The notes under the pieces are model-generated. The model did not search any database and was not told the origin of the DNA. It worked only from the letters and a program-made list of their open reading frames with translations. The position numbers and the translations under genes were made by a program. Source: Paenibacillus aceti (GTDB lineage: Bacteria; Bacillota; Bacilli; Paenibacillales; Paenibacillaceae). Taken from it: 64,000 bases of DNA. Shown here piece by piece: positions 1 to 64,000 of this stretch. Position 1 is the first letter of the stretch. Each line of letters opens with the position of its first letter. The stretch is from assembly GCF_003614185.1 (NCBI RefSeq), contig NZ_KZ987724.1, positions 1,016,771-1,080,770 on the forward strand, read 5' to 3'.

Positions 1-2
1 CT

Positions 3-2102
3 CCGGAATTAGCGGATGTAGCTATAGCAGTCAAGCAAAGCCGCTACGAGGATGCGCTGCTGGCCTTGCATCAATATTATCGACAGCGTGAGATCCCGGG
101 TGGCCGCTGGACGAAGGAAGAGACCGTTCAAATGACGGATTACGTCAAGCAGAACTGTGCGGATGAAGTGGCAGCGGTCATGAAGACGGCGGATGAGGTC
201 GTTGAAAATACTTTTCTGTTCCAGTTCCCTTGGGATATGGAGCGTACGCAGGTTCCAGTTACGTTCGAGAGGAAGATAGATTGGAACTATATTCCCGACG
301 TCGATCCGGAATGGTCGTATATGCTCAATCGACACCGTTACTGGATCGCCCTGGGTCAGGCCTATGCTATGACCGGGGACGAGCGATACGCAGCGACAGT
401 ATGTCGCCAGCTTGAGGATTGGATCGACCGCAATCCGGTGCCGAGCGAGCCTACCAGCGATACGCTAACCTGGCGTACGATTGAAGCTGGGCTGCGCGGC
501 AGCAACTGGATCAAGACGCTGCGTTACATCTGGGATTGTCCGCAGTTCACGCCGGCCTTATTGGCCAAGCTGCTGATTTCCTTGTCGGAGCATGCCCGGT
601 ATTTGGCCGCCGCCTTCACCAGCTGGCGAAGGATTAGCAACTGGGGAGTTCTGGAGACCAGCGGGCTGCTGCCGATCGCGTTATATTTCCCTGAATTTAC
701 GGAAGCCCAGCAGTGGCGCAGCCTTGCCAAGCAGAGACTGGAGGAGACAGCCCGTATTCAGGTCATGGCGGACGGAGTACACTGGGAGCAATCCCCTACC
801 TATCACCATGAGGTGCTGAACTGCTATCTGGACTGTCTTTATTTTGCCAAACTCCATGGATGGAAGCTGAGTGAAGACTTCCGTAGTAAAGTGCATGATA
901 TGGCCGTAGCTTCCCTCTACTGGGCCAAGCCGAACCATAGACAGCCTATGCTGGGCGACAGTGATGACAATGATGTTCGCTCGATCTTAAGCTTAGCTGC
1001 GGCCTTGTTCGCGGATGAGACCCTGCGGTTCGCTGCGGATAAGCGGCTGGATTATGATAGCGCGTGGCTGCTTGGCATCGAAGCAATTGGAAGCTACGAC
1101 AGCCTGACTTCTGCTGAGCCGGCTGACATGTCCCGCGCCTTCATCCACTCCGGGCATTATGTGATGCGTTCGGGCTGGAGTGAGCAGGATCTCTATCTGT
1201 ACTTCCATTGTGGCCCGCTCGGTGGGGGGCATGGCCATGCCGATATGCTGCATATTGATCTCCATGCCTACGGGAAAGACTTGCTGACTGATCTGGGGAG
1301 ATACAACTACAGCGATCATACACCGCTCAGACGGGCACTCAAAGAAAGCGCAGCCCACAATACGACGACGGTCGATGGGATCGGCTTTACGGAAATCGCA
1401 GACACCTGGTCCTTTCACCGCATCGCCGGGCCGTTAGGCTGCAAATGGATCAGCCAGCCTGATTATGATTATGTCGAAGGCGGTCATGACGGCTATCTTC
1501 ATCTGGATGATCCGGTATTCGTGAACCGCAGAATTATTTTTATCAAGCCGCATTATTGGCTGCTCGTGGATCGCTTCCATAGCAAGGGGACGCATCGGTT
1601 CACCCAGCATTTTCATTTTGCTCCGGGCGCCATTGAGCTTGAGGACGGCTCGTTAATCTGCCGCACGCGCAATGAAGACGAAGCTAATTTGCTCATGATC
1701 CCGGTTCCGAGTGAGGGCTTGCAAGCTGAAGTCACTGAGGGCGTCATATCCCGGGAATATAATCTGCTGGAATCAAGCAACAACGTAACCTATTCCAGAA
1801 GCGGAAGCGGGATGACTACGATGCTGCAGGTCCTGTATCCGCAGCGGGCTGGCGAGTCGGCACGTCCGCAAGTGAGCAAGCTTCCGGTGTATCGTCATAC
1901 GGGGCAACAGGTAGAGGACGCGCAGGCGGAGGCTTGCCGCATTGTCCATCCTGAGCTGGACGGGGAGCATATCCTGGTCATCAGCCACCAGGTTCCCTCT
2001 GGCCATTATGATTCCTATGTAGTGGATGGCGTGCAGATTTTCGGTGAAATCGTCCTTATTTCCGGCGTAGCCAATGAGAGGAAGATAACCGTAATTAATT
2101 AA
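3..2102 (+). CDS. Heparinase II/III family polysaccharide lyase (5' end missing)
   Basis: The reading frame is open to the left window edge, so the true start lies outside; about 699 residues are visible. The first two thirds resemble the alpha-helical toroid of heparinase II/III lyases, with a Tyr/His-rich SPTYHHEVL segment near residue 265. The last third is beta-rich and carries GGGHGHAD, GRYNY and AAHNTTTVDG, typical of the Hepar_II_III C-terminal domain that supplies catalytic His and Tyr. Such enzymes cleave uronic-acid-containing polysaccharides by beta-elimination. No signal peptide can be judged because the N-terminus is absent. The YesM/YesN and ABC transporter genes that follow suggest use of an oligosaccharide taken up or cleaved by this locus. 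The substrate cannot be read from sequence. Confidence 0.85.
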   Translation, partial: PELADVAIAVKQSRYEDALLALHQYYRQREIPGGRWTKEETVQMTDYVKQNCADEVAAVMKTADEVVENTFLFQFPWDMERTQVPVTFERKIDWNYIPDVDPEWSYMLNRHRYWIALGQAYAMTGDERYAATVCRQLEDWIDRNPVPSEPTSDTLTWRTIEAGLRGSNWIKTLRYIWDCPQFTPALLAKLLISLSEHARYLAAAFTSWRRISNWGVLETSGLLPIALYFPEFTEAQQWRSLAKQRLEETARIQVMADGVHWEQSPTYHHEVLNCYLDCLYFAKLHGWKLSEDFRSKVHDMAVASLYWAKPNHRQPMLGDSDDNDVRSILSLAAALFADETLRFAADKRLDYDSAWLLGIEAIGSYDSLTSAEPADMSRAFIHSGHYVMRSGWSEQDLYLYFHCGPLGGGHGHADMLHIDLHAYGKDLLTDLGRYNYSDHTPLRRALKESAAHNTTTVDGIGFTEIADTWSFHRIAGPLGCKWISQPDYDYVEGGHDGYLHLDDPVFVNRRIIFIKPHYWLLVDRFHSKGTHRFTQHFHFAPGAIELEDGSLICRTRNEDEANLLMIPVPSEGLQAEVTEGVISREYNLLESSNNVTYSRSGSGMTTMLQVLYPQRAGESARPQVSKLPVYRHTGQQVEDAQAEACRIVHPELDGEHILVISHQVPSGHYDSYVVDGVQIFGEIVLISGVANERKITVIN

Positions 2103-2189
2103 TGAATGCTTAAGGGATGACAACCTGCTAGAATAGAAATGCAAGTTCACCTCAAGTAGAGAAAAAGGTTGAGAGAGGCGCTGAAGTGC

Positions 2190-3911
2190 ATGTTCAAATT
2201 AACATACTATAGAAGGATTCAGTTGTCATTCCTTTTGCTTATTTTTATTCCGCTGATCGCAGTTTCCACCGTATCCTTCCTATTAATCCGAAGCTCTATG
2301 GTCGAGAAGCTGCAGCTTAGCAATGAGAATTTCCTGAACGTCATGACGGAAGAGATGAACAAGACGGTCGATGATGTGACGTTCGCATCGCATTTTATTG
2401 TAAACGATACCAATGTTCGAGCAAATCTGAAATCCTTTGCCGATACGAAACGGTTGGATAATTATCAGGATTATGTGCTGTTCACGCAGATCCAGGATCT
2501 GTTCAATCTGATTAATACGAAGCCGCTCAACAATAATATCCGTATGTATCTGGTGAATCGCCAGAATTTCCTGATCTCCTCCGGCACGGAGGATTTAACC
2601 GGGATCACGTCCAGTGTGGACAAGCTGATCAAACGGGTTAATCTGAATGAGCCGGAGAAGCTGCAGTGGCTCGGTATGACTGACAGTGCCCTGGGCAACA
2701 GAAGCTATTATATTGCCAGAGTGATCTATGACAGTAGAGAGAAGCAGTATATATCTGTGCTGCTGGTCTCGATCTCGGAAGCTTACTTCACGAAGCAGCT
2801 CAGACCTATAGAATTTGGCAAGGTAGCGATATTCGATTCCTCCGGTGAACGGATCGCCGGAGACGAGGGATTGTCGTTGGATAACGTAAATTCTGACGGC
2901 AGTGTCCGAACGGTTCGCAATATCTCCAAGTCCAGCTGGAATCTCGTCTACGAGGCATCTGAGAAAGAATGGGCGGGCCAGATCTCCCGTACCTTCTACA
3001 TGGGATTAATCGCAGTCATTCTGTTATTTATCGTCTTCTCCGCAACTTCCATTCTGATTGCCAAGCGGCTGCATAGCCCGATTCATAAGCTGCAGCGGGT
3101 CGTTCGTCAATTCGGATTGGGCAATCTGGATGCCAGGCTGGAAGTCAAGGGTCGGGATGATATTGCAGAATTGGGCAACACCTTGAATACGATGCTGGAT
3201 CAGCTGCAGCAATTGATCCATGATATCGAGCAGGAGCAGGAGCAGAAACGGGTGATGGAATTGGAAGCGCTGTTTATGCAGATTCGTCCGCATTTCCTCA
3301 TTAATACGCTCAATTCAATCAAGTGCAGCCTGATTCTGTCGAATGACAAGCTGCATAGCGGGATCATCGATTCGCTGATGAGCTTGCTGCGCGCTTATTT
3401 GAAGGTGAATGAACCGACTAGTCTGGCAGAAGAATGCAAGCTGCTCGCTCATTATGTAGATATTATGAAGGTACGAAATGAGATTCCGCTCAAGCTCGTG
3501 ATCAATCTCGATCCGGCAACCGAAGGACTGATCGTTCCTAAGCTTATATTGCAGCCACTTGTAGAGAATGCGATTGTGCACGGATTCGTAGATCATCCAT
3601 CGCCTAGAATCACGGTCAGCTCAAGGCAAGTGGCAGACAGGGTTATTATCGAGGTTGAGGATAATGGAGACGGTATCGAAGAAGAATTGGTGGGTCGGCT
3701 TAACCGCAGACTTATGTTCGATGATGATGATGACAGTTCCTACGAACGGGTCGGCTTGATCAATGTCGTTCAGAGATTAAGACTAACCTTCGGTGAGGAA
3801 GCGGCGATGTCAATGATTAATCGGCAGGAGGGCGGAGTGACAGTGACTCTGTGTTTACCTCTAGGCACTCATCATGTTTTACAGGGGGGAATGAATAGAT
3901 GTATAGAGTGA
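2190..3911 (+). CDS. YesM-type sensor histidine kinase
   Basis: A membrane sensor kinase of about 573 residues. It has a transmembrane helix near residues 12-33, an extracytoplasmic sensing region, a second helix near 269-291, a HAMP linker, a His_kinase box QIRPHFLINTLNSI with the phosphorylated His near 368, and a GHKL ATPase with ENAIVHGF near 458. A TTG at 2169 extends the frame, but GAGAGG upstream of the ATG at 2190 is the better ribosome site. The 3' end overlaps the response regulator by 13 bases, so the two are translationally linked. Kinases of this type usually sense extracellular sugars and control the adjacent sugar ABC transporter. Confidence 0.9.
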   Translation: MFKLTYYRRIQLSFLLLIFIPLIAVSTVSFLLIRSSMVEKLQLSNENFLNVMTEEMNKTVDDVTFASHFIVNDTNVRANLKSFADTKRLDNYQDYVLFTQIQDLFNLINTKPLNNNIRMYLVNRQNFLISSGTEDLTGITSSVDKLIKRVNLNEPEKLQWLGMTDSALGNRSYYIARVIYDSREKQYISVLLVSISEAYFTKQLRPIEFGKVAIFDSSGERIAGDEGLSLDNVNSDGSVRTVRNISKSSWNLVYEASEKEWAGQISRTFYMGLIAVILLFIVFSATSILIAKRLHSPIHKLQRVVRQFGLGNLDARLEVKGRDDIAELGNTLNTMLDQLQQLIHDIEQEQEQKRVMELEALFMQIRPHFLINTLNSIKCSLILSNDKLHSGIIDSLMSLLRAYLKVNEPTSLAEECKLLAHYVDIMKVRNEIPLKLVINLDPATEGLIVPKLILQPLVENAIVHGFVDHPSPRITVSSRQVADRVIIEVEDNGDGIEEELVGRLNRRLMFDDDDDSSYERVGLINVVQRLRLTFGEEAAMSMINRQEGGVTVTLCLPLGTHHVLQGGMNRCIE

Positions 3912-5485
3912 TGCTCATTGACGATGATGTTCCCATGTTAAAAGTGCTGCAGCAAATGATCGATTGGGAGGCCAATAATCTGCAGATTGTCGGCACCACA
4001 TATTCCAGCGTGAAGGCGATGCACATGTTCGAAGAGGTGCAGCCTGATATCGTCATTACGGACATTGGCCTGCCGCAGAAGAACGGAATTGAGCTTGCCG
4101 ACAGCTTCACTTCTATTAAGCCGGATGTCCGGGTGATCTTCCTTACCTGTCACGAGGACTTTAATTATGCACAACAGGCGGTTAAACTGAAGGCCGATGA
4201 TTATCTGATCAAGGATCAGCTTACAGCGGAACAGCTGGAGAAGAGTCTGGAGAAATCGGTCACCATCTTGAAATCGAGGACAGGCCTGATCCGCTGGAAG
4301 ACCTCGAACTATAATAGCCAGCTATTTCGTCAGGATTTATTGAAGAGAGTGGTCGACCAGGCTCCGATGGAGATGACGATGGCATATGCTTCGCAAATCG
4401 GAATCTCCTGGAATTATCCCTGGTTCCTGCTGGGGATTGTGAATGTGCAATTCTCCAGCTTCGACAGACGTTATAAGCAGAGTGAATTTCCGTTGATCAT
4501 GTATGCTATTTATAATATCGCGCTTGAGCTGTCCGAATCCTGTGAAGGAGTTACGCCGATTCTGGAGAAGGACAATCTTGCGATTCTATACAATTTCCGG
4601 GTCAATCTGGCTCAGAACGCGACTCTTCACTTCAATAATTTCATACAGCAGTTACGTTCTCAGTGTGTTAATTTTCTTAAAATTGAGCCAAGCATTGTCA
4701 CCGTGACAGATAAAATGGAGCTGGATTCCATCGGCCCCGTGTATCAGCAGGTTTTGCAGAATAAATTCGAGTTCTATGAAGACTCTGATTACATGATTAC
4801 GGATGCTTCCCAGCATGCAGCACCGATGTTCCAGGCGGCTCCGCAGGGCTTCCTGAATAGCTGTGTATCTCAGCTGGAGCAGGCGGTCATCAAGCATGAC
4901 TTGTCCTCTATACACCATACCTTGCTGGAAATCGCCGATCATGCGCGGGAATTGATGATCGATCCGCGCGATTTTGAACGGGAGCTGTCTTTTATGCTGC
5001 GGGGCATAGAATTGATGTTCTCCAATTTGAAATTTGATGAGGATCTGTTCAAGTATTTGAAGCTATCGCGAACCTTGAGTGATTCCATCGAACTGATCGA
5101 GAGGAAGCTGGTTCAAATTACGGAGAGCCGGGACAAGCAGGGGACGAGCACGACACAGGAGCCGAAGCTGCAGGTCATTCAGCAATATATAGAGCAGCAT
5201 CTCGCTGACAATATTACATCCATCGATATGGCGCGCTATCTGTACTTGAACCCGAGCTATTTCTCCCGCTATTTCAAGCGGATGACCGGGCTCACCTTCA
5301 CAGATTATGTGCATCAGTATAAGATGAAGCTGGCGACCAAAATGCTGAAGATGTCCAATCAGAACCTGGAATCGATGGCGATCGGGCTTGGCTATTCGGA
5401 TCGGACCTACTTCTCCAAGGTGTTCAAGAAATACGTCGGTTTGACTCCAAGCGAATATAAAGCGAAGTATTCGGCGCGTAAATAA
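3899..5485 (+). CDS. YesN-type response regulator, AraC-family output
   Basis: A response regulator of 528 residues. The N-terminal receiver domain has the acidic pair LIDDD, the phosphoacceptor Asp near 55 in IVITDIGLP, and a conserved Lys in YLIKD. A long middle region follows. The C-terminal 100 residues form an AraC double helix-turn-helix (IDMARYLYLNPSYFSRYFK, then MAIGLGYSDRTYFSKVFKK). It is the partner of the overlapping kinase and the probable activator of the transporter genes downstream. A terminator follows the stop, so the two-component pair forms its own transcription unit. Confidence 0.92.
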   Translation: MYRVMLIDDDVPMLKVLQQMIDWEANNLQIVGTTYSSVKAMHMFEEVQPDIVITDIGLPQKNGIELADSFTSIKPDVRVIFLTCHEDFNYAQQAVKLKADDYLIKDQLTAEQLEKSLEKSVTILKSRTGLIRWKTSNYNSQLFRQDLLKRVVDQAPMEMTMAYASQIGISWNYPWFLLGIVNVQFSSFDRRYKQSEFPLIMYAIYNIALELSESCEGVTPILEKDNLAILYNFRVNLAQNATLHFNNFIQQLRSQCVNFLKIEPSIVTVTDKMELDSIGPVYQQVLQNKFEFYEDSDYMITDASQHAAPMFQAAPQGFLNSCVSQLEQAVIKHDLSSIHHTLLEIADHARELMIDPRDFERELSFMLRGIELMFSNLKFDEDLFKYLKLSRTLSDSIELIERKLVQITESRDKQGTSTTQEPKLQVIQQYIEQHLADNITSIDMARYLYLNPSYFSRYFKRMTGLTFTDYVHQYKMKLATKMLKMSNQNLESMAIGLGYSDRTYFSKVFKKYVGLTPSEYKAKYSARK

Positions 5486-5495
5486 GGAATATAGA

Positions 5496-5537
5496 AAAGC
5501 GTGGTAAATTGTTAAACAATTTGCTGCGCTTTTTTTG
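5496..5537 (+). terminator. Rho-independent terminator after the two-component operon
   Basis: An AAAGCG/CGCTTT outer stem encloses an AAATTGTT/AACAATTT inner palindrome and runs into seven T residues. It lies just after the response regulator stop and separates it from the ABC transporter genes. Confidence 0.8.
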
Positions 5538-5666
5538 CGTCTTTAGAGTGATCTATCGCTATTTTTAGGTCAAAATCGTGCACGCTCCTGGTCATAATCA
5601 CTCCTTCTTCGCGTCTTACGATGTATTACTATAATGGTAACTTATTAATTGTAGAGGTGATACAAC

Positions 5667-6599
5667 GTGGAGGCAGTAAAACAACCTGTACCGGGCACCC
5701 AAAGAGAACCACGGAAGAGATTTATGACGCCACATCGAAAGGAAGCAATGATCGGTTGGCTGTTCCTAGCTCCGGAAATCATCGGCATGTTGTTTCTTAA
5801 CGTATTCGCGCTCGGTTTCTCCTTATATCTGAGTTTATCCAAATGGGATTTACTATCAGGGGTTAAAGGAATTGAATTTATCGGGTTTGGCAACTATGCG
5901 AAGCTGTTCAATGATCCAACGATCTGGCAGGCTGTGAAGAATAATGTTCTCTATATGATCATGACAGTTCCGATTCCGATTGCCATCGCTTTCGTCTTGG
6001 CTGTTCTGATTCATAACAGCGTATTCTTCAAAGACTATTTCAAGGTAGCGTTCTTCATTCCGTATATTTCATCAATTATCGCAGTTGCTGCGGTATGGAG
6101 CGCCTTGTTCCATCCATCCCTTGGGCCAATTAACCAATTCCTGATGGATCTCGGGATTTCAGCTCCGCCAAAATGGCTGGTGGATCCGAAGACTTCCTTG
6201 CTATCTATCGCGATTATCAGTTCATGGGCAAGTCTGGGTTACACCATTATCATCTATATGGCGGGATTGACGAATATCTCGAATGAAATTTATGAAGCAG
6301 CTGAAATTGACGGGGCGGGCCCGTTAAAGAAATTCTTCTCTATTACGGTACCGATGCTGCGCTCGACAACCTTCTTCTTGCTGATCACGATGCTGATCGG
6401 ATCATTCAAAGTATTCGATATTATCGCTTACCTTACCGAGGGCGGACCGAACAACTCGTCTACGGTGCTGGTATACCGGATTTATGAGGAAGGCTTCAAA
6501 TACTATAATATGGGCTACGCTTCCGCCATCTCCTGGTTGCTGTTCGCCATCATCGGCATTTTAACAGCGGTGACCTGGAAAATGAGAAATGAAGACTAG
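5667..6599 (+). CDS. Sugar ABC transporter permease (MalF/UgpA type)
   Basis: A hydrophobic inner-membrane protein of 310 residues with about six membrane helices. The cytoplasmic EAA loop, EAAEIDGAGPLKKFF, near residue 210 docks the ATPase. GTG is the start, preceded by GAGGTG. It pairs with the permease gene 12 bases downstream and the lipoprotein binding protein that follows. No ATPase gene is present, which is usual for Paenibacillus CUT1 systems, where a shared MsmX-like ATPase encoded elsewhere drives several importers. Confidence 0.92.
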   Translation: MEAVKQPVPGTQREPRKRFMTPHRKEAMIGWLFLAPEIIGMLFLNVFALGFSLYLSLSKWDLLSGVKGIEFIGFGNYAKLFNDPTIWQAVKNNVLYMIMTVPIPIAIAFVLAVLIHNSVFFKDYFKVAFFIPYISSIIAVAAVWSALFHPSLGPINQFLMDLGISAPPKWLVDPKTSLLSIAIISSWASLGYTIIIYMAGLTNISNEIYEAAEIDGAGPLKKFFSITVPMLRSTTFFLLITMLIGSFKVFDIIAYLTEGGPNNSSTVLVYRIYEEGFKYYNMGYASAISWLLFAIIGILTAVTWKMRNED

Positions 6600-6611
6600 G
6601 GGGAATATCGA

Positions 6612-7448
6612 ATGCAACTCATCAGAAAAAACATGTCAAAATTGATAATCACCGTCTTCATGGGTGCTTTATCCGTAGTGTTTCTCATACCGCTTGTGTG
6701 GATGGTGTCGGCAGCTTTTAAATATGAGAAAGATGTTATGCGCTTTCCGATTCAATGGATTCCTGAGAAGATCAATGTAGCGTATAATTTTAAGACGGTC
6801 TGGATGGGGAAGGTTCCCTTCTATGAATTCTATTTCAACTCGTTCAAGATCGCGATTATTACGACGATCATTACACTGATCATCTCATCCATGTCAGCCT
6901 ATGCGTTGACGAAGATTAACTTCAAAGGTAGAAATATTGTGTTCCTGGCGCTGCTATCCTTCATGATCATTCCGGATCAAGCGACCTTGATTCCGCGCTT
7001 CTTGCTGATCCGCTGGTTCGGACTGTATAACACGCATGCGGCGATTATATTAATGAGCATGTTCTCGATCTACTTTACATTCCTGCTGCGGCAATTTATG
7101 ATTGGCGTCAGTGATGAATTTATTGAGGCGGCCAGAATCGATGGAGCAGGTCATCTGAAGATCTTCAACTCGATCATGATTCCGCTCTGTAAGCCGGTAT
7201 TGGCTACTGTAGCTATCATTAAATTCATCTGGACCTGGAATGACTACCAGAATCCACTCATCTTCTTGCTGGACAAGGATCTGTACACGATTCCGCTGGG
7301 GATGACCCTGTTCCGCGATGACTTCACGAATAACTATGCGATTATGATGACCGCAGCAGTATCTGCAATCATTCCGCTCTTAATCGTATTCATCGCTCTG
7401 CAGAAGCAAGTTATTAACGGTATCGCACTTGGCGGCGTAAAAGGCTAA
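6612..7448 (+). CDS. Carbohydrate ABC transporter permease (MalG type)
   Basis: The second permease, 278 residues with about six membrane helices. It carries the EAA motif EAARIDGAGHLKIF near residue 171 and the family-typical hydrophobic C-terminal segment. It starts 12 bases after the first permease behind a GGGGAA ribosome site, so the two are co-transcribed and form the heterodimeric channel. Confidence 0.92.
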   Translation: MQLIRKNMSKLIITVFMGALSVVFLIPLVWMVSAAFKYEKDVMRFPIQWIPEKINVAYNFKTVWMGKVPFYEFYFNSFKIAIITTIITLIISSMSAYALTKINFKGRNIVFLALLSFMIIPDQATLIPRFLLIRWFGLYNTHAAIILMSMFSIYFTFLLRQFMIGVSDEFIEAARIDGAGHLKIFNSIMIPLCKPVLATVAIIKFIWTWNDYQNPLIFLLDKDLYTIPLGMTLFRDDFTNNYAIMMTAAVSAIIPLLIVFIALQKQVINGIALGGVKG

Positions 7449-7466
7449 TTGACTGAAATTATATCT

Positions 7467-7486
7467 CGCGGGCTTACGGGCCCGCG
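7467..7486 (+). other. GC-rich hairpin between permease and binding-protein genes
   Basis: A perfect 7-bp GC stem, CGCGGGC with GCCCGCG, and a 6-base loop lie 18 bases after the permease stop. No T tract follows, so it looks more like an mRNA-stabilising or processing hairpin than a terminator. The binding protein is normally needed in excess over the permeases, and a stem here could help set that ratio. Confidence 0.5.
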
Positions 7487-7501
7487 GGTATTCCAAACTT
7501 T

Positions 7502-7584
7502 AAGTAAGCGTTGTCAAAAAGTCAAAAATGTATTCCTATAACATCAAAATTTTGCACTTGGCCTATAAGGCAACCGCCTATAAT
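7502..7584 (+). promoter_or_regulatory. Probable promoter and catabolite-control-like site before the binding protein
   Basis: A perfect TATAAT at 7579-7584 sits 55 bases before the ATG, with only a weak -35 (TTGGCC/ACTTGG). At 7502-7517 there is a CcpA cre-like sequence, AAGTAAGCGTTGTCAA, with two mismatches to the WTGNAARCGNWWWCAW consensus. This suggests the binding protein has its own promoter, possibly under catabolite control. No expression data support this. Confidence 0.45.
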
Positions 7585-7638
7585 GATAATTGAAACAAGC
7601 ACACAACACTAAAATTTACAGTGCGGGGGGAAGTTCAG

Positions 7639-9042
7639 ATGCAACAAAAGAGCAAAAAGAGTCTATCGATTATTCTTGGCACACTCCTGACGATCAGCTT
7701 GATACTGAGCGGCTGCGGTAAATCCGGGAACTCAGGAAATTCCGCTTCCAATGGGGCTGCGGCTAACGCTAACGGCGGGAACACAGCATCCGAGAAGCAA
7801 GTTACGATCAAGTATTACAACTGGGATAATGATGCTCAGGCCGCAGGAACAGATGCGATGCTGCAAGAATTCATGGATCAGAACCCGAACATCAAGGTTG
7901 AGCATGTCGTTCTCGTCCCTGGTGATTCCGTTGAAATGATGAAGAAGCTCGATTTCTTGATCTCCTCAGGAGAAGCGATCGACGTTGTGCAAATGCCAAG
8001 CTTGGGCAGCACGATTGAACGCGCAAGTCGTGGAGCGCTTGCTCCGTTGAATGAGTTCTATGAAAAAGAAGGCATCGTTCCTGAAGATGAATATTATGTA
8101 AACGCTAAAGTTGACGGTAAATATTATGGCATGCAATACACCAAGAGCATCAACTATGTTATGTTGAACAAAGATGCATTGGATGAAGTTGGACTTGAAG
8201 TGCCTAAGTTCGGATGGACTTGGGATGACTACCGTGAATATGCCAAGAAGCTGACTAAAGGCGAAGGCGTTGACAAACGTTACGGTACTTACTTCCATAC
8301 TTGGGAGCTCTACATGAACGCTCCTGCGCAGACGATGATGAAGGATCCGTTCGTATATGAAGACGGTACAACGATTCTGGCTGACCCATCGTACAAGTAC
8401 TTCTTCCAGTTGCGTAAAGACATGGAAGATGTAGATAAGACAGCTAAGCCTTACTCAGACGTTCTCGCGGCGAAGCTTAACTATCGTACAGAGTTCTTCA
8501 ACGAAGAAGCAGCTATGATTCTGACAGGTAACTTTACGATTGCTGACCCAGGTAATACCGAGCAATATCCGCATAACTTCAAGACAGCATTCGCACCGGT
8601 ACCAGTGCCTCCGGCTGGAGCTGAGCCAAAAGGCTATGAAGGCAAGTATTTCACCAGCGGTTCACAAATTGCTATGGGCGCAACTTCCAAGAACAAAGAT
8701 GCTTCCTTCAAGCTGATGAGATTCATGACTACAGCTGATTCGAAGAACAGACAAGAATTCTCCGGCTACAAGAAAGCAAACAACGAAGAGCTGATGACGA
8801 AGCTGGTTGCTGGTAAAGAGGAAATGTATGATATGGATTCGCTCAAATACTCTCTGTTCAGCGATGACATTCAATTCCTCGGCGCTGCTGAAGTAATGAC
8901 AAATGCAACTTCTGAAATCACAAAAGTCATCGATGATGGCTTCAGCAAATTCATGCTTAGCAATGAACCGATTGATGAAGTTCAGAAGTGGATGGTAGAC
9001 GAAGCAACGAAACTCATCGACGAAAAAGGTTTTGTGAAATAA
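7639..9042 (+). CDS. Extracellular sugar-binding lipoprotein of the ABC importer
   Basis: A family 1 extracellular solute-binding protein of 467 residues. It has a lipoprotein signal peptide with lipobox LSGC and Cys26 as the lipidation site, followed by a Gly/Ser/Asn-rich linker. The start is placed at ATG 7639 behind a GGGGGG ribosome site instead of the GTG at 7621. The fold region contains typical periplasmic-binding signatures such as YYNWDNDAQ and VVQMPSLGS. It should capture the oligosaccharide outside the membrane and pass it to the two permeases upstream. The ligand is unknown; the fucosidases downstream hint at a fucosylated oligosaccharide. Confidence 0.92.
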   Translation: MQQKSKKSLSIILGTLLTISLILSGCGKSGNSGNSASNGAAANANGGNTASEKQVTIKYYNWDNDAQAAGTDAMLQEFMDQNPNIKVEHVVLVPGDSVEMMKKLDFLISSGEAIDVVQMPSLGSTIERASRGALAPLNEFYEKEGIVPEDEYYVNAKVDGKYYGMQYTKSINYVMLNKDALDEVGLEVPKFGWTWDDYREYAKKLTKGEGVDKRYGTYFHTWELYMNAPAQTMMKDPFVYEDGTTILADPSYKYFFQLRKDMEDVDKTAKPYSDVLAAKLNYRTEFFNEEAAMILTGNFTIADPGNTEQYPHNFKTAFAPVPVPPAGAEPKGYEGKYFTSGSQIAMGATSKNKDASFKLMRFMTTADSKNRQEFSGYKKANNEELMTKLVAGKEEMYDMDSLKYSLFSDDIQFLGAAEVMTNATSEITKVIDDGFSKFMLSNEPIDEVQKWMVDEATKLIDEKGFVK

Positions 9043-9085
9043 TCGGTTGATGAAACAGTAAGATTTATGTTTAACTATGGATTGG

Positions 9086-9124
9086 AAGGGCCGTCTCAGT
9101 GATCTTACATATGAGGCGGCCCTT
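9086..9124 (+). terminator. Terminator after the binding-protein gene
   Basis: A 12-bp stem, AAGGGCCGTCTC with GAGGCGGCCCTT, includes one G-T pair. The T-rich tail is weak (ACTATTATT), so read-through into the fucosidase genes 37 bases downstream is likely. Confidence 0.65.
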
Positions 9125-9160
9125 ACTATTATTGTGAAACTCTAAAATAGGAGCAGAGCG

Positions 9161-11500
9161 ATGAACAACGAAACCTGCAAGCTTGTAGAACGACGGCCTG
9201 CAAAGGTCTGGACGGAGGCTTTTCCGGTCGGTAATGGGAGACTTGGAGCCATGGTATTCGGCGGGATCTCCGCCGAGCGGATTGGGTTAAATGAAGATTC
9301 TGTATGGTATGGCGGACCGAAGCAGCACGACAATCCCGAGGCATTGGGGAAGCTGGAGGACATCCGCACGCTGCTTCGCAGCGGAGAGACGCAAAAGGCG
9401 GAGACCTTGGCGCTGACACATTTTACGAATACCCCGCAGTATTTTGGACCTTACCAGCCGTTAGGTGAGCTGCTGCTGCAGTTCAAGTCCGGCGCGTCAG
9501 ATGCTGCTAATTACAGACGGGAGCTGAACTTGAACACGGGCGTAGCTTCCGTAAGCTGGGAAGAGAAGGGGATTCGCTATGAGAGGGAGGTCTTCGCCAG
9601 TGCGGTTCATCAGGTGCTTGTCGTTCGTATATCCGCATCGGAGCCAGCATCCATTCATTTAACAGCCCGATTAAGCAGACGCCCCTTTGATGGAGACATT
9701 CAGCGAGAGAATGAACGCACTCTGGCGATGGAGGGTATCTGTGGACCGGATGGGGTTAAATATGCGTCCGTACTTCATGCTTATACGATTGGCGGCAAGT
9801 GTCAGACGGTAGGCAATTACCTGGATATCCAGTCCGCTGATGTCGTTACTCTGCTGCTCGCCGCGCAGACGTCGTTCCGTTGTGATGATCCTTACCGGGA
9901 AGCTCTTAAGCAAGTGAAATCCGCTGCATTGCTTCCCTATGGGTCATTGCTGGATGAGCATATCGCCGATCATCGTGCTTTATTCGAGCGGGTAAGTCTG
10001 GAGATCAAGCCGGCGGATACAGCCGGAGCTTCCAAGGCCTATGCTGAAAAGATGAGCATGCCTACTTCGGAACGGCTGCAGCTCTATCGGCAAGAGGGGG
10101 ATGATCCCGGGCTTGAGACGTTATTCTATCAATATGGCCGCTATTTGCTGATGGCAAGCTCAAGGCCGGGCAGTCTGCCTGCCAATTTGCAGGGCATCTG
10201 GAATGAGAGCTTCACACCGCCTTGGGAGAGCGATTACCATCTGAACATTAACTTGCAGATGAACTATTGGATCGCGGAGACGGGGAATTTGCCGGAATGC
10301 CATGAGCCATTGTTCGATTTCATAGATCGCCTGGTCATCAATGGACGGAGAACGGCGGCCTCTCTGTATGGAGCAAGAGGGTTCACAGTCCACTCTACCT
10401 CGAACCTGTGGGCGGAGAGCGGCTTGTTCGGTTCCTGGACCCCCGCGATCTTCTGGCCGATGGGTGGGGCATGGCTGGCGCTGCATCTATGGGAGCATTA
10501 TCGCTATGGGCAGTCGGAAGCTTTCTTGCGTGAACGAGCTTATCCGGTACTGAAGGAAGCCTCGTCGTTCTTCCTTGATTACCTTGTCTTCGATGAGAAC
10601 GGGTATCTAGTGACTTCGCCTTCGCTCTCGCCGGAGAACAGCTATGTGAATGAGCGAGGGCAGGTCGGCTCCTTATGCTCCGGTCCTTCGATGGACTCAC
10701 AGATTATATATGCGTTATTTACCGCCTGTATGGAAGCAGCGGAGACTCTGGGTCTGGACGAGGAGTGGATCGGGCAGTGGAGCGGAGCGCGGGCGAAGCT
10801 GCCGCAGCCGCAGATCGGGCGCTACGGACAGATCATGGAATGGGCTGTTGACTATGAGGAGCCGGAGCCGGGTCATCGCCATATTTCGCATTTATTCGCT
10901 CTTCATCCGGGAGAACAGATTATCCCACATAGAATGCCCGAGTTAGGGGAGGCCGCCAAGGTGACACTGGAACGCCGCCTGAAGTACGGAGGCGGGCATA
11001 CCGGATGGAGTCAAGCGTGGATTACGAACTTCTGGGCCAGACTCGGCGAAGCAGAACGAGCGCATGATAGCCTGCGCGAGCTGCTGGTCAAGGCGGTGCA
11101 TCCGAATCTGTTCGGAGATCATCCGCCGTTCCAGATCGATGCTAATTTCGGCGGAGCGGCCGCGATCCAGGAGATGCTGCTACAATCCCATGGCGGCGAG
11201 CTTCGCTTGCTTCCTGCTTTGCCGTCTTCGTGGGCGAGTGGCTCTGTCCGAGGGCTACGTGCCAGAGGCGGTTACGCCGTAAATATAAGCTGGACGGAAG
11301 GGGAACTCGAAGCGGCTGAGATCTACGCGGAGAATTCCCGGGACTGTGTACTATTCAGCAAGCAGAAGCTTACCGTTCTTGATTCCGCGCAAGCTCCCGT
11401 ACCTATGGCAAGCCTATGCTTGGGCGCAGGCTCGGGCTATCAATATACATTTGCGGCGGAACAGGGAGAGACCTACCAGATTGTTTTAATGAGGGAGTGA
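9161..11500 (+). CDS. Glycoside hydrolase family 95, alpha-L-fucosidase type
   Basis: A 779-residue GH95 enzyme of full family length with an N-terminal beta domain ([25 protein letters not shown]). It also has an (alpha/alpha)6 barrel and a C-terminal beta domain. Family catalytic features are visible: the Asn pair in [11 protein letters not shown] near residue 361, the Glu in SLSPENSY near 491, and the Asp in QIDANFGG near 660. GH95 members hydrolyse terminal alpha-1,2-L-fucose by inversion; some act on L-galactose. There is no signal peptide, so it acts in the cytoplasm on imported oligosaccharides. It lies 6 bases before the GH29 gene, so the two are co-translated. Confidence 0.92.
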
Positions 11501-11506
11501 ATAAAA

Positions 11507-12787
11507 ATGGAGCATGAATTGAAGCAAGAGGCAGATTATCTCTCGGCTCTGCCGACCCCGGAGCAATTGGCGTGGCAAGACATGGAACTGGGATTATTCT
11601 GTCATTTCGGGATCAATACCTTCTGTGATCAGGAATGGGGAGAGGGGAAGGATTCGCCAGAGTTATTTGATCCACAGCAGCTGGATGCCCGGCAATGGGT
11701 TAGAACGGCGAAGCAGGCGGGCTTCCGTTATTTTGTGCTGACCGCAAAGCATCACGACGGCTTCTGCCTGTGGCCTACCTCTACGACCGATTACTCTGTA
11801 GCCTCTAGCCCATGGAAGCATGGACAAGGGGATGTCGTAAGAGAATGCGCCGACGCTTGTCGAGAGGAAGGGATCGGCTTCGGTATCTATCTGTCTCCTT
11901 GGGACAGACATGAGCTATGCTACTCAGATCCCGAGAGATATGATGATTTCTACTGTCGCCAGTTGGAGGAACTACTCACGGGATATGGACCGCTGGTGGA
12001 AATCTGGTTCGATGGCGCTGGCTCCGAGGGACGTGAGTACGATTGGCGCAGAATTATGAGACTCGTCAAGCAGCACCAGCCGGAAGCTATGATCTTCAAT
12101 ATGGGGGCTCCTACGATCCGCTGGGTGGGTAATGAGGACGGCCTTGCCCCGTATCCTTGCTGGAATACGGCAAAGACGGCCAAAGGCAGCATGTTCAGCG
12201 AGGCTTCCTTACAGTGGCTGCCTGAGACAGGGGCTTGGGTGCCTGCGGAATGTGATGTGCCAATACGTAAAGATCACTGGTTCTGGCATCCGAATGATGA
12301 GAAATCGCTATTGTCTCTGGAGCAGCTGATGGATATCTATTATCGGTCGGTCGGTCATGGGGCAACACTCCTGCTCAATGTATCCCCGGATACTCGCGGG
12401 CTGCTGCCTGAGGTCGATGTGAATCGCCTTCTGGAATTCGGCGAGGAGATCAGACGCCGTTTGGCGCAGCCTTTGGCTGAGACTTCTGACTGCGGCCACT
12501 TGATTGAACTGGAGCTGTCTGCTCCAGCGGTGATTGACCATGTAGTGCTGATGGAAGACATTGCGTATGGTGAGAGAGTACGTCAGTATACTCTTGAGGT
12601 CTTCGCGGACGGAGCTTGGAAGGAAATCGTACATGGCAGCGCAATCGGTCATAAGAAGATCGATGTTCTTGCTCCTGTACGGATCGAGAAGATTCGGCTG
12701 CAGATTACGGAAGCAGCTGCTAATCCGATCATACGGCAATTCGCTATATACGGTTCTCAGTCCACAACTACGCAAGGGACAGAATAA
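11507..12787 (+). CDS. Glycoside hydrolase family 29, alpha-L-fucosidase
   Basis: A 426-residue cytoplasmic GH29 enzyme. The barrel shows KHHDGFCLW and the nucleophile region VEIWFDGAG, with Asp near residue 170. The C-terminal 110 residues look like an F5/8 type C (discoidin-like) module (LIELELSAPAVIDHVVL). GH29 enzymes retain configuration and remove alpha-1,3/1,4- or broad-specificity L-fucose. Together with the GH95 enzyme directly upstream, the cell can remove several fucose linkages from one imported glycan. The gene ends before a strong terminator, which closes the locus. Confidence 0.92.
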   Translation: MEHELKQEADYLSALPTPEQLAWQDMELGLFCHFGINTFCDQEWGEGKDSPELFDPQQLDARQWVRTAKQAGFRYFVLTAKHHDGFCLWPTSTTDYSVASSPWKHGQGDVVRECADACREEGIGFGIYLSPWDRHELCYSDPERYDDFYCRQLEELLTGYGPLVEIWFDGAGSEGREYDWRRIMRLVKQHQPEAMIFNMGAPTIRWVGNEDGLAPYPCWNTAKTAKGSMFSEASLQWLPETGAWVPAECDVPIRKDHWFWHPNDEKSLLSLEQLMDIYYRSVGHGATLLLNVSPDTRGLLPEVDVNRLLEFGEEIRRRLAQPLAETSDCGHLIELELSAPAVIDHVVLMEDIAYGERVRQYTLEVFADGAWKEIVHGSAIGHKKIDVLAPVRIEKIRLQITEAAANPIIRQFAIYGSQSTTTQGTE

Positions 12788-12805
12788 AAATCATCCTAAT
12801 CGTAC

Positions 12806-12858
12806 AAAAAGCTGGCTCAAAGGTCTAAAGAAACTTAGACGCATGAGTCAGCTTTCTT
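12806..12858 (+). terminator. Terminator closing the fucosidase operon
   Basis: An AAGCTGGCTCA/TGAGTCAGCTT outer stem encloses a GTCTAA/TTAGAC inner stem and is followed by TCTTATT. The roughly 175 bases after it, up to the MFS gene, are AT-rich and hold nothing else I can support. Confidence 0.8.
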
Positions 12859-13034
12859 ATTAAGAAGAATATATGTTCGATTTGTGCCGCCTGTGGAATA
12901 GAGCAATCGTATCTTGAACATTCATATTATTAGTTTAAAACAAAAAAATATATAAGTCTATACTTAATTTTCCATCTGCTTTATGCTTTGAATACCCGGC
13001 CGGGCCATTCATGAATTATAAAGGAGGAGTATAG

Positions 13035-14264
13035 TTGAGTCTCCGCTCATGGGATGGAAATTTAAAGATTCGCTTAACTGGTGAGACATTGTTTAACTTG
13101 TTTTATTGGATGTATTTTCCTTTTCTTACGATTTATTTCGCAGAAGGATTGGGGAATCAGACCGCAGGGATATTGATGAGCATTCCTCCGTTAATCGGCG
13201 TAGCTGGCGGAATGATCGGCGGATACTTAGCGGATGAGCTTGGGCGCCGTCCTGTAATGATCGCTGGCGTTCTATTGCAAACTGTGATGTTCGCTTTTTT
13301 TGCCGGCTCAAGCTCTTATGTGATGAATTATTTGGCCTTCATCGGTGCCGGGTTGGGCAAGGCGCTATACAGACCCGCAAGCGATGCTATGGTCGCGGAT
13401 CTTGTACCGAAGCAGGAACGTCGTCAAGTCTTTGCTACCTTCATTACAGCTAATAATATCGGGGCAGTAGTCGGCCCTGCGATCGGAGCGGTCTTCTTCT
13501 TCCGATACAGAAGCGAGCTGCTATGGGGTTGCGCATCCATCATGTTATTTTATTCTATACTGATCTATCTCAAAGTTCGGGAGAGTATGCCGTATGCCAA
13601 GACTAGCCCAGGAAGAGGTAGGCTTAAAATATCCACTATATTTATCTCACAATGGAGAGGATATGGCGTGATTTTTCGTGATAGGAACTTTGTGCTGTAT
13701 ATTGTTGCCGGCGTGTTCTCCATCATTACGATCATGCAATTGGACTTGTATCTGGCGATTTATGTCAGGAACCATGTTCCTTCACAGCCGTTATGGAGTT
13801 GGCATGACAGAACCCTCATGCTTGGGAGCACGGAAATCCTGGGCTGGGTGCTGGGATTGAATGGACTTCTGTTTGTTCTCGGCGTATTACCTGTAACGAA
13901 ATGGTTAAAAGGCTGGAAAGACCGGGATGTATTTGTCCTATCCTGTATTTTAGCGGGAGGCGGTATGTTTGCAGTCGGATTGACAACGAATATTTGGTTT
14001 TTATTCTTGTTAACGATTATTTTTACATTTGGAGAACTTGTACGCTCGCCCATTACTAGCAACTTTGTTAGCAATTATGCCCCAGCGGATATCAGAGCCC
14101 AATATATGGCCGCTTCAGATCTGCAGTTCACCATCGGAAGATTCATCGCGCCAGTCACTGTATTTCTGTCTGCATGGCTGCTGCCCCTCGGCGTCTTTAG
14201 CGTTATACTAATCTGTGCGTTAATCAGCATGGTTCTTTATATTAAACTATACCGAAATATTTGA
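13035..14264 (+). CDS. MFS transporter
   Basis: A major facilitator protein of 409 residues with 12 predicted membrane helices. The loop 2-3 motif reads GYLADELGRRPVM, typical of drug-exporter and sugar-exporter branches. TTG is the start, with a strong AAGGAGGAG ribosome site. It is an inner-membrane transporter of unknown substrate. It is not obviously linked to the fucosidase operon, since a terminator and about 250 bases separate them. The thioredoxin-like gene 80 bases downstream may be co-transcribed. Confidence 0.85.
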   Translation: MSLRSWDGNLKIRLTGETLFNLFYWMYFPFLTIYFAEGLGNQTAGILMSIPPLIGVAGGMIGGYLADELGRRPVMIAGVLLQTVMFAFFAGSSSYVMNYLAFIGAGLGKALYRPASDAMVADLVPKQERRQVFATFITANNIGAVVGPAIGAVFFFRYRSELLWGCASIMLFYSILIYLKVRESMPYAKTSPGRGRLKISTIFISQWRGYGVIFRDRNFVLYIVAGVFSIITIMQLDLYLAIYVRNHVPSQPLWSWHDRTLMLGSTEILGWVLGLNGLLFVLGVLPVTKWLKGWKDRDVFVLSCILAGGGMFAVGLTTNIWFLFLLTIIFTFGELVRSPITSNFVSNYAPADIRAQYMAASDLQFTIGRFIAPVTVFLSAWLLPLGVFSVILICALISMVLYIKLYRNI

Positions 14265-14345
14265 GGTCAAGGGTATTGGGGGGTACAATAGGGGTTATCA
14301 ATCATGATCGAAGTAATATTGAAGAAAATAAGAGATCGGAGAAGA

Positions 14346-14693
14346 ATGATGAAGGAATTAGTAGAATTAAAGTCATATCCTCAGGTTGAAGATTTCATCC
14401 AGGGGCATGAGCTGAGCTTCCTATATGTGTCGCGGCCGGACTGCAGTGTATGCCATGCTATTTTGCCTAAGCTACGGATATTGCTTGATCAGTTCCCGTC
14501 GATCGATCTGGGACAAGTCAATGCGATGGAGGTAGAGGAGATAGCTGGTAATTTATCTATTTTCACAGCACCTACACTGCTCTTGTTCGTAGAAGGTAAG
14601 GAATATTTAAGAGAGGACCGTTTCGTCCGCTTTGCTGCTCTGGAAGAGAAGCTGACGAGAATATACGAGTTGTATATATCGAATGAGGATTAA
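14346..14693 (+). CDS. Thioredoxin family protein
   Basis: A small thioredoxin-fold protein of about 116 residues. The redox motif is RPDCSVCHAILPK (CxxC with Ser-Val between the cysteines), and a cis-proline is seen in FTAPTLLLFVEGK. An upstream in-frame ATG at 14304 exists. CGGAGAAG just before the ATGATG pair at 14346/14349 is the better ribosome site, and homologous folds start near here. Probably a cytoplasmic thiol reductase similar in size to Bacillus YtpP. The partner is unknown. Confidence 0.8.
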   Translation: MMKELVELKSYPQVEDFIQGHELSFLYVSRPDCSVCHAILPKLRILLDQFPSIDLGQVNAMEVEEIAGNLSIFTAPTLLLFVEGKEYLREDRFVRFAALEEKLTRIYELYISNED

Positions 14694-14898
14694 ACGAAAC
14701 TATGGCGTTCTATAGTCCTTATTGCTATAAAAGGTATAATATGGTATATAGATGATAGATTCAAATTATACTATATCAGGAAAATTTAGAGATTCATAGA
14801 AGGGGGCGTATAGAACAGGTTATGCAACAAATTCCCGCGCAGTAGCGTCAGAATGGATGGAATAAATTTCAATAGAAACTTATGCCGAGGTGAGAATT

Positions 14899-15423
14899 TT
14901 GAAAATTAGATTCATGAAATTGGTAATCTCATCTTTAATCCTGCTGCCATTGGTGCTTGGCCTTAGCCTCAAAGTAAACGCGGAATTAACCGACATAGGA
15001 AGTCCCACTCCGGGTATTAATGTGAAGTCGCCGGATCATTTGAATGATACATGGAAGACGCCGATCAATAATGCGATCACCGCCTGGAACGGTACTGCCA
15101 CTAAAGTCACCATCGGGTATTCAAGCGCGTCCAGCAATACAATTACAGCGGCCCAATATTCGGATACCTGGTACGGCTTGAACACCCAGTGGAGATCCCC
15201 TTATAAATACACCATTCAGTTAAATGCCAGAACGATTACTCGTGACGCCAAGAATTTCTCCAATTTTGTAAAGGGGACTGCTGTTCATGAATTCGGTCAT
15301 TGCTTCTTCCTGAAGGATAATCCGAACACGACGCTTCCCTCGATTATGAAATATTCCAATGATTTTAATACGGTGACGACTCCGCGGCCATATGATATTG
15401 ATGACGTGAATTCGGTTTATTAA
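14899..15423 (+). CDS. Secreted metzincin-like zinc metalloprotease
   Basis: A secreted protein of about 174 residues. A signal peptide of some 27 residues (MKIRFMKLVISSLILLPLVLG, then a probable VNA cleavage site) precedes a small catalytic domain. The zinc motif is HEFGHCFFLKD, that is HExxHxxxxxD, followed by IMKYSND as a probable Met-turn. The third ligand position holds Asp, as in snapalysin-type (M7) enzymes, instead of the His of matrixins. TTG at 14899 is the start, with GAGGTG six bases upstream; the GTG at 14890 is too close to that site. It starts about 200 bases after the previous gene, in a stretch with no other feature I can support. The substrate is unknown. Confidence 0.75.
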   Translation: MKIRFMKLVISSLILLPLVLGLSLKVNAELTDIGSPTPGINVKSPDHLNDTWKTPINNAITAWNGTATKVTIGYSSASSNTITAAQYSDTWYGLNTQWRSPYKYTIQLNARTITRDAKNFSNFVKGTAVHEFGHCFFLKDNPNTTLPSIMKYSNDFNTVTTPRPYDIDDVNSVY

Positions 15424-15451
15424 ATTGGAGGATTTGGAAGGAGAATCGGAA

Positions 15452-16087
15452 ATGATGACAAGTAAATGGATTTCTGTGATCTCAATCTTCTGCCTCACGA
15501 CCGTGCTGCTGGCGGCCTGCGGGTCGAATGAATCGAAGCCCGATAACGACCGGTCAGCGGCTTCCGATGTTCATAAGTCGACTGCTGGCAAGCAGGAGGT
15601 ATTGATCGATGCGTCTTTCCCAAAATACAATAACTTGGACGAATTGGAGAATCGGGCGAATCTGATTATCGAGGGCAGAGTGCTAAGCTCCACGTTCAAA
15701 TTCCTGAATGTTGCGGAGAGGCCTTCCCAACCGGGTGATGACCAGTTGAATCCGGGCACGACTCCGGCGGACAGTCCTCCCATCCCGTACACCATATATG
15801 ACGTTGAGGTTCAGAAGGTGTATAAAGGGGCGGTAACGGAGAAGGAGACGATTCAGGTGAAGCAGGTCGGTGGTGAGAATCAGCAGACGATTTTCAAGGT
15901 AAATGACACCTCTGAATTGAAGGAGGAGGGCGATTATATTATGTTCCTGGCCACCTTTGACAATTCTCCGGCTTCTTTGCTGAATCCGATTCAAGGCTCC
16001 TATGAATTGGTCAACAATCAGATTATCGCTAGTGACAAGAACTTGATCAAGCTGGAGATTAATGATTTGAAGCAGCTTACCGAATAG
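15452..16087 (+). CDS. Putative lipoprotein of unknown function
   Basis: A 211-residue protein with a lipoprotein signal (LTTVLLAAC), a polar linker, and a mixed alpha/beta domain with DVEVQKVYKG and EEGDYIMFLATF. I do not recognise the family with certainty; similar Bacillota lipoproteins are annotated as hypothetical. The start is placed at ATG 15452 behind AAGGAG; the earlier TTG at 15425 lacks a better site. It begins 28 bases after the metzincin gene, so the two probably form one operon of exported proteins. Confidence 0.7.
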   Translation: MMTSKWISVISIFCLTTVLLAACGSNESKPDNDRSAASDVHKSTAGKQEVLIDASFPKYNNLDELENRANLIIEGRVLSSTFKFLNVAERPSQPGDDQLNPGTTPADSPPIPYTIYDVEVQKVYKGAVTEKETIQVKQVGGENQQTIFKVNDTSELKEEGDYIMFLATFDNSPASLLNPIQGSYELVNNQIIASDKNLIKLEINDLKQLTE

Positions 16088-16110
16088 CCTTATTTCGGGT
16101 GAAAATAACA

Positions 16111-16158
16111 AAAGACTCATATTCACAGGTGAGCCATTTGCCATGAGTATGAGTCTTT
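16111..16158. terminator. Bidirectional terminator
   Basis: A perfect 11-bp stem, AAAGACTCATA with TATGAGTCTTT, lies between the converging lipoprotein and M23 peptidase genes. Its ends give short T runs on both strands, so it can serve both. Confidence 0.75.
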
Positions 16159-16181
16159 GCTATGTAAGCGGATCTATGCAG

Positions 16182-17075
16182 CTAGTGCTGCGGATAAACT
16201 ACGGTTCCTTTTTGCGGCATCGGATCAGCATCGGTTCCCTTGAAGTACAATGGCAGTCCTTCGGCTAACGTAGGGTGCAGTGTGGACTCCGGGTTTTGAC
16301 GCTGATGATGGATATGCAGATGGGGTTCTGAGGTGGAACCGCTATTGCCTACCCGTCCCAGGATATCTCCAGGATTAACATGATCGCCAACCTTGACGGT
16401 AACGCTATTCTGCCGAAGATGATTGAGCAGCAGGTAGGTGCCGGTCTCATCGACGACCAGGTATACATGATTGCCCTCCACGGACAATATATCCTCCGAT
16501 CCCGGTGTAATATCGGGTTCCTTATCATATGCGGCTATGACCGTACCGGATACCGGGGCAAGTACCTCCTGATCCCAAATTCCATAATCCTCGGAGCTTG
16601 TGCTTCCTGAGTCGTAAGGCTCCATCACGAGGTCATAGGCCCAGCGCTCGGAGGGCCAGATCACATGGGGGAGGTTCACGGCGGTGGAATCTCCGCCCCA
16701 ACCGACAACAGTGGCTTGCTTGAGCGGCCATTCAGCAGTAAGCACAGGCGTAGTCTTGTCTATTCGCGCCGGATAAGGCATCTGGATCATGTTCAGTGTA
16801 AGCAGCAAATGCAGTGCCATGATCGAGCACAAGACGACAGAGAATAGATGGCTTGCTATCTGCCTTTTCTTACATAGCGCAATTATAACGAGGATCAGGC
16901 TAATGAACAGACCAGCCATGCCGAGGAACGGAAGGACCAGCTTTAGAGCAAACCAGGCGTAGGCCGACGGCAAGCCAGTTGTGCTTAGAACGGTAGCCCA
17001 TAGCAATAAAATAATGAGTATTAGTGGTGTGTTAATCATTCCGACTTTGTGAGTAATTCTAGTGATTTTCCCCAT
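16182..17075 (-). CDS. Membrane-anchored M23 family peptidase
   Basis: A protein of 297 residues. The first 110 residues hold three hydrophobic helices, so it is membrane-anchored, and the C-terminal half is a LytM/M23 domain. The second zinc motif is clear (SEPHLHIHHQ), as are the GSGSTSEPH region and GDILGRVGNSG. The usual first motif HxxxD appears as RWAYD: the Asp is kept but the His position is Arg. This variant is seen in some membrane M23 proteins and may mean altered or no zinc catalysis. It faces the lipoprotein gene across a shared terminator. Its role in cell-wall cleavage is inferred from the fold. Confidence 0.8.
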   Translation of the reverse strand: MGKITRITHKVGMINTPLILIILLLWATVLSTTGLPSAYAWFALKLVLPFLGMAGLFISLILVIIALCKKRQIASHLFSVVLCSIMALHLLLTLNMIQMPYPARIDKTTPVLTAEWPLKQATVVGWGGDSTAVNLPHVIWPSERWAYDLVMEPYDSGSTSSEDYGIWDQEVLAPVSGTVIAAYDKEPDITPGSEDILSVEGNHVYLVVDETGTYLLLNHLRQNSVTVKVGDHVNPGDILGRVGNSGSTSEPHLHIHHQRQNPESTLHPTLAEGLPLYFKGTDADPMPQKGTVVYPQH

Positions 17076-17179
17076 ATTTACCTCTATTTAATAAGTTAAT
17101 AGATTCTATTAATATAGACGGATCAAGTCATTGAATTACTACAAGGATGCACGGGCTGTAAATATCTTTTTGCGGCTAT

Positions 17180-18010
17180 TTATTCTTCACGAAAATATTT
17201 GGGAGCCTTCCCGATCATCTTCTTGAACATCTTCGAGAAAAGAAATGGATCGGTATAGCCCACAGAGCGAGAGATATCGCTGATCGACAGCCCTGGATTG
17301 GCGAGCAATTCGACGGCGCGGTTCATTCGATACTCCACGAGGAAGCTCTGCAGCGAGCTGCCGAATTTGGCCTTGAATAAGCTGGACAAGTAAGTTCTGT
17401 CCAGGCCGACGAAGTTAGCAATATCCTGCACCGTTATTCTCTGACTGTAGTTCGTCTCGATATATCCAATCGCCTGGTTAATGTATGTCTCCTTGGAATG
17501 GGAGGGCTTCGGTGGCTCTGCGAAGGAAGCCTCGGAGCAGGAAATTAGCTCAGCGATCAGCCGATAGAGAATGCTCTGGCTTAGCACGTCGCTGCTTCGC
17601 TCCGAATAGACGGCCAATAGATCATCATAGAACGATTCGAAGTATGGGCTTTGCTTCGCATCATAGACGAGCTGCGGCGCTTCAAGCTGTGCGCGTCTCA
17701 TGAAGGATTTGGCGCTAAGCCCCTTGAAGGCGACCCAGGAATAAGTCCAGGGATCGAGCTCATCCGCCTGATAATGGACGATGATGTCCGGCGGAATCAG
17801 GAAGCCTTGACCGGCAGACAGGAGATGGCTCTCCTCTCCGCTTCTAAACCTGCCGCAGCCGCTGTGAACATAATGAAGGACGTAGGAGTCCCGGACTCCA
17901 GGCCCCCAGCTATGATTAGGAAGGCATTCCTCTTTGCCAAAAAATATTAAATTCAGATCGAGCCGATCCGACGGCATCTCAGAATTAATCGTTACATTGA
18001 TCCGCGACAT
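17180..18010 (-). CDS. AraC-family transcriptional regulator
   Basis: A 276-residue regulator with an N-terminal cupin ligand-binding half (LHYVHSGCGRFRSG, GQGFLIPPD). The C-terminal AraC double helix-turn-helix reads ITVQDIANFVGLDRTYLSSLFK, then ISRSVGYTDPFLFSKMFKK. The start at 18010 follows GGGAGGAG; the earlier ATG at 18028 is upstream of that site. It is transcribed divergently from the GH4 alpha-galactosidase, and MsmR-like regulators in this position usually activate alpha-galactoside use. The inducer is inferred, not shown. Confidence 0.9.
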   Translation of the reverse strand: MSRINVTINSEMPSDRLDLNLIFFGKEECLPNHSWGPGVRDSYVLHYVHSGCGRFRSGEESHLLSAGQGFLIPPDIIVHYQADELDPWTYSWVAFKGLSAKSFMRRAQLEAPQLVYDAKQSPYFESFYDDLLAVYSERSSDVLSQSILYRLIAELISCSEASFAEPPKPSHSKETYINQAIGYIETNYSQRITVQDIANFVGLDRTYLSSLFKAKFGSSLQSFLVEYRMNRAVELLANPGLSISDISRSVGYTDPFLFSKMFKKMIGKAPKYFREE

Positions 18011-18029
18011 AGGGCAGACTCCTCCCATA

Positions 18030-18168
18030 CCTGTTAAATTGCTTATGCTATATTACATTATAACAGGCAATATTAAGGTATTTTGCTGGATAGAGTGAAT
18101 AAATATTGGATTATGACATGTGAATCATGGGTAGCTCCATGTCTCTATCTGTGGTCAGCGCCTATACT
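18030..18168. promoter_or_regulatory. Divergent control region between AraC regulator and GH4 gene
   Basis: Two inverted repeats are visible. CCTGTTA/TAACAGG at 18030-18067 lies just upstream of the regulator gene and covers its likely -10 (TATAAT on the minus strand). GACATG/CATGTC at 18115-18143 lies upstream of the GH4 gene and touches the -35 position of a TATACT -10 at 18163-18168. A weak -35 with an adjacent operator fits an AraC-activated promoter, but the assignments are inferred. Confidence 0.4.
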
Positions 18169-18200
18169 CAAGATAGACTATAGATGGAGGCGATGATTCA

Positions 18201-19499
18201 GTGTCGAAGATCACTTTTCTAGGTGCAGGCAGTACAGTTTTTGTCAAAAATGTTCTGGGCGATGTGATGCTCACGGAAGCTCTGCAGGGCTTCGAATTGG
18301 CTCTGTATGATATAGATGAGGAGCGCTTAAGTGACTCGGAGAGATTGCTGAACAGCATGAGGGAGACCCTCGGAAGCAGCTGCACAGTCAAGGCGTATCA
18401 TGATCGCAAGGCGGCTCTTAAGGGCGCCAATTACGTCATTAATGCGATTCAGGTCGGCGGCTATGATCCTTGTACGATTACGGATTTTGAAATCCCGAAG
18501 AAGTATGGCTTGCGTCAGACGATTGCGGATACTCTGGGGATCGGGGGGATCTTCCGTAATTTGCGGACGATTCCGGTTATGCTTGATTTTGCACAGGATA
18601 TGCAGGAGGTATGCCCGGATGCCTTGTTCCTGAATTATACGAATCCGATGGCGGTACTGACGAATGTGATGAATACGGTAGGCGGGATTCAGACGGTGGG
18701 ATTGTGCCATAGCGTGCAGGTCTGTGTGCCGGGGCTGTTCGAATCATTAGGCATGGATCATGAAGGGGTGCAATCGAAAATCGCCGGTATCAATCATATG
18801 GCCTGGTTGCTCGAAGTTACGAAGGACGGGGTCGACTTGTATCCCGAGATCAAGCGCCGGGCGGCGGAGAAACAGAAGGAGAAGCATCATGATATGGTGC
18901 GGTTCGAGCTGATGCTGCGCTTCGGCTACTATGTCACAGAATCGTCTGAGCATAATGCCGAGTACCATCCTTACTTCATCAAGCGCAATTATCCCGAGCT
19001 GATCGAACGCTTCAATATTCCGCTTGACGAGTATCCGCGCCGCTGTATCGAACAGATCAAGGGCTGGAAGGAAATGCGTGAGAAGCTGTTCGCCAGCGAG
19101 AGTATCGAGCATGTCCGCACTCATGAATATGCCTCTTATATTATGGAAGCGATCGAGACGAACAAGCCGTTCAAGATCGGCGGCAATGTGATGAACACCG
19201 GGCTGATTACCAATCTGCCGTCCGAAGCTTGTGTGGAGGTGCCTTGTCTGGTCGATGCATCCGGAATTACACCAACCTATGTAGGAGCGCTGCCGCCGCA
19301 GTTGGCCGCCCTGAACAGGACGAACATCAACACGCAGCTACTGACGATGGAAGCAGCCGTAACCGGACGCAAGGAGCATATCTACCATGCTGCCCTGCTC
19401 GATCCGCATACCTCTGCCGAGCTGTCTATCGATGACATCGTCTCGCTCTGCGATGACTTGCTCGAAGCACATGGCAGCTGGCTGCCGGAATTTAAATAG
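18201..19499 (+). CDS. melA: GH4 alpha-galactosidase
   Basis: A 432-residue family 4 glycosidase that uses NAD and a divalent metal. The N-terminal Rossmann motif is ITFLGAGSTVFVKNVLGD. The specificity motif is CHSV (Cys169-His170), the form found in alpha-galactosidases, rather than the CHE, CHG or CDMP forms of other GH4 enzymes. NHMAWLLE and ESSEHNAEYHPYF are also conserved. It starts with GTG after a GGAGGC site. It acts in the cytoplasm on melibiose- or raffinose-type sugars. No transporter lies next to it, so uptake must rely on another locus. Confidence 0.92.
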   Translation: MSKITFLGAGSTVFVKNVLGDVMLTEALQGFELALYDIDEERLSDSERLLNSMRETLGSSCTVKAYHDRKAALKGANYVINAIQVGGYDPCTITDFEIPKKYGLRQTIADTLGIGGIFRNLRTIPVMLDFAQDMQEVCPDALFLNYTNPMAVLTNVMNTVGGIQTVGLCHSVQVCVPGLFESLGMDHEGVQSKIAGINHMAWLLEVTKDGVDLYPEIKRRAAEKQKEKHHDMVRFELMLRFGYYVTESSEHNAEYHPYFIKRNYPELIERFNIPLDEYPRRCIEQIKGWKEMREKLFASESIEHVRTHEYASYIMEAIETNKPFKIGGNVMNTGLITNLPSEACVEVPCLVDASGITPTYVGALPPQLAALNRTNINTQLLTMEAAVTGRKEHIYHAALLDPHTSAELSIDDIVSLCDDLLEAHGSWLPEFK

Positions 19500-19525
19500 A
19501 GTATTGAGGGACAGTCTCCCGTAGC

Positions 19526-19712
19526 TCTAACGAAACACCATATCGTTATTTTCAAGAAATCAGCACCTGCTCCAATCTAACGAAACACCATATCGTTATT
19601 GAGGTGAAAAACTATCATTTAACCTCTTTTTGACCTCAATAGCGATCCCCTGTTTCGTTAGATTTCCTAGTCCCCCTTTTTGCCACAAATAGCGCTCCCC
19701 AGTTTCGTTAAA
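19526..19712. repeat. Four-box intergenic repeat element, TAACGAAAC type (copy 1)
   Basis: Four 25-base boxes start at 19526 and 19576 (forward) and at 19638 and 19688 (reverse), so spacings are 50, 62 and 50. The first two boxes are identical (TCTAACGAAAC, five bases, ATCGTTATT). The last two read as their inverse with changes. Each box is itself a weak hairpin, TAACGA with TCGTTA. The whole element is an imperfect inverted repeat of 187 bp. It fills the gap between converging genes (GH4 gene and the WGR-like gene). The copy at 48367 has exactly the same spacing. Confidence 0.88.
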
Positions 19713-19753
19713 ATTTAGCGCGTTAGATTAAGCGTTAGAGAAGGCAGTTAGTG

Positions 19754-20848
19754 TTAAATAGCATACAGACTGATACAGCCGTAGTCTGAATACAATGCTA
19801 AATAATCTTCAGTAAAGACCAGCTTGCAGTTCTTCACGACATGTTCGGGTTTGAATTCGAGGATCCGCTGCCAAGACTCTGTATGATACAGTTCCACTTT
19901 TCCAAACCTGAATAGGGCCAGTAACGGCTTGGCAGGATGCACAGCAAAGCTACTGACCTGCTCTTTTCTCCATTCCGATCTTCTTGTTAGAGAGTTCATA
20001 TCATAGCATGCTAGCTCCCCTGAGCCGTACCGCTCTTGAGTGAATAAGTAGCGATCATCGGCTGAAAAATACATGGCAACGGTCATAGCACTGATTTCTT
20101 TGGCTATCGAATGTTCTATGCCAGTGTCGAGATCATAAATGACCATAGTATCAGGGTGAGTACAGTAGGCTATTCTTCGCCCGCTTCGCGCCAGCCCTCC
20201 GCATAGCTGACGGCTATAACCGTTGACCATTTCCGGCGTGGCCTCGGTCTGATAGAGGTGTTCCTTCGTCAACAGATCCATCACTATCAATCGGGCACCA
20301 TCGTACCAGAGCCCCCGGTTTCCCGACAGGTAGAGTATGCTATCACGTGTGAACGAGGTGTAGCTGTGAACGCCCCCATCCGCAGACAGGCCTGAAATTT
20401 GATGGCTATCGTCGATCAGAAGCTCACCCGCTTCCGGGCAATAAAACATATCATAGATCAAATGATTGCCCTCTAGCACCCAAATGAGCTGCTTCTGCCC
20501 ATGCTCGTCCAGATGATAGATTTCTTCCTTTTCAAATTGGCCAACCACATATCCTGCATAGAACTGATTGGTGCCGGGGACAGCAGCCAACGGCATGAAA
20601 CCGGTGTAACCGGAGCCGATATGGAGCTGAAACAACGGAGAGCCCGGCGCTGCTTCGGGATTTCTATAAATGAAGCCCTTTTTAAGCTTGCTCCACATCT
20701 CTTTCTCCGCGTATTTGGCGGCTTGCTGCGGATCGTCGAATAATTTCTCCCTAGGCTTGCCTCCGTTATTGGATCGGATGACGCGTTCCCCTTCACAGGT
20801 GATCTCCCAGGTTTTATCGTTGTCTGGATTTAGAAAGACTCTTCTCAT
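19754..20848 (-). CDS. WGR-domain-like protein with beta-propeller-like C-terminus
   Basis: A 364-residue protein. The first 60 residues look like a WGR domain (KTWEITCEGERVIRSNNGGK, then a Lys-rich KLKKGF end), a small nucleic-acid-associated fold found in PARPs and MolR-like proteins. The remaining 300 residues contain repeated strand patterns such as HLIYDMFYCPEAGELLIDD and MTVAMYFSADDRYLFTQ that suggest a WD40/YVTN-like propeller. Function is unknown. It lies next to, but on the opposite strand from, the putative RNA-repair genes. The window also holds a DUF4132 gene, a family often linked to WGR domains, but 24 kb away. Confidence 0.6.
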   Translation of the reverse strand: MRRVFLNPDNDKTWEITCEGERVIRSNNGGKPREKLFDDPQQAAKYAEKEMWSKLKKGFIYRNPEAAPGSPLFQLHIGSGYTGFMPLAAVPGTNQFYAGYVVGQFEKEEIYHLDEHGQKQLIWVLEGNHLIYDMFYCPEAGELLIDDSHQISGLSADGGVHSYTSFTRDSILYLSGNRGLWYDGARLIVMDLLTKEHLYQTEATPEMVNGYSRQLCGGLARSGRRIAYCTHPDTMVIYDLDTGIEHSIAKEISAMTVAMYFSADDRYLFTQERYGSGELACYDMNSLTRRSEWRKEQVSSFAVHPAKPLLALFRFGKVELYHTESWQRILEFKPEHVVKNCKLVFTEDYLALYSDYGCISLYAI

Positions 20849-21030
20849 AGGACGCCAATCCCCTTTTCATTTTAGATCCGTAAAATTATACCATGGAAAT
20901 AGGTCCTGGAAGGCGCTGGACAGGAAAATTCAGGTGAAAAGGCCGAGCCCGATGCGTCGATAGTCCTGTGTGTTTTGTAAAATGTATCCTTTATACTGGA
21001 ATAGTGCTGCCAGAAAGGAGGTGATATGCG

Positions 21031-21990
21031 ATGAGTGTGATTCATATGCTGGTCGGGATTCCGGGCAGCGGGAAAAGTCATTATGCCAAGGAATTGGGCA
21101 AACGGGAAAGAGCAGTGCTGGTAGCGACCGATTCCATTCGGGAAAGATTGTTCGGCAGCGAGTCGAAGCAGAAGAACACGTATTTGGTGTTTGATGAGGC
21201 TTTTGCGGAGATAGAGCAGGCACTTGGGGCGGACAGGAATGTGATCTTTGATGCCACGAATGTCAGCCGGGATCGGCGACTTAAGTTTTTGAAACGTTTC
21301 AGAGAAATCCCGGTTCAGTGTCACGTATTCGATACTCCTTATGAGGTAGCGAAGGCAAGAATCGAGGGGAGAAAGCGGCAGATCAGCGACAAGGTACTCA
21401 CCAAGTTTGCCAGAAATTTAGAATTCCCTGTTCTGGGTGAAGGGTTTCACGCTTTGCATCTGGTTCATGCTGCGGCTAAGACCGGCCTTGATCGCTCCAG
21501 ATTGGAACAACTGCTGGACATGCAGCCGGGGCATGATGAACTGTTTGCTTACTTGGCAAGCTCGCCTCATTTCCAGGTGATGCTGGGATATGATCAGGAG
21601 AACCCGCATCATTCCAGAACCCTATCCGAGCATACCTATGCCGTCCTGGATTATATCAATGTCTTCTATGAAGGCGAGAATTTGCTGGCGATGCAGCTTG
21701 CAGCCCTATTCCACGACGCGGGCAAACCGTTCTGCAAAGTATGGAAGGAGGCGCGCGGGTACTACTCGTATTACGGGCATGAGCATGTGTCGGCCATCAT
21801 AGCCTGCCATGTGCTGAAGGAGCTTGGCTATGAAGATGATTTTATTCTGCATGTCGTGAATTTGGTCAGCTTCCATATGGAGATTTTGCACGGCGGGGAT
21901 GCGGGAGCGTCGCAGATTTATCATCTGCTCGGCGAGGAACGGCTGGCGGAGCTGTATTTTTTTGCCGAGGCGGATTCCTTTGCTAAATGA
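21031..21990 (+). CDS. Polynucleotide kinase-like P-loop protein fused to an HD phosphohydrolase
   Basis: A 319-residue two-domain protein. Residues 1-160 form a P-loop kinase with GIPGSGKS (Lys15) and TDSIR (Asp34, Arg37). This matches the D-x-x-R spacing of T4 polynucleotide kinase. DATNVSRDRR follows. Residues 175-319 form an HD domain with SEHTY, FHDAGK (His-Asp near 228), GHEH and SFHM metal ligands. Such a protein could phosphorylate 5'-OH ends and remove 2',3' phosphates, that is, heal broken RNA ends. Runella HD-Pnk has the same domains in the opposite order. An AGGAGGTG site precedes the ATG. The RNA ligase gene follows 44 bases later. Confidence 0.82.
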   Translation: MSVIHMLVGIPGSGKSHYAKELGKRERAVLVATDSIRERLFGSESKQKNTYLVFDEAFAEIEQALGADRNVIFDATNVSRDRRLKFLKRFREIPVQCHVFDTPYEVAKARIEGRKRQISDKVLTKFARNLEFPVLGEGFHALHLVHAAAKTGLDRSRLEQLLDMQPGHDELFAYLASSPHFQVMLGYDQENPHHSRTLSEHTYAVLDYINVFYEGENLLAMQLAALFHDAGKPFCKVWKEARGYYSYYGHEHVSAIIACHVLKELGYEDDFILHVVNLVSFHMEILHGGDAGASQIYHLLGEERLAELYFFAEADSFAK

Positions 21991-22034
21991 GGAGGCTGTA
22001 TAGCATCAAGACAGAAAAGAGGTGAATCAAAACT

Positions 22035-22679
22035 ATGAAAATCAAATATCCGAGGACGATGCATCTGCCATGGTCGCGTGGGTATACCGATGATGACAGG
22101 ATTTTGCGGGATACCGATCATTTTACCGGTCAGGAAGTCGTGATTACCGAAAAAATGGACGGCGAAAACACCACGATGTACCCGGACTTCATTCATGCCC
22201 GATCCCTGGACAGCAAGGACCATCCTTCCCGGCATTATGTCAAAACGCTGCATGGTGGCATAAAGTACCTGATTCCGGAAGGATATCGGTTATGCGGTGA
22301 AAATGTGTACGCGAAGCATTCCCTGTATTATTCGGCGCTGCCAAGTTATTTCATGCTGTTCTCTGTGTGGAATGAGCAGAATGTTTGCCTGTCCTGGGAC
22401 GAGACGGTGGAATGGGCGGCACGGCTTCATTTATCGGCAGTTCCTGTGCTGTACCGGGGAATATGGAGCGAGGAAGCGGCGAAAGCGTGTTATACCCGGC
22501 AGTCTCGCTGTGGCGGAGAACAGGAAGGATACGTCGTCAGACTGGCTTCAGCTTTTGCCTATGAGGATTTCAAACGGTCCATGGCCAAATTCGTCCGTAC
22601 CAATCATGTCCAAACCGATGAGCACTGGCTCAGCAAACCGGTTGAACCGAACCTGCTTGCCGAGACAACGGCAGAGTAA
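22035..22679 (+). CDS. RNA ligase family protein
   Basis: A 214-residue nucleotidyltransferase of the RNA ligase family. The nucleophile motif I is EKMDGEN, with Lys40 as the expected AMP acceptor. Motif III-like LCGENVYAKHS, motif IV EGYVVR and motif V MAKFVR are in the right order. It is a minimal ligase with no extra C-terminal domain. An AGAGGTG ribosome site precedes ATG. Directly downstream of the kinase-HD gene, it could seal the ends that protein heals. The substrate (tRNA, other RNA or nicked duplex) is unknown. Confidence 0.85.
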   Translation: MKIKYPRTMHLPWSRGYTDDDRILRDTDHFTGQEVVITEKMDGENTTMYPDFIHARSLDSKDHPSRHYVKTLHGGIKYLIPEGYRLCGENVYAKHSLYYSALPSYFMLFSVWNEQNVCLSWDETVEWAARLHLSAVPVLYRGIWSEEAAKACYTRQSRCGGEQEGYVVRLASAFAYEDFKRSMAKFVRTNHVQTDEHWLSKPVEPNLLAETTAE

Positions 22680-22789
22680 GAGAGAGTAAAGGTGCAGAGT
22701 CGTCAATAAGCAGTATTTTGAAAAGAAAGAGGTGTTGATCATGTAATTCCGAGCAGAAGTACCTTTACAAGCTTTCTAACTACAAACGT

Positions 22790-22860
22790 TCTAACGAAAC
22801 TGGATATCACTAGGGGTTGAACTTGGTCCTGAGGCCATAGCGATCTGCAGTTTCGTTAGA
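22790..22860. repeat. Two-box fragment of the TAACGAAAC repeat
   Basis: A forward box at 22790-22814 and a reverse box at 22836-22860 carry the same TAACGAAAC / GTTTCGTTAGA ends as the larger elements, but only 46 bases apart. It looks like a shortened or decayed copy, and it lies between the RNA ligase and SUFU genes. Confidence 0.7.
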
Positions 22861-22898
22861 AAAATAAATTAGCCAATGAATACATAGGAGGAAAAATA

Positions 22899-23960
22899 AT
22901 GAGCGAAGAAGTAAATGCCCCCGGTTGGGATGCGATTGATCTGGAATTAGGTAAAATCTACGGGGAGCAGCAACCGAAGCATTATGGGACGATGATCCCT
23001 TATGCCCTGGGAGGGCCGGACCCGCTCGATGGGATTAGCGCTTATAAAAGTGAGACGCCGGTGCCGCATTGGCATTTTGTCACGTATGGATTCTCGGAAT
23101 TGTATGAGAAGGAATCCGAGAATGCCGAGCATAGCGGCTACGGGTTCGAGCTTACGTTCCGGCTGGTACGGAAAGAAGACGAGGAAGAGCCGCCAGCATG
23201 GGCGCTCAATCTGCTGCAAAATATGGGAAGATACGTGTTCGGCAGCGGCAATGTGTTCCGTTCCGGTGATTATTTGGATGCCAACGGCCCGATTTGTCTC
23301 GGCGCGGATACGCTTCTCACCGCCCTTGCTTTTACACACGACCCAGAGCTCCCGGCGATCGATACAACGAATGGTCATGTAGAATTTATTCAAATGGTCG
23401 GCATTACAGGCGATGAGCTTGAGGCGATGCAGACCTGGAATACCCTGGGTGTGCTTGAGGCGGGCCTGGCGCAGATCCCAGGGTATGTTACGGATTTATC
23501 GCGGGATTCCCTTCTGGAGGTTCCGGCGATTGCCGAGGCGGTTGAACGGGGCATGGAGCAGGAAGGCTCCAATACAGGCTTTTTGTTCGTGGATCAGCTA
23601 GGCTGGGAGCCCGGAAAGAAAGGATTGTTCAAAAAACAGCCGGATCGCGTAAAGCTTGGTGCAAAGCAGGCTGGAATTATCGGCAAGCTGCTGCGTGGGC
23701 GGATTTTAAAACAAAAAGACCTTACTCTGGTCAGTCAAGAGATCCGCGTTATATTTGAGCCAGGAGAAAGCGCCGGGTTTCATATGGAGGATCAGGAGGT
23801 CAGTATCCGTTTGAACCGAGAGGCTGTCACGGAGCTGAGTCAAAGGCTGGTCCCGCTGGAAAGCGAGTTCGGGCTAGCATCGCTGCCCGGGCTGTCCTTC
23901 CAAATCGTGAAGACGCATATTAAAGATCAAGAGGGCAACGTCGTCGAGACGATCGGTTAA
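22899..23960 (+). CDS. Suppressor-of-fused (SUFU) domain protein
   Basis: A 353-residue protein. Residues 20-190 are a SUFU domain (HWHFVTYGFSELY, HSGYGFELTFRL, FRSGDYLDANGP, WNTLGVLEAGL). The C-terminal 150 residues hold a separate alpha/beta region (EIRVIFEPGESAGFHMEDQ) not found in the shortest bacterial SUFU proteins. Bacterial SUFU proteins such as YqcF-like ones are often immunity proteins of toxin systems, but no toxin gene is adjacent here. A TAGGAGG site precedes the ATG. It may share transcription with the RNA-repair pair, although a repeat fragment lies between. Confidence 0.85.
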   Translation: MSEEVNAPGWDAIDLELGKIYGEQQPKHYGTMIPYALGGPDPLDGISAYKSETPVPHWHFVTYGFSELYEKESENAEHSGYGFELTFRLVRKEDEEEPPAWALNLLQNMGRYVFGSGNVFRSGDYLDANGPICLGADTLLTALAFTHDPELPAIDTTNGHVEFIQMVGITGDELEAMQTWNTLGVLEAGLAQIPGYVTDLSRDSLLEVPAIAEAVERGMEQEGSNTGFLFVDQLGWEPGKKGLFKKQPDRVKLGAKQAGIIGKLLRGRILKQKDLTLVSQEIRVIFEPGESAGFHMEDQEVSIRLNREAVTELSQRLVPLESEFGLASLPGLSFQIVKTHIKDQEGNVVETIG

Positions 23961-24006
23961 TAGGAGCAAGGGAGAAGGGGCAGAGGAAGATGACAGTGAA
24001 AGTTGC

Positions 24007-24120
24007 GTGACGGGGTGGGTGCAGGATGTCGGTTATCCGAATTGCCCATGCTGCGGTCGAAACATGCACTTTATCGGGCAGTTGGACTGGTCGGATTTGG
24101 AGAATTATATGTTTATTTAA
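24007..24120 (+). pseudogene. Remnant encoding a zinc-ribbon-like tail (DUF1963-like)
   Basis: An open stretch ends with VQDVGYPNCPCCGRNMHF followed by IGQLDWSDL and a stop. This resembles the C-terminal part of DUF1963/YwqG-like proteins (YPxCPxCGxxMxFIGQ). No ribosome site and no upstream domain are present, so it is probably a leftover of a deleted gene. A very small expressed protein starting at GTG 24007 or 24019 cannot be excluded. Confidence 0.45.
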
Positions 24121-24174
24121 CCGTATTTATTCGCGCAAGAGACAAACACGGACCGTCAGGACTCTCCCCCTGAT

Positions 24175-24359
24175 CTAGCGGTCAAAAATGTCCGTTAGAG
24201 CCTGAAAACAACAACAACTCTCCTCTAACGGACACTATTGACCCTTAGAAGCACAAAATGCCATTTTTCGCGGCTATTTTCCTTGTAATGGCCATAAATG
24301 TCCGTTACAAAGGCTGGAGTGCCACAGAATCAGCGCTAACGGACATTTATGGCCGTGTC
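24175..24359. repeat. Four-box intergenic repeat element, TAACGGACAT type
   Basis: Boxes of 25 bases start at 24175, 24224, 24285 and 24335, giving spacings 49, 61 and 50. The box core is TAACGGACATTTATGGCC or its inverse, different from the TAACGAAAC type, yet spaced the same way. Boxes are palindromic at their ends (CTAACGG with CCGCTAG). The element lies between the converging SUFU-side genes and iolR. Confidence 0.85.
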
Positions 24360-24408
24360 CAAATGATCCGACATGAACAGGGGGATGTTCCCATTTTTGG
24401 ACATGCAA

Positions 24409-24454
24409 AAGAGGCGTCTTCCAAGTCGGAAGATCGACTTGGAAGACGCCTCTT
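24409..24454 (-). terminator. Strong terminator of iolR
   Basis: A perfect 20-bp stem with a GAAGAT loop: the arms are 24409-24428 and 24435-24454. It begins 11 bases past the iolR stop and is followed by TTTTGC on the minus strand. It probably also stops transcripts arriving from the left. Confidence 0.85.
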
Positions 24455-24464
24455 GAATATTATT

Positions 24465-25220
24465 TTAAACCTTCAGCAGTTTGATCTCATGCTCCGCACA
24501 GTATTCCACATACTCTCTCGGCACATTGCCGGTTGTAACGAGCGCGGATACACCGTCTAGCGGCAGATAGGTCAGCAAGGTTGATTTGCCGAACTTGGAA
24601 TCATCGACGAGCAGGATGATTTCATTTGCCTTAGCGCAGATGGAATGTTTGATCTCGTATTCAAGCGGATTACTGTTGGTCAGCCCGCTCGCGATCGTTA
24701 CGCCCGTAGCTGCCATGAATGCCTTGTTAATATTGAAACGCTGGCTGTAGGAATCCCCATCCACATTCACGAATGAACGAGTATTGCCCTGATAGAGCGA
24801 ACCGACGACGAACAGCCGGATGTTCGGCATCTGTGTGCATACATGAATCACATCAAAGTTATTCGTAAAAACCGTGCAGGTAATGTTCGGGTCCAGGTAA
24901 CGCATAATTTGCGATGTGGTGGTGCCGGAATCAATAAAGATGATGTCATTAGGCTCGATCATGCTGCTGGCCAATTTTCCGATCGCTTTTTTCTGGTCAT
25001 GCTGCATCGTATCCCGTTGCTCAAAGGAGATCAGCGTATTATTCTTCTTGGCTCGAACTCCCCCATATACCTTCTCAATCGTACCCCGTTTGACCAATGC
25101 ATCGATATCCCGGCGAATCGTATTCACAGAAACTTTAAAGATGGAGCACAGGTCCTGAATCGTCACATGCTCCCGTTCTATAACTAACTGCTCTATATCT
25201 TCTAATCTCTGTATCTTCAT
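24465..25220 (-). CDS. iolR: DeoR-family repressor of the inositol operon
   Basis: A 251-residue DeoR/GlpR-type repressor, the same length as Bacillus subtilis IolR. It has an N-terminal winged helix-turn-helix (VTIQDLCSIFKVSVNTIRRD, then IDALVKRGTIEKVYGGVRA). The C-terminal sugar-phosphate sensor domain reads NDIIFIDSGTTTSQIMRYL and DDSKFG. AAAGGAG precedes the ATG. It is divergent from iolJ with 480 bases between. By analogy it binds the operator until a phosphorylated inositol catabolite releases it. Confidence 0.88.
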   Translation of the reverse strand: MKIQRLEDIEQLVIEREHVTIQDLCSIFKVSVNTIRRDIDALVKRGTIEKVYGGVRAKKNNTLISFEQRDTMQHDQKKAIGKLASSMIEPNDIIFIDSGTTTSQIMRYLDPNITCTVFTNNFDVIHVCTQMPNIRLFVVGSLYQGNTRSFVNVDGDSYSQRFNINKAFMAATGVTIASGLTNSNPLEYEIKHSICAKANEIILLVDDSKFGKSTLLTYLPLDGVSALVTTGNVPREYVEYCAEHEIKLLKV

Positions 25221-25286
25221 ACGATATTCTCCTTTAATTATACTTATCTAGTGATCTATTTTATCACAACCACTCATAAACTGATA

Positions 25287-25329
25287 TACTAACTTACAGT
25301 ATTATATGAACTTTACTAACTTATATCAA
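25287..25329 (-). promoter_or_regulatory. iolR promoter with paired direct-repeat operator
   Basis: On the minus strand TTGATA and TATAAT are separated by exactly 17 bases. An identical 10-base repeat, TAAGTTAGTA (minus strand), occurs in the spacer (25314-25323) and just after the -10 (25287-25296), 27 bases apart. This is a strong candidate for an autoregulatory operator. Whether IolR or another regulator binds it is not shown. Confidence 0.7.
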
Positions 25330-25593
25330 TATTTTGGGCAACTTTGCTTCGGATAATACCTATTTTTTGCAAAATAATCACAATAAACTGCCGATGTTTT
25401 ACGCCGGATAGGGCCAATTTAACAAGCGTTAGTTTCCTATATTTGGACGAGCCCATTATAGAGGTAGGGTTTGGAAATTTCACGCTTATCAGCGGAAAAA
25501 CAAGAGGTGATTAAGTGCATTTCTCAGAATTAAAGGGAAGTGTACTTTTTTGTTAATTTAACATAGTCTGTTTGGTTAGTTTGTAATTTAATC

Positions 25594-25683
25594 TTGAAAA
25601 TACATAGGTTTTGCACTAGAATATGATCATAAGTTATTCATAATGTTTCAATTATATGACCAATCAAGCGGCAATCAATCAAG
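25594..25683 (+). promoter_or_regulatory. iol operon promoter with IolR-like direct repeats
   Basis: TTGAAA (25594-25599) and TAGAAT (25617-25622) are separated by 17 bases. Downstream, TGACCAATCAAG (25657-25668) and CAATCAATCAAG (25672-25683) are direct repeats 15 bases apart. They match the WRAYCAADARD pattern described for Bacillus IolR with one or two mismatches. They sit just before the iolJ ribosome site, where a repressor would block elongation. Upstream, 25330-25590 is AT-rich with no gene visible. Confidence 0.6.
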
Positions 25684-25699
25684 AGGAGATGTGTAGACG

Positions 25700-26575
25700 A
25701 TGACTTTGGTATCGATGAAGAAGATGCTGCAGACCGCCTTGGACGGGCATTATGCCGTCGGGCAGTTTAATGTGAATGGGCTGCAATGGGCGCAAGGGAT
25801 CTTGGAAGCAGCTGAAGAGGAGAAGTCTCCGGTCATATTGGCTGCTTCTGACCGGTTAGTGCCCTTCCTGGGCGGCTATCCTGTCATCGCGGCGATGGTG
25901 CGATCCATCGTAGAGGAAATGGGGGTTACGGTGCCCGTTGTGCTTCACCTCGATCATGGGCAAAGCGTGGACAACTGCAAGGGGGCCATTGACGCCGGCT
26001 TCAGTTCCGTAATGATCGATGGCTCGCACCATCCGATTGCCGAGAATATAGCCATGACTGGTGCGGTGACAGCTTATGCCGAGCCTCATGGTGTGTCTGT
26101 AGAGGCGGAGGTTGGCACCGTCGGCGGGATGGAGGATGGACTGATTGGCGGAATCCGTTATGCAGATCCTGGGGAATGCGCAGCTCTAGTCAAGGAGACA
26201 GGGATCGATGCACTGGCCGCAGCTCTCGGTTCTGTGCATGGCCCATACCAGGGAGAAACGGTGCTTGGATTTGCTGAAATGGAGCAGATCTCCAAGCATG
26301 TCGGCATTCCGCTGGTGCTGCATGGTGCCTCTGGCATCCCTAATCATCAGCTTCAACGGGCTATCCAGCTTGGACATGCCAAGATCAACATCAATACAGA
26401 ATGTATCCAGGCATGGGCTGCTGCAGTACGGAGTACCCTGAAAACCAACCCTGCGCTCTACGATCCCCGCGCGATTCTGACGCCGGGAACGGCGGCGATT
26501 AAGGAGACCGTGCGCGGTAAAATCCGTGAATTCGGTTCTGCCGGTAAAGCGGTGGTTGCTAGTACAGCCCACTGA
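25700..26575 (+). CDS. iolJ: 6-phospho-5-dehydro-2-deoxy-D-gluconate aldolase
   Basis: A 291-residue class II zinc aldolase. The catalytic Asp and zinc His are in HLDHGQS (Asp85, His86). Further metal/phosphate motifs are SVEAEVGTVGG, GSVHGPY, LVLHGASG and INTECIQ. It opens the iol operon behind an AAGAGGAG site. In inositol catabolism it splits the deoxygluconate phosphate into malonate semialdehyde and dihydroxyacetone phosphate. The family also includes tagatose- and fructose-bisphosphate aldolases; the operon context decides for IolJ. Confidence 0.9.
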   Translation: MTLVSMKKMLQTALDGHYAVGQFNVNGLQWAQGILEAAEEEKSPVILAASDRLVPFLGGYPVIAAMVRSIVEEMGVTVPVVLHLDHGQSVDNCKGAIDAGFSSVMIDGSHHPIAENIAMTGAVTAYAEPHGVSVEAEVGTVGGMEDGLIGGIRYADPGECAALVKETGIDALAAALGSVHGPYQGETVLGFAEMEQISKHVGIPLVLHGASGIPNHQLQRAIQLGHAKININTECIQAWAAAVRSTLKTNPALYDPRAILTPGTAAIKETVRGKIREFGSAGKAVVASTAH

Positions 26576-26648
26576 TATCCGCATTATTAACGCGGTAATT
26601 CGGTAGCGATATGCCATACAAGGAATGAAGGAAGGAAGGAAGGTTAAG

Positions 26649-27038
26649 ATGCCATTACTGAGATTTGATCTTATTCAAGGCCGTGATCAGGCCAGTCTGA
26701 AGAAGCTGCTTGATACAGCGCATGAGGCGATGGTAGAGGCGTTCGCCGTACCGAAGGACGACCGCTATCAGATTGTCCATCAGCACCCGGCTGAGGAGTT
26801 CGTCATTGAAGATACGGGACTTGGGTTCCGGCGTTCTGACCAGCTGGTGGTTCTCAGCGTGACGACGAAGCAGAAGACACAGGCGCAGAAGCAGCAGCTA
26901 TATAAGCTGTTGGCGGAAAGGCTTAAGGAGCGCTGTGGCATCTCCCCAGACGATCTGATGATATCGATCGTGGAGAATACCGATGCCGATTGGAGCTTCG
27001 GACAGGGAGAAGCTCAGTTCATTACGGGGAAGTTGTAA
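26649..27038 (+). CDS. Tautomerase family protein in the iol operon
   Basis: A 129-residue tautomerase-superfamily protein. The catalytic base of this superfamily is the amino-terminal Pro, so the start must be ATG 26649 ([12 protein letters not shown]) rather than the in-frame ATG at 26625; GGAAGGAAGG precedes it. Length fits the two-domain-fused type. [14 protein letters not shown] and [10 protein letters not shown] are typical. It starts 73 bases after iolJ. Standard iol operons lack such a gene. It might convert an enol intermediate or a malonate semialdehyde-type product, but that is only inferred. Confidence 0.8.
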
Positions 27039-27179
27039 AACGATTAGAGATATGGATATATCTTTGGCAAATGAGCATATACATATCTAAAATTTTAATA
27101 AATGATAATATTGTGGTCGATAAATGAGTATTTTATTGTTATGTTACAGATAATTCACAACATTTTACGTGAAAAATTG

Positions 27180-27208
27180 TTGACCTTATGATCAACTGAG
27201 GTTAGTAT
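27180..27208 (+). promoter_or_regulatory. Internal promoter before iolA
   Basis: TTGACC and TAGTAT are separated by 17 bases, within an AT-rich 208-base gap between the tautomerase and iolA. The spacer contains ATGATCAACTG, a weak match to the IolR half-site. It may give iolA extra expression. Confidence 0.5.
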
Positions 27209-27246
27209 GTTGAAAGAGGGGTTAACACCAGAGGAGGATTCCATTG

Positions 27247-28701
27247 ATGAGCAGAAAATTGAAAAACTACATTAACGGCCAATGGGTTGAAAGTGCAACT
27301 TCCCAATATGAAGACGTTTACAACCCGGCAACAGAAGAAGTGTTATGTAAAGTCCCTTTGTCTACAAAAGAAGATCTCGAGCAAGCGGTACTGGCTGCAG
27401 ATACAGCATTCCAGACCTGGAGCAAAGTTGCAGTGCCGCGTCGTGCACGTATATTATTCAAGTTCCAACAATTGCTGATCCAGCACAAGCAAGAGCTGGC
27501 AGAGTTGATCACTAAGGAGAACGGCAAGGCGTTGTTCGAATCGCTGGGCGAAGTACAGCGGGGGATCGAGAATGTCGAGTTCGCGGCAGGAGCACCGAGC
27601 CTGATGATGGGCGATTCGCTGTCTTCGATCGCTACGGATGTTGAAGCGACGAACTACAAATATCCGATCGGTGTCATCGGCGGGATCGCACCATTCAACT
27701 TCCCGATGATGGTACCATGCTGGATGTTCCCGATGGCGATTGCTCTGGGTAACACCTTTGTGCTGAAGCCTTCGGAGAAAACACCACTGCTTGCAGAGAA
27801 GGTGGTTGAGTTGTTCACGGAAGCCGGGCTGCCAGCAGGTGTGCTTAACATCGTCTACGGCGCTCATGATGTCGTGAACGGACTGCTTGAGCATCAGAAG
27901 GTCAAAGCGATCTCCTTCGTCGGCTCGAAGCCAGTGGGTGAGTATGTGTATCGCGAAGGCACGAAGAACCTGAAACGGGTGCAATCCCTTACAGGTGCGA
28001 AGAACCACACCATCGTATTGAAGGATGCGAACCAGGAGGAAGCGGTTCAGAACGTAATCAGCGCTGCCTTTGGTTCGGCGGGCGAGCGTTGCATGGCCTG
28101 TGCAGTATTGACAGTCGAAGATACGATCTATGACGAGTTCATGGAGAAGCTGGTTAAAGCGGCTAAGGCGATTAAGATCGGCGATGGACTAGATAAGGAT
28201 ACATTCCTGGGTCCGGTTATCCGTCAAGAGAACAAAGACAGAACCTTCCGTTATATTGAGCAAGGGGTTGCGGATGGAGCTAAGCTGACACTGGATGGAC
28301 GTACAGGCATTCCGGAAAAAGGCTACTTCGTTGGACCGACGATCTTCGAGAATGTTACAACCGACATGACATTGTGGAAAGAAGAGCTATTCGCTCCAGT
28401 ATTGTCTGTCATCCGCATCAAGGACGTGAAGGAAGGCGTTGCGCTTGCGAACAAATCTCCGTTTGCTAACGGGGCATGCCTGTTCACGAACAATGCAAGT
28501 GCGATTCGCTACTTCCGTGAGAATATCGATGCAGGTATGCTCGGCGTGAACCTCGGTGTTCCGGCACCTATGGCCTTCTTCGCTTTCTCGGGATACAAGG
28601 ATTCCTTCTACGGCGATTTGCACTGCAACGGCAAAGATAGCGTAGAGTTCTACACCAGAAGAAAAGTAGTTACGGCTCGTTACGGAGAGAACAACATCTA
28701 A
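27247..28701 (+). CDS. iolA: CoA-acylating methylmalonate/malonate-semialdehyde dehydrogenase
   Basis: A 484-residue aldehyde dehydrogenase of IolA length. The catalytic Cys is Cys282 in [13 protein letters not shown] binding is by [15 protein letters not shown] and [11 protein letters not shown], and FANGACLFT is near the C-terminus. The Met-rich [16 protein letters not shown] segment is typical of the MMSDH branch. ATG 27247 is chosen over the TTG at 27244, with GAGGAGG upstream. It converts malonate semialdehyde to acetyl-CoA, the last step of inositol breakdown. Confidence 0.93.
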
Positions 28702-28753
28702 GCATGTTGATTAAATAGTCTATTTCATTAAATGAAGGAAGCGTGCGACAAGT

Positions 28754-29575
28754 ATGGTACAACTCAAAAGATCGCCAATTCGTTATCAAGTTAGTGATGG
28801 AGTAACCTTACTCCATCACATCACCAAAGAGAATGCACCTCTCGAATTTATCGAGGCCCAAATGTACGGGCTGGCGGAAGGCGGAAAGATCGAACTGGAG
28901 CTTCGCTCTCATGAGCTATGCGTTGTAGCGCTGACAGGCAAGTATACAATTACGGATGGCGAACATCGATTTACCCACGTAGGAACACGCAGCAGTGTAT
29001 TCGAGAAAGTACCGACGGATAGTGTATATGTGCCTGTGGGCAAGAAGGTGAGCATTACCTGCGAGCAACAAGGTAAAGTGCTGCTGGCCTATGCTCCTAC
29101 TGAAGATCGGACACGCCAGACGACGTTGATCCCTGCAGAGGCCAATCGCATCGAAGCACGTGGTAAATATCACAACCAGCGGCTGGTACACAACATCCTT
29201 GATGATCAGAGTCCGATTGCTGAGAAGCTGCTCGTCGTCGAAGTGTACACGGATACTGCGAACTGGTCGAGCTATCCGCCACATAAGCATGATCAGGATG
29301 ATCTTCCGAAGGAGTCTTTCCTCGAAGAGACTTACTATCATGAGATCAATCCGCGTCAAGGCTATGTTATGCAGCGTGTCTATACAGATGATCGTCTGCT
29401 TGATGAGACGATGGCCGTGTATGATGAAGAGATGGTCATTGTGCCAAAAGGTTACCACCCGGTAGGGGTTCCTGATGGTTATGAATCCTATTATATGAAC
29501 ATAATGGCCGGACCTAAGAAGATCTGGAAATTCAACAATGATAAGGACCATGAATGGATCATAGAGCGTCCGTAA
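28754..29575 (+). CDS. iolB: 5-deoxy-glucuronate isomerase
   Basis: A 273-residue double-cupin protein, the size of known IolB. Metal-binding cupin motifs are visible in SSYPPHKHDQDD and in ETYYHEINPRQGYVMQRVYT, with HPVGVPDGYESYYMNIMAG near the C-terminus. It isomerises 5-deoxy-glucuronate to 2-deoxy-5-keto-gluconate. AAGGAAGCG precedes the ATG. It overlaps no other gene; iolC starts 14 bases later. Confidence 0.92.
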   Translation: MVQLKRSPIRYQVSDGVTLLHHITKENAPLEFIEAQMYGLAEGGKIELELRSHELCVVALTGKYTITDGEHRFTHVGTRSSVFEKVPTDSVYVPVGKKVSITCEQQGKVLLAYAPTEDRTRQTTLIPAEANRIEARGKYHNQRLVHNILDDQSPIAEKLLVVEVYTDTANWSSYPPHKHDQDDLPKESFLEETYYHEINPRQGYVMQRVYTDDRLLDETMAVYDEEMVIVPKGYHPVGVPDGYESYYMNIMAGPKKIWKFNNDKDHEWIIERP

Positions 29576-29589
29576 GGGAGAAGAATGAA

Positions 29590-30564
29590 ATGGCAAAAAA
29601 ATATGATGTAATCGCGATTGGTCGGGCATGCATTGATTTGAACGCTGCCGAGTACAACCGACCGATGGAAGAAACGATGACATTCTCAAAATATGTAGGC
29701 GGCTCGCCGGCTAATATTGTAATCGGTGCAGCTAAACTGGGATTATCTGTCGGTTTTATCGGTAAAATTCCGGACGATCAGCATGGTAACTATATCAAGC
29801 AATATATGGCTGAAGCCGGTGTCAATACAGACGGTATGGTCGTCGATCAGGAAGGTCATAAATCCGGGCTTACGTTCACAGAGATCAAGAGTCCGGAAGA
29901 ATGCAGCATTTTGATGTATCGTGACGAGGTAGCTGACCTGTATTTGCGCCCGGAAGAAGTATCGGCGGAATATATCAAGCAAGCATCCAATCTTGTCGTC
30001 TCCGGTACGGCATTATCGAGAAGTCCTTCGCGGGAGGCTGTGCTTAAGGCCATCTCCATCGCCAAAGCGAATGATATCCGCGTTATCTTTGAACTGGACT
30101 ATCGTCCATACACATGGACGAATGCGGAAGAGGTATCGATCTACTATTCCCTTGCAGCGCGTCAGGCTGATATCATTATTGGTACAAGAGATGAATTCGA
30201 TATGCTGGAAAATCGCCAAGGCGGGGACAATGATGCGACCGTAGCCGAGCTGTTCAAATATGCGCCGCAGCTGATCGTCATCAAGCACGGTGTAGAAGGC
30301 TCCTATGCTTACGAGCGCGGCGGCAAAATGACCCGCGGATTTGCTTACAAGTCCAATGTTCTGAAGACATTCGGCGCCGGGGATTCCTACGCAGCGGCCT
30401 TTATTACTGCACTTCATAACGGTAAAAATGTAAAAGAAGCACTGAAATACGGTAGCGCAGCCGCTGCGATTGTCGTCAGCAAGCATAGCTCCTCGGAAGC
30501 GATGCCGACGATCAAGGCGATTGAGCAGCTAATGAGCGAGCAAGCTGCAACCTATGGCAAATAA
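29590..30564 (+). CDS. iolC: 5-dehydro-2-deoxygluconokinase
   Basis: A PfkB-type sugar kinase of 324 residues. The N-terminal motif is VGGSPANIVIGAAKLG and the catalytic loop is FGAGDSYAAAF, with the base Asp near 265. The start is ATG 29590 after TAAGGGAG; an upstream in-frame ATG at 29554 lies inside iolB. It phosphorylates 2-deoxy-5-keto-gluconate, and the product is both the IolJ substrate and the likely inducer sensed by IolR. Confidence 0.93.
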   Translation: MAKKYDVIAIGRACIDLNAAEYNRPMEETMTFSKYVGGSPANIVIGAAKLGLSVGFIGKIPDDQHGNYIKQYMAEAGVNTDGMVVDQEGHKSGLTFTEIKSPEECSILMYRDEVADLYLRPEEVSAEYIKQASNLVVSGTALSRSPSREAVLKAISIAKANDIRVIFELDYRPYTWTNAEEVSIYYSLAARQADIIIGTRDEFDMLENRQGGDNDATVAELFKYAPQLIVIKHGVEGSYAYERGGKMTRGFAYKSNVLKTFGAGDSYAAAFITALHNGKNVKEALKYGSAAAAIVVSKHSSSEAMPTIKAIEQLMSEQAATYGK

Positions 30565-30606
30565 GCTAATACATCCTATACAAACAACATTGGGAGGTTA
30601 CGTACA

Positions 30607-31491
30607 ATGAGTATTACACTTGGGATTGCACCAATCGCGTGGACAAATGACGATATGCCGGAGCTTGGTGCGGAGAACTCATTCGAGCAATGTATCAGCG
30701 AGATGGCTTTATCCGGTTTTACCGGTACGGAGATCGGCAACAAGTATCCCCGCGAGCCGCAAGTGCTGAAGAGCTATTTGGAGCTGCGAGGCCTTAATGT
30801 GGCCAGTGCCTGGTTCAGCGCGTTCCTGACTACGAAACCTTATGCTGAGACTGAGGCGGCTTTTGTACAGCACCGTGATTTCCTGCACGCGATGGGCGCC
30901 AAGGTCATTGTCGTATCCGAACAGGGCCATAGTGTTCAAGGCCAGATGGATACCCCGGTTATCGATAAGAAACCCGTGTTCACGGATGAGGAATGGGACA
31001 GACTCACAAGCGGCCTGGAGAAGCTTGGTGCGTTAGCTCGTGAGAAAGATATGCGCATCGTCTATCACCATCATATGGGTACAGGCGTACAGACGACCGC
31101 TGAAATTGACCGCTTGATGGCGAACACGGACCCGGACAAAGTATCCCTATTGTTTGACACAGGGCATCTGGTATTCTCCGGTGAAGATCCACTGGTGATT
31201 TTCAAGAAATATCAGGACCGTATTTTCCATATTCACTTCAAGGATATCCGCGAGGATATGCTAAGACAAGTAAAAGAAGAGAAGCTGAGCTTCTTGCAGA
31301 GTGTGAAGAATGGCGTGTTCACAGTGCCAGGCGACGGGATGATCGATTTCCGTCCGATCTGGGAGCTGATCGATGCTAGCGGTTATGAAGGCTGGATTGT
31401 CGTCGAAGCCGAGCAGGACCCAGCTAAAGCTAATCCATTCCTGTATGCTCAAAAAGCGCGGAACTATATTCGTCAAGTCACGAAAATATAA
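30607..31491 (+). CDS. iolE: 2-keto-myo-inositol dehydratase
   Basis: A 294-residue TIM-barrel protein of the xylose-isomerase-like fold. Typical motifs are GIAPIAWTNDDMPELG at the N-terminus, YHHHMGTGVQT, SLLFDTGHLVFSGEDP and HIHFKDIR, which supply metal-binding residues. It dehydrates 2-keto-myo-inositol to the diketone used by IolD. A GGGAGG site precedes the ATG. Confidence 0.92.
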   Translation: MSITLGIAPIAWTNDDMPELGAENSFEQCISEMALSGFTGTEIGNKYPREPQVLKSYLELRGLNVASAWFSAFLTTKPYAETEAAFVQHRDFLHAMGAKVIVVSEQGHSVQGQMDTPVIDKKPVFTDEEWDRLTSGLEKLGALAREKDMRIVYHHHMGTGVQTTAEIDRLMANTDPDKVSLLFDTGHLVFSGEDPLVIFKKYQDRIFHIHFKDIREDMLRQVKEEKLSFLQSVKNGVFTVPGDGMIDFRPIWELIDASGYEGWIVVEAEQDPAKANPFLYAQKARNYIRQVTKI

Positions 31492-31498
31492 TCAAAAA

Positions 31499-31530
31499 AG
31501 GCATTTCGTTCATTTTTGAATGAAATGCCT
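31499..31530. terminator. Hairpin between iolE and iolD
   Basis: A 14-bp stem (31499-31512 with 31517-31530, one G-T pair) and a TTTT loop lie 8 bases after the iolE stop. The T tract (six T) is on the minus strand; on the plus strand only AATTTCTCGC follows. It may attenuate iolD or block antisense transcription. The remaining 120 bases to iolD hold no clear feature. Confidence 0.5.
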
Positions 31531-31656
31531 AATTTCTCGCTTGAGCTTTCTTTCATCTTCTGGCGGCGGGTCATAGGCGGTCCATAATGATGAATGAATT
31601 CGGCATCTGAGATATGAATACGGATACATGAAATTAAGTTTGGGAGTGTGTGGGGA

Positions 31657-33573
31657 ATGAGCAAAACAATCCGATTAACGACGGCGCAAGCTTTGATCAA
31701 GTTTTTGAACGCGCAATATGTGAGCGTGGATGGGACAGAAACACCCTTTGTCGATGGGGTTTTCCATATCTTCGGCCATGGCAATGTACTCGGTATAGGA
31801 CAGGCACTGGCTGAGGAGCCTGGTCATTTACGTAATTTCCAGGGCAAGAATGAACAGGGCATGGCTCATGCCGCAATCGCCTTCGCTAAGCAAAATCTGT
31901 GCAAGAAGATTTATGCAGTCACGGCTTCTTCTGGCCCGGGATCGGCGAATATGCTGGTGGCGGCAGCCACGGCATTTGCCAACAATATTCCGGTATTGTT
32001 CCTGCCAGCTGACACCTTTGCCAGCCGTCAGCCAGACCCGGTATTGCAGCAAATGGAGCATGAGCATAGCCATGCCTTGACCACCAATGATGCCTTCCGT
32101 GCCGTAACCCGTTACTGGGATCGCGTGCAGCGGCCAGAACAGCTTATGAGCGCGCTGATCCGCGCCTTTGAAGTGCTTACGAATCCGGCCACGACCGGCC
32201 CGGTTGCGATCTCCATCCCGCAGGATACGGAGGCGGAGGCCTATGACTATCCAGAGGAATTCTTCAATAAGCGCGTGCATTATTTGGATCGCCGTCCGGC
32301 GACGGAGCGGGAAATCGAAGCGGCAGCGGCGCTGATTAAGGAGAGCAAGCGCCCTGTCATCATTATCGGCGACGGTGCCAAATACTCCGAAGCGGGTCCT
32401 GCGCTTGAGCAGTGGTCCTTGCAGTGCCATATTCCACTGGTAAGCACACATTCCGGCAAATCGACGATTACGAATGAATTTGTCAATGATCTGGGCGGTC
32501 TGGGTGTGCATGGGACGAGCGCGGGCAATAAGGCTGTACAGGCGGCGGATCTGATCATCGGGGTGGGTACGAAATACGATGATTTCACGACCTCTTCCAA
32601 GACGATCTTCAATTTTGAACAGACGAAGTTTATCAATATCAACATCAACCGCAGTCAGACCTATAAGATGGATGCCCTTCAAATGGTAGCCGATCCGAAA
32701 CAGGCGATAGAGCAATTGACGCCGAAATTAACAGGCTACAAGACGGCATTCGGCGATGAGATCGCTACGCTGAAGCAGGAATGGCTGAAGGAAAGAGAGC
32801 GCCTGGCAGTGACGCAGTTCAACCGTCAGAGCTTCACCCCTGAAATCGCCGGACATTACACTCAGGAGCGGATGAATGAATACGCGGAGGCGTTGGGGAC
32901 GGAACTGACCCAGACCGAGGTGTTCATCAAGCTTAACGATCTGGCTGACGATGATGCGATTGTTGTCGGATCAGCGGGATCGCTACCGGGCGATATGCAG
33001 CGGCTGTGGAATGTCAAGGTACCGAACACCTATCATCTGGAGTATGGTTATTCCTGCATGGGCTACGAGATCGCAGGCAGTGTTGGCGTGAAGCTGGCCG
33101 CGCCAGATCAAGAGGTCTATGCGCTGCTTGGCGACGGCAGCTTCCTGATGCTGCATACCGAGCTCGTTACGGCGCTACAATATAGACAGAAGATTAATAT
33201 CGTCCTGTTTGACAATTCCGGCTTCGGCTGCATTAACAATTTGCAGATGGCGCATGGCTGCGATAATTTCGGGACGGAATTCCGCGATAGCGATGGACAG
33301 ATCATGAATATTGATTATGCTGCGATCGGTACGGCATATGGTGCGAAGTCCTATGAAGTGCATACGATGAGGCAATTCGAAGCGGCTGTGCTCGATGCGA
33401 AGCAGCAGAATGTATCGACCCTGATCCATGTCAAGGTGCTGCCGAAGACGATGTCAGCAGACTGTGAGGGCAGCTGGTGGAATGTCGGCGTATCCGCCGT
33501 CTCGAAGCGTGAGGAAGTTGAGCAAGCCTACGCGGCGAAGCAAGAGAAACGCAAGTCAGCGAGGAAATATTAA
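31657..33573 (+). CDS. iolD: 3D-(3,5/4)-trihydroxycyclohexane-1,2-dione hydrolase
   Basis: A 638-residue thiamine-diphosphate enzyme, close to known IolD length. The N-terminal pyrimidine-binding region shows FGHGNVLGIGQAL and KNEQGMAHAAI, with the activating Glu. The C-terminal diphosphate motif is GDGSFLMLHTELVTA, with GCINNLQ after it. The start is ATG 31657, with GGGAG upstream; TTG/GTG codons further up are less likely. It opens the inositol ring to 5-deoxy-glucuronate. It is last in the operon, unlike the A-B-C-D order of Bacillus subtilis. Confidence 0.93.
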   Translation: MSKTIRLTTAQALIKFLNAQYVSVDGTETPFVDGVFHIFGHGNVLGIGQALAEEPGHLRNFQGKNEQGMAHAAIAFAKQNLCKKIYAVTASSGPGSANMLVAAATAFANNIPVLFLPADTFASRQPDPVLQQMEHEHSHALTTNDAFRAVTRYWDRVQRPEQLMSALIRAFEVLTNPATTGPVAISIPQDTEAEAYDYPEEFFNKRVHYLDRRPATEREIEAAAALIKESKRPVIIIGDGAKYSEAGPALEQWSLQCHIPLVSTHSGKSTITNEFVNDLGGLGVHGTSAGNKAVQAADLIIGVGTKYDDFTTSSKTIFNFEQTKFINININRSQTYKMDALQMVADPKQAIEQLTPKLTGYKTAFGDEIATLKQEWLKERERLAVTQFNRQSFTPEIAGHYTQERMNEYAEALGTELTQTEVFIKLNDLADDDAIVVGSAGSLPGDMQRLWNVKVPNTYHLEYGYSCMGYEIAGSVGVKLAAPDQEVYALLGDGSFLMLHTELVTALQYRQKINIVLFDNSGFGCINNLQMAHGCDNFGTEFRDSDGQIMNIDYAAIGTAYGAKSYEVHTMRQFEAAVLDAKQQNVSTLIHVKVLPKTMSADCEGSWWNVGVSAVSKREEVEQAYAAKQEKRKSARKY

Positions 33574-33595
33574 TCGCCAGTAAGATTTTGAAATG

Positions 33596-33645
33596 AAAGC
33601 AGGATGGGGAGCAAAATGTGAAGTCTTTCCCCGTCCTGCTTTTTG
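33596..33645 (+). terminator. Terminator of the iol operon
   Basis: AAAGCAGGATGGGGA pairs with TTCCCCGTCCTGCTTT, followed by a T run. It lies 22 bases after the iolD stop and directly before a repeat element. Confidence 0.85.
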
Positions 33646-33650
33646 CTGTG

Positions 33651-33787
33651 TGTAACGGAAATGTAGATCCTTATTTGCTCTCAAAGGGGCTGAAAGTGGG
33701 AGGGAACTAAAGAATAAGGCCAGCTATTTCCGTTACATTTTTTAAATGGACGAAATTGTGGAAATAGCGGCCCTCAGTTCCGTTAGA
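33651..33787. repeat. Three-box intergenic repeat element, TAACGGAAATG type
   Basis: Boxes of 25 bases start at 33651 (forward), 33713 and 33763 (reverse), so spacings are 62 and 50. This matches the last three boxes of the four-box elements; the position where the first box should be (33601) is occupied by the iolD terminator. The ends read GTAACGGAAAT / TTCCGTTACA or TTCCGTTAGA. It lies between the converging iolD and DMT-transporter genes. Confidence 0.82.
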
Positions 33788-33796
33788 AACTTTATT

Positions 33797-34243
33797 TTAC
33801 TTCTTGATCAGCACAATGCCGGCAATCAGGAGAAGGGCGCCCAGAATATGGCGCAGCGAGATTGGAGTGACATCGGAGCCGAATAGGCCAAAGTGGTCGA
33901 TGATCATCGCCATGATGATCTGTCCGCTCAGCAGGATGGAGATGAATGTCGCATAGCCGATGCGTACCGGCGCTACGATCATTGTCGTGACGATGACTGC
34001 GCTGAGTACACCGCCGCCCCACATCCACCAGTTGCCCGCCGACGTGTGCGGTACCAGCATCGGAATTTGCTTGCGGAAGAGAAAGCCGATGAAGATCATG
34101 ATAGCCGCGCCGATCAGATTGCTGATCCCTCCGGATAGATAAGGGGAGCCTACATTTCTTCGCAGCTCAGCATTAAATCCGCTCTGCAGCGGGAAGAAGA
34201 CACCGGCTATCACAGTGAGTAAGATGAAGAATATCGTTTCCAT
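33797..34243 (-). CDS. DMT-superfamily membrane protein (DUF606/YdcZ type)
   Basis: A 148-residue inner-membrane protein with four to five hydrophobic helices. The half-transporter signature reads PLQSGFNAELRRNVGSPYLSG near the start and ALLLIAGIVLIKK at the end. AGGAGACGACT precedes the ATG. Such small proteins usually dimerise to form a transporter; the substrate is unknown. It sits downstream of the iolG-like gene, separated by a hairpin. Confidence 0.82.
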   Translation of the reverse strand: METIFFILLTVIAGVFFPLQSGFNAELRRNVGSPYLSGGISNLIGAAIMIFIGFLFRKQIPMLVPHTSAGNWWMWGGGVLSAVIVTTMIVAPVRIGYATFISILLSGQIIMAMIIDHFGLFGSDVTPISLRHILGALLLIAGIVLIKK

Positions 34244-34271
34244 AGTCGTCTCCTATACATAGCAAAGTAAG

Positions 34272-34296
34272 AAGCCAAGCGAGATACGCTTGGCTT
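34272..34296 (-). terminator. Terminator of the leftward iolG-like gene
   Basis: AAGCCAAGCG pairs with CGCTTGGCTT around a 5-base loop. On the minus strand CTTACTTT follows. It lies 45 bases past the stop of the oxidoreductase gene. Confidence 0.7.
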
Positions 34297-34340
34297 TTAT
34301 TATAAAGCAGTCATGCCATTATTGTTTAGATACTAGCTGA

Positions 34341-35366
34341 TCAAAATTCATTATTGACGCGAACTGGCTTGCCTGTCCGCAGTGATTCAAGCCCAGCAGC
34401 GGCGGCGCGTTGCGCCAGGATAACGTCTTCGATCGAGCAGACAACTGGAGTGCCGCTTTTAACGGATTGAATGAAGCTGTCCATTTCGGAGATATAAGCT
34501 TCTTCATAGCGCTCCATGAAGATAGGCAGAGGATTTTTCAGTTGAGCATTGTCTTTATTGTAATACTCGACTGCTGATTTGTTTACGTTTTCGACTTTGA
34601 GCATGCCTTCGGAGCCGAATACTTCAACACGCACATCATAGCCATATACCGCTTGGCGGCTATTATCGATTAAACCGAACGTGCCGTTCTCGAATTCAAG
34701 AACCAGGGCCAAGGTATCGATATCGTCGACCTCTTTCAGTTTCGGTTCGATCAGGACACCGCCTTTAGCGTACACTTCTTTAATATTGCTGCCCATCATG
34801 TAGCGGGCCATATCGAAGTCATACGTGGTGAAGTCGACGAGCAAGCCACCAATGCGTTTGATCAGATCGATAGAAATAACGAACGGATCGCGGGAGGTAA
34901 TCTTAACGACTTGTGGATCACCGATTTTTCCTTCTTGAATTTGCTCATAGGCAGCACGATACTGTTTGTCCATACGGCGGTTGAAGCCAATTTGGAACAC
35001 GACGTCCGCTTGCTTTACCAGATTGTAAATCTTCATGCTTTCCGTCTCGTCGTTTACATTCATGTCTAATGGTTTTTCGCAGAAAATATGAATCTTCTTC
35101 GGATGCTGCAAGATGTATGCGCACATTTCTGTATGAAGATCTGTTGGCGATGCCACGATAATCGCTTCGATGTCCTCTTTATCAAGCATCTCTTTATAAT
35201 CTTTGTATACCGCCTTGAAGCCAAGTTCTTTGGCCACGGCCAGTTGTCCGTCATCAAGTGCACAAGCTGCCAGCGCTTCGACTTGACCTGCATTAGCTGC
35301 GATATGCTTGGCATGCTCCATTCCCATACGTCCTAATCCGATAATGCCCATCTTCAACTTGCTCAT
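34341..35366 (-). CDS. iolG: Gfo/Idh/MocA oxidoreductase, IolG-like, catalytic His replaced by Tyr
   Basis: A 341-residue NAD-dependent dehydrogenase with Rossmann motif GIIGLGRMGMEHAKHI and substrate/cofactor motif CEKPLDM (the Lys of the catalytic triad). In inositol dehydrogenases the triad is completed by an Asp-x-x-x-His pair. Here the site reads DFTTYD, with Tyr182 (codon on the minus strand of 34821-34823) where the close paralog at 41048 has His (DFTMHD). The start at 35366 follows GGAGGG. It faces away from the rest of the cluster and has its own promoter. It could be impaired, altered in specificity, or regulatory. Confidence 0.85.
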   Translation of the reverse strand: MSKLKMGIIGLGRMGMEHAKHIAANAGQVEALAACALDDGQLAVAKELGFKAVYKDYKEMLDKEDIEAIIVASPTDLHTEMCAYILQHPKKIHIFCEKPLDMNVNDETESMKIYNLVKQADVVFQIGFNRRMDKQYRAAYEQIQEGKIGDPQVVKITSRDPFVISIDLIKRIGGLLVDFTTYDFDMARYMMGSNIKEVYAKGGVLIEPKLKEVDDIDTLALVLEFENGTFGLIDNSRQAVYGYDVRVEVFGSEGMLKVENVNKSAVEYYNKDNAQLKNPLPIFMERYEEAYISEMDSFIQSVKSGTPVVCSIEDVILAQRAAAAGLESLRTGKPVRVNNEF

Positions 35367-35408
35367 GTTGTTTCCCTCCATAATAGAATGTCATCCTTAC
35401 TGCTTAGG

Positions 35409-35485
35409 CAGCGCTTACATTTGAACTGCAATAGCTCACCTCTTTTGCACAATTGTATAATAGTCTAAAATGAGCAAATGGTCAA
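35409..35485 (-). promoter_or_regulatory. Promoter of the leftward iolG-like gene
   Basis: On the minus strand TTGACC (35480-35485 on plus) and TATTAT (35457-35462) are separated by 17 bases. Downstream, in the leader, ATGTAAGCGCTGCCTA (about 35404-35419) resembles a half-conserved CcpA cre site. Catabolite control here is plausible but the match is partial. Confidence 0.55.
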
Positions 35486-35745
35486 TAACAAAACTATGAT
35501 TAAACATAAAACATTCAAAAGTTAACCTAAAATATCAACAAACTTATTCATTATGGATGATAACGAGTTTTCCAGATGAAATACTAAGGAGATATATGCG
35601 ATTTTAATCGTGAATAACCTTTACACCCTCTAAGTTCAAGCTATGAATGGGTAAGTTTTCATCAAATAAAACCAAAGAATTACTATAAAAGTTCAATAGT
35701 TAATCAAAAATACAAATTAAAATCCGTTTTTGAGCAAAAAAAGTA

Positions 35746-35793
35746 TTGCATTTCTGCCGGAAAAATTGTTTAATACATTGTAAGCGATAACAA
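35746..35793 (+). promoter_or_regulatory. Promoter with a consensus CcpA cre site
   Basis: TTGCAT (35746-35751) and TTTAAT (35769-35774) are separated by 17 bases. The 16-base sequence TTGTAAGCGATAACAA at 35778-35793 matches WTGNAARCGNWWWCAW at every position and overlaps the expected transcription start. This placement predicts glucose repression of the genes that follow. The stretch 35500-35740 is AT-rich with no gene visible. Confidence 0.75.
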
Positions 35794-35855
35794 GGAAATA
35801 CAAGTTTCTTGCTACACCGGGTTTTTCATAATTTCAGCTAGAGGAGTGGTAAGTA

Positions 35856-36854
35856 GTGAGTAAAATTTCAATATCATTGATTGGTTTTGGTAGAATTGGC
35901 CAAGTTCATATGAATCATTTGCTTAAAAATGAACGATATTCCATCAAGTCAGTCTGTGACATCAAGCCAGCTAGGGACTTTGCGCAGCGGTATCCAAACA
36001 TTGAATATGTTCAGGATTATCGGGATGTGCTAGCCGATGAAGAGGTGGATGCGGTACTGATCTGCACGCCGACATCATTACACCCGGAAATGATCAAGGC
36101 AGCTGCCCAGGCAAACAAGCATATTTTATGTGAAAAACCGATCGGATCGGATCTGGACGCCATTATGGATGCCTATCATGAAGTGAAAAAGCATAATATC
36201 GTCTTCCAGCTTGGTTTTAATCGTCGCTTTGATGATGATTTCTTGAGCATCAAGGGACAAATTGATAAGATTGGTGTACCACATATACTCAAAATTACAT
36301 CACGTGATCCTGAAGCTCCTGGGCTGGACTATGTGAAGGACTCAGGCGGGCTATTTATGGATATGGCGATTCATGACTTCGATATGGCGCGCAATATGTT
36401 CGGGGAAATTGAGGAAGTGTATGTGAGTGGGGCGAGATTGATTAATCCGGACTATGCCCAATACGGAGATATCGATACAGCAATTACGACTTTGAAATTC
36501 GCTAACGGTGTTATCGGAGTGATCGATAATAGCCGTCAGGCCGTTTATGGCTACGACCAACGTCTCGAAGCGTTCGGCTCGGAAGGGATGCTTCAGAACG
36601 CCAACCATAGTGACTTCAACACCGTATATTCGTCAAATCAGGGAATTCAGTCGGAGAAGCCGCAATACTTCTTCTTACAGCGTTACATGAAATCGTATGC
36701 AACCGAGGCTAAATTCTTCGCCGATTCGATTCAAAATAATGCAGAGGTGGCTTGTACCATCATCGATGGAATTATGGCCGTCAAAGTTGCGCAGGCAGCC
36801 CGGCAATCTTTAGTTACTGGCAAGCCTGTCAGAGTAGAAAGGGTTCCAGACTAA
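35856..36854 (+). CDS. Gfo/Idh/MocA family oxidoreductase
   Basis: A 332-residue dehydrogenase with GFGRIGQVHMNHLL, CEKPIGSDLD and the intact triad region FMDMAIHDFDMARN. It starts with GTG after a GAGGAG site and carries the consensus cre upstream. It is divergent from the leftward iolG-like gene and leads a run with two sugar porters and two further oxidoreductases. It probably oxidises an inositol isomer or related polyol. Confidence 0.85.
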   Translation: MSKISISLIGFGRIGQVHMNHLLKNERYSIKSVCDIKPARDFAQRYPNIEYVQDYRDVLADEEVDAVLICTPTSLHPEMIKAAAQANKHILCEKPIGSDLDAIMDAYHEVKKHNIVFQLGFNRRFDDDFLSIKGQIDKIGVPHILKITSRDPEAPGLDYVKDSGGLFMDMAIHDFDMARNMFGEIEEVYVSGARLINPDYAQYGDIDTAITTLKFANGVIGVIDNSRQAVYGYDQRLEAFGSEGMLQNANHSDFNTVYSSNQGIQSEKPQYFFLQRYMKSYATEAKFFADSIQNNAEVACTIIDGIMAVKVAQAARQSLVTGKPVRVERVPD

Positions 36855-36959
36855 AAGGATGCGTCCAATAAATATGAGCATGAAGGGTTCATAGGATGGA
36901 TGCAAATTAATTATTCATCATCTGTGAAATGAATCACAATCTAATTGGAGGAATATATA

Positions 36960-38345
36960 GTGGCAAAGTCAAGCAATAAATTGCTTATGATTGCGATTAT
37001 CGTAACGATTGGAGGATTGCTGTTCGGTGTGAACACCGCGGTCGTCAACGGAAGCTTAAGCTTTATCGTCCGGGACTGGGGGATTAACGACTGGACCCAA
37101 GGGTTTATCTCTTCCGCATTGACACTGGCAGCGGCGTTCGGAGCTATTTTCGGCGGTAGTATCAGCGACTCTATAGGACGTAAGAAGACGCTGCGCATCA
37201 TCGCCTGGATTTTCTTGATCGGGGCTCTGGGCTGCGCCTTGGCACCGAATGTAGGCGTATTGATCGCGGCCCGCTTCTTCCTGGGGCTGGCTGTAGGTTC
37301 AGCCTCGGCGGTAATTCCGATTTACTTGGCGGAGGTATCTACGCCGTCGCAGCGCGGTAAGATGGTCGGGCTTAACCAGGTTATGATCGTGGGTGGACAG
37401 TTCTTGGCCTTTTTACTCAATGCGATTCTCGGTAATGTCTTCTATGACAATGCGGGCACATGGCGTCTGATGATGGGTGTAGCCGCTATTCCAGCGGTCA
37501 TTATGATTATCGGCATGACGAAGGTCATGGAATCGCCTAAGTGGCTGGTGAAGCAAGGCAAATTGCAGGATGCCGTGCAGATTATAAAAGGAATCTACAG
37601 CAATGAGGAAATGCAACAGGCTGAGATCCATGAACTGCAAGCATTACAGCAGAACAAGCAGGGAGAAAAATCCGCCATGGGTAAAATCCCGGGCTGGGCT
37701 TACAAAGTGCTAGTGATCGGCTGCTTGCTCGGCATCATTCAACAGTTCGTCGGCATCAATGCCATGATGTATTACAGCACGAATATTTTGGAGAAATTCG
37801 GCTTTGGTGAACAAGCGGCACTTATTTTCAATGTACTTAACGGTGTGATCTGTGTCTTGGCTTCATTCGTCGGTATGTCGATTATCGATAAGATGGGACG
37901 CAAGAAGCTGGAGAACCTGGGACTTATATTCTGTGCAGTGGCCCTCGTACTTGTAGCTGTATTGTCGGTTGTGCTGGCTGGACAGTCTTATACGCCTTAT
38001 GTTCTGCTCGTTCTGATCTTCGTCTATATTTTCGCTTTCCAAGGTGCGCTTGGGCCATGTACATGGGTGTTAATTTCAGAGATTTTCCCGGCAAAATACC
38101 GCGGCAAGTTTACAGGAATCGCTACTTTCGTATTGTGGATGGCTAACTTCTGTGTCGGGCTGTTCGTACCTGTGCTGATTAATCAGGTCGGCATCAATGC
38201 TATTTTCTATGGCTTCGCCGGTTGTGCGGTGTTGGGCATGATCGTCGTCAATACGATGGTTCCAGAGACAAAAGGCAAAACATTGGAGGAAATCGAGAAC
38301 TACTTTGCAGGTGAACGTGATGCATCTACTTCGGCAGCATCATAA
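36960..38345 (+). CDS. Sugar porter family MFS transporter, probable inositol importer
   Basis: A 461-residue protein with 12 membrane helices and sugar porter signatures GRKKTLRI, RFFLGLAVGSASAVIPIYLAE, and PETKGKTLEEIENYF at the end. GTG 36960 with TTGGAGG upstream is preferred over the TTG at 36945. By context and similarity to IolT-type porters it imports inositol by proton symport. It is a tandem duplicate of the next gene; they differ most in the central loop. Confidence 0.88.
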   Translation: MAKSSNKLLMIAIIVTIGGLLFGVNTAVVNGSLSFIVRDWGINDWTQGFISSALTLAAAFGAIFGGSISDSIGRKKTLRIIAWIFLIGALGCALAPNVGVLIAARFFLGLAVGSASAVIPIYLAEVSTPSQRGKMVGLNQVMIVGGQFLAFLLNAILGNVFYDNAGTWRLMMGVAAIPAVIMIIGMTKVMESPKWLVKQGKLQDAVQIIKGIYSNEEMQQAEIHELQALQQNKQGEKSAMGKIPGWAYKVLVIGCLLGIIQQFVGINAMMYYSTNILEKFGFGEQAALIFNVLNGVICVLASFVGMSIIDKMGRKKLENLGLIFCAVALVLVAVLSVVLAGQSYTPYVLLVLIFVYIFAFQGALGPCTWVLISEIFPAKYRGKFTGIATFVLWMANFCVGLFVPVLINQVGINAIFYGFAGCAVLGMIVVNTMVPETKGKTLEEIENYFAGERDASTSAAS

Positions 38346-38417
38346 GAGCAAAGGACAACTGTTGCATAGTCGTGTGTTGAAATGTGACTTGGGCTGACGT
38401 AGAGGGAGGAAGCAATA

Positions 38418-39851
38418 GTGAGTGAACGCGTGAGTAAGAGTAAAGTGTTACTGATTGCTTTAATTGTGACGATTGGCGGATTGTTGTTTGGACATAACAC
38501 AGCGGTTGTAAATGGTAGTTTAAGCTTTCTGGTGGATAGCTGGAATATCAGCTCGTGGATGCAAGGTCTCATCTCATCTGCACTGGAATTGAGCGCGGCA
38601 ATAGGTGCCATCTTCGGTGGCGGTATTAGTGACAAGATTGGGCGCAAGAAGACACTGCGCATCATCTCCTGGATATTCCTGATCGGTGCTGTCGGTTGTG
38701 CGATGGCGCCAAGCGCATGGTTCCTGGTCGGCGCGAGATTCTTCCTGGGGTTAGCGGTTGGTTCGGCCTCGGCTACCGTCCCGATCTATCTGGCGGAGAT
38801 TTCAACCACTGCAAGTCGCGGACGGGTTGTTTCGATCAATCAGGTGATGATTGTCAGCGGACAATTTCTAGCATTTCTACTGAACTGGCTGCTCGGACGA
38901 TTATTCATCGGTTCCGATGGCACGATCCTCTATAGCGGTGCATGGCGTCTCATGATGGGGGTAGCTATCATTCCGGCGCTGGTAATGATCATTGGTATGA
39001 CGAAGGTATTCGAGTCTCCAAAATGGTTAGTCAAGCAAGGCAAGCTGCAAAAAGCGGTTGAAGTGATTAAATCAATCTATTCGCGGGATGAAGATCAGAA
39101 GGCACAAATTGCTGAACTTCATGAAATGCAGGAGCAACTGCAGCAGAAGTGCAAAGTGGTCAAGACACGCGGTAAAATTCCAGCCTGGGCCGTCCGGGTA
39201 GCTGTGATTGGCTGTTTGTTAGGAATCATTCAGCAATTTGTCGGCATTAACGCCATGATGTACTATAGCACGAATATTATGGAGAACTTCGGATTTTCCA
39301 AGCAAGCGGCGCTGATGTTCAACGTATTTAATGGAGTCCTCTGTGTTGCTGGCGCGATGATCGCAATGAATGTGGTCGATAAAATGGGGCGCAAGAAGCT
39401 GGACAGCGTCGGTCTGATCGTCTGTGCTGCTTCCCTAGTTCTTGTCGGGGTTCTGTCGAATCTGTTAGCAGGCATGAGCTATACTCCTTATGTATTATTG
39501 GCACTGATCTTTATCTATATTTTCGCCTTCCAGGGTGCGGTTGGCCCTTGTACATGGCTGTTGATTTCTGAAATTTTCCCGGGTGAGTATCGTGGTATGT
39601 TCATGGGGATTGCCACCTTCGTGCTGTGGACAGCGAATTTCCTTGTAGGCTTGTTGTTCCCGCCGATGCTTGAAGCGATTGGCATCAACGCGATCTTCTA
39701 TATCTTTGCCGGCTGTGCTGTGATCGGTTTAATTCTCGTGAATACTTTACTGCCAGAGACGAAGGGCAAATCACTGGATGAAATTGAGGAATTCTTCTGC
39801 AACAGAGGCAAAAAGGACAAACAAAGCTCAACACAAGTAAATGCAGGTTAA
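38418..39851 (+). CDS. Second tandem sugar porter MFS transporter
   Basis: A 477-residue 12-helix sugar porter very similar to the preceding gene (GGLLFGHNTAVVNGSL, RFFLGLAVGSASATVPIYLAE, PETKGKSLDEIEEFF). It has a small insertion between helices 5 and 6 (FIGSDGTILYSGAWR) and a longer C-terminal tail. It starts with GTG after GAGGGAGG, 72 bases downstream of its partner. Divergence after duplication may reflect different inositol isomers; that is inferred. Confidence 0.88.
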   Translation: MSERVSKSKVLLIALIVTIGGLLFGHNTAVVNGSLSFLVDSWNISSWMQGLISSALELSAAIGAIFGGGISDKIGRKKTLRIISWIFLIGAVGCAMAPSAWFLVGARFFLGLAVGSASATVPIYLAEISTTASRGRVVSINQVMIVSGQFLAFLLNWLLGRLFIGSDGTILYSGAWRLMMGVAIIPALVMIIGMTKVFESPKWLVKQGKLQKAVEVIKSIYSRDEDQKAQIAELHEMQEQLQQKCKVVKTRGKIPAWAVRVAVIGCLLGIIQQFVGINAMMYYSTNIMENFGFSKQAALMFNVFNGVLCVAGAMIAMNVVDKMGRKKLDSVGLIVCAASLVLVGVLSNLLAGMSYTPYVLLALIFIYIFAFQGAVGPCTWLLISEIFPGEYRGMFMGIATFVLWTANFLVGLLFPPMLEAIGINAIFYIFAGCAVIGLILVNTLLPETKGKSLDEIEEFFCNRGKKDKQSSTQVNAG

Positions 39852-39984
39852 ATTCAAATTTTAGCGGGATCTGCTTGAGGCAAGTCATCAGGTGTTCCGA
39901 TGTGCGGATAAGGCCTGAAATTGCTTCTAAGTTCATCTATATATTGTTATCCATATCATTCTCGTAGAAGGAGTGTCTATCAAC

Positions 39985-41007
39985 ATGGAAAAAGTAAAAA
40001 TTGGCGTAATTGGTTTGGGACGTTTGGGTATGGTGCATGCCGATCATCTTGTTAATTTAGTAAGTGAAGCAGACGTGAAGGCGGTCTGCGCTCTGGATCA
40101 AAGCCAGCTTGACTATGCCAAGAAGAACTTTGGCGTTAACACATACACCGATTATAAGGAAATGATCGATACTGAGGATATTGATGCAGTTGTCATTGTA
40201 ACACCAACCGGCTTCCACCCGGAAATGACGACATACGCGCTGAATGCGGGCAAGCATGTATTCTGTGAGAAGCCGGTCGGCCTTCATCTGGATGAAGGCG
40301 TACGCGAGATGGAAGCGGCGATCCAGGCTCATCCGGAACTGACCTTCCAGCTTGGCTTCATGCGTCGTTACGATGCTTCCTACCGTCATGCTAAAGAGCT
40401 GGTAGACAACGGTAAGATCGGCGACATTATCTACATTCGTGCTTATGGCATTGACCCGATCTCGGGCATGGAGAGCTTTACGAAATTTGCTACAGACAAT
40501 GACAGCGGCGGTATCTTCGTTGACATGTGTATCCATGACATCGACCTGATCCGTTGGTATACAGGCAAGGAACCCGTGCAAACCTGGTCGCTGGGCAACA
40601 ATATTGCTGCACCTCAACTGGAAGCGATCGGCGAATACGAGACTGGCGTAGCAACCCTGAAATTTGCCAATGGCATGGTGGCAACTCTAATCGGCGGACG
40701 TCATGCTGCGCACGGTAATCAGGTTGAAATGGAAATCATGGGCTCCAACGGCTGGATTCGGATCGCGCAAGAGCCGGAGAAGGATTTTGTAACGCTGTTC
40801 ACTGAGGCTGGTGTGGTACGCCCAAGTATGCAAAGCTTCGCAGAGCGTTTTGAACAAGCCTTCATCAATGAATTGAAGGACTTCATCCACCGTGTACAAA
40901 CCAAGCAACCAGGCAGCGTAACGATGGAAGACGGAATCAGAGCTTTGCTGATCGCTGAGGCGTGCAAGAAATCGGCAGAAACCGGCGAGCTGGTTAAGAT
41001 CGGCTAA
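39985..41007 (+). CDS. Gfo/Idh/MocA oxidoreductase, probable inositol dehydrogenase
   Basis: A 340-residue dehydrogenase with GVIGLGRLGMVHADHL, CEKPVGLHLD and the intact triad FVDMCIHDIDLIRW. The start is ATG 39985 behind AGAAGGAG; the GTG at 39973 is upstream of it. It is the least similar of the four oxidoreductases here and keeps features of classical inositol 2-dehydrogenases (GGRHAAHGNQVEM). Substrate may be myo-, chiro- or scyllo-inositol. Confidence 0.85.
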   Translation: MEKVKIGVIGLGRLGMVHADHLVNLVSEADVKAVCALDQSQLDYAKKNFGVNTYTDYKEMIDTEDIDAVVIVTPTGFHPEMTTYALNAGKHVFCEKPVGLHLDEGVREMEAAIQAHPELTFQLGFMRRYDASYRHAKELVDNGKIGDIIYIRAYGIDPISGMESFTKFATDNDSGGIFVDMCIHDIDLIRWYTGKEPVQTWSLGNNIAAPQLEAIGEYETGVATLKFANGMVATLIGGRHAAHGNQVEMEIMGSNGWIRIAQEPEKDFVTLFTEAGVVRPSMQSFAERFEQAFINELKDFIHRVQTKQPGSVTMEDGIRALLIAEACKKSAETGELVKIG

Positions 41008-41047
41008 ATCTAGGATAGAGATAATAGATAGAGGGAGAGAAATTAAC

Positions 41048-42073
41048 TTGAAAAAAATTAAATGTGGTGTAATTGGTGCAGGTCGCGTAGGCATGATGCA
41101 CATCAGCAATCTGATCCAGATGTCCGAGGTGCAAATTGTGGCGGCAGCTGATCTTTTCATCGACAATGCTAAAGCTGAGCTTGGCCAAATGGGAATCAAC
41201 CATACCTATCAGGATTATCACGAGCTGTTGGTTAATGATGATATCGAAGCCATATTCGTCTTCACCTCGACAGATACACATGAAGAGATTGTGATCGCCG
41301 CTGTCAGAGCGGGGAAGCATATTTTCTGTGAGAAGCCCCTCAGCATGGATCTGAACGAGGAAGCCAGCATCAAGGTGCTGGAGGAAGTGAAGAAGCATGG
41401 AGTCAAGCTGCAAATTGGGTTCAATCGCCGGATCGACCAGCAGTTCCGGAATATCTACGAGCAAGTGCGCGCCGGCAAAATCGGCGATCCGCAAATCGTC
41501 AAGATCACTTCACGTGATCCGGATTTGCTGCCGTACGATCTGATCAAACGCATCGGCGGTCTGCTGTTTGACTTCACCATGCATGACTTCGATATGGCAC
41601 GTTATATGATGGGAAGCAATATTACGGAGGTATATGCCAAGGGAGGAACCTTGATTGATCCTAAGCTGCAGGAAATTGGCGATGTCGATACTCTAGCGAT
41701 TGTCCTGCAATTTGAGAACGGTGCCTTTGCTCTGATCGATAACAGCCGCCGCGCTGTATATGGCTATGATCAGCGGGTGGAAGTATTCGGCACGGAAGGG
41801 ATGCTGAAGGCCGAGAACGTGAATCAATCAACGGTAGAGCATTATACCAGCAGTAGCACCAACCTGAAGAAGCCGTTGCCGATCTTTAACGAGCGTTACC
41901 GTGATGCTTATATGGAAGAGACGCGCTTCTTCGTCAGAGCCTTGCTGGACGGCACGCCGCTGCTCGCAACTGGCGAAGACGTCATTATGGCCCAGCGGGC
42001 TGCCGTGGCCGCTCAGCGGTCGCTGGAGACTGGCGAACCGGTGAAGGTCGATCCGGTGCTGCCAAGCATCTGA
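41048..42073 (+). CDS. iolG: Gfo/Idh/MocA oxidoreductase, IolG-like
   Basis: A 341-residue dehydrogenase with GVIGAGRVGMMHISNL, CEKPLSMD and DFTMHDFDMARYMMG (His179 in the triad). It is the close paralog of the leftward gene at 34341. TTG is the start after GGGAGAG. It ends the rightward oxidoreductase/porter run and is followed by a strong terminator. Probable inositol 2-dehydrogenase. Confidence 0.87.
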   Translation: MKKIKCGVIGAGRVGMMHISNLIQMSEVQIVAAADLFIDNAKAELGQMGINHTYQDYHELLVNDDIEAIFVFTSTDTHEEIVIAAVRAGKHIFCEKPLSMDLNEEASIKVLEEVKKHGVKLQIGFNRRIDQQFRNIYEQVRAGKIGDPQIVKITSRDPDLLPYDLIKRIGGLLFDFTMHDFDMARYMMGSNITEVYAKGGTLIDPKLQEIGDVDTLAIVLQFENGAFALIDNSRRAVYGYDQRVEVFGTEGMLKAENVNQSTVEHYTSSSTNLKKPLPIFNERYRDAYMEETRFFVRALLDGTPLLATGEDVIMAQRAAVAAQRSLETGEPVKVDPVLPSI

Positions 42074-42115
42074 GCCTGAGCTTATTGATGAGGCATAGAG
42101 CCTGAAGACCATAGC

Positions 42116-42155
42116 AAAAGCACTGCTCCACAGAGATAGAGGGGCAGTGCTTTTT
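42116..42155 (+). terminator. Terminator after the inositol transport/dehydrogenase run
   Basis: AAAAGCACTGCTCC pairs with GGGGCAGTGCTTTT, followed by TATTTC. It lies 42 bases past the oxidoreductase stop. Confidence 0.85.
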
Positions 42156-42220
42156 ATTTCTGAACTATCTTATTGGGCTTTACAGGGTCGAGAAGGCCAG
42201 AACAGGAGCAGGAAGGGAAC

Positions 42221-42408
42221 AAAAAAGATGCAAAAATGCATCCTTTTCTCCGATTTAAGTGCTGTAATGGGAAAAGCCTGCAGAAGTGCAGGCTTTTGCA
42301 AAGTTTTATGCTCACAACTCACTTTTCCGCCTAAAAAGATGCATTTTTGCAGGAATTTTCTTGAATCTCGCGTAATCTCCGAAAAAAGATGCACTTTTGC
42401 AGGCTTTT
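42221..42408. repeat. Four-box intergenic repeat element, TGCA-N4-TGCA type (copy 1)
   Basis: Palindromic cores TGCA-N4-TGCA lie at 42229-42240, 42279-42290, 42340-42351 and 42390-42401, so spacings are 50, 61 and 50. The second box is a perfect hairpin: AAAAGCCTGCA, loop GAAG, TGCAGGCTTTT. Box sequence is unrelated to the TAACG types but spacing is the same. The element lies downstream of the dehydrogenase terminator and overlaps the 3' end of a small minus-strand reading frame. Confidence 0.87.
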
Positions 42409-42588
42409 GCTATTAGAAGTGGCTGATGCTTGTTCGCTGACCGAGATGCGTTTTCGTATCATATCACCCTCCATACAGACGAAGTATCCCTTCCGGATTT
42501 CAAGTATATCCCAAGCCTCTTCCATCGGCAGTAGCCCGAACGACGGTCGCAACGTATTGGTCAGCCAGCTATTGAACGGTAGCGTCAT
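42331..42588 (-). CDS. Possible small protein whose tail is encoded by a repeat element
   Basis: An 85-residue reading frame with a good ribosome site (GATGGAGG, five bases before the ATG). The first 55 residues (MTLPFNSWLTNTLRPSFG, then EEAWDILEIRKGYFV) do not match a family I recognise. The last 30 residues (KSLQKCIFF, NSCKNASF) come from two boxes of the repeat element, and the stop lies inside a box. It may be a real small gene whose original 3' end was replaced by the element, or a gene remnant. The remaining stretch, 42590-42838, shows nothing else. Confidence 0.4.
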   Translation of the reverse strand: MTLPFNSWLTNTLRPSFGLLPMEEAWDILEIRKGYFVCMEGDMIRKRISVSEQASATSNSKSLQKCIFFRRLREIQENSCKNASF

Positions 42589-42838
42589 AAGTACCTCCAT
42601 CATTTTACTTTTATCCATCGCGACAGATTATTACATCAAGTATACCGAAGCCGCTTGGACGCGAGAATATCCACCACGTAATAGGAATAACAAACTAGCG
42701 ATCCTAGGCCTAAAGCATCGTTTCCTACCCTCATATGATGATAGAAATTGATTACAGAACTTGCCAAGCTTTATACTTATTTTGATTGAGATTCGGATGA
42801 TGTGTCAGTTCAATAATTGTTGTGATGGGGAGATGTAG

Positions 42839-43255
42839 ATGAAGCTGACCGTGACGGTGAAGAAGCCGGGAAAACGTAAGGAGCTTGTGGCGCAGGAGCT
42901 TGAATTGTCTAGCCCGCCGCAGACTCTCCGCGAATTGATTACGATGGTGGTGGAAGGGAGCGTGCAGGCGTTCAAGGAACGACAGTCTGCGAAAACTGTG
43001 ATTCCCTACTTAACGGAAGCACAGATCGGGGAAAGCGCGGCACAGGGGAAGGTTGGCTTTGGAACCATGTATGATGATAGACAGGCAGATCCTGAGCAGG
43101 CGGTGGATGCGGCTTTGACCGCTTTTGCAGACGGTTTGTACCGGGTGTTCATCAATGAGATGGAAGTTGAGCATTTGGATGCTCCGCTAGTGCCCCGAGA
43201 GGGCGATCGTGTCGTCTTTATGCGCTTTACGATGCTGGCGGGAAGACAGTGGTAA
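42839..43255 (+). CDS. Hypothetical protein upstream of the DUF4132 gene
   Basis: A 138-residue soluble protein with no signal or membrane segment. The first 55 residues (MKLTVTVKKPGKRKELVAQE) and the last 30 (EGDRVVFMRFTMLAGRQW) resemble the two halves of a ubiquitin-like beta-grasp domain with an insertion between, but I cannot assign it. A GGGGAG site precedes the ATG. It ends 16 bases before the DUF4132-associated gene, so it probably works with it. Confidence 0.65.
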   Translation: MKLTVTVKKPGKRKELVAQELELSSPPQTLRELITMVVEGSVQAFKERQSAKTVIPYLTEAQIGESAAQGKVGFGTMYDDRQADPEQAVDAALTAFADGLYRVFINEMEVEHLDAPLVPREGDRVVFMRFTMLAGRQW

Positions 43256-43271
43256 ATATGGAGGGGAGAAG

Positions 43272-44615
43272 ATGGATAATTTGAACCAGGAAGAGCAGTA
43301 TTGGCAAGCGATTGAAGCCAGAGTGAAAAAGGCCGGAGCGGCCGGGAATACGTTAGTGGAGACATTCTATAAGCTGATCCGTGAAGGCCATATTAATCCC
43401 GATAGTGATGGATATCTGGCCTTGCAGAAAGAATTACAGAGGCTTAACGCTGCAAGCTCGGAGAGCTTCTATGCTCCTCTTGTGGGAACGGTGTCTGCGA
43501 TTGCGAGTGAGCGAATAGCGGAAATTGTAAAGTACATAACTCAGCATGCGGCAGAATATCCCTATGCGTTCGGTTATTATCGGAGACCGTATCGGACTCA
43601 GCGGCCAGAAGCCCAGCTCAATATGGTGCTTAGTAAAATTATGGAGCTTTTCTCGGCCGAATCTCTGCAATTCTCGCTACGAGACTACTTAACCAAGCCG
43701 GATTATACGATCGAGCGCATCTATTGGCTGAATCGCGTGGTTCCGGATCTGATCGCCTATGAGCTGGATCGGGGCGAAGACTGGGTGGAAGAGGCATTAC
43801 GAGAGATTATATACGGCGATAATCAGACAGCGCTGCTAAAGGCTGAAATGATCAAGGGGATTCTGCTAAGCCACCGCAAGGATTTATATACGATGATTGG
43901 CGAGCTGTTGATCGCGGCGCGGCTGCAGGAGGGACTTCGTCAATCGATCGCTGAACAGATGGATGCGGGTACGCTTGAGGCGAATTTATATTTGCTGAAA
44001 ATCATTCTGGATCACAATCTGGCTCGCTTCAGTTCTATTGTGCGGGCGCTCGGCACCTGGACCGGAATGGGATTGGAAGCGGCGAATCAGCGTGTGGTTG
44101 GTCAACTATTACAGCAGGCTTACACTGCGCTGACCGATGAGGCGCAACGTCAAGCGTGGCTGGGTTCCGCCAATGCGAATCAGGTCTATATCAGCCTGTG
44201 GGCTACCGCCGTACATGAGGAAGAGGATTTGCCGGGTCAGATTAAGTATTTAATGGAGAACGGAGAACGTTACCAGAAGGTCGTCGCTCAATATGTGCTG
44301 GCGAACAGCCAGAACAAGTTGGTACAGCTGGAAATCGCCCGGAATAGCTTGGATGAGAGAGATCCCGAGCTGCTGTACTGGATTTTACAGAATTATTGCT
44401 TTGATTATGGTAAGGATTGGCGTTTTAGCGAAAATAGAGACCATTTGCTGAAGCTGAATTCCACGCCATTGTTGGAGGATAAAACGGCGAGAAGGCAGGA
44501 TTATGCTCGATTCAAGGCGATCCTCGCTGAGGTTCCGATCAAGGAGAAGTCGGGGGTATCCGCAGTGCTTGATTTTGTGCAATTCAGCTACTCCTCCCGA
44601 TCTGGTGCTTCGTAA
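43272..44615 (+). CDS. N-terminal part of a split DUF4132-family protein
   Basis: A 447-residue alpha-helical protein starting at ATG 43272 behind GGAGGGGAG. It is rich in paired helices like HEAT repeats and typical of the N-terminal region of large DUF4132 (DUF5724-containing) proteins. The frame ends abruptly in SYSSRSGAS. The next frame continues with PDLVLRKMMYLTAYDMDAEW as if the protein were continuous. One extra base in TCCTCCC at 44592-44598 would explain the break. The first half may therefore be a truncated product or a sequencing artefact. Confidence 0.75.
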   Translation: MDNLNQEEQYWQAIEARVKKAGAAGNTLVETFYKLIREGHINPDSDGYLALQKELQRLNAASSESFYAPLVGTVSAIASERIAEIVKYITQHAAEYPYAFGYYRRPYRTQRPEAQLNMVLSKIMELFSAESLQFSLRDYLTKPDYTIERIYWLNRVVPDLIAYELDRGEDWVEEALREIIYGDNQTALLKAEMIKGILLSHRKDLYTMIGELLIAARLQEGLRQSIAEQMDAGTLEANLYLLKIILDHNLARFSSIVRALGTWTGMGLEAANQRVVGQLLQQAYTALTDEAQRQAWLGSANANQVYISLWATAVHEEEDLPGQIKYLMENGERYQKVVAQYVLANSQNKLVQLEIARNSLDERDPELLYWILQNYCFDYGKDWRFSENRDHLLKLNSTPLLEDKTARRQDYARFKAILAEVPIKEKSGVSAVLDFVQFSYSSRSGAS

Positions 44616-44616
44616 A

Positions 44617-47600
44617 ATGATGTATTTGACCGCCTATGATATGGATGCCGAGTGGATCGCCGAGCTGATTGAAAAGTCTGGGGAGATGAGTCCGGATCTG
44701 CGGGGCGATTTGATCAACTATTTTGCAAGTGATGCCGAAGCTGAGCAGCAGCGGGCCTTCATCTTCGCCTCCCTCTCTGATAAGAGCATGACGAATCGTG
44801 AGCATGCGTTGCGCCGAGTGAAGCGGCTGTCTCTGCAGGAGAGCGAGCTGAAGCAGGTGGAGGGCTTGCTGAAGCTGAAGACTGGCTCACTTAGGCAGAG
44901 TGCTATCGATATTCTACTGCATCAGCCCGAGGAACTGCTGGCTCCGAGCCTGGAACGGTTGCTCTCGGCGAAGGGCGAACTACAGCGGCTGGCCGGATTG
45001 GAGCTGTTGTCCGAGCTCAAGGAGGATCAGGATCGCGCGGAGCAATATGAGCAGCTGCGGTCATGGGCGGATCATATCACCGATCCGACGCCGAAGGAAA
45101 GACAGCTGCTGGATAAATTGAAGCAGGGCAGCGGCGGCTTTAACGCTGAGAACGGCTTTGGCCTGTACGATCCGCAGCAGACAGAAGACTGGCTCTTAGA
45201 GCAGCGCGATGTATCCGGGGTCGATCTGAAGCAAATCCTGACGATCTCGACTGAACGCGCAAGCAAGTTTTTACAAGGATTAGATGAGCTGGTGCATGAA
45301 TATCGCGATACGGAATACGAGGTTGAATATTATGGCGGCCAGAGAGAAACGAAGCTGATCGGAGCGGATTTAAGGTCATTATCGTATACATCGCGTTCCG
45401 ATTCTAACGCGCTAGATTATAATCGTTTTGATAGGGAGAGTGAGCTGCAGAGGTATCCCCTAGCCGAGAAATGGCAGCGTTATTGCGAGGAGAGCGAGCT
45501 GAATGCTCAAGAACTGCTGACGCTTAATTATGCAATTCTGTCAGCGGATATTACGGAAACTTTGTATTCATTCTATAGTTGTTTTTCCGATGTCGTAGAT
45601 TTCGATGCCATGAGGAAGACCAAATTGCTTGCTGGGCGCAGGCAACAATATCTGGAGCAGGTCCTCCCACTGGAGAGTATCCTGGAGGTGCTGGACATAT
45701 TGAACCGGCTCCGTTATAGCAGCCAGGTGAAAACGCTGGTGCATGCTTTTTTTGCTGACAGCGAGCGTAGCGATACGTATGATCTGTTGGAAGCGGCTAT
45801 GGTTAAGGCGATGACATATGATGTGAAGGATTTGACCGCACAGGATCGACCGGTATGGAAGGTGGCGATAGGACCTTTGCTCGCGATGCTGCGCAGCCGG
45901 GTCTACGATGTGGAATCCTTCCGTTCTTGCTTCCGTACGGTGATTCAGTACGATCTATTAAGACGAGAGATTGATAAGACCCGTTATTCCAGCCTCGGCC
46001 TGGATCAATATTTCAGGGCCTTCCTGCTCGGAGTGATCGGGGAGAATGAGCTGTGTAAGGAATTGCTAGGCCAGGAGGCCAGCCATCACATGCGGGCGCT
46101 GACCTCTCCGCAGGATTCGTTAGTGAACCGAAATGAGAAGCTGATCGAGCTGCGTGAACGTATCGTTACGCGTCTGCTCGATATCGAGCTTGCTCGGGGG
46201 GATTTGAAGACGGAGGCTACGGCTTGCACGATGTCCTTCCAGCGGATTTACGGTATGGAACCGTTGATCCGTATTCTTACTAGCCTGCGGGGCGAGACAT
46301 TCGTTCGCGGCTATATCTATAGCTACAGTGGTCAGACGACCAAGAAGGAATCGCTCAGTCATCTCCTGAGAATCTGTTATCCACGCGATGGGGAGGATGA
46401 GGCGAAGCTCGGGCAATTGCTGAAGGGGACGGGAATTTCCGAGAAGCTGCTGCTGGAAGCGGCCATGTATGCGCCGCAATGGATTGAAATTGTGTCGCGG
46501 CATTTGGGCTGGGAAGGGCTGCGCAGTGCCGCATGGTATTTCCATGCTCATGTTAATGAGAGCTTTTCCGCGGAAAAAGAGACAATCGTCGCCCATTATT
46601 CACCGATTACGCCGCAGGAATTTAATGACGGGGCATTTGACGTCAATTGGTTCAATGAAGCTTATCGCATGATTGGGGAGGAGCGCTTCCGCCTGTTATA
46701 TGACTGCGCCAAGTATATTTCCGCGGGCTCCAATCACCGCCGTTCGCAGCTGTTCGCCGATTCGGTTCTGGGCCGTCTGCGTCTGGAAGACATGCAGCGT
46801 TCTGTCATCGATAAAAGGAACAAGGAGCATTTACTGGCATACAGCTTGATTCCGTTCAAGTCTGATCGGGAGCAGGATTTGCGTGAGCGATACAGCTTCA
46901 TTCAGGAGTTCTTGAAGCAGAGCAGGAGCTTTGGCGCGCAGCGCCGGGCCAGCGAAGGCACGGTCGGGCAAATTGCGCTGGGCAATCTGGCCCGTAGTGC
47001 GGGATATGCCGATGTGATCCGGCTGACCTGGGATATGGAAGCGCGTATGCTGGAGCAGTTGGCGAGTCTGTTCGAGCCGTATGCCCTGGATAAGGATACG
47101 TCTGTGCGCCTGACGGTGGATGAGGAAGGCAAGACTGAGCTTGAGGTGACCAGCAAGGGCAAGCGGCTGAAATCGGTGCCGGCCCGATTCAAAAAGGACG
47201 GCTATATGGAGCAGCTCAAGCAGGCGAAGACGGAGCTGACCGACCAGTATCGCCGCGCGAAGCGGGAGCTGGAGCGTTCGATGGCGGAGCAAAGTAATTT
47301 CCGCGCTAGTGAACTGGCGGCTTTAGCGGCGAGCCCGGTGCTGCGTCCGCTGGTGGAGGCGCTGGTATTTAAAGCGGATCAGCAGCTTGGCTATTTCACG
47401 GCAGCGGAGGATGGCACCTTGCGGCTGGTTGAGCCGGGCGGTGATACCTGGGGGCTGGCGGCCAAGGATGAGTTGACGATCGCGCATCCGCTGGATCTGT
47501 ATGAGAGCGGCGAGTGGAGCGAGTATCAGCGGGATTTATTCGCTCGCGGCATTCGGCAGCCGTTCAAGCAGGTGTTCCGGGAGCTGTACCTGGTGAACGC

Positions 47601-48270
47601 GGATGAGCGGGCGGGCAAGGCGGGATCGCGACGCTATGCCGGGCATCAGGTGCAGCCGAGCAAGACGGTGGCGCTGCTGCGCGGACGCGGCTGGACGGTC
47701 AGCTACGAGTCCGGTCTGCAAAAAGTGCATTACCGGGACAATATTATCGCCACGATCTACGCGCTGGCCGACTGGTTCTCGCCAGCGGACACGGAGGCGC
47801 CGACCTTGGAGACGGTGGAGTTCCTGGATCGCAAGACGTATCAACGGATTCCAGTCGATCAGGTTCCGCCAGTCCTGTTCTCGGAGACGATGCGGGACAT
47901 CGATCTGGTCGTCAGCACCGCGCATGTTGGCGGCGTCGATCCAGAGGCCAGTCTGACGACGATCGAGCTGCGGAAGGTGATCGTGGAGGAATCCCTGCGC
48001 CTGCTCAAGCTGAGCAATGTGAAGCTGGACGGCAATTTTGCCCGTATCGAGGGCAAGCTGGGCGAATATGCCGTGCATCTCGGCAGCGGCATGGCCTATA
48101 AGCAGGGCACGGGTGCGCTGCACATCATTCCGGTGCATTCCCAGCATCGCGGACGGCTGTTCCTGCCGTTCATGGACGAGGACCCAAGAACGGCTGAGGT
48201 GCTGTCCAAGGTCGTGCTGCTGGCCGAAGACACCAAAATCAAGGACCCGCAGATTTTGGTGCAGTTGTAG
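44617..48270 (+). CDS. DUF4132 domain protein, C-terminal part after apparent frameshift
   Basis: About 1217 residues from the ATG at 44617, which overlaps no stop and has no ribosome site upstream. The middle is a long helical scaffold. The C-terminal 370 residues carry the DUF4132 region: RFKKDGYMEQLKQAKTELT, an LRPLVEALVFK segment, and SETMRDIDLVVSTAHVGGVDP, VKLDGNFARIEGKL, then LFLPFMDEDPRTAEVLSKV. The family includes E. coli MolR-like proteins of unknown biochemical role. With the preceding frame the protein would be near 1670 residues, which fits uninterrupted Bacillota homologs. Whether it is made today depends on the frameshift being real. Confidence 0.8.
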   Translation: MMYLTAYDMDAEWIAELIEKSGEMSPDLRGDLINYFASDAEAEQQRAFIFASLSDKSMTNREHALRRVKRLSLQESELKQVEGLLKLKTGSLRQSAIDILLHQPEELLAPSLERLLSAKGELQRLAGLELLSELKEDQDRAEQYEQLRSWADHITDPTPKERQLLDKLKQGSGGFNAENGFGLYDPQQTEDWLLEQRDVSGVDLKQILTISTERASKFLQGLDELVHEYRDTEYEVEYYGGQRETKLIGADLRSLSYTSRSDSNALDYNRFDRESELQRYPLAEKWQRYCEESELNAQELLTLNYAILSADITETLYSFYSCFSDVVDFDAMRKTKLLAGRRQQYLEQVLPLESILEVLDILNRLRYSSQVKTLVHAFFADSERSDTYDLLEAAMVKAMTYDVKDLTAQDRPVWKVAIGPLLAMLRSRVYDVESFRSCFRTVIQYDLLRREIDKTRYSSLGLDQYFRAFLLGVIGENELCKELLGQEASHHMRALTSPQDSLVNRNEKLIELRERIVTRLLDIELARGDLKTEATACTMSFQRIYGMEPLIRILTSLRGETFVRGYIYSYSGQTTKKESLSHLLRICYPRDGEDEAKLGQLLKGTGISEKLLLEAAMYAPQWIEIVSRHLGWEGLRSAAWYFHAHVNESFSAEKETIVAHYSPITPQEFNDGAFDVNWFNEAYRMIGEERFRLLYDCAKYISAGSNHRRSQLFADSVLGRLRLEDMQRSVIDKRNKEHLLAYSLIPFKSDREQDLRERYSFIQEFLKQSRSFGAQRRASEGTVGQIALGNLARSAGYADVIRLTWDMEARMLEQLASLFEPYALDKDTSVRLTVDEEGKTELEVTSKGKRLKSVPARFKKDGYMEQLKQAKTELTDQYRRAKRELERSMAEQSNFRASELAALAASPVLRPLVEALVFKADQQLGYFTAAEDGTLRLVEPGGDTWGLAAKDELTIAHPLDLYESGEWSEYQRDLFARGIRQPFKQVFRELYLVNADERAGKAGSRRYAGHQVQPSKTVALLRGRGWTVSYESGLQKVHYRDNIIATIYALADWFSPADTEAPTLETVEFLDRKTYQRIPVDQVPPVLFSETMRDIDLVVSTAHVGGVDPEASLTTIELRKVIVEESLRLLKLSNVKLDGNFARIEGKLGEYAVHLGSGMAYKQGTGALHIIPVHSQHRGRLFLPFMDEDPRTAEVLSKVVLLAEDTKIKDPQILVQL

Positions 48271-48366
48271 GGGGCGCAGGTCGAGGGGGTAGCCTAGGGT
48301 GAGTGATAGGGCGCCCCAAATGTGCCTTTCGCCCTTAGGCGCGTACCCTAGACGCCTCCTCCCCCC

Positions 48367-48553
48367 TCTAACGAAACTGGAGAACGCTATTTGAGTCAAT
48401 TTACGGCCTTTTGAAATCTAACGAAACACCATATCGTTATTCGAGCGAAATAGTACCCGATCAGCCCATTTTCAGCTCAATAGCGATCCCCAGTTTCGTT
48501 AGATCTTTCAAAGGCCTTTTTTTGCCCAAATAGCGTTACCACGTTTCGTTAGC
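48367..48553. repeat. Four-box intergenic repeat element, TAACGAAAC type (copy 2)
   Basis: Boxes of 25 bases start at 48367 and 48417 (forward) and 48479 and 48529 (reverse): spacings 50, 62, 50, exactly as in the copy at 19526. Box 2 is identical to boxes 1 and 2 of that copy. The 25-base segments between boxes 1-2 and 3-4 are also partly complementary (around GGCCTTTTGAAA), so the entire 187 bp could form one long hairpin. It lies between converging genes (DUF4132 and serine hydrolase). Confidence 0.9.
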
Positions 48554-48567
48554 GGCCCAAAAGCGTA

Positions 48568-49542
48568 CTAATCCATTAACGCAGGCAATATGTATTCTCG
48601 AAAAATATCAGGCTGCTCCTTCTTCTTGCGATTGTCATGCGTCTGGACTACCACCGTCTCCAAGCTCGGGATGATATGGATGAATTGTCCGCCGAAGCCG
48701 CGTGCATAGTAGTAATCTACAGCGGACAGCGAATCTACCCACCAATGCCAGCCATAGAAGCCGCGACGCGGCGCTTCCGCGGGGATCGCCGGCTTGACGG
48801 ACTTCGCGATGAGTTCCGCGGGGATCAGCTGCTTATTCTTCCACAGCCCTTGCTGCAGATAGAGTTGTCCGAATTTAAGCATATCGTCAGGGCGCAGCCA
48901 TAGACCGAAGCCGCCTGTATGGAAGCCCTGCGGATCGGTCTCCCATTGATAGGATTCAATCCCGAGCGGCCCGAATAAGTGCTTCTCGGCGAACTCGGCC
49001 ACGGACAGACCGGTCGCTTGCACCAGGATCGCCGACAGCAGCTGCGAGACCCCGGAGTTATACTCCATTCGCACACCTGGAAGATCGGAGAGGGGTTGAT
49101 CGAGCACGTAATTGATCCAATCGGAAGTCCGGGTCATCGTCGGAAAAGAATTCCGCCCGCCAAACTCAGTCCACTCAAAGCCCGCCGACATCGTTAATAG
49201 ATGCTCCAGCGTAATGTCGAGCTTGCGAGAATCCGGGATTCCGCGCTGATCCGAACCATTCTCATGGCCTGATGTATCTCTGACAGACCGATATTCAGCC
49301 TTAATCCTAAGCTCAGGGAAAAACTTTGAAATCGCCGTGTCCGGCGGCGGAACCACACCTTTCTCCATTCCGATACATATGAGCGCGGAGAGAATACTTT
49401 TGGTGCAGGAATTGATCTTGGCGATTTGATCCTTAAATCTCGGTTCCTTATAATATTCGAAGATAAGCCTGCCTTGCTTGCGAATCAGACAGCTCCTTAG
49501 CTTCAGGTCTGCAAGAGGGGAGAATAGTGAAGATAGATTCAT
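48568..49542 (-). CDS. Serine hydrolase, class C beta-lactamase family
   Basis: A protein of about 325 residues. The SxxK motif is SCTKSILS, the YxN motif is YNSGVSQLL, and GFYGWHWWVDS with an ARGFGGQFIHIIP strand lies near the end. There is no signal peptide, so it is probably cytoplasmic and acts as an esterase or amidase rather than an antibiotic-degrading enzyme. The start at 49542 has AAAGGA eight bases upstream; ATGs further up (to 49626) lack a ribosome site. Confidence 0.85.
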   Translation of the reverse strand: MNLSSLFSPLADLKLRSCLIRKQGRLIFEYYKEPRFKDQIAKINSCTKSILSALICIGMEKGVVPPPDTAISKFFPELRIKAEYRSVRDTSGHENGSDQRGIPDSRKLDITLEHLLTMSAGFEWTEFGGRNSFPTMTRTSDWINYVLDQPLSDLPGVRMEYNSGVSQLLSAILVQATGLSVAEFAEKHLFGPLGIESYQWETDPQGFHTGGFGLWLRPDDMLKFGQLYLQQGLWKNKQLIPAELIAKSVKPAIPAEAPRRGFYGWHWWVDSLSAVDYYYARGFGGQFIHIIPSLETVVVQTHDNRKKKEQPDIFREYILPALMD

Positions 49543-49598
49543 GTCGTTCATCCTTTGGCTGATGATATATGTACCCATATTATGACCTAATTGAGCAT

Positions 49599-49642
49599 AA
49601 AAAACAGCCCTCCACGTCATTCGCATGACGAAGGGGCTGCTA
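49599..49642 (-). terminator. Terminator of the alkaline phosphatase gene
   Basis: CAGCCCC pairs with GGGCTG around an inner CGTCAT/ATGACG stem, and six T follow on the minus strand. It lies 14 bases after the phosphatase stop. Confidence 0.85.
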
Positions 49643-49655
49643 TTTTGGAATCAGA

Positions 49656-50921
49656 TTATTTCTTTGCCTTCAGGCCGAGAGCCTGCATCAGCTTGCTGAA
49701 TACTTCTGTATTCTCATAGCTTCCTGTGAATAGCTCTGCGTTCTTTCCGATGGCTGTGAGCGGGATGTCTACCGCCGTATGTCCAGAGGTAGTCCAGTCC
49801 ACGACGAATTTATCTTTGGATTTGGCGATGGCGAATGGTCCATCTTCCTGGGAAATGCCATCTCCTGATTCATCCTTATCATCGATCGGTTCAATCGCGA
49901 GCCCGCCAGTTTCATGATCCGCCAGCACGAGTACCAGGGTATCCGGGTTCTTCTTGGCAAAATCCTTGGCCAACTTCACGGCTTTATCCAGCTCCTGGCC
50001 CGATTTGATCGTCATCTTCGCATTGTTCTCATGGGCGAACTCATCCGTGCCTTCCTCTTCAACCATCAGGAAGAAGCCTTTTTTGTTCGTGGAGAGGGTA
50101 TCCAGCGCTTTCTGCGTCATTTCCGGCAAAGAGACCACCGGATCGTAAATATCTCCTTCGCCTTCCGGATTCTGCTGGAACATTTCCTCATTAGCGAACA
50201 GTCCGAGCAGCTTGCCGCTCTTGGCTTTTTGCAGCTCCGACTTGCTTGAGATATAAGTATAGCCCAATTGCTTCGCCTTGTTCACCAGATTGCCCTGCGT
50301 TCCTTTGCTCTTCTCCGAAGGGTCTTCCGCAGGCTCATCCTTGAATTTACCTGGATCTCCGGCCGGATACCAGAAATCTTCACCTCCGCCAAGAATAACA
50401 TCGAGCTTGCTCTCGGTAATGAACTGTAGAGCGATGTCGCTCTGTTTGGAGCGGTCCTCGACATGCGCGCCGAAGGCTGCGCCCGTGGCATCCGTAACCT
50501 GGCTCGTCGTGACGACGCCCGTGGATTTTCCGGCATCCTTGGCATATTCCATAATCGTCTTGACCTTTTTCTTATTCGCGTCCAGACCGATTGCGCCATT
50601 GTATGTCTTCACTCCGCTTGCATAAGCCGTGGCTGCCGCCGCCGAGTCGGTTATCGGCACGATCGAGCTCGTATGAACTAAACCCACATAAGGCATATCG
50701 TCCATCGCCAGCTTCCCGTTGACACCAACGGTGGCCAGACGGATTGCATTGCGTGCAGCCGTACCCATTCCATCGCCGATAAATAGGATTACATTTTTCG
50801 TATGCGGGGTTGCAGCTTCCGCATGATTGGAAATTTGCGTTGTAATAGCCCCAGAGACGAGGAGTGCTGCGGCGGTTGTGGCTACAATCGCTTGTTTCAG
50901 TTTGGTCTTATGTGGTTTCAT
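49656..50921 (-). CDS. Secreted alkaline phosphatase
   Basis: A 421-residue PhoA-type phosphatase. A signal peptide (MKPHKTKLKQAIVATTAA, AALLVSG, probable AEA cleavage) is followed by the metal-binding FIGDGMG and the nucleophile Ser in ITDSAAAATAYASG. The second metal cluster is ADHETGG, with a distal His in TTSGHTAVDIP. It releases phosphate from esters outside the cell and needs Zn/Mg. GGGAGGG precedes the ATG. No PhoP box could be identified upstream. Confidence 0.93.
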   Translation of the reverse strand: MKPHKTKLKQAIVATTAAALLVSGAITTQISNHAEAATPHTKNVILFIGDGMGTAARNAIRLATVGVNGKLAMDDMPYVGLVHTSSIVPITDSAAAATAYASGVKTYNGAIGLDANKKKVKTIMEYAKDAGKSTGVVTTSQVTDATGAAFGAHVEDRSKQSDIALQFITESKLDVILGGGEDFWYPAGDPGKFKDEPAEDPSEKSKGTQGNLVNKAKQLGYTYISSKSELQKAKSGKLLGLFANEEMFQQNPEGEGDIYDPVVSLPEMTQKALDTLSTNKKGFFLMVEEEGTDEFAHENNAKMTIKSGQELDKAVKLAKDFAKKNPDTLVLVLADHETGGLAIEPIDDKDESGDGISQEDGPFAIAKSKDKFVVDWTTSGHTAVDIPLTAIGKNAELFTGSYENTEVFSKLMQALGLKAKK

Positions 50922-51050
50922 ATTTTATTTACCCTCCCAAATAGTGGTTTACAAATTTAATAGTAAGTTACATATGTTAAGAGAGTGTTTCTTTAATTAC
51001 CATATCATGTAAACTGCAGAGTCTGTCCCGTTACGAACCTCGCGCTAAGT

Positions 51051-51240
51051 CGAAAACTGCAAATATGCAGGCTTTTCACCTCTAACCCACCTGTCTGTAG
51101 CAAATTCCTGCAAATGTGCAGGCTTTTCCATCCTTTTCTGCGAAAGTGGGCTGATAGATAGAAAAAAGATGCATATTCGCAGGAATTTACGTTTTCGGGG
51201 CGAGGTAGTCGCCCAATTCCTGCAAATGTGCAGGCTTTTC
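51051..51240. repeat. Four-box intergenic repeat element, TGCA-N4-TGCA type (copy 2)
   Basis: Cores lie at 51058-51069, 51109-51120, 51170-51181 and 51221-51232: spacings 51, 61 and 51. Typical boxes read ATTCCTGCAAATGTGCAGG, then CTTTT. It lies between the asparaginase terminator and the alkaline phosphatase gene, both leftward, so this copy is not between converging genes. Long open frames across it on both strands are by-products of the repeat. Confidence 0.87.
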
Positions 51241-51259
51241 CATCCGGAACGCAAAACAA

Positions 51260-51287
51260 GACCATCAGGACGAACTTCCTGATGGTC
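51260..51287 (-). terminator. Terminator of the asparaginase gene
   Basis: A perfect 10-bp stem, GACCATCAGG with CCTGATGGTC, has TTGTTTTG on the minus-strand side. It lies 26 bases after the asparaginase stop. Confidence 0.8.
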
Positions 51288-51313
51288 TCGCTTAAGTCAA
51301 CACCGGACTACTT

Positions 51314-52351
51314 CTAATACTCGTTGAACATGGAGGCGATCTCGTGATAATCCGTCGTCTGCGTCAGCGCGAGGGAGAGGAGAATCCTTGCTTTCTGCGG
51401 GACGAGACTGTTGCAAGGGATCGAATTGGCGGACAGATCGATATAAGCGTCCTTGAGCGTGATTCCGCTGGATATCCGCGAGCAGCGCACGACCGGGATA
51501 TTGCTATTCTTAAGAGAGCGAACCCGATCGATCCACGGCTTGCTATAGATGCCTCCGCCCGCACCGGCGATGACGATTCCTTGGGAGATCGTCGCCAGAT
51601 AGTCGAGAATGCCCGGATCGGCATCGACATGGAAATAAGCGACCGATACGGCGGGCAGCTCCGTAATATTCGAAATATCGAATTGGGCATCGGTCGTATG
51701 CTTCTTCAGGGAGCGGGTATAGAAGAATGCCTGATGGTCCCGCATATAACCGAGGCAGCCGAAGTCCCGTTCATCGAAGGCATTGGCCTTGAAGGTATTT
51801 ACCTTCTGTACATCTCTGCCGCTATAGATCCCTTCTGCAAACACAACCATGACCCCTTGTCCCTGAGCCTCCGGGTTCGCCGCCAGCGCGACGGACTGGA
51901 ACAGATTCAGCGGCCCATCAGCGCTAATCGCGGTCGCTGGGCGCATCGAGCCGGTAATAATGACCGGTTTATCCGTCTTCACGACCAGATTCAGGAAATA
52001 GGAAGTTTCATCCAGTGTATCCGTGCCATGGGTAATGACGAAGCCATGCACATCGGGTCTCAGTGCCATTTTATTGATGATGGTCGCCAGAGTCAGCCAG
52101 TGCTGACCGGTAATATCGGCGCTGCACAGATTGCTGATCTGAATGCCCAGACAATTGGCAATTTCATTCAAGTGCGGCACACTGTCCAGCAGATGCTCAA
52201 TCGGCAGCGAGCCGGGCTCATAGTTCAAGGTTTTATGCGCTTCACCGCTGCCCGCAATCGTCCCGCCGGTGGCTAGAACCACTACATTTTTCAATTCAGG
52301 ATTGTAAGAAGGCAGTGTGTCAAATTGTACGGAATAATCAGGTATTATCAT
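51314..52351 (-). CDS. L-asparaginase
   Basis: A 345-residue asparaginase. The first catalytic Thr is in VVLATGGTIAGSG, the second in FVITHGTDTLDETSYFL, with SMRPATAISADGP between them. There is no signal peptide, so it is probably cytoplasmic, although the length fits the type II branch as well. The start at 52351 follows AAAGGA; an earlier ATG at 52375 is upstream of it. It hydrolyses asparagine to aspartate and ammonia. Confidence 0.92.
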   Translation of the reverse strand: MIIPDYSVQFDTLPSYNPELKNVVVLATGGTIAGSGEAHKTLNYEPGSLPIEHLLDSVPHLNEIANCLGIQISNLCSADITGQHWLTLATIINKMALRPDVHGFVITHGTDTLDETSYFLNLVVKTDKPVIITGSMRPATAISADGPLNLFQSVALAANPEAQGQGVMVVFAEGIYSGRDVQKVNTFKANAFDERDFGCLGYMRDHQAFFYTRSLKKHTTDAQFDISNITELPAVSVAYFHVDADPGILDYLATISQGIVIAGAGGGIYSKPWIDRVRSLKNSNIPVVRCSRISSGITLKDAYIDLSANSIPCNSLVPQKARILLSLALTQTTDYHEIASMFNEY

Positions 52352-52543
52352 GTGCGAGTTTCCTTTCCGATTCAATCTCTTCAGTCTGAAAATTAACCTA
52401 TATTGGGCAATAAGTCAAATACATGCGCTGTAGTCTGCCACGCGATAAACAAAACAATTCACCTGCAATAAAAATAATTAATTTTACTTATCGTCCTTTC
52501 TTTTGTATGTTGTAATAAACATTGAGAAGGGTGATGACTAGAC

Positions 52544-53902
52544 ATGAAGGAGCTACCAGAGTTATATCGTGAACAGTTTCCTTATTCTGCGCCTCCGCGT
52601 ATTCTGTTCGACGGGATAGAAGTTCCTGCCGCGCTGCCCTCGGATATATTTATTACGGACACAACATTTCGGGATGGTCAGCAGGCCAGGCCTCCTTATA
52701 CAGTGAAGCAGATTGAGACCTTATTTGATTTTCTACATCGTTTATCCGGGCCTCGTGGCGTGATTCGCCAATCTGAATTCTTTCTCTATACGAAGAAGGA
52801 TCGTGATGCAGCTTACGCCTGTATGGAGAAGGGATATCTATTTCCTGAGGTAACGTCCTGGATCAGGGCGGTGAAGCAGGATTTTGCCTTAGTCAAAGAG
52901 ATGGGAATCAAAGAGACCGGAATTCTGACCTCGATCTCTGATTATCATATTCATCTGAAGCTGGGGATGAGCAGAGAGCAAGCTATGAAGCAATATCTTG
53001 ATGTGGTAACAGCTGCTCTTGAGGCGGGGATTCGCCCGCGCTGTCATCTGGAGGATATCACCCGGGCGGATATGAAGGGGATGGTGATTCCCTTTGTCCG
53101 CAAGCTGGTCGAATTGTCTGAAGAGAGCGGGATTCCGGTCAAGGTGAGGCTCTGCGATACGATGGGGCTTGGTGTGTCCTATCCGGGGGCGATGCTGCCA
53201 AGGAGTGTGCCTAGAATCATCCATTGCTTACGGACGGAGACGGGCATTACCAGTGATCTGTTGGAGTGGCATGGACATAATGACTTCTATAAGGTTTTGA
53301 CTAATGCGGCAACAGCCTGGCTGTACGGAGTAGGGGGGATCAACGGAACATTGCTCGGGTTTGGGGAGCGTACAGGGAATACGCCGATTGAAGCGCTATT
53401 GATCGAGTATATGGGACTTACCGGGGATACTTCCGTCGATACCACTATTATTACGGAGATCGCTGAGTATTTTGCGCGCGAGCTGAACTATCAGGTGCCG
53501 CCGATGACGCCGTTTATCGGATCGCAAATCAATGTAACCTCTGCCGGAATTCATGCGGATGGTGTGGTGAAGAATGAAGAGATTTACAATATTTTTGATA
53601 CCGGAGCATTGCTGAATCGGCCGCTGGGGGTACATGTGACCGATAAAGCCGGATCTGCCGGAGTCGCCTTCTGGGTGAATCAACGATTGGGACTTGGTGG
53701 GGATGAACGCATCGATAAGCGCCATGAGGGCATCCAGCGGATGACGGTGTGGGTGGCTGAGCAATACAAGGACGGTCGCACGACGAGTTTGTCGGATGTG
53801 GAGCTTCTGGTGGCGGCGAAGGAATATTTGCCGGAATTTTTTGAGGGGGAATCGGAGGCTGCTGCTGGAGAAGCTACTGGCACAGATACCCTTCTACCAT
53901 AA
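52544..53902 (+). CDS. LeuA/HMGL-family enzyme resembling Re-citrate synthase
   Basis: A 452-residue pyruvate-carboxyltransferase-family TIM barrel. The metal/catalytic motifs are TDTTFRDGQQARPPYT near residue 38 and RCHLEDITRAD. LEWHGHNDFYKV supplies metal His residues, and GTLLGFGERTGNTPIEALL follows. Unlike isopropylmalate synthase it lacks the C-terminal regulatory domain. From memory, these motifs and the IHADGVVKNEEIYNIFDT segment fit the citrate (Re)-synthase branch known from clostridia better than LeuA. It is divergent from the asparaginase gene, with 190 bases between. Homocitrate- or citramalate-type activity is also possible. Confidence 0.7.
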   Translation: MKELPELYREQFPYSAPPRILFDGIEVPAALPSDIFITDTTFRDGQQARPPYTVKQIETLFDFLHRLSGPRGVIRQSEFFLYTKKDRDAAYACMEKGYLFPEVTSWIRAVKQDFALVKEMGIKETGILTSISDYHIHLKLGMSREQAMKQYLDVVTAALEAGIRPRCHLEDITRADMKGMVIPFVRKLVELSEESGIPVKVRLCDTMGLGVSYPGAMLPRSVPRIIHCLRTETGITSDLLEWHGHNDFYKVLTNAATAWLYGVGGINGTLLGFGERTGNTPIEALLIEYMGLTGDTSVDTTIITEIAEYFARELNYQVPPMTPFIGSQINVTSAGIHADGVVKNEEIYNIFDTGALLNRPLGVHVTDKAGSAGVAFWVNQRLGLGGDERIDKRHEGIQRMTVWVAEQYKDGRTTSLSDVELLVAAKEYLPEFFEGESEAAAGEATGTDTLLP

Positions 53903-53917
53903 AACGCCTATTAAAAT

Positions 53918-53982
53918 AGGCCAACCAGAAATCTCTGGCTGACCTAACCTCATAATAATTCGAAAGCCTGCAAATCTGCAGG
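53918..53982. terminator. Convergent terminator region with one TGCA-type box
   Basis: An imperfect hairpin at 53918-53945 (AGGCCAACCAGA with TCTGGCTGACCT) is followed by a single repeat box, CCTGCA-AATC-TGCAGG at 53967-53982. It lies between the converging citrate-synthase-like and class I aldolase genes. The box is probably a lone relic of the four-box family. Confidence 0.55.
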
Positions 53983-54030
53983 AATTTCCTCAGAACATTC
54001 TGATGTATGTGTATGATCGAATAAAATACT

Positions 54031-54918
54031 TTATTTAATAGAAGCTTCGTAGATATCTTCAATCGATTTGGCCAGCATAGTGTTGAACTCCTCATCACTC
54101 TGGTCAACGGTCAAGCCTTGTGACAGAGCGCGGGAGAAGCTGGCGATCAGCCCGTGATTGCGGGCCAGTTTGTCATTGGCATCAGCCTGCGAATAGCCGC
54201 CGGACAGAGCCACCACTCGAACGACATGCGGATCGGAGATCAGATCGCTGTAGAAATTGTCTTGAGTAGGAATAGACAGCTTCAGCATAACCTTCGCGTC
54301 CGGGTCCAGCTTGCTCAACTGAGCGGAGATTTCCTGCTTCAATATTTGCTCAGAGGCTTCCTTATCCTTGCTGTGGATATCCACTTCTGGCTCAATAATC
54401 GGGACAAGCCCTGCTTTGATAATTTGCTTGCCAATTTCAAATTGCTGGGCAACGACCTTCTTGATTCCGTCCGGATTTGCTTCCTTGATCACCGAGCGCA
54501 TCTTCGTTCCGAAGATATGGCGCTCAACCGCCCGCTTCAGCAGATCATCAAGCCCGGAAATCGGCTTCATCAGCTGAACTCCGTGCTCTTGTTCGGCCAA
54601 TCCCTGGTCAATCTTGAGGAATGGTACGATGCCTTTCTTTTCCCACAGATAGTCGGCGGTAAGCTGTCCGTCAATGCTACGATCCATCGTATTCTCGAAC
54701 AGAATGGCGCCCAGGATGCGCTTGGAGTCAAATGCAGGACTCTTGATAATGCGCGTTCTCATCTCATGTACCAGGGCGAACATCTCTTCATCATTGGAAT
54801 AGCTGTCTTCCTTGACTCCGTATTGCCGGAGAGCCTTGGGAGTGCTGCCGCCGCTCTGATCGAGGGCTGCAATGAAGCCTTGCCCCGATTGGATTCTATT
54901 GAATTGCTCAGTATTCAT
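54031..54918 (-). CDS. Class I fructose-bisphosphate aldolase
   Basis: A 295-residue Schiff-base aldolase of the short bacterial class I branch. Motifs include [17 protein letters not shown] at the start, [33 protein letters not shown] and KVMLKLSIP, the last with the probable Schiff-base Lys; VALSGGYSQ binds phosphate. AAAGGGG precedes the ATG. It catalyses reversible cleavage of fructose 1,6-bisphosphate in the cytoplasm. It probably complements a class II enzyme elsewhere. Confidence 0.92.
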
Positions 54919-55018
54919 GAATACTTCCCCTTTCTCTAACTGAAAATGAAAGCGATCTTGAATCTCTTATATTATAGCACTTATCGAAGTGGGAGATACA
55001 TTTCGTTCTGCGCATCCG

Positions 55019-55618
55019 TTATTTAGCCAGCAGATTGATATGATCCAGATCGGTGCTGCTGTTAAAGATAAATTCCAATTTATAATTTCCGCGGATATAA
55101 GTGAGCTTGGTCTGCTTCTTCTTGCCAGTTTTGAAGGTTTTCGTGGAATCGGGAGCGAACCAATGCTTCTTGACCATGCTCATCGTAATGCCGCCGATAT
55201 TTGTTTGCCGTTCAACATTGGTGCCAAAATAGCGGATTTCCTTGATTTTATCGGATTTATCATATAAAAAAGCATAGCCCGGGCTTCCCATATCAGCGCT
55301 GTATAAATCGAAGTCACTTGCTTTTTTACGCTCTGCCATAGGTTCGCCGATCCCTTTAATTACATCCTTCCGGGTGCTCTTGCCGATCGTCAGGTCGCTT
55401 ACTGCCCCAGGGAACTGTCCCTTCAAGGCAGGCTTATAGAAGCTATTTAGCGTCCGAAGCGCTTGTGCCGTATCTTCATCGTTCTGGCTTGCCGCAGCTG
55501 CCGCCTTCACCTGATGCGCTGGTAATGCCACGCCTCCTACCATAGTTGCTCCGATGCCGACTACACCTGCGATCGCAATAGAAGTCCATGCTTTTTTCGC
55601 GAATTGTTTCATGTTCAT
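55019..55618 (-). CDS. YjgB-family (DUF4309) secreted protein
   Basis: A 199-residue exported protein. A signal peptide of about 40 residues (KKAWTSIAIAGVVGIGATMV) precedes a DUF4309 domain (SFYKPALKGQFPGAVSDLTI, IGEP, VERQTNIGGITMSMV). The family is common in Bacillus and Paenibacillus and has no known biochemical function. GAGGAGTG precedes the ATG. It is divergent from the DUF2975 gene with about 210 bases between. That gap is AT-rich and shows no box element. Confidence 0.85.
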   Translation of the reverse strand: MNMKQFAKKAWTSIAIAGVVGIGATMVGGVALPAHQVKAAAAASQNDEDTAQALRTLNSFYKPALKGQFPGAVSDLTIGKSTRKDVIKGIGEPMAERKKASDFDLYSADMGSPGYAFLYDKSDKIKEIRYFGTNVERQTNIGGITMSMVKKHWFAPDSTKTFKTGKKKQTKLTYIRGNYKLEFIFNSSTDLDHINLLAK

Positions 55619-55832
55619 TACTGATTCACTCCTCGTGTCATGTATTTTTATGTCAATTCACAGTCTAAATCATAGTCACATTGACCCCAAAATTGGGTTA
55701 CGTTTCTATAATATTCAGATGTCATTTCTGACATTTTGTCTGAAATATTTATCGATAAACATTAAATTATTATTGATAATCGATATTTTATTTGGCATAC
55801 TTGGATTATCATAATTAAAGGGATGTGACTGA

Positions 55833-56375
55833 ATGAATACGATGAAAATACAGAAAACCAGCAGAATCCTGACCGTCTGTCTTCGGGTGATATGTATCAT
55901 TCTACTGATCGCTATTGCCGGAGAGCTCGCGGCCATCCTCTGGCTAGCCACAGCCTCAGGGGAGGTGGTGCCTGTAGCACTAAGCAATATTATTTCTTAT
56001 TTTTCTCTTGCGGATTATGCCCATGGTCCGAAAACAGAGCTAATGGCGAATATATTCGTGAATATGTCGAGACAGGGGATCATGGTCGCTATGTTCCTCA
56101 TTGCCGGGGCGATTTTTAAGGATATTAGCAGAGAGTATACCCCTTTTGTAACCAAACATATTAGACGTCTTCATGTGATCTCCATTCTGATGATATGCTT
56201 GTCGCTTATTCCCGGAGTTGTTGAGATCATCATGATTCAATGGGTACGGCCTTCTGTGAAGGGGACGGCGTCATTTGAACTTTCTTACATTTTTGTAGCC
56301 GTGATCTTCTTCTGTCTGGCCCAAATCTTCGATTACGGCAGGTTGCTTCAGCAGCAATCTGATGAAACCTTATAA
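55833..56375 (+). CDS. DUF2975 membrane protein
   Basis: A 180-residue protein with four hydrophobic helices (VICIILLIAIAGELAAILWL, then GIMVAMFLIAGAIFKDI, ILMICLSLIPGVVEIIMI and AVIFFCLAQIFDYG). DUF2975 proteins are nearly always followed by a small XRE regulator, as here. It ends 13 bases before that gene's ATG. Function is unknown, perhaps sensing that controls the regulator. Confidence 0.82.
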   Translation: MNTMKIQKTSRILTVCLRVICIILLIAIAGELAAILWLATASGEVVPVALSNIISYFSLADYAHGPKTELMANIFVNMSRQGIMVAMFLIAGAIFKDISREYTPFVTKHIRRLHVISILMICLSLIPGVVEIIMIQWVRPSVKGTASFELSYIFVAVIFFCLAQIFDYGRLLQQQSDETL

Positions 56376-56388
56376 GGATGGATGCACT

Positions 56389-56598
56389 ATGGCTATTATT
56401 TTAAGACTGGATCGAGTGATGGCTGACCGGAAAATGTCTCTGAACGAGCTCGCAGACAAAGTAGGGATCTCGAATGTCAATCTTTCAAATATCAAGACAG
56501 GCAAGGTAAGTGCGATTCGATTCTCGACGCTGGATGCGATTTGTAAAGTGCTCGATTGCCAGCCTGGCGACATATTGGAGTATAAAAAGGAGGATTAG
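56389..56598 (+). CDS. Small XRE/Cro-type helix-turn-helix regulator
   Basis: A 69-residue DNA-binding protein: RLDRVMADRKMSLNELADKV, then GISNVNLSNIKTGK and FSTLDAICKVLDCQPGDIL. It belongs to the YozG-like group that accompanies DUF2975 proteins. The start is ATG 56389 behind AAGGATGG; the upstream ATG at 56362 lies inside DUF2975. It ends 3 bases before the CPBP gene, so the three form an operon it may autoregulate. Confidence 0.9.
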   Translation: MAIILRLDRVMADRKMSLNELADKVGISNVNLSNIKTGKVSAIRFSTLDAICKVLDCQPGDILEYKKED

Positions 56599-56601
56599 AA
56601 T

Positions 56602-57210
56602 ATGACTATTAACCTGTTAGTATCATCGCTGCTCCAGCTTGTTCTCGTCATTGCTGTAGCGTTTGTTTGCTGGCTTATTTTTGCTAGGAAGAGGCAGCCC
56701 TTCTTATCCTGGGTCGGATTCATCAAGCCAGCTATAAGGAAGAGGAAGCTTTTTAGCGGCTTATTTATAGCAGGATTTATTTTGTTTTCTGTGGTGGGCT
56801 GGCTTGTTTTTGTTTATTTTACCGATCCTTCTGAGGTGGCGACCTCGCAGTTCTATGGGGTAGGTGTGTCAGGCATAGGCGGGGCCTTATTATATTCATT
56901 TGTACAGACAAGTTGCTCAGAGGAGATATTATTCAGAGGCTTAATCGGAAAAAGATGTATCTCTGCATTTGGCTTCGCAATCGGAAATTCGATTCAATCG
57001 ATATTGTTCGGCGGCTTGCATGGAGTGATGTTCTTGGCGAGTACAGGAGTGGTTAACGCTCTAATCATAACGGTATTTACGGCCCTCATCGGCTGGGGGA
57101 TGGGATATATGAATGAGAAATTATCGGGCGGCTCTATATTGCCAAGCTGGATGCTGCATGGTCTCGCGAATCTGTTCTCGACGATGATTATGATGTTCAA
57201 GCTATTCTAG
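56602..57210 (+). CDS. CPBP-family intramembrane protease-like protein
   Basis: A 202-residue membrane protein with about six helices. Motif 1 is SEEILFRGLIG (Glu-Glu near 107 and Arg near 112) and motif 2 contains FGGLHGVMF (His near 139). These residues form the active site in CAAX-protease homologs. An AAAAGGAGG site precedes the ATG. In Gram-positive bacteria such proteins often have roles in bacteriocin immunity or processing; the substrate here is unknown. Confidence 0.88.
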   Translation: MTINLLVSSLLQLVLVIAVAFVCWLIFARKRQPFLSWVGFIKPAIRKRKLFSGLFIAGFILFSVVGWLVFVYFTDPSEVATSQFYGVGVSGIGGALLYSFVQTSCSEEILFRGLIGKRCISAFGFAIGNSIQSILFGGLHGVMFLASTGVVNALIITVFTALIGWGMGYMNEKLSGGSILPSWMLHGLANLFSTMIMMFKLF

Positions 57211-57299
57211 GCGGGGATCAGCCTTGCATGTATTTCCAGCAATTTAATCATAATAGGCAGGAGGCTGTAGAAGATCAAAGACAAAGCGAGTGATGATAC

Positions 57300-58298
57300 T
57301 TGAAGTGGACAGCCATAGCGCAGCTCCTGCTCATGCTGCTGAATAATGACGGGGAACAGGATGACAGCTTGCTCACTATAACCCAAGAGGGGAAAACGGT
57401 ATCCACGGTGAACAGGGAGGCTTATGCTCTTCCCGTATTTCCGCTATTGGACATGGCTAAGTATAATCGATGGGTTAATGAATTGGAGCGGAAAACTTAC
57501 AGGCCAGCGATGAATGCACGGATTCAGCATAACGGTCAAATTAGGGCCGGGCAAAATGGCAGCAAACTGGATCGCCGGGAGCTGTTGAAGGCTTATTATG
57601 CGTATCTCTACAGTCAAGGGGCGGCTTCGCTTGAAGTACCCACATATCCGGTATACCCCAAGGTAGATACGGAGCTGCTCGCTTCACTGCGCTCCAGGCA
57701 GATCGGATATTATGTCACTTATTTCAATTCCAGTAATAAGGCTCGTACTACGAATATCGCCCTGGCAGCGGAAGCGATTGACGGAACCGTTGTTTTCCCG
57801 GGGGAGACCTTCTCCTTCAATCAAGTGGTGGGAATCCGCACACCGGGCAAGGGATATAAGAAGGCTGCTGTCATTGTTCGGGGGGAACTGTCAGAAGGTG
57901 TAGGGGGCGGAATCTGTCAGGTATCCTCGACCTTATTCAATGCCGTGGATCGGGCAGGTTTAAGCATTGTACAGCGATATTCACATAGCCGTAACGTTGC
58001 CTATGTTCCTCCCGGGCGGGATGCGACGGTTAGCTGGGGTGGGCCGGATTTTGCCTTCGATAATATGTATAACCAGCCGGTTCTGATTCGGGCGTTTGCG
58101 GGAAGTGGCAGTATCTCTGTGTCCATTTTCTCATCTGATGTGATCGAATATACGCCAAGAAGGGTACCAAGCATGTCGAATCAGGTGCCGGAAGAGATTC
58201 ATGATCCAACTCCAGAGGCCGCACATGGGAAATCTGGAAAAGAAGGCAATTACCCCTCAGGGTCGTCTTTACCTCCGAAAATACCTCAAGAAGAATAG
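57300..58298 (+). CDS. VanW family protein
   Basis: A 332-residue protein. The N-terminal 20 residues are hydrophobic (MKWTAIAQLLLMLLNN), which suggests a signal or anchor. Residues 135-270 form the VanW domain: YYVTYFNSSNKARTTNIALA, FPGETFSFNQVVG, GGGICQVSSTLFNAV, YSHSRNVAYVPPGRDATV. A Pro/Gly-rich tail follows. TTG is the start; the ribosome site is weak. VanW proteins appear in cell-wall-related contexts but have no proven activity. No vancomycin-resistance genes are nearby. Confidence 0.87.
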   Translation: MKWTAIAQLLLMLLNNDGEQDDSLLTITQEGKTVSTVNREAYALPVFPLLDMAKYNRWVNELERKTYRPAMNARIQHNGQIRAGQNGSKLDRRELLKAYYAYLYSQGAASLEVPTYPVYPKVDTELLASLRSRQIGYYVTYFNSSNKARTTNIALAAEAIDGTVVFPGETFSFNQVVGIRTPGKGYKKAAVIVRGELSEGVGGGICQVSSTLFNAVDRAGLSIVQRYSHSRNVAYVPPGRDATVSWGGPDFAFDNMYNQPVLIRAFAGSGSISVSIFSSDVIEYTPRRVPSMSNQVPEEIHDPTPEAAHGKSGKEGNYPSGSSLPPKIPQEE

Positions 58299-58421
58299 GT
58301 CCGAGCGCGCTTGTCACTCCTTATATATTCATTCTACAATATAGGTAGATTTTTCTTGGAGATGGGTGGCATGTAACTTGGAGGTCGTGAAACAGAGGCA
58401 GTCATGGAAGGAGAGAGGGAA

Positions 58422-59090
58422 ATGGATAAGCAGGAGTATGCCCAATATCTACTCGGCTTGATGGATGAGGAAGCAGATGCGGAAGAAATCGATGAAGATA
58501 TGTTCTACGGGTATTTCCAAATGTATATGCCAAGCGGGGAAGGCGTAGAGCGAACCTTCAGCCCATTGCCGGATGGGGAGGCTTACCAGCAGCGGATCGT
58601 CCAAATCTATGAGATGCTTGATCCGAAGGAGTTTGCGGGGAATACGGTTCCTGGATATTTTAATGGTAAATCTGGGGCTGCACCCGAGGATCTGATACAG
58701 GCGTATGGCAGCAAGCATATCGCTGAACTGAAGCAGCTGCTGGAACAGCATGCGGATGAGGAGTATACTGCTGAAGCGATTCACTATTTAGGTATGATTG
58801 ACGAGGTAGTAGTGCTGCCGCCTGGTAAACTTGAGCAGTATCGAAAACAGTACGAACCCCTGGTGCATGACACACTGTTCGAGCTAATCAGCGAACATTC
58901 GGAGGGTGATGAGCCTGTTGAGATTTTAAGTGAGGCTTTCTATTCGATTGCCTGTGACTATTGGATTTCCTATTATCTGCAGTGGCATCGATATGGACTT
59001 GGCGGAGACCCATTGGCCTCCTATTTTGAGTTGTATCGGCTTGGGTATTCGGCTACATTCGCCGGAAATAAGCTGTATCTTGGAGCATAA
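58422..59090 (+). CDS. Hypothetical acidic protein
   Basis: A 222-residue soluble, very acidic protein (MDKQEYAQYLLGLMDEEADA, then EEIDEDMFYGYFQMYM), with no signal peptide. I do not recognise the family. The acidic and aromatic pattern resembles SMI1/KNR4-like or other immunity-type proteins, but the match is weak. The start is ATG 58422 after GGAGAGAGGG; ATG 58404 is upstream of that site. A stretch of about 250 bases follows with no gene visible except the palindrome before the next gene. Confidence 0.6.
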   Translation: MDKQEYAQYLLGLMDEEADAEEIDEDMFYGYFQMYMPSGEGVERTFSPLPDGEAYQQRIVQIYEMLDPKEFAGNTVPGYFNGKSGAAPEDLIQAYGSKHIAELKQLLEQHADEEYTAEAIHYLGMIDEVVVLPPGKLEQYRKQYEPLVHDTLFELISEHSEGDEPVEILSEAFYSIACDYWISYYLQWHRYGLGGDPLASYFELYRLGYSATFAGNKLYLGA

Positions 59091-59292
59091 GCGGCGGATT
59101 GTGGAGTTTCTGACAGTTGCCGTGTTTCTACATATCAGCCCTCAGTCAGTGGAGTTGGCATACTCTACTAGCCGGGGGCTATTGTCATATAAAGGCCATC
59201 ATTTAATTTCAAATATTGAGTTCTGTTAAGCCAGGATCATCCGTATATTTAACAGGGAATGGACAGCCGGCTGAAATCCATTCGCATCGACT

Positions 59293-59316
59293 TAAAGTTA
59301 TAGCGCTTTAACTTTA
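59293..59316. promoter_or_regulatory. 24-base near-palindrome before the phosphatase-like gene
   Basis: TAAAGTTA and TAACTTTA flank TAGCGCTT, a nearly perfect dyad centred on AGCGCT, 22 bases before the start codon. It lies where a repressor could act. It does not match the repeated TTAACA pattern of PhoP boxes, so I cannot name its regulator. Confidence 0.45.
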
Positions 59317-59338
59317 TGGGAGACGGAAGGAGATGTGT

Positions 59339-59776
59339 ATGAAGCTATTTTCGGGGAAAATGGGAAAACGGGGGCTGTCGCTGCTGCTTGCCTTTATGGT
59401 GCTTTTGCTTCAGCTGCAGTTCCAGTTTCAGGGCAGGGTATTTGCAGAAGACACGGCGACAACGGTACCTTCAGCGGAATGGAGATACACGGAGACCCCG
59501 ACGGATCTGGAGGTTTATTCGGCGACAAATGGGGTCTACAAGAATGCCTCGAATTTTCAGCCTGAAGTGATCCCTTCGGTTGAGGCTACTGCTGAGGAGA
59601 AGGTGCTGCTAGCGGAATGGGTCTTCGCCAATTCAGGCAGTAGCGGTGAATTTCCTGCCACAGGCGGTATTCTGAAGGCATTGTCCAGCTTCCAGAATGT
59701 CGGCGGCTATTACGAGTATTCTGACAGCAGCCAGCATTTAAGATACATTGTATATTCGTTGGGTGGTCCGTTCTAA
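59339..59776 (+). CDS. N-terminal part of a frameshifted purple-acid-phosphatase-like exported protein
   Basis: A 145-residue frame with a signal peptide (KRGLSLLLAFMVLLLQLQFQ, cleavage near FAED). A domain with SAEWRYTETPTDLEVY and SGEFPATGGILKALSSFQN follows. It starts at ATG 59339 after AAGGAG. It stops in SLGGPF, while the next frame continues with SNTNTKGSQGIGSTGS. Removing one T at 59771-59772 joins them as GGPSNTNTK, so the split is a +1 frameshift. Confidence 0.7.
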   Translation: MKLFSGKMGKRGLSLLLAFMVLLLQLQFQFQGRVFAEDTATTVPSAEWRYTETPTDLEVYSATNGVYKNASNFQPEVIPSVEATAEEKVLLAEWVFANSGSSGEFPATGGILKALSSFQNVGGYYEYSDSSQHLRYIVYSLGGPF

Positions 59777-61499
59777 TACGAATACGAAGGGATCGCAAGG
59801 GATTGGTAGCACGGGCTCCAGTCTGATCAAGGATATCCGTCTGTCAGGTACGGTTCAGGACGGTGAAGTTCCGGGTGATACGCCGACCGTACCGAAGTTG
59901 ATCAATATGACGCTGATTGGCGATACCAAAACGAGCCGTTCCTTCGCCTGGTATACTGACACAACGGCAGCATCCGTGGTGCAGGTGGTCGAGGCTGCAA
60001 GGGCTTCAGAAGACAGCTTTCCCGATAGTGAAGCGCTGACCTTCCAAGGCAGCACCGAAGAGATTCAGACATATGTGACGAAGGCGGATCGGAACGCCAA
60101 GAAGAAACAGAAATTTTACAGCCATAAAGTGACGGCTACCGGCTTATCCCCAGGAACGACATACAAATATCGGGTGGGCAGCGGATTAGCGAATAGCTGG
60201 AGTGGAGTAGGAAGCTTCACGACGAATGCACAAGGCAACGAGCCGTTTCATTTCATCGCGGGTTCGGATTCGCAGGCCTCCAGCAAGTCGGGCTTTGAGC
60301 CATGGGCGGATACGTTCAAGAAGGCGGTACAGACGGTTGGCGATCCGAAGTTCCTGATCAACGCCGGGGATCTGGTCGATAATGGCGATCTGGAGGAGCA
60401 GTGGCAGTGGATGCTGGGTCTGCCGCAAGAGCAACTGCTGAATGTGCCGATTGTCCCGGTTGTCGGCGGTCATGAAGTGCAGGATTATGATGGAGATGAG
60501 ACAACGCCGAACTCCAACTTCTACTATCATTTCAATCTGCCGAAGCAGGTCGTGGCTAATACGCATGATGGATCGGTGTACTCTTTTGATTATGGGAATG
60601 CCCTGTTCCTGATCTTCAATTCACAGTATGCTGGAAAGCTGGCCAGTAATGGCAAGGACATCAAGAAGCAGGATCAGCAGTTCGCAGATCAAGTGGAGTG
60701 GATGAAATACATGGTCGCGAAGAGCGATGCTAAGTGGAAATTTGTAACCTTCCATAAAGGTCCGTATTCAGCAGGGGATAATGCGGGGGAATGGGAGGAC
60801 GACCGAGTTCAATTTTATAAAAAAGTGCTCATCCCCGCCTTTGATGAGATGGGCATCGATATGGTATTCGAGGCACATGATCATATGTATATGAGATCGT
60901 ACCAGATGCTGAACGACAAGGTGATCCCTCCCGGCCAAATTACGGTGGATGCGCAAGGGAATGCCGTGAACCCGAAGGGGACGGTCTACCTGATGTCCAA
61001 CGCTTTTGGCGATAAGTTCTATAATAAGTATCCGGGCTATGATGATTATTTTGCCGCGATTGACACCCAGCCGAATAAGAAGATGTTCACCGACGTGTCT
61101 GTATCCGCGGATGTTCTGCAGATCAAGGCTTACACCGCAGCCAAAAAAGATGAGAAATCGGGCAGCAACGGCGTCAAGCTCTACGATCAATATGGGATCA
61201 AGCGGACGGATACCAAGCCAGCTAAGGTTGAAAATGCTAAAGCCCAGGTCAGCGGGGGCAAGGTAGTCATCTCCTGGAAGGCACCTGCATCGAGCAGCGA
61301 ACCGATCAGGGGCTTCCGCATCTATGAGAAGAACGGTAAGATCAAAACCAACTGGAATGTATATGTCGGGGCCGAATCTGGAAAGAAGGACTATAGCTAC
61401 ACAGTAAACAACATCAGTACCTCTGAAAAATATCAGTTTGTGATCCGAGCTGTCGGAAGCAGAATCAATTCAGATCCGGTCGAAGTTAGTGTGAATTAA
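59748..61499 (+). CDS. Purple acid phosphatase-like metallophosphoesterase, C-terminal part
   Basis: About 570 residues in the frame taking over near 59770. A fibronectin-like phosphatase N-domain (FYSHKVTATGLSPGTTYKYR) leads to the metallophosphoesterase core: GSDSQ, NAGDLVDNGDLEEQW, VVGGHEV, FHKGPYS and AHDHMYMRSYQ. The C-terminal 90 residues are a second FN3-like module (GKVVISWKAPASSSEPIRGF). Enzymes of this type release phosphate outside the cell. As the signal peptide is on the other side of the frameshift, the protein is probably not exported unless the shift is an error. Confidence 0.8.
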   Translation: MYIRWVVRSNTNTKGSQGIGSTGSSLIKDIRLSGTVQDGEVPGDTPTVPKLINMTLIGDTKTSRSFAWYTDTTAASVVQVVEAARASEDSFPDSEALTFQGSTEEIQTYVTKADRNAKKKQKFYSHKVTATGLSPGTTYKYRVGSGLANSWSGVGSFTTNAQGNEPFHFIAGSDSQASSKSGFEPWADTFKKAVQTVGDPKFLINAGDLVDNGDLEEQWQWMLGLPQEQLLNVPIVPVVGGHEVQDYDGDETTPNSNFYYHFNLPKQVVANTHDGSVYSFDYGNALFLIFNSQYAGKLASNGKDIKKQDQQFADQVEWMKYMVAKSDAKWKFVTFHKGPYSAGDNAGEWEDDRVQFYKKVLIPAFDEMGIDMVFEAHDHMYMRSYQMLNDKVIPPGQITVDAQGNAVNPKGTVYLMSNAFGDKFYNKYPGYDDYFAAIDTQPNKKMFTDVSVSADVLQIKAYTAAKKDEKSGSNGVKLYDQYGIKRTDTKPAKVENAKAQVSGGKVVISWKAPASSSEPIRGFRIYEKNGKIKTNWNVYVGAESGKKDYSYTVNNISTSEKYQFVIRAVGSRINSDPVEVSVN

Positions 61500-61508
61500 C
61501 AATTAAGC

Positions 61509-61547
61509 AGCCTTGGTTCGGTGTTCAAGTGAACCAAGGCTATTTTA
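61509..61547 (+). terminator. Terminator of the phosphatase-like gene
   Basis: An 11-bp stem, AGCCTTGGTTC with GAACCAAGGCT, is followed by ATTTTAT. It lies 10 bases after the stop. Confidence 0.85.
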
Positions 61548-61548
61548 T

Positions 61549-61668
61549 CTATTCCTTGTGCTCGTGGATGCGGATGAATATCACATTAGGGCTGACGAGG
61601 AGTCTCTCTCTGACTGGCTCCTAGCGGGCAGAAGATTAACTGGAAATTCGCTTGCCTTCGGCCTTTTA
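61549..61668 (-). pseudogene. Remnant of a second DUF11-protein C-terminus
   Basis: On the minus strand the last codons read NVIFIRIHEHKE then stop, almost the same as NVVFIRIHEHEE at the end of the DUF11 gene 350 bases away. Upstream, in a shifted frame, KRPKANFQLIFCPLGASQ aligns with KRKVSNTAQVSFRPQGANQ of that gene. It is a decayed duplicate of about 120 bases and indicates an ancestral tandem copy or a recombination scar. Confidence 0.75.
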
Positions 61669-61674
61669 TATAAC

Positions 61675-61849
61675 TGCTAAAATGCATCTATTCCTAGGAA
61701 AATATCATGGGACCGGAGGAATAGATGCGAATATACAATTATTTTCTTAATTAAGCCTCTTTTGAACGAGAACCGATCCCAATAGTTGTAGAAATGCACT
61801 TATCTACGTAGTAGAGCGGCTAAAGGAGGAGAATAGATGTATATTCGCA
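61675..61849. repeat. Four-box intergenic repeat element, degenerate TGCA type
   Basis: Cores lie at 61675 (TGCT-AAAA-TGCA), 61726 (TGCG-AATA-TACA), 61787 (TGTA-GAAA-TGCA) and 61838 (TGTA-TATT-CGCA): spacings 51, 61 and 51, the same as in the copy at 51058. Boxes are flanked by AATAG or TTAT stretches. The sequence has drifted far from the other copies, yet the geometry is kept. It lies between converging genes. The following 100 bases hold nothing else I can support. Confidence 0.75.
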
Positions 61850-61950
61850 CTTATGATATGCGACTATCTTATCGAGCTGGATCATATGCCTGAACAGAAG
61901 TGTTACCTCTACATCTAACGCGCCATGTCTACGTGCTCTAAATAAGAACG

Positions 61951-61986
61951 GAGAGCCCTGGTCCGCGAAATGCGGCCGTGGCTCTC
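61951..61986 (-). terminator. Terminator of the DUF11 gene
   Basis: GAGAGCC pairs with GGCTCTC around an inner CCGC/GCGG stem. A T-rich run is present on both sides, strongest on the plus strand, so it may work in both directions. It lies 30 bases past the DUF11 stop. Confidence 0.65.
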
Positions 61987-62015
61987 TAATTTTTTTATTT
62001 CTATTTACCGTGTTA

Positions 62016-64000
62016 CTATTCCTCATGCTCATGAATGCGGATGAATACCACGTTAGAGCTAGCGTGGAAATTCTGGTTCGCTCCCTGCGGGCGGAAGGAG
62101 ACCTGCGCGGTGTTGCTGACCTTCCGCTTGGCCGGGACTTTGACGACTTTGATCGCAAAAGTGACGCGAACCGTCTGACCAGGGTTCAGTTGTCCCAGCG
62201 GGATGCCTGTTCCCGGGTTGGCGGTGTCAAGATGCTTGCCGTCTACCATCACGCTACCCTGCTTGAACTGAATGCCCTCCTGCAGTTTGTCAGTCAGCAC
62301 TGTATCCAGGACGGGAATCGTTCCGGCATTGCTTATCTTCAAGGTAAAATGCACTGTATCTCCAACGAAGGCCTCGGTTGTACTCGTCTCCTTAATAATC
62401 GATAGCGGCAGGGCGGCTACATTCACCACCGCAGTTGCTGCCTGCTCCGGTAGACCGGGTGCCGACACGATCAAGGTGTTCACGATCTGCTCACCAGCTA
62501 CCGCAGTGGCGGGAACGGTGAATGGAATGATCGCGGTTTGCACTTCGCCGGGCTCTTGAGCAGCGATCACGCCTTGTAAATTCAGTAGAGGATCAGAGAA
62601 ACGCACCTGATGCAGTGTCACATTCCCTGTGTTCACCCCGCGCAGCGTGAAGAAGACGGTCTGCCCTGGCAGTGCTGTGGTCGGTGACACCTGCTTACGT
62701 AGATCCAGGCGCTTGATGCTGGCAACTGTGACCGTGGCTTCGGCTTCCAGCCGCCCGATCTCTGGAGATTCAAAGCTTACGATGTTGTGTAGCAGCGTTC
62801 CGCCTGTAGTTCCCGGCGGTACTGTGAAAGTTTGAGTAATGATCGTGAAATAATCACTCGGTATCTCGTTGGCAATGTGCACAATACCCAGCAGTGGATC
62901 AGAGCAGCGCAGGTTGGTTAACGGCGCACCAGACAAGTTGCGAAACTCAATCGTGAAGGTAACCGTCTCTCCCGGAGCGGCTGTCGGGCGATCTACCGTC
63001 TTCGTTAAGCTAGCCTGGAACGGTGGCAGGACGGTGAGAGCCGAAGAAGCCGTTGTTTCCCCTGTCTGATCACTGCGGGCGACAATGGTATCGGCGATGA
63101 CGGTGCCTGTCGGCAGATTCGGGACGACGAAAGGTACAGATACGGTTTGAGTGCTGCCCGCGCTTAGCGAAGGGACGACTAGCTCAAAGCCCAATTGTGG
63201 ATCGCTGAGCGTAATATTCGTTAAATCGGTGTTGCCCGTGTTGTGCAAAGTTAAGATCACGGATACCTTCTGACCCGGCTTCGCTTGAGCCGGGCTAAAG
63301 GCTTTGCTTAGCTCTAGTCCAGGCAATCCAGCGATGCTTAGAATTGTAGAGGTTACTACCGGATCACTTTGATCGGAAGTGACAGTTGCCGTGTTAATCA
63401 GCTCAGAGCCTGCTAGTGTCTCACCTGGAACGGTGAAGTCGAAGGTGAGCGTCCGCGTCTCTCCGGGAGCCATGGTTCCTAAAGGCTGCGTGATACCAAT
63501 CAGATCGTCGGTGAGTACAACATTGGTTAATGGGCCGGTGCTTGGATTGGTGACGGTGAACGTATATTGTACCGTCTGACCAGGTGCCGCCACCGATGGA
63601 TTCACGGTTTTGTTCACATCAATCGTAAACGCTGGTGCATTGACGATGACGCGGGCGATGGCCTCGATCGATTCGGTCTGGTCGCTGGTGACCGTGCTGA
63701 TATTGGTGAGGATCGTGCCATCCGGCGTTCCCGGTGGGATCACCATACTCAAATTGAAGGTTCTGGATTCGCCTACGGCAAGCACAGGTATCACCGCGTC
63801 CAGCCCGAGCGAATCATCCCCAACGCCAACGCTGATCAGATTATTGTTCCCGGTATTGGTAACGGTCACCGTATAGTTCACGGTGTCACCGGGCATAGCG
63901 GTAGAGACATCCGCTGTTTTCGTCAGCTCAATCGATGGCAATCCGAGCACTGTAACCGTGGCCGATGCCGACTGTGCAGGTACTTCCTGTGGTGCAGCGG
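62016..64000 (-). CDS. DUF11-repeat surface protein (5' end beyond the window)
   Basis: The frame is open to the right window edge, so only the C-terminal 661 residues are seen. It consists of at least six repeats of about 105 residues, each starting like LTKTADVSTAMPGDTVNYTV and containing VTNTGN and LPPG/VPPGT turns, the pattern of the DUF11 (conserved repeat) beta-sandwich. Such domains form long stalks on secreted or wall-bound proteins. No sortase signal or SLH domain is present; the end is IRIHEHEE. A decayed duplicate of this end lies just downstream. Confidence 0.85.
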   Translation of the reverse strand, partial: AAPQEVPAQSASATVTVLGLPSIELTKTADVSTAMPGDTVNYTVTVTNTGNNNLISVGVGDDSLGLDAVIPVLAVGESRTFNLSMVIPPGTPDGTILTNISTVTSDQTESIEAIARVIVNAPAFTIDVNKTVNPSVAAPGQTVQYTFTVTNPSTGPLTNVVLTDDLIGITQPLGTMAPGETRTLTFDFTVPGETLAGSELINTATVTSDQSDPVVTSTILSIAGLPGLELSKAFSPAQAKPGQKVSVILTLHNTGNTDLTNITLSDPQLGFELVVPSLSAGSTQTVSVPFVVPNLPTGTVIADTIVARSDQTGETTASSALTVLPPFQASLTKTVDRPTAAPGETVTFTIEFRNLSGAPLTNLRCSDPLLGIVHIANEIPSDYFTIITQTFTVPPGTTGGTLLHNIVSFESPEIGRLEAEATVTVASIKRLDLRKQVSPTTALPGQTVFFTLRGVNTGNVTLHQVRFSDPLLNLQGVIAAQEPGEVQTAIIPFTVPATAVAGEQIVNTLIVSAPGLPEQAATAVVNVAALPLSIIKETSTTEAFVGDTVHFTLKISNAGTIPVLDTVLTDKLQEGIQFKQGSVMVDGKHLDTANPGTGIPLGQLNPGQTVRVTFAIKVVKVPAKRKVSNTAQVSFRPQGANQNFHASSNVVFIRIHEHEE

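Follow-up and report, generated by a model that had tools for sequence, protein, structure and literature searches.

Four-box elements in the window

The window, a 64,000-nucleotide stretch of the Paenibacillus aceti genome, holds seven loci at which short dyad-symmetric boxes recur at set distances, none of them assigned to a strand. A complete element is ~186 bp long and consists of four ~24-bp dyads, two forward and then two inverted, that are 50-51, 60-62 and 50-51 bp apart; six of the seven loci are complete and the seventh, at 33651, has three boxes. Type A boxes (TAACGAAAC...TCGTTATT) make up element 1 (19527..19711; box starts 19527, 19577, 19638 and 19688) and element 5 (48368..48552; box starts 48368, 48418, 48479 and 48529), in both of which the start spacings are 50/61/50, corresponding in this type to dyad-centre distances of 50/62/50. 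Element 2 (24175..24359; box starts 24175, 24225, 24285 and 24336; spacings 50/60/51) is of type B (TAACGGACA-N4-TGTCCGTTA) and is the internal cargo of a MITE-like copy family, the copy in the window being without the left inverted end. Type C (AAWNCC-TGCA-N4-TGCA-GGNWTT) is represented by element 4 (42223..42407; box starts 42223, 42273, 42334 and 42384; spacings 50/61/50) and element 6 (51052..51238; box starts 51052, 51103, 51164 and 51215; spacings 51/61/51), and type D (AATAGTTGC-N5-TACAACTATT) by element 7 (61669..61855; box starts 61669, 61720, 61781 and 61832; spacings 51/61/51). The incomplete element 3 (33652..33786), of the TAACGGAAATG type, keeps the spacing of boxes 2-4 (33652, 33713 and 33763), while the expected place of its missing first box is not box-like (score 71). 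There is also a broken type-A remnant (22789..22860), one forward and one inverted box with centres 46 bp apart, and a single type-C box outside any array (53963..53986), which lies between the 3' ends of convergent ORFs.

Inspection of all seven loci, with a listing of their repeats, confirmed the arrays with fixed 50 / 61-62 / 50 spacing described in the first-pass annotation. It should be emphasized that the start spacings of 57-65 in our early table depend on the box frame, and that later measurements are dyad-centre distances. Inversion at the centre (++--) is seen in 41 of 45 four-box clusters; a CRISPR array, with its direct repeats in one orientation, was rejected as an identification on this ground. 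The annotation also held that the box types bear no resemblance to one another, which is true of the TGCA types but not of TAACGAAAC, TAACGGACA and TAACGGAAATG, which have an outer TAACG in common; TAACG...CGTTA is indeed common to many box types, also elsewhere.

Spacing and helical phase

A sequence-agnostic scan of 464 kb, comprising the window, which had been chosen for its elements, and 20 evenly spaced 20-kb stretches, returned 24 four-box sets at 50-51/60-62/50-51 with scores of 90-116, six from the window and 18 from the other 400 kb, the next score down being 71. Seven control geometries in the same 464 kb gave no complete elements and top scores of 71-76; the near-true geometries (50,66) and (60,50) scored up to 107 and 85, values that we take, with the loci not listed, as echoes of the same loci via dyad symmetry. 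A spacing-blind box scan of 604 kb (one 20-kb stretch left out), with matrices trained on geometry-selected elements, found neighbouring type-A boxes at distances of 50 (25 cases), 62 (13) and 61, 46 and 73 (one each), and type-C boxes at 51 (19), 61 (16), 50 (9) and 112 and 113 (one each). When outer spacings of 30-80 and middle spacings of 26-120 were allowed in 2.27 Mb of loci, many of them chosen by patterns in which part of the geometry was already set, 312 unique sets were obtained, with a left spacing of 50/51 in 261, a right spacing of 50/51 in 263 and a middle spacing of 60-62 in 234; block-shuffled sequence (0.55 Mb) gave 0 hits at these settings. Sets outside these values are tandem or coding repeats, arrays resembling CRISPR, or the same elements read in a shifted frame, apart from true variants, among them 51/51/51 and a 51/72/51 family. 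An earlier table of 280 sets includes some coding or tandem repeats (e.g. L174, L130 and L136), and family counts select by box motif. A histogram of perfect-dyad distances was too sparse at strict settings. The lack of a 50/61-62/112 excess, which the first-pass annotation had set against its own reading, did not occur, in the box scans of this genome or in the wide scan.

A ~10-bp GC rhythm runs across the whole element and is flat beyond ±95 bp. Phase coherence (R), measured at 10.15 bp in the spacers only for six groups, was 0.98 in 39 type-A, 30 type-B (near-identical copies) and 38 type-C elements and 0.92 in 13 of types D/E, and in other genomes 0.87 in 118 type-C and 0.91 in 13 non-C elements, against 0.04-0.21 in flanks; the mean spacer phase was no more than 12 degrees from 180 in all six groups. 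An independent check on 60 elements from later loci not used in discovery gave R of 0.91 (flanks 0.16), with 58 of the 60 phases within 60 degrees of 180, the exceptions being L421 and L437. Each spacer taken alone, with wider masks in 61 elements, gave 0.85/0.87/0.83 (flanks 0.05-0.12, shuffled 0.10-0.13), and this single-spacer coherence holds at a mean spacer identity of 39% over 1140 equal-length pairs. Roll-vector sums, computed from roll and twist values, were maximal at a 10.1-bp repeat (68 versus 30 in flanks and 26 in shuffled sequence, n=245), with a small excess at 10.6 bp (33 versus 27) and none at 10.8-11.4 bp. The signal is weaker for type A by itself, with a whole-length single-element power of 1.32 (flanks 0.82) and a spacer-only spectrum whose maximum is at 11.90 instead of 10.1. 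Because the spacers share the ~10.1-bp rhythm in one phase, 50/61/50 is 5/6/5 helical turns; the 51/72/51 family has one more turn in the middle. By our arithmetic 16 turns of 10.15 bp amount to 162-163 bp between the outer dyads.

Copies, relatives and neighbouring genes

In 33 aligned type-A copies of 42, boxes are on average 83-92% identical and spacers 56-64%, and in TAACG elements of different loci the spacers average 39% identity with lengths still within 1-2 bp. The proposal of a family that is not simply copied, and whose spacing is under selection in its own right, is therefore supported, since boxes are alike and spacers diverged while lengths and phase are kept. Family B has 36 further copies 83-92% identical to element 2 (40 of 56 candidates scored) and was amplified inside a MITE-like unit with inverted ends GGGCTGTC/GACAGCCCC; it is thus also a copy family, so that descent and selection both act. 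The TAACG pattern with element geometry occurs in 71 of 148 genomes of the same family and 98 of 296 of the same order (reversed-pattern control, 0), and different box families dominate in different species. Element 5 had no match among plasmid and phage records, and the 113 stretches that a two-box pattern scan found in viral contigs are probably chance, given the data size. The literature searched, which covered few subscription journals, yielded no earlier description of such elements.

Our own sample of 24 elements divides into 11 convergent, 12 tandem and one divergent gene gap, with none in ORFs; in other genomes 142 elements comprise 50 convergent, 65 tandem and four divergent cases, 20 at locus ends and three overlapping a called ORF. 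In a sample that includes the window, an element is present in 10 of 35 convergent gene pairs versus 11 of 333 others (Fisher p 2.8e-6), and density, again with the window included, is 1.83 elements per kb of other intergenic DNA in convergent, 0.23 in tandem and 0.11 in divergent gaps. Three species keep elements like element 5 downstream of one and the same gene. Compared with seven copies in two relatives, any of which may be the true orthologue, its middle spacer is 44-54% identical in six, and the spacer is 41 bp long in those six and 40 in the seventh; box 4, at 62-76%, is no better conserved than spacers 1 and 3 (62-76%). At the site of the remnant (22789..22860) relatives have whole elements: G545 carries one, and G540 has four in tandem. 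Local and tandem copies occur in a relative, for instance four at ~200-bp steps.

Proposed DNA wrapping and its alternatives

Of the three mechanisms offered in the first-pass annotation, namely a protein array, a folded RNA or DNA topology, a protein array on bent DNA is favoured by the ~10.1-bp spacer phase, whereas folded RNA is disfavoured by in-box complementarity that is not raised in most groups. It could be argued that the elements are tandem 3'-UTR hairpins acting as bidirectional terminators or mRNA stabilizers: the boxes are dyads lying behind genes, some type-C boxes resemble A-stem-T hairpins, and the C-rich-centre strand of 33 type-A copies folds in RNAalifold at -22 with boxes 1-4 and 2-3 paired (the other strand gives -4.6 versus -0.4 in column shuffles, which were made for that strand only). 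In most groups, however, in-box pairing was not raised, complementarity at variable positions being at or below that across boxes. Own minus cross-box half-site matching was -0.043 ± 0.012 in 38 type-C elements of this genome and -0.021 ± 0.009 in 118 from others, did not differ in 39 type-A elements (-0.001), was positive in 0 of 23 of the ATTCC type, and was slightly raised in a seven-element subset (AATAAGTGCA; +0.028 ± 0.014); an array of five boxes in L135 shows nearly perfect palindromes in which the outer changes match. Half-site mutual information was no higher within a box than between boxes, leaving hairpins unsupported, and the type-A columns with the strongest covariation are not arranged as a helix would require and seem to reflect subfamilies. 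Because G-richness stays on one strand in type-A box centres (fully so in 27 of 39), would-be partners within an element are less alike, and type-A polarity bears no obvious relation to gene direction (26 elements, small numbers, by inspection). Two relatives that lack element 6 have a terminator-like hairpin of their own at that place (by eye), an RNA would have no evident need of spacing exact to ±1 bp or of helix phase, and the window contains no Rfam covariance-model match at gathering score. An RNA role is thus very improbable. Intrinsic terminators, with a G+C-rich hairpin and T run in all copies, were rejected separately, type-A boxes being A+T-rich-ended dyads without a T run.

Nor does plain copying with inherited spacing suffice: near-identical family B copies are in its favour, but in other families lengths and phase hold across spacers that have diverged widely, and as sole explanation it is refuted, retaining next to no probability. 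REP/BIME units are described as numerous dispersed intergenic palindromes of alternating orientation, mostly in tandem or convergent gaps downstream of genes (PMC3733652). Like these (E. coli BIME-2, GTAG/CGTC REPs), our elements are intergenic between tandem or convergent genes; unlike them, the dyads are mostly not hairpin-like and form a fixed 5/6/5-turn composite. The gyrase sites described in E. coli carry a motif of 130 bp in which G/C content varies in phase every ~10 bp, the published period being 10.75 bp in two arms of 47 bp that flank a centre of 36 bp; such sites are enriched in BIME-2 and downstream of transcription units (PMC6379681). The elements could be a Gram-positive counterpart of BIME-2, strong sites at which gyrase wraps phased arms and removes positive supercoils behind or between genes, and they do resemble the motif in phased G/C content, symmetry and location behind genes; we give this little credence, as a ~10.1-bp period runs unbroken through the centre over ~186 bp, the roll-vector excess is small at 10.6 bp and absent at 10.8-11.4 bp, and sequence-specific dyads that vary between species are not expected of gyrase. 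Slightly less credence still goes to DNA whose intrinsic curvature pins the tips of plectonemes, or that serves a general protein (HU, for example) in place of a dedicated one; this would account for phased composition and leaves the conserved family-specific dyads, and their usual number of four, unexplained. Selfish non-autonomous mobile elements are unlikely, though with more in their favour: the dyads would be transposase sites, the phased spacers would aid transpososome folding, and position at gene ends would reflect tolerance. The same gene gap can hold an element in one relative and be empty in another, local and tandem copies occur in a relative, dominant families differ by species, and family B was amplified in a unit with inverted ends. 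Against this, inspection by eye of the cluster list of 624 kb of this genome and 384 kb of two relatives turned up no longer form that shares these ends and bears genes; the empty sites read, where intergenic DNA is too diverged, show no clean insertion boundary or target duplication; and the middle distance varies no more than the outer ones do, which differs from deletion derivatives of transposons. The elements resemble MITEs in being short and dispersed, and type B rides in one; types A, C and D have no noted terminal inverted repeat apart from the boxes. Within the Y1 family, a PF01797 search of this genome found 14 places with one score and a 157-aa frame and no divergent members, not one transposase per family; a RAYT per repeat family was accordingly rejected as driver, the copies being all alike and none family-specific.

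From the observed geometry, phase, gene position and conservation without sequence we infer, as the probable explanation, DNA-level nucleoprotein sites wrapped by a putative dyad-binding protein. This protein would occupy the four ~24-bp dyads on one helix face, 5, 6 and 5 turns apart; the spacers would be selected for anisotropic bending rather than letters, A/T inward and G/C outward every ~10.1 bp, and the whole ~186 bp may be wrapped or coiled together. The period, being below 10.5, suggests a left-handed coil like that on a nucleosome. In nucleosome-positioning DNA AT and GC alternate in phase near 10.1-10.2 bp; the elements differ from it in being bacterial and in having sequence-specific dyads and fixed boundaries. 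A YAACNG-like half-site suggested the Myb-like RsfA as a candidate; it was rejected as a multi-copy binder, the genome having one copy only. RemA is described as forming rings of 8 (and 16), with proposed DNA wrapping and protection of 7-bp AT-rich stretches at 10-bp steps, and LrpC as four dimers with proposed nucleosome-like binding (PMC8481266). The RemA target described there lies upstream of a promoter, whereas our elements lie behind genes, and a RemA-like protein, found in 148 of 148 family genomes with or without elements, is uninformative; being single-copy and universal respectively, RsfA and RemA do not explain the differing box sequences. Wrapping by LrpC is cited as right-handed, contrary to our suggestion (PMC8481266), and selection for 10-11-bp periodic motifs that impart no bending has been reported (PMC7537859).

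Behind genes, above all between convergent ones, wrapped elements might act as topological or transcriptional buffers that absorb supercoils or stop polymerases between colliding transcription units; the position could be mere tolerance, and turnover between species also fits a selfish element. A bolder reading, which we hold as possible but tentative, is an order-wide class of nucleosome-like positioning elements, in which a putative dedicated protein core would carry a left-handed wrap at gene ends, with 16 turns, or about two gyres of 81 bp, from one outer dyad to the other; between species the dyad code would evolve fast, and the spacers would keep little but phase. If true, the order would carry many positioned nucleosome-like wrapping sites, each readable from sequence alone, and the spacers would be a natural experiment in which nearly all but helical phase is randomized. 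Two questions would then become testable, how bacterial chromosomes cope with supercoils where genes converge and what proteins are responsible for wrapping DNA at fixed positions, and dispersed repeats would be seen to keep geometry and bending while their sequence turns over.

Four-dyad geometry in the window and the genome

The first-pass annotation had proposed that short palindromic boxes recur with fixed spacing at seven intergenic loci of the window, and this is borne out: complete sets of four dyads of ~24 bp each, two forward followed by two inverted, are present at six of the seven loci, while that at 33651 lacks its first box. A sequence-agnostic scan was applied to 464 kb of the Paenibacillus aceti genome, made up of the window plus 20 stretches of 20 kb each, taken at even intervals. 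Every position was scored on how closely a quartet of 24-bp boxes, the first two read forward and the last two in reverse, resembled one another. With left, middle and right spacings of 50-51/60-62/50-51 bp, 24 sets (six within the window and 18 outside it) scored 90-116, the next score down being 71; seven control geometries gave top scores of 71-76 on the same 464 kb. The near-true geometries (50,66) and (60,50) scored up to 107 and 85, respectively, which are taken as echoes of loci with the true geometry.

Distances between repeats, for which a histogram had been suggested as a check on the spacing, point the same way. Direct-repeat autocorrelation over the 464 kb peaked at 50 (23) and 51 (20) bp and was also high at 111 (15) and 112 (11) bp, compared with a median of 2, and the remaining high values were mostly multiples of three, a pattern typical of coding repeats. 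The distances agree with those from a box-matrix scan that had no knowledge of spacing, and with the 312 unique sets found by a free-spacing scan (outer 30-80, middle 26-120) of 2.27 Mb of retrieved loci. Extrapolation from the 24 sets in 464 kb yields ~290 complete elements per genome (186-431); as the window had been chosen for its elements, the 18 sets in the 400 kb outside it provide a fairer estimate of ~250. Palindromic repeats of a different kind, CACTCCTTGCACAGGAGTG at 65-69-bp steps, occur in the same genome (retrieved loci L414 about 16430-17230, L415 about 5355-5960 and L054 about 2060-2400) and look like CRISPR arrays.

Box families and their distribution

In P. aceti the type A boxes are TAACGAAAC...TCGTTATT, those of type B are TAACGGACA...TGTCCGTTA and those of type C comprise TGCA-N4-TGCA inside AAWNCC...GGNWTT, with types D and E representing two further box types. 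The view that these sequences are unrelated holds for the TGCA types, which stand apart, and fails for many of the others, which have the outer bases TAACG in common. The inner bases that follow TAACG vary in other genomes (GAAC, GACA, AATC, AACT, GTTG and others), and thus the types are partly one superfamily, from which the TGCA types are separate.

The related proposal that the elements are not a simple copy family applies to types A and C, in which copies share their boxes and much less of their spacers, and does not extend to type B. The 36 additional type B copies are 83-92% alike and, where aligned, sit within a longer unit with the ends GGGCTGTC and GACAGCCCC; the type B carrier is a MITE-like unit with the element inside. 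This carrier is ~400 bp long (window 24050-24460 and loci L062-L090), and in the window copy the left end is gone and the right end has turned into a near-perfect hairpin, GGCGTCTTCCAAGTCGGAAGATCGACTTGGAAGACGCC. Fourteen places with an IS200-like Y1 transposase, all with one identical score and a 157-aa frame, were also found in the P. aceti genome (L256-L269) and are probably a recent burst. Four whole type A elements stand in tandem at ~200-bp steps in the genome G540 (L388-L391, 34037-34636 of the joined stretch) and three at about 417-bp steps in L404 (about 6300-7300); thus, the elements also multiply locally. Elements of types A and C adjoin in one gene gap in P. aceti near window position -40717, and again in L092 (3549-3970), with facing box centres 73 and 52 bp apart, respectively.

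A TGCA pattern of two and a half boxes was present in 31 of 148 genomes of the same family, in which a control pattern gave 0, and in none of 397 other genomes of the phylum sample. It had 61 matches in P. aceti, where both strands of a single element can match. In a separate scan of named records at least 105 stretches matched, and all 80 records among the matches listed are from Paenibacillaceae. The four-box TAACG pattern is more widely distributed, occurring in 71 of the 148 family genomes (15 of 19 genera) and, at the level of the order, in 98 of 296 genomes; the latter count includes the family members and six other families, and one of its genomes has 104 copies. The reversed-pattern control gave 0 in every listed genome of the family, phylum, order and class scans. 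Outside the family, only one of 272 genomes in the class sample had the TAACG pattern. This genome, G788 (L478, L480), contains 13 copies, and both elements examined have the common spacer phase described below; the element class may therefore be older than the order, or have been transferred.

Spacing and helical phase

Of the 42 type A elements 33 are spaced at exactly 50/62/50 bp and the other nine are off by 1-2 bp in one spacing, despite a mean identity of only 56-64% between the spacers of the 33 exact elements, which upholds the earlier suggestion that spacing itself is selected. In two relatives, about 80% identical across aligned DNA, the gene that precedes element 5 (48368..48552) likewise has type A elements downstream. 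The identity of element 5 to the seven copies in these relatives is 76-100% for boxes 1-3, only 62-76% for box 4 and 62-76% for spacers 1 and 3; the middle spacer, 41 bp in six copies and 40 in one, is 44-54% identical in the six of equal length. Elements are gained and lost between relatives. They also decay: there are remnants and single boxes, and the P. aceti element at window position -63940 has lost a fourth box, which its counterpart in the genome G545 keeps. Those that persist keep spacing and phase and, on the whole, their boxes. Spacing is under selection.

In types A and C of P. aceti, and in type C elements from other genomes, GC content averaged on the element centre swings with a period of ~10 bp over the full ~186 bp; more than 95 bp from the centre on either side it is flat. 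With the boxes masked, six groups had the same spacer phase at 10.15 bp (R 0.87-0.98 versus 0.04-0.21 in flanks), although the type B copies and, in part, the type A copies are not independent; the type A spacer spectrum peaks at 11.90. Validation used loci that had no part in the discovery, comprising 64 TAACG elements, 61 of them not type A of P. aceti and 60 with flanks. In these 60, R was 0.91 versus 0.16 in flanks, the spacer peak was at 10.05 and 58 were no more than 60 degrees off the common phase. Single spacers with wider masks gave R of 0.85, 0.87 and 0.83, compared with 0.05-0.12 in flanks and 0.10-0.13 in shuffles. Mean spacer identity among the phase-tested elements was 39% (1140 pairs of equal length, taking the better of the two orientations). 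The summed roll vector (n=245), calculated from step values, was maximal at a helical repeat of 10.1 bp (68 versus 30 in flanks and 26 in shuffles); it exceeded the controls slightly at 10.6 bp and not at all at 10.8-11.4 bp. Thus, the spacings of 50-51, 60-62 and 50-51 bp correspond to five, six and five helical turns. A 51/72/51 family, whose middle spacing is longer by one helical turn, is represented by five elements, four from P. faecis records (L165, L175, L207 and L220) and a fifth in L237; its boxes are AATAGCGGCC...GGCGCTATT. Dyad arrays at about 51 bp are found in two other genomes, with eight boxes (L133 about 1189-1560) and five (L135 1494-1724, first step 53).

Mode of action and candidate proteins

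A protein array, a folded RNA and DNA topology had been offered as the basis of the fixed spacing. One type A strand folds in silico (-22), one five-box array consists of near-perfect palindromes, and in-box complementarity is slightly higher in a seven-element subset. At variable positions of types C and D, however, complementarity is less frequent between the two halves of one box than between halves taken from different boxes of the same element, and in type A the two are equal, so that in-box complementarity is mostly not raised, which argues against a folded RNA. A long hairpin would pair type A boxes 1-4 and 2-3. These pairs resemble each other less within one element than across elements, since the G-rich strand stays the same from one box centre to the next (fully coherent in 27 of 39); this polarity had no evident tie to gene direction in 26 elements judged by inspection. 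Spacing to within 1 bp and helical phase have no evident role in RNA, and the common spacer phase favours bent DNA bound by protein. At the site of element 6 (51052..51238) relatives lack the element and have a terminator-like hairpin. The elements probably act at the DNA level and not as RNA.

Genes were called with a simple codon-model caller trained on P. aceti and used for other species too. Convergent genes flank 11 elements of the P. aceti sample, tandem genes 12 and divergent genes one, and no element falls in an ORF; among 142 elements at loci of other genomes the corresponding numbers are 50, 65 and 4, while a further 20 are at locus ends and three overlap a called ORF. An element occurs in 10 of 35 convergent pairs versus 11 of the 333 pairs in other arrangements (p 2.8e-6, in a sample that includes the window), and in tandem gaps is closer to the upstream gene's 3' end in 34 of 50 cases in P. 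aceti and 46 of 65 elsewhere. GC skew is about 0 in window 48001-56000, compared with 0.07-0.15 in the other seven 8-kb stretches.

The nearest known signal is the Escherichia coli gyrase motif, which likewise has phased G/C content but differs in its 10.75-bp period, 130-bp length and special centre (PMC6379681). RemA and LrpC, which wrap DNA in Bacilli, have a ring or four dimers as their core (PMC8481266), and LrpC is cited for right-handed wrapping. The 16 turns between outer dyads would fit a double octamer ring. RemA-like genes are present in all 148 family genomes searched and cannot alone account for the differing box code; RemA and LrpC are therefore a lead only, given this universality, the unexplained code and the right-handed wrapping by LrpC. 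The literature search turned up work on REP sequences, MITEs and gyrase, including a preprint on gyrase capture (PMC12393610), and no element of this structure. The text of a 2025 REP-sequence survey gave no hit for Paenibacillus (PMC12306157), and the motifs given by an unsupervised spaced-motif search are others (PMC5217627). The sequence data support a unit of constant form that binds protein and bends DNA, and such elements may serve the host or themselves.
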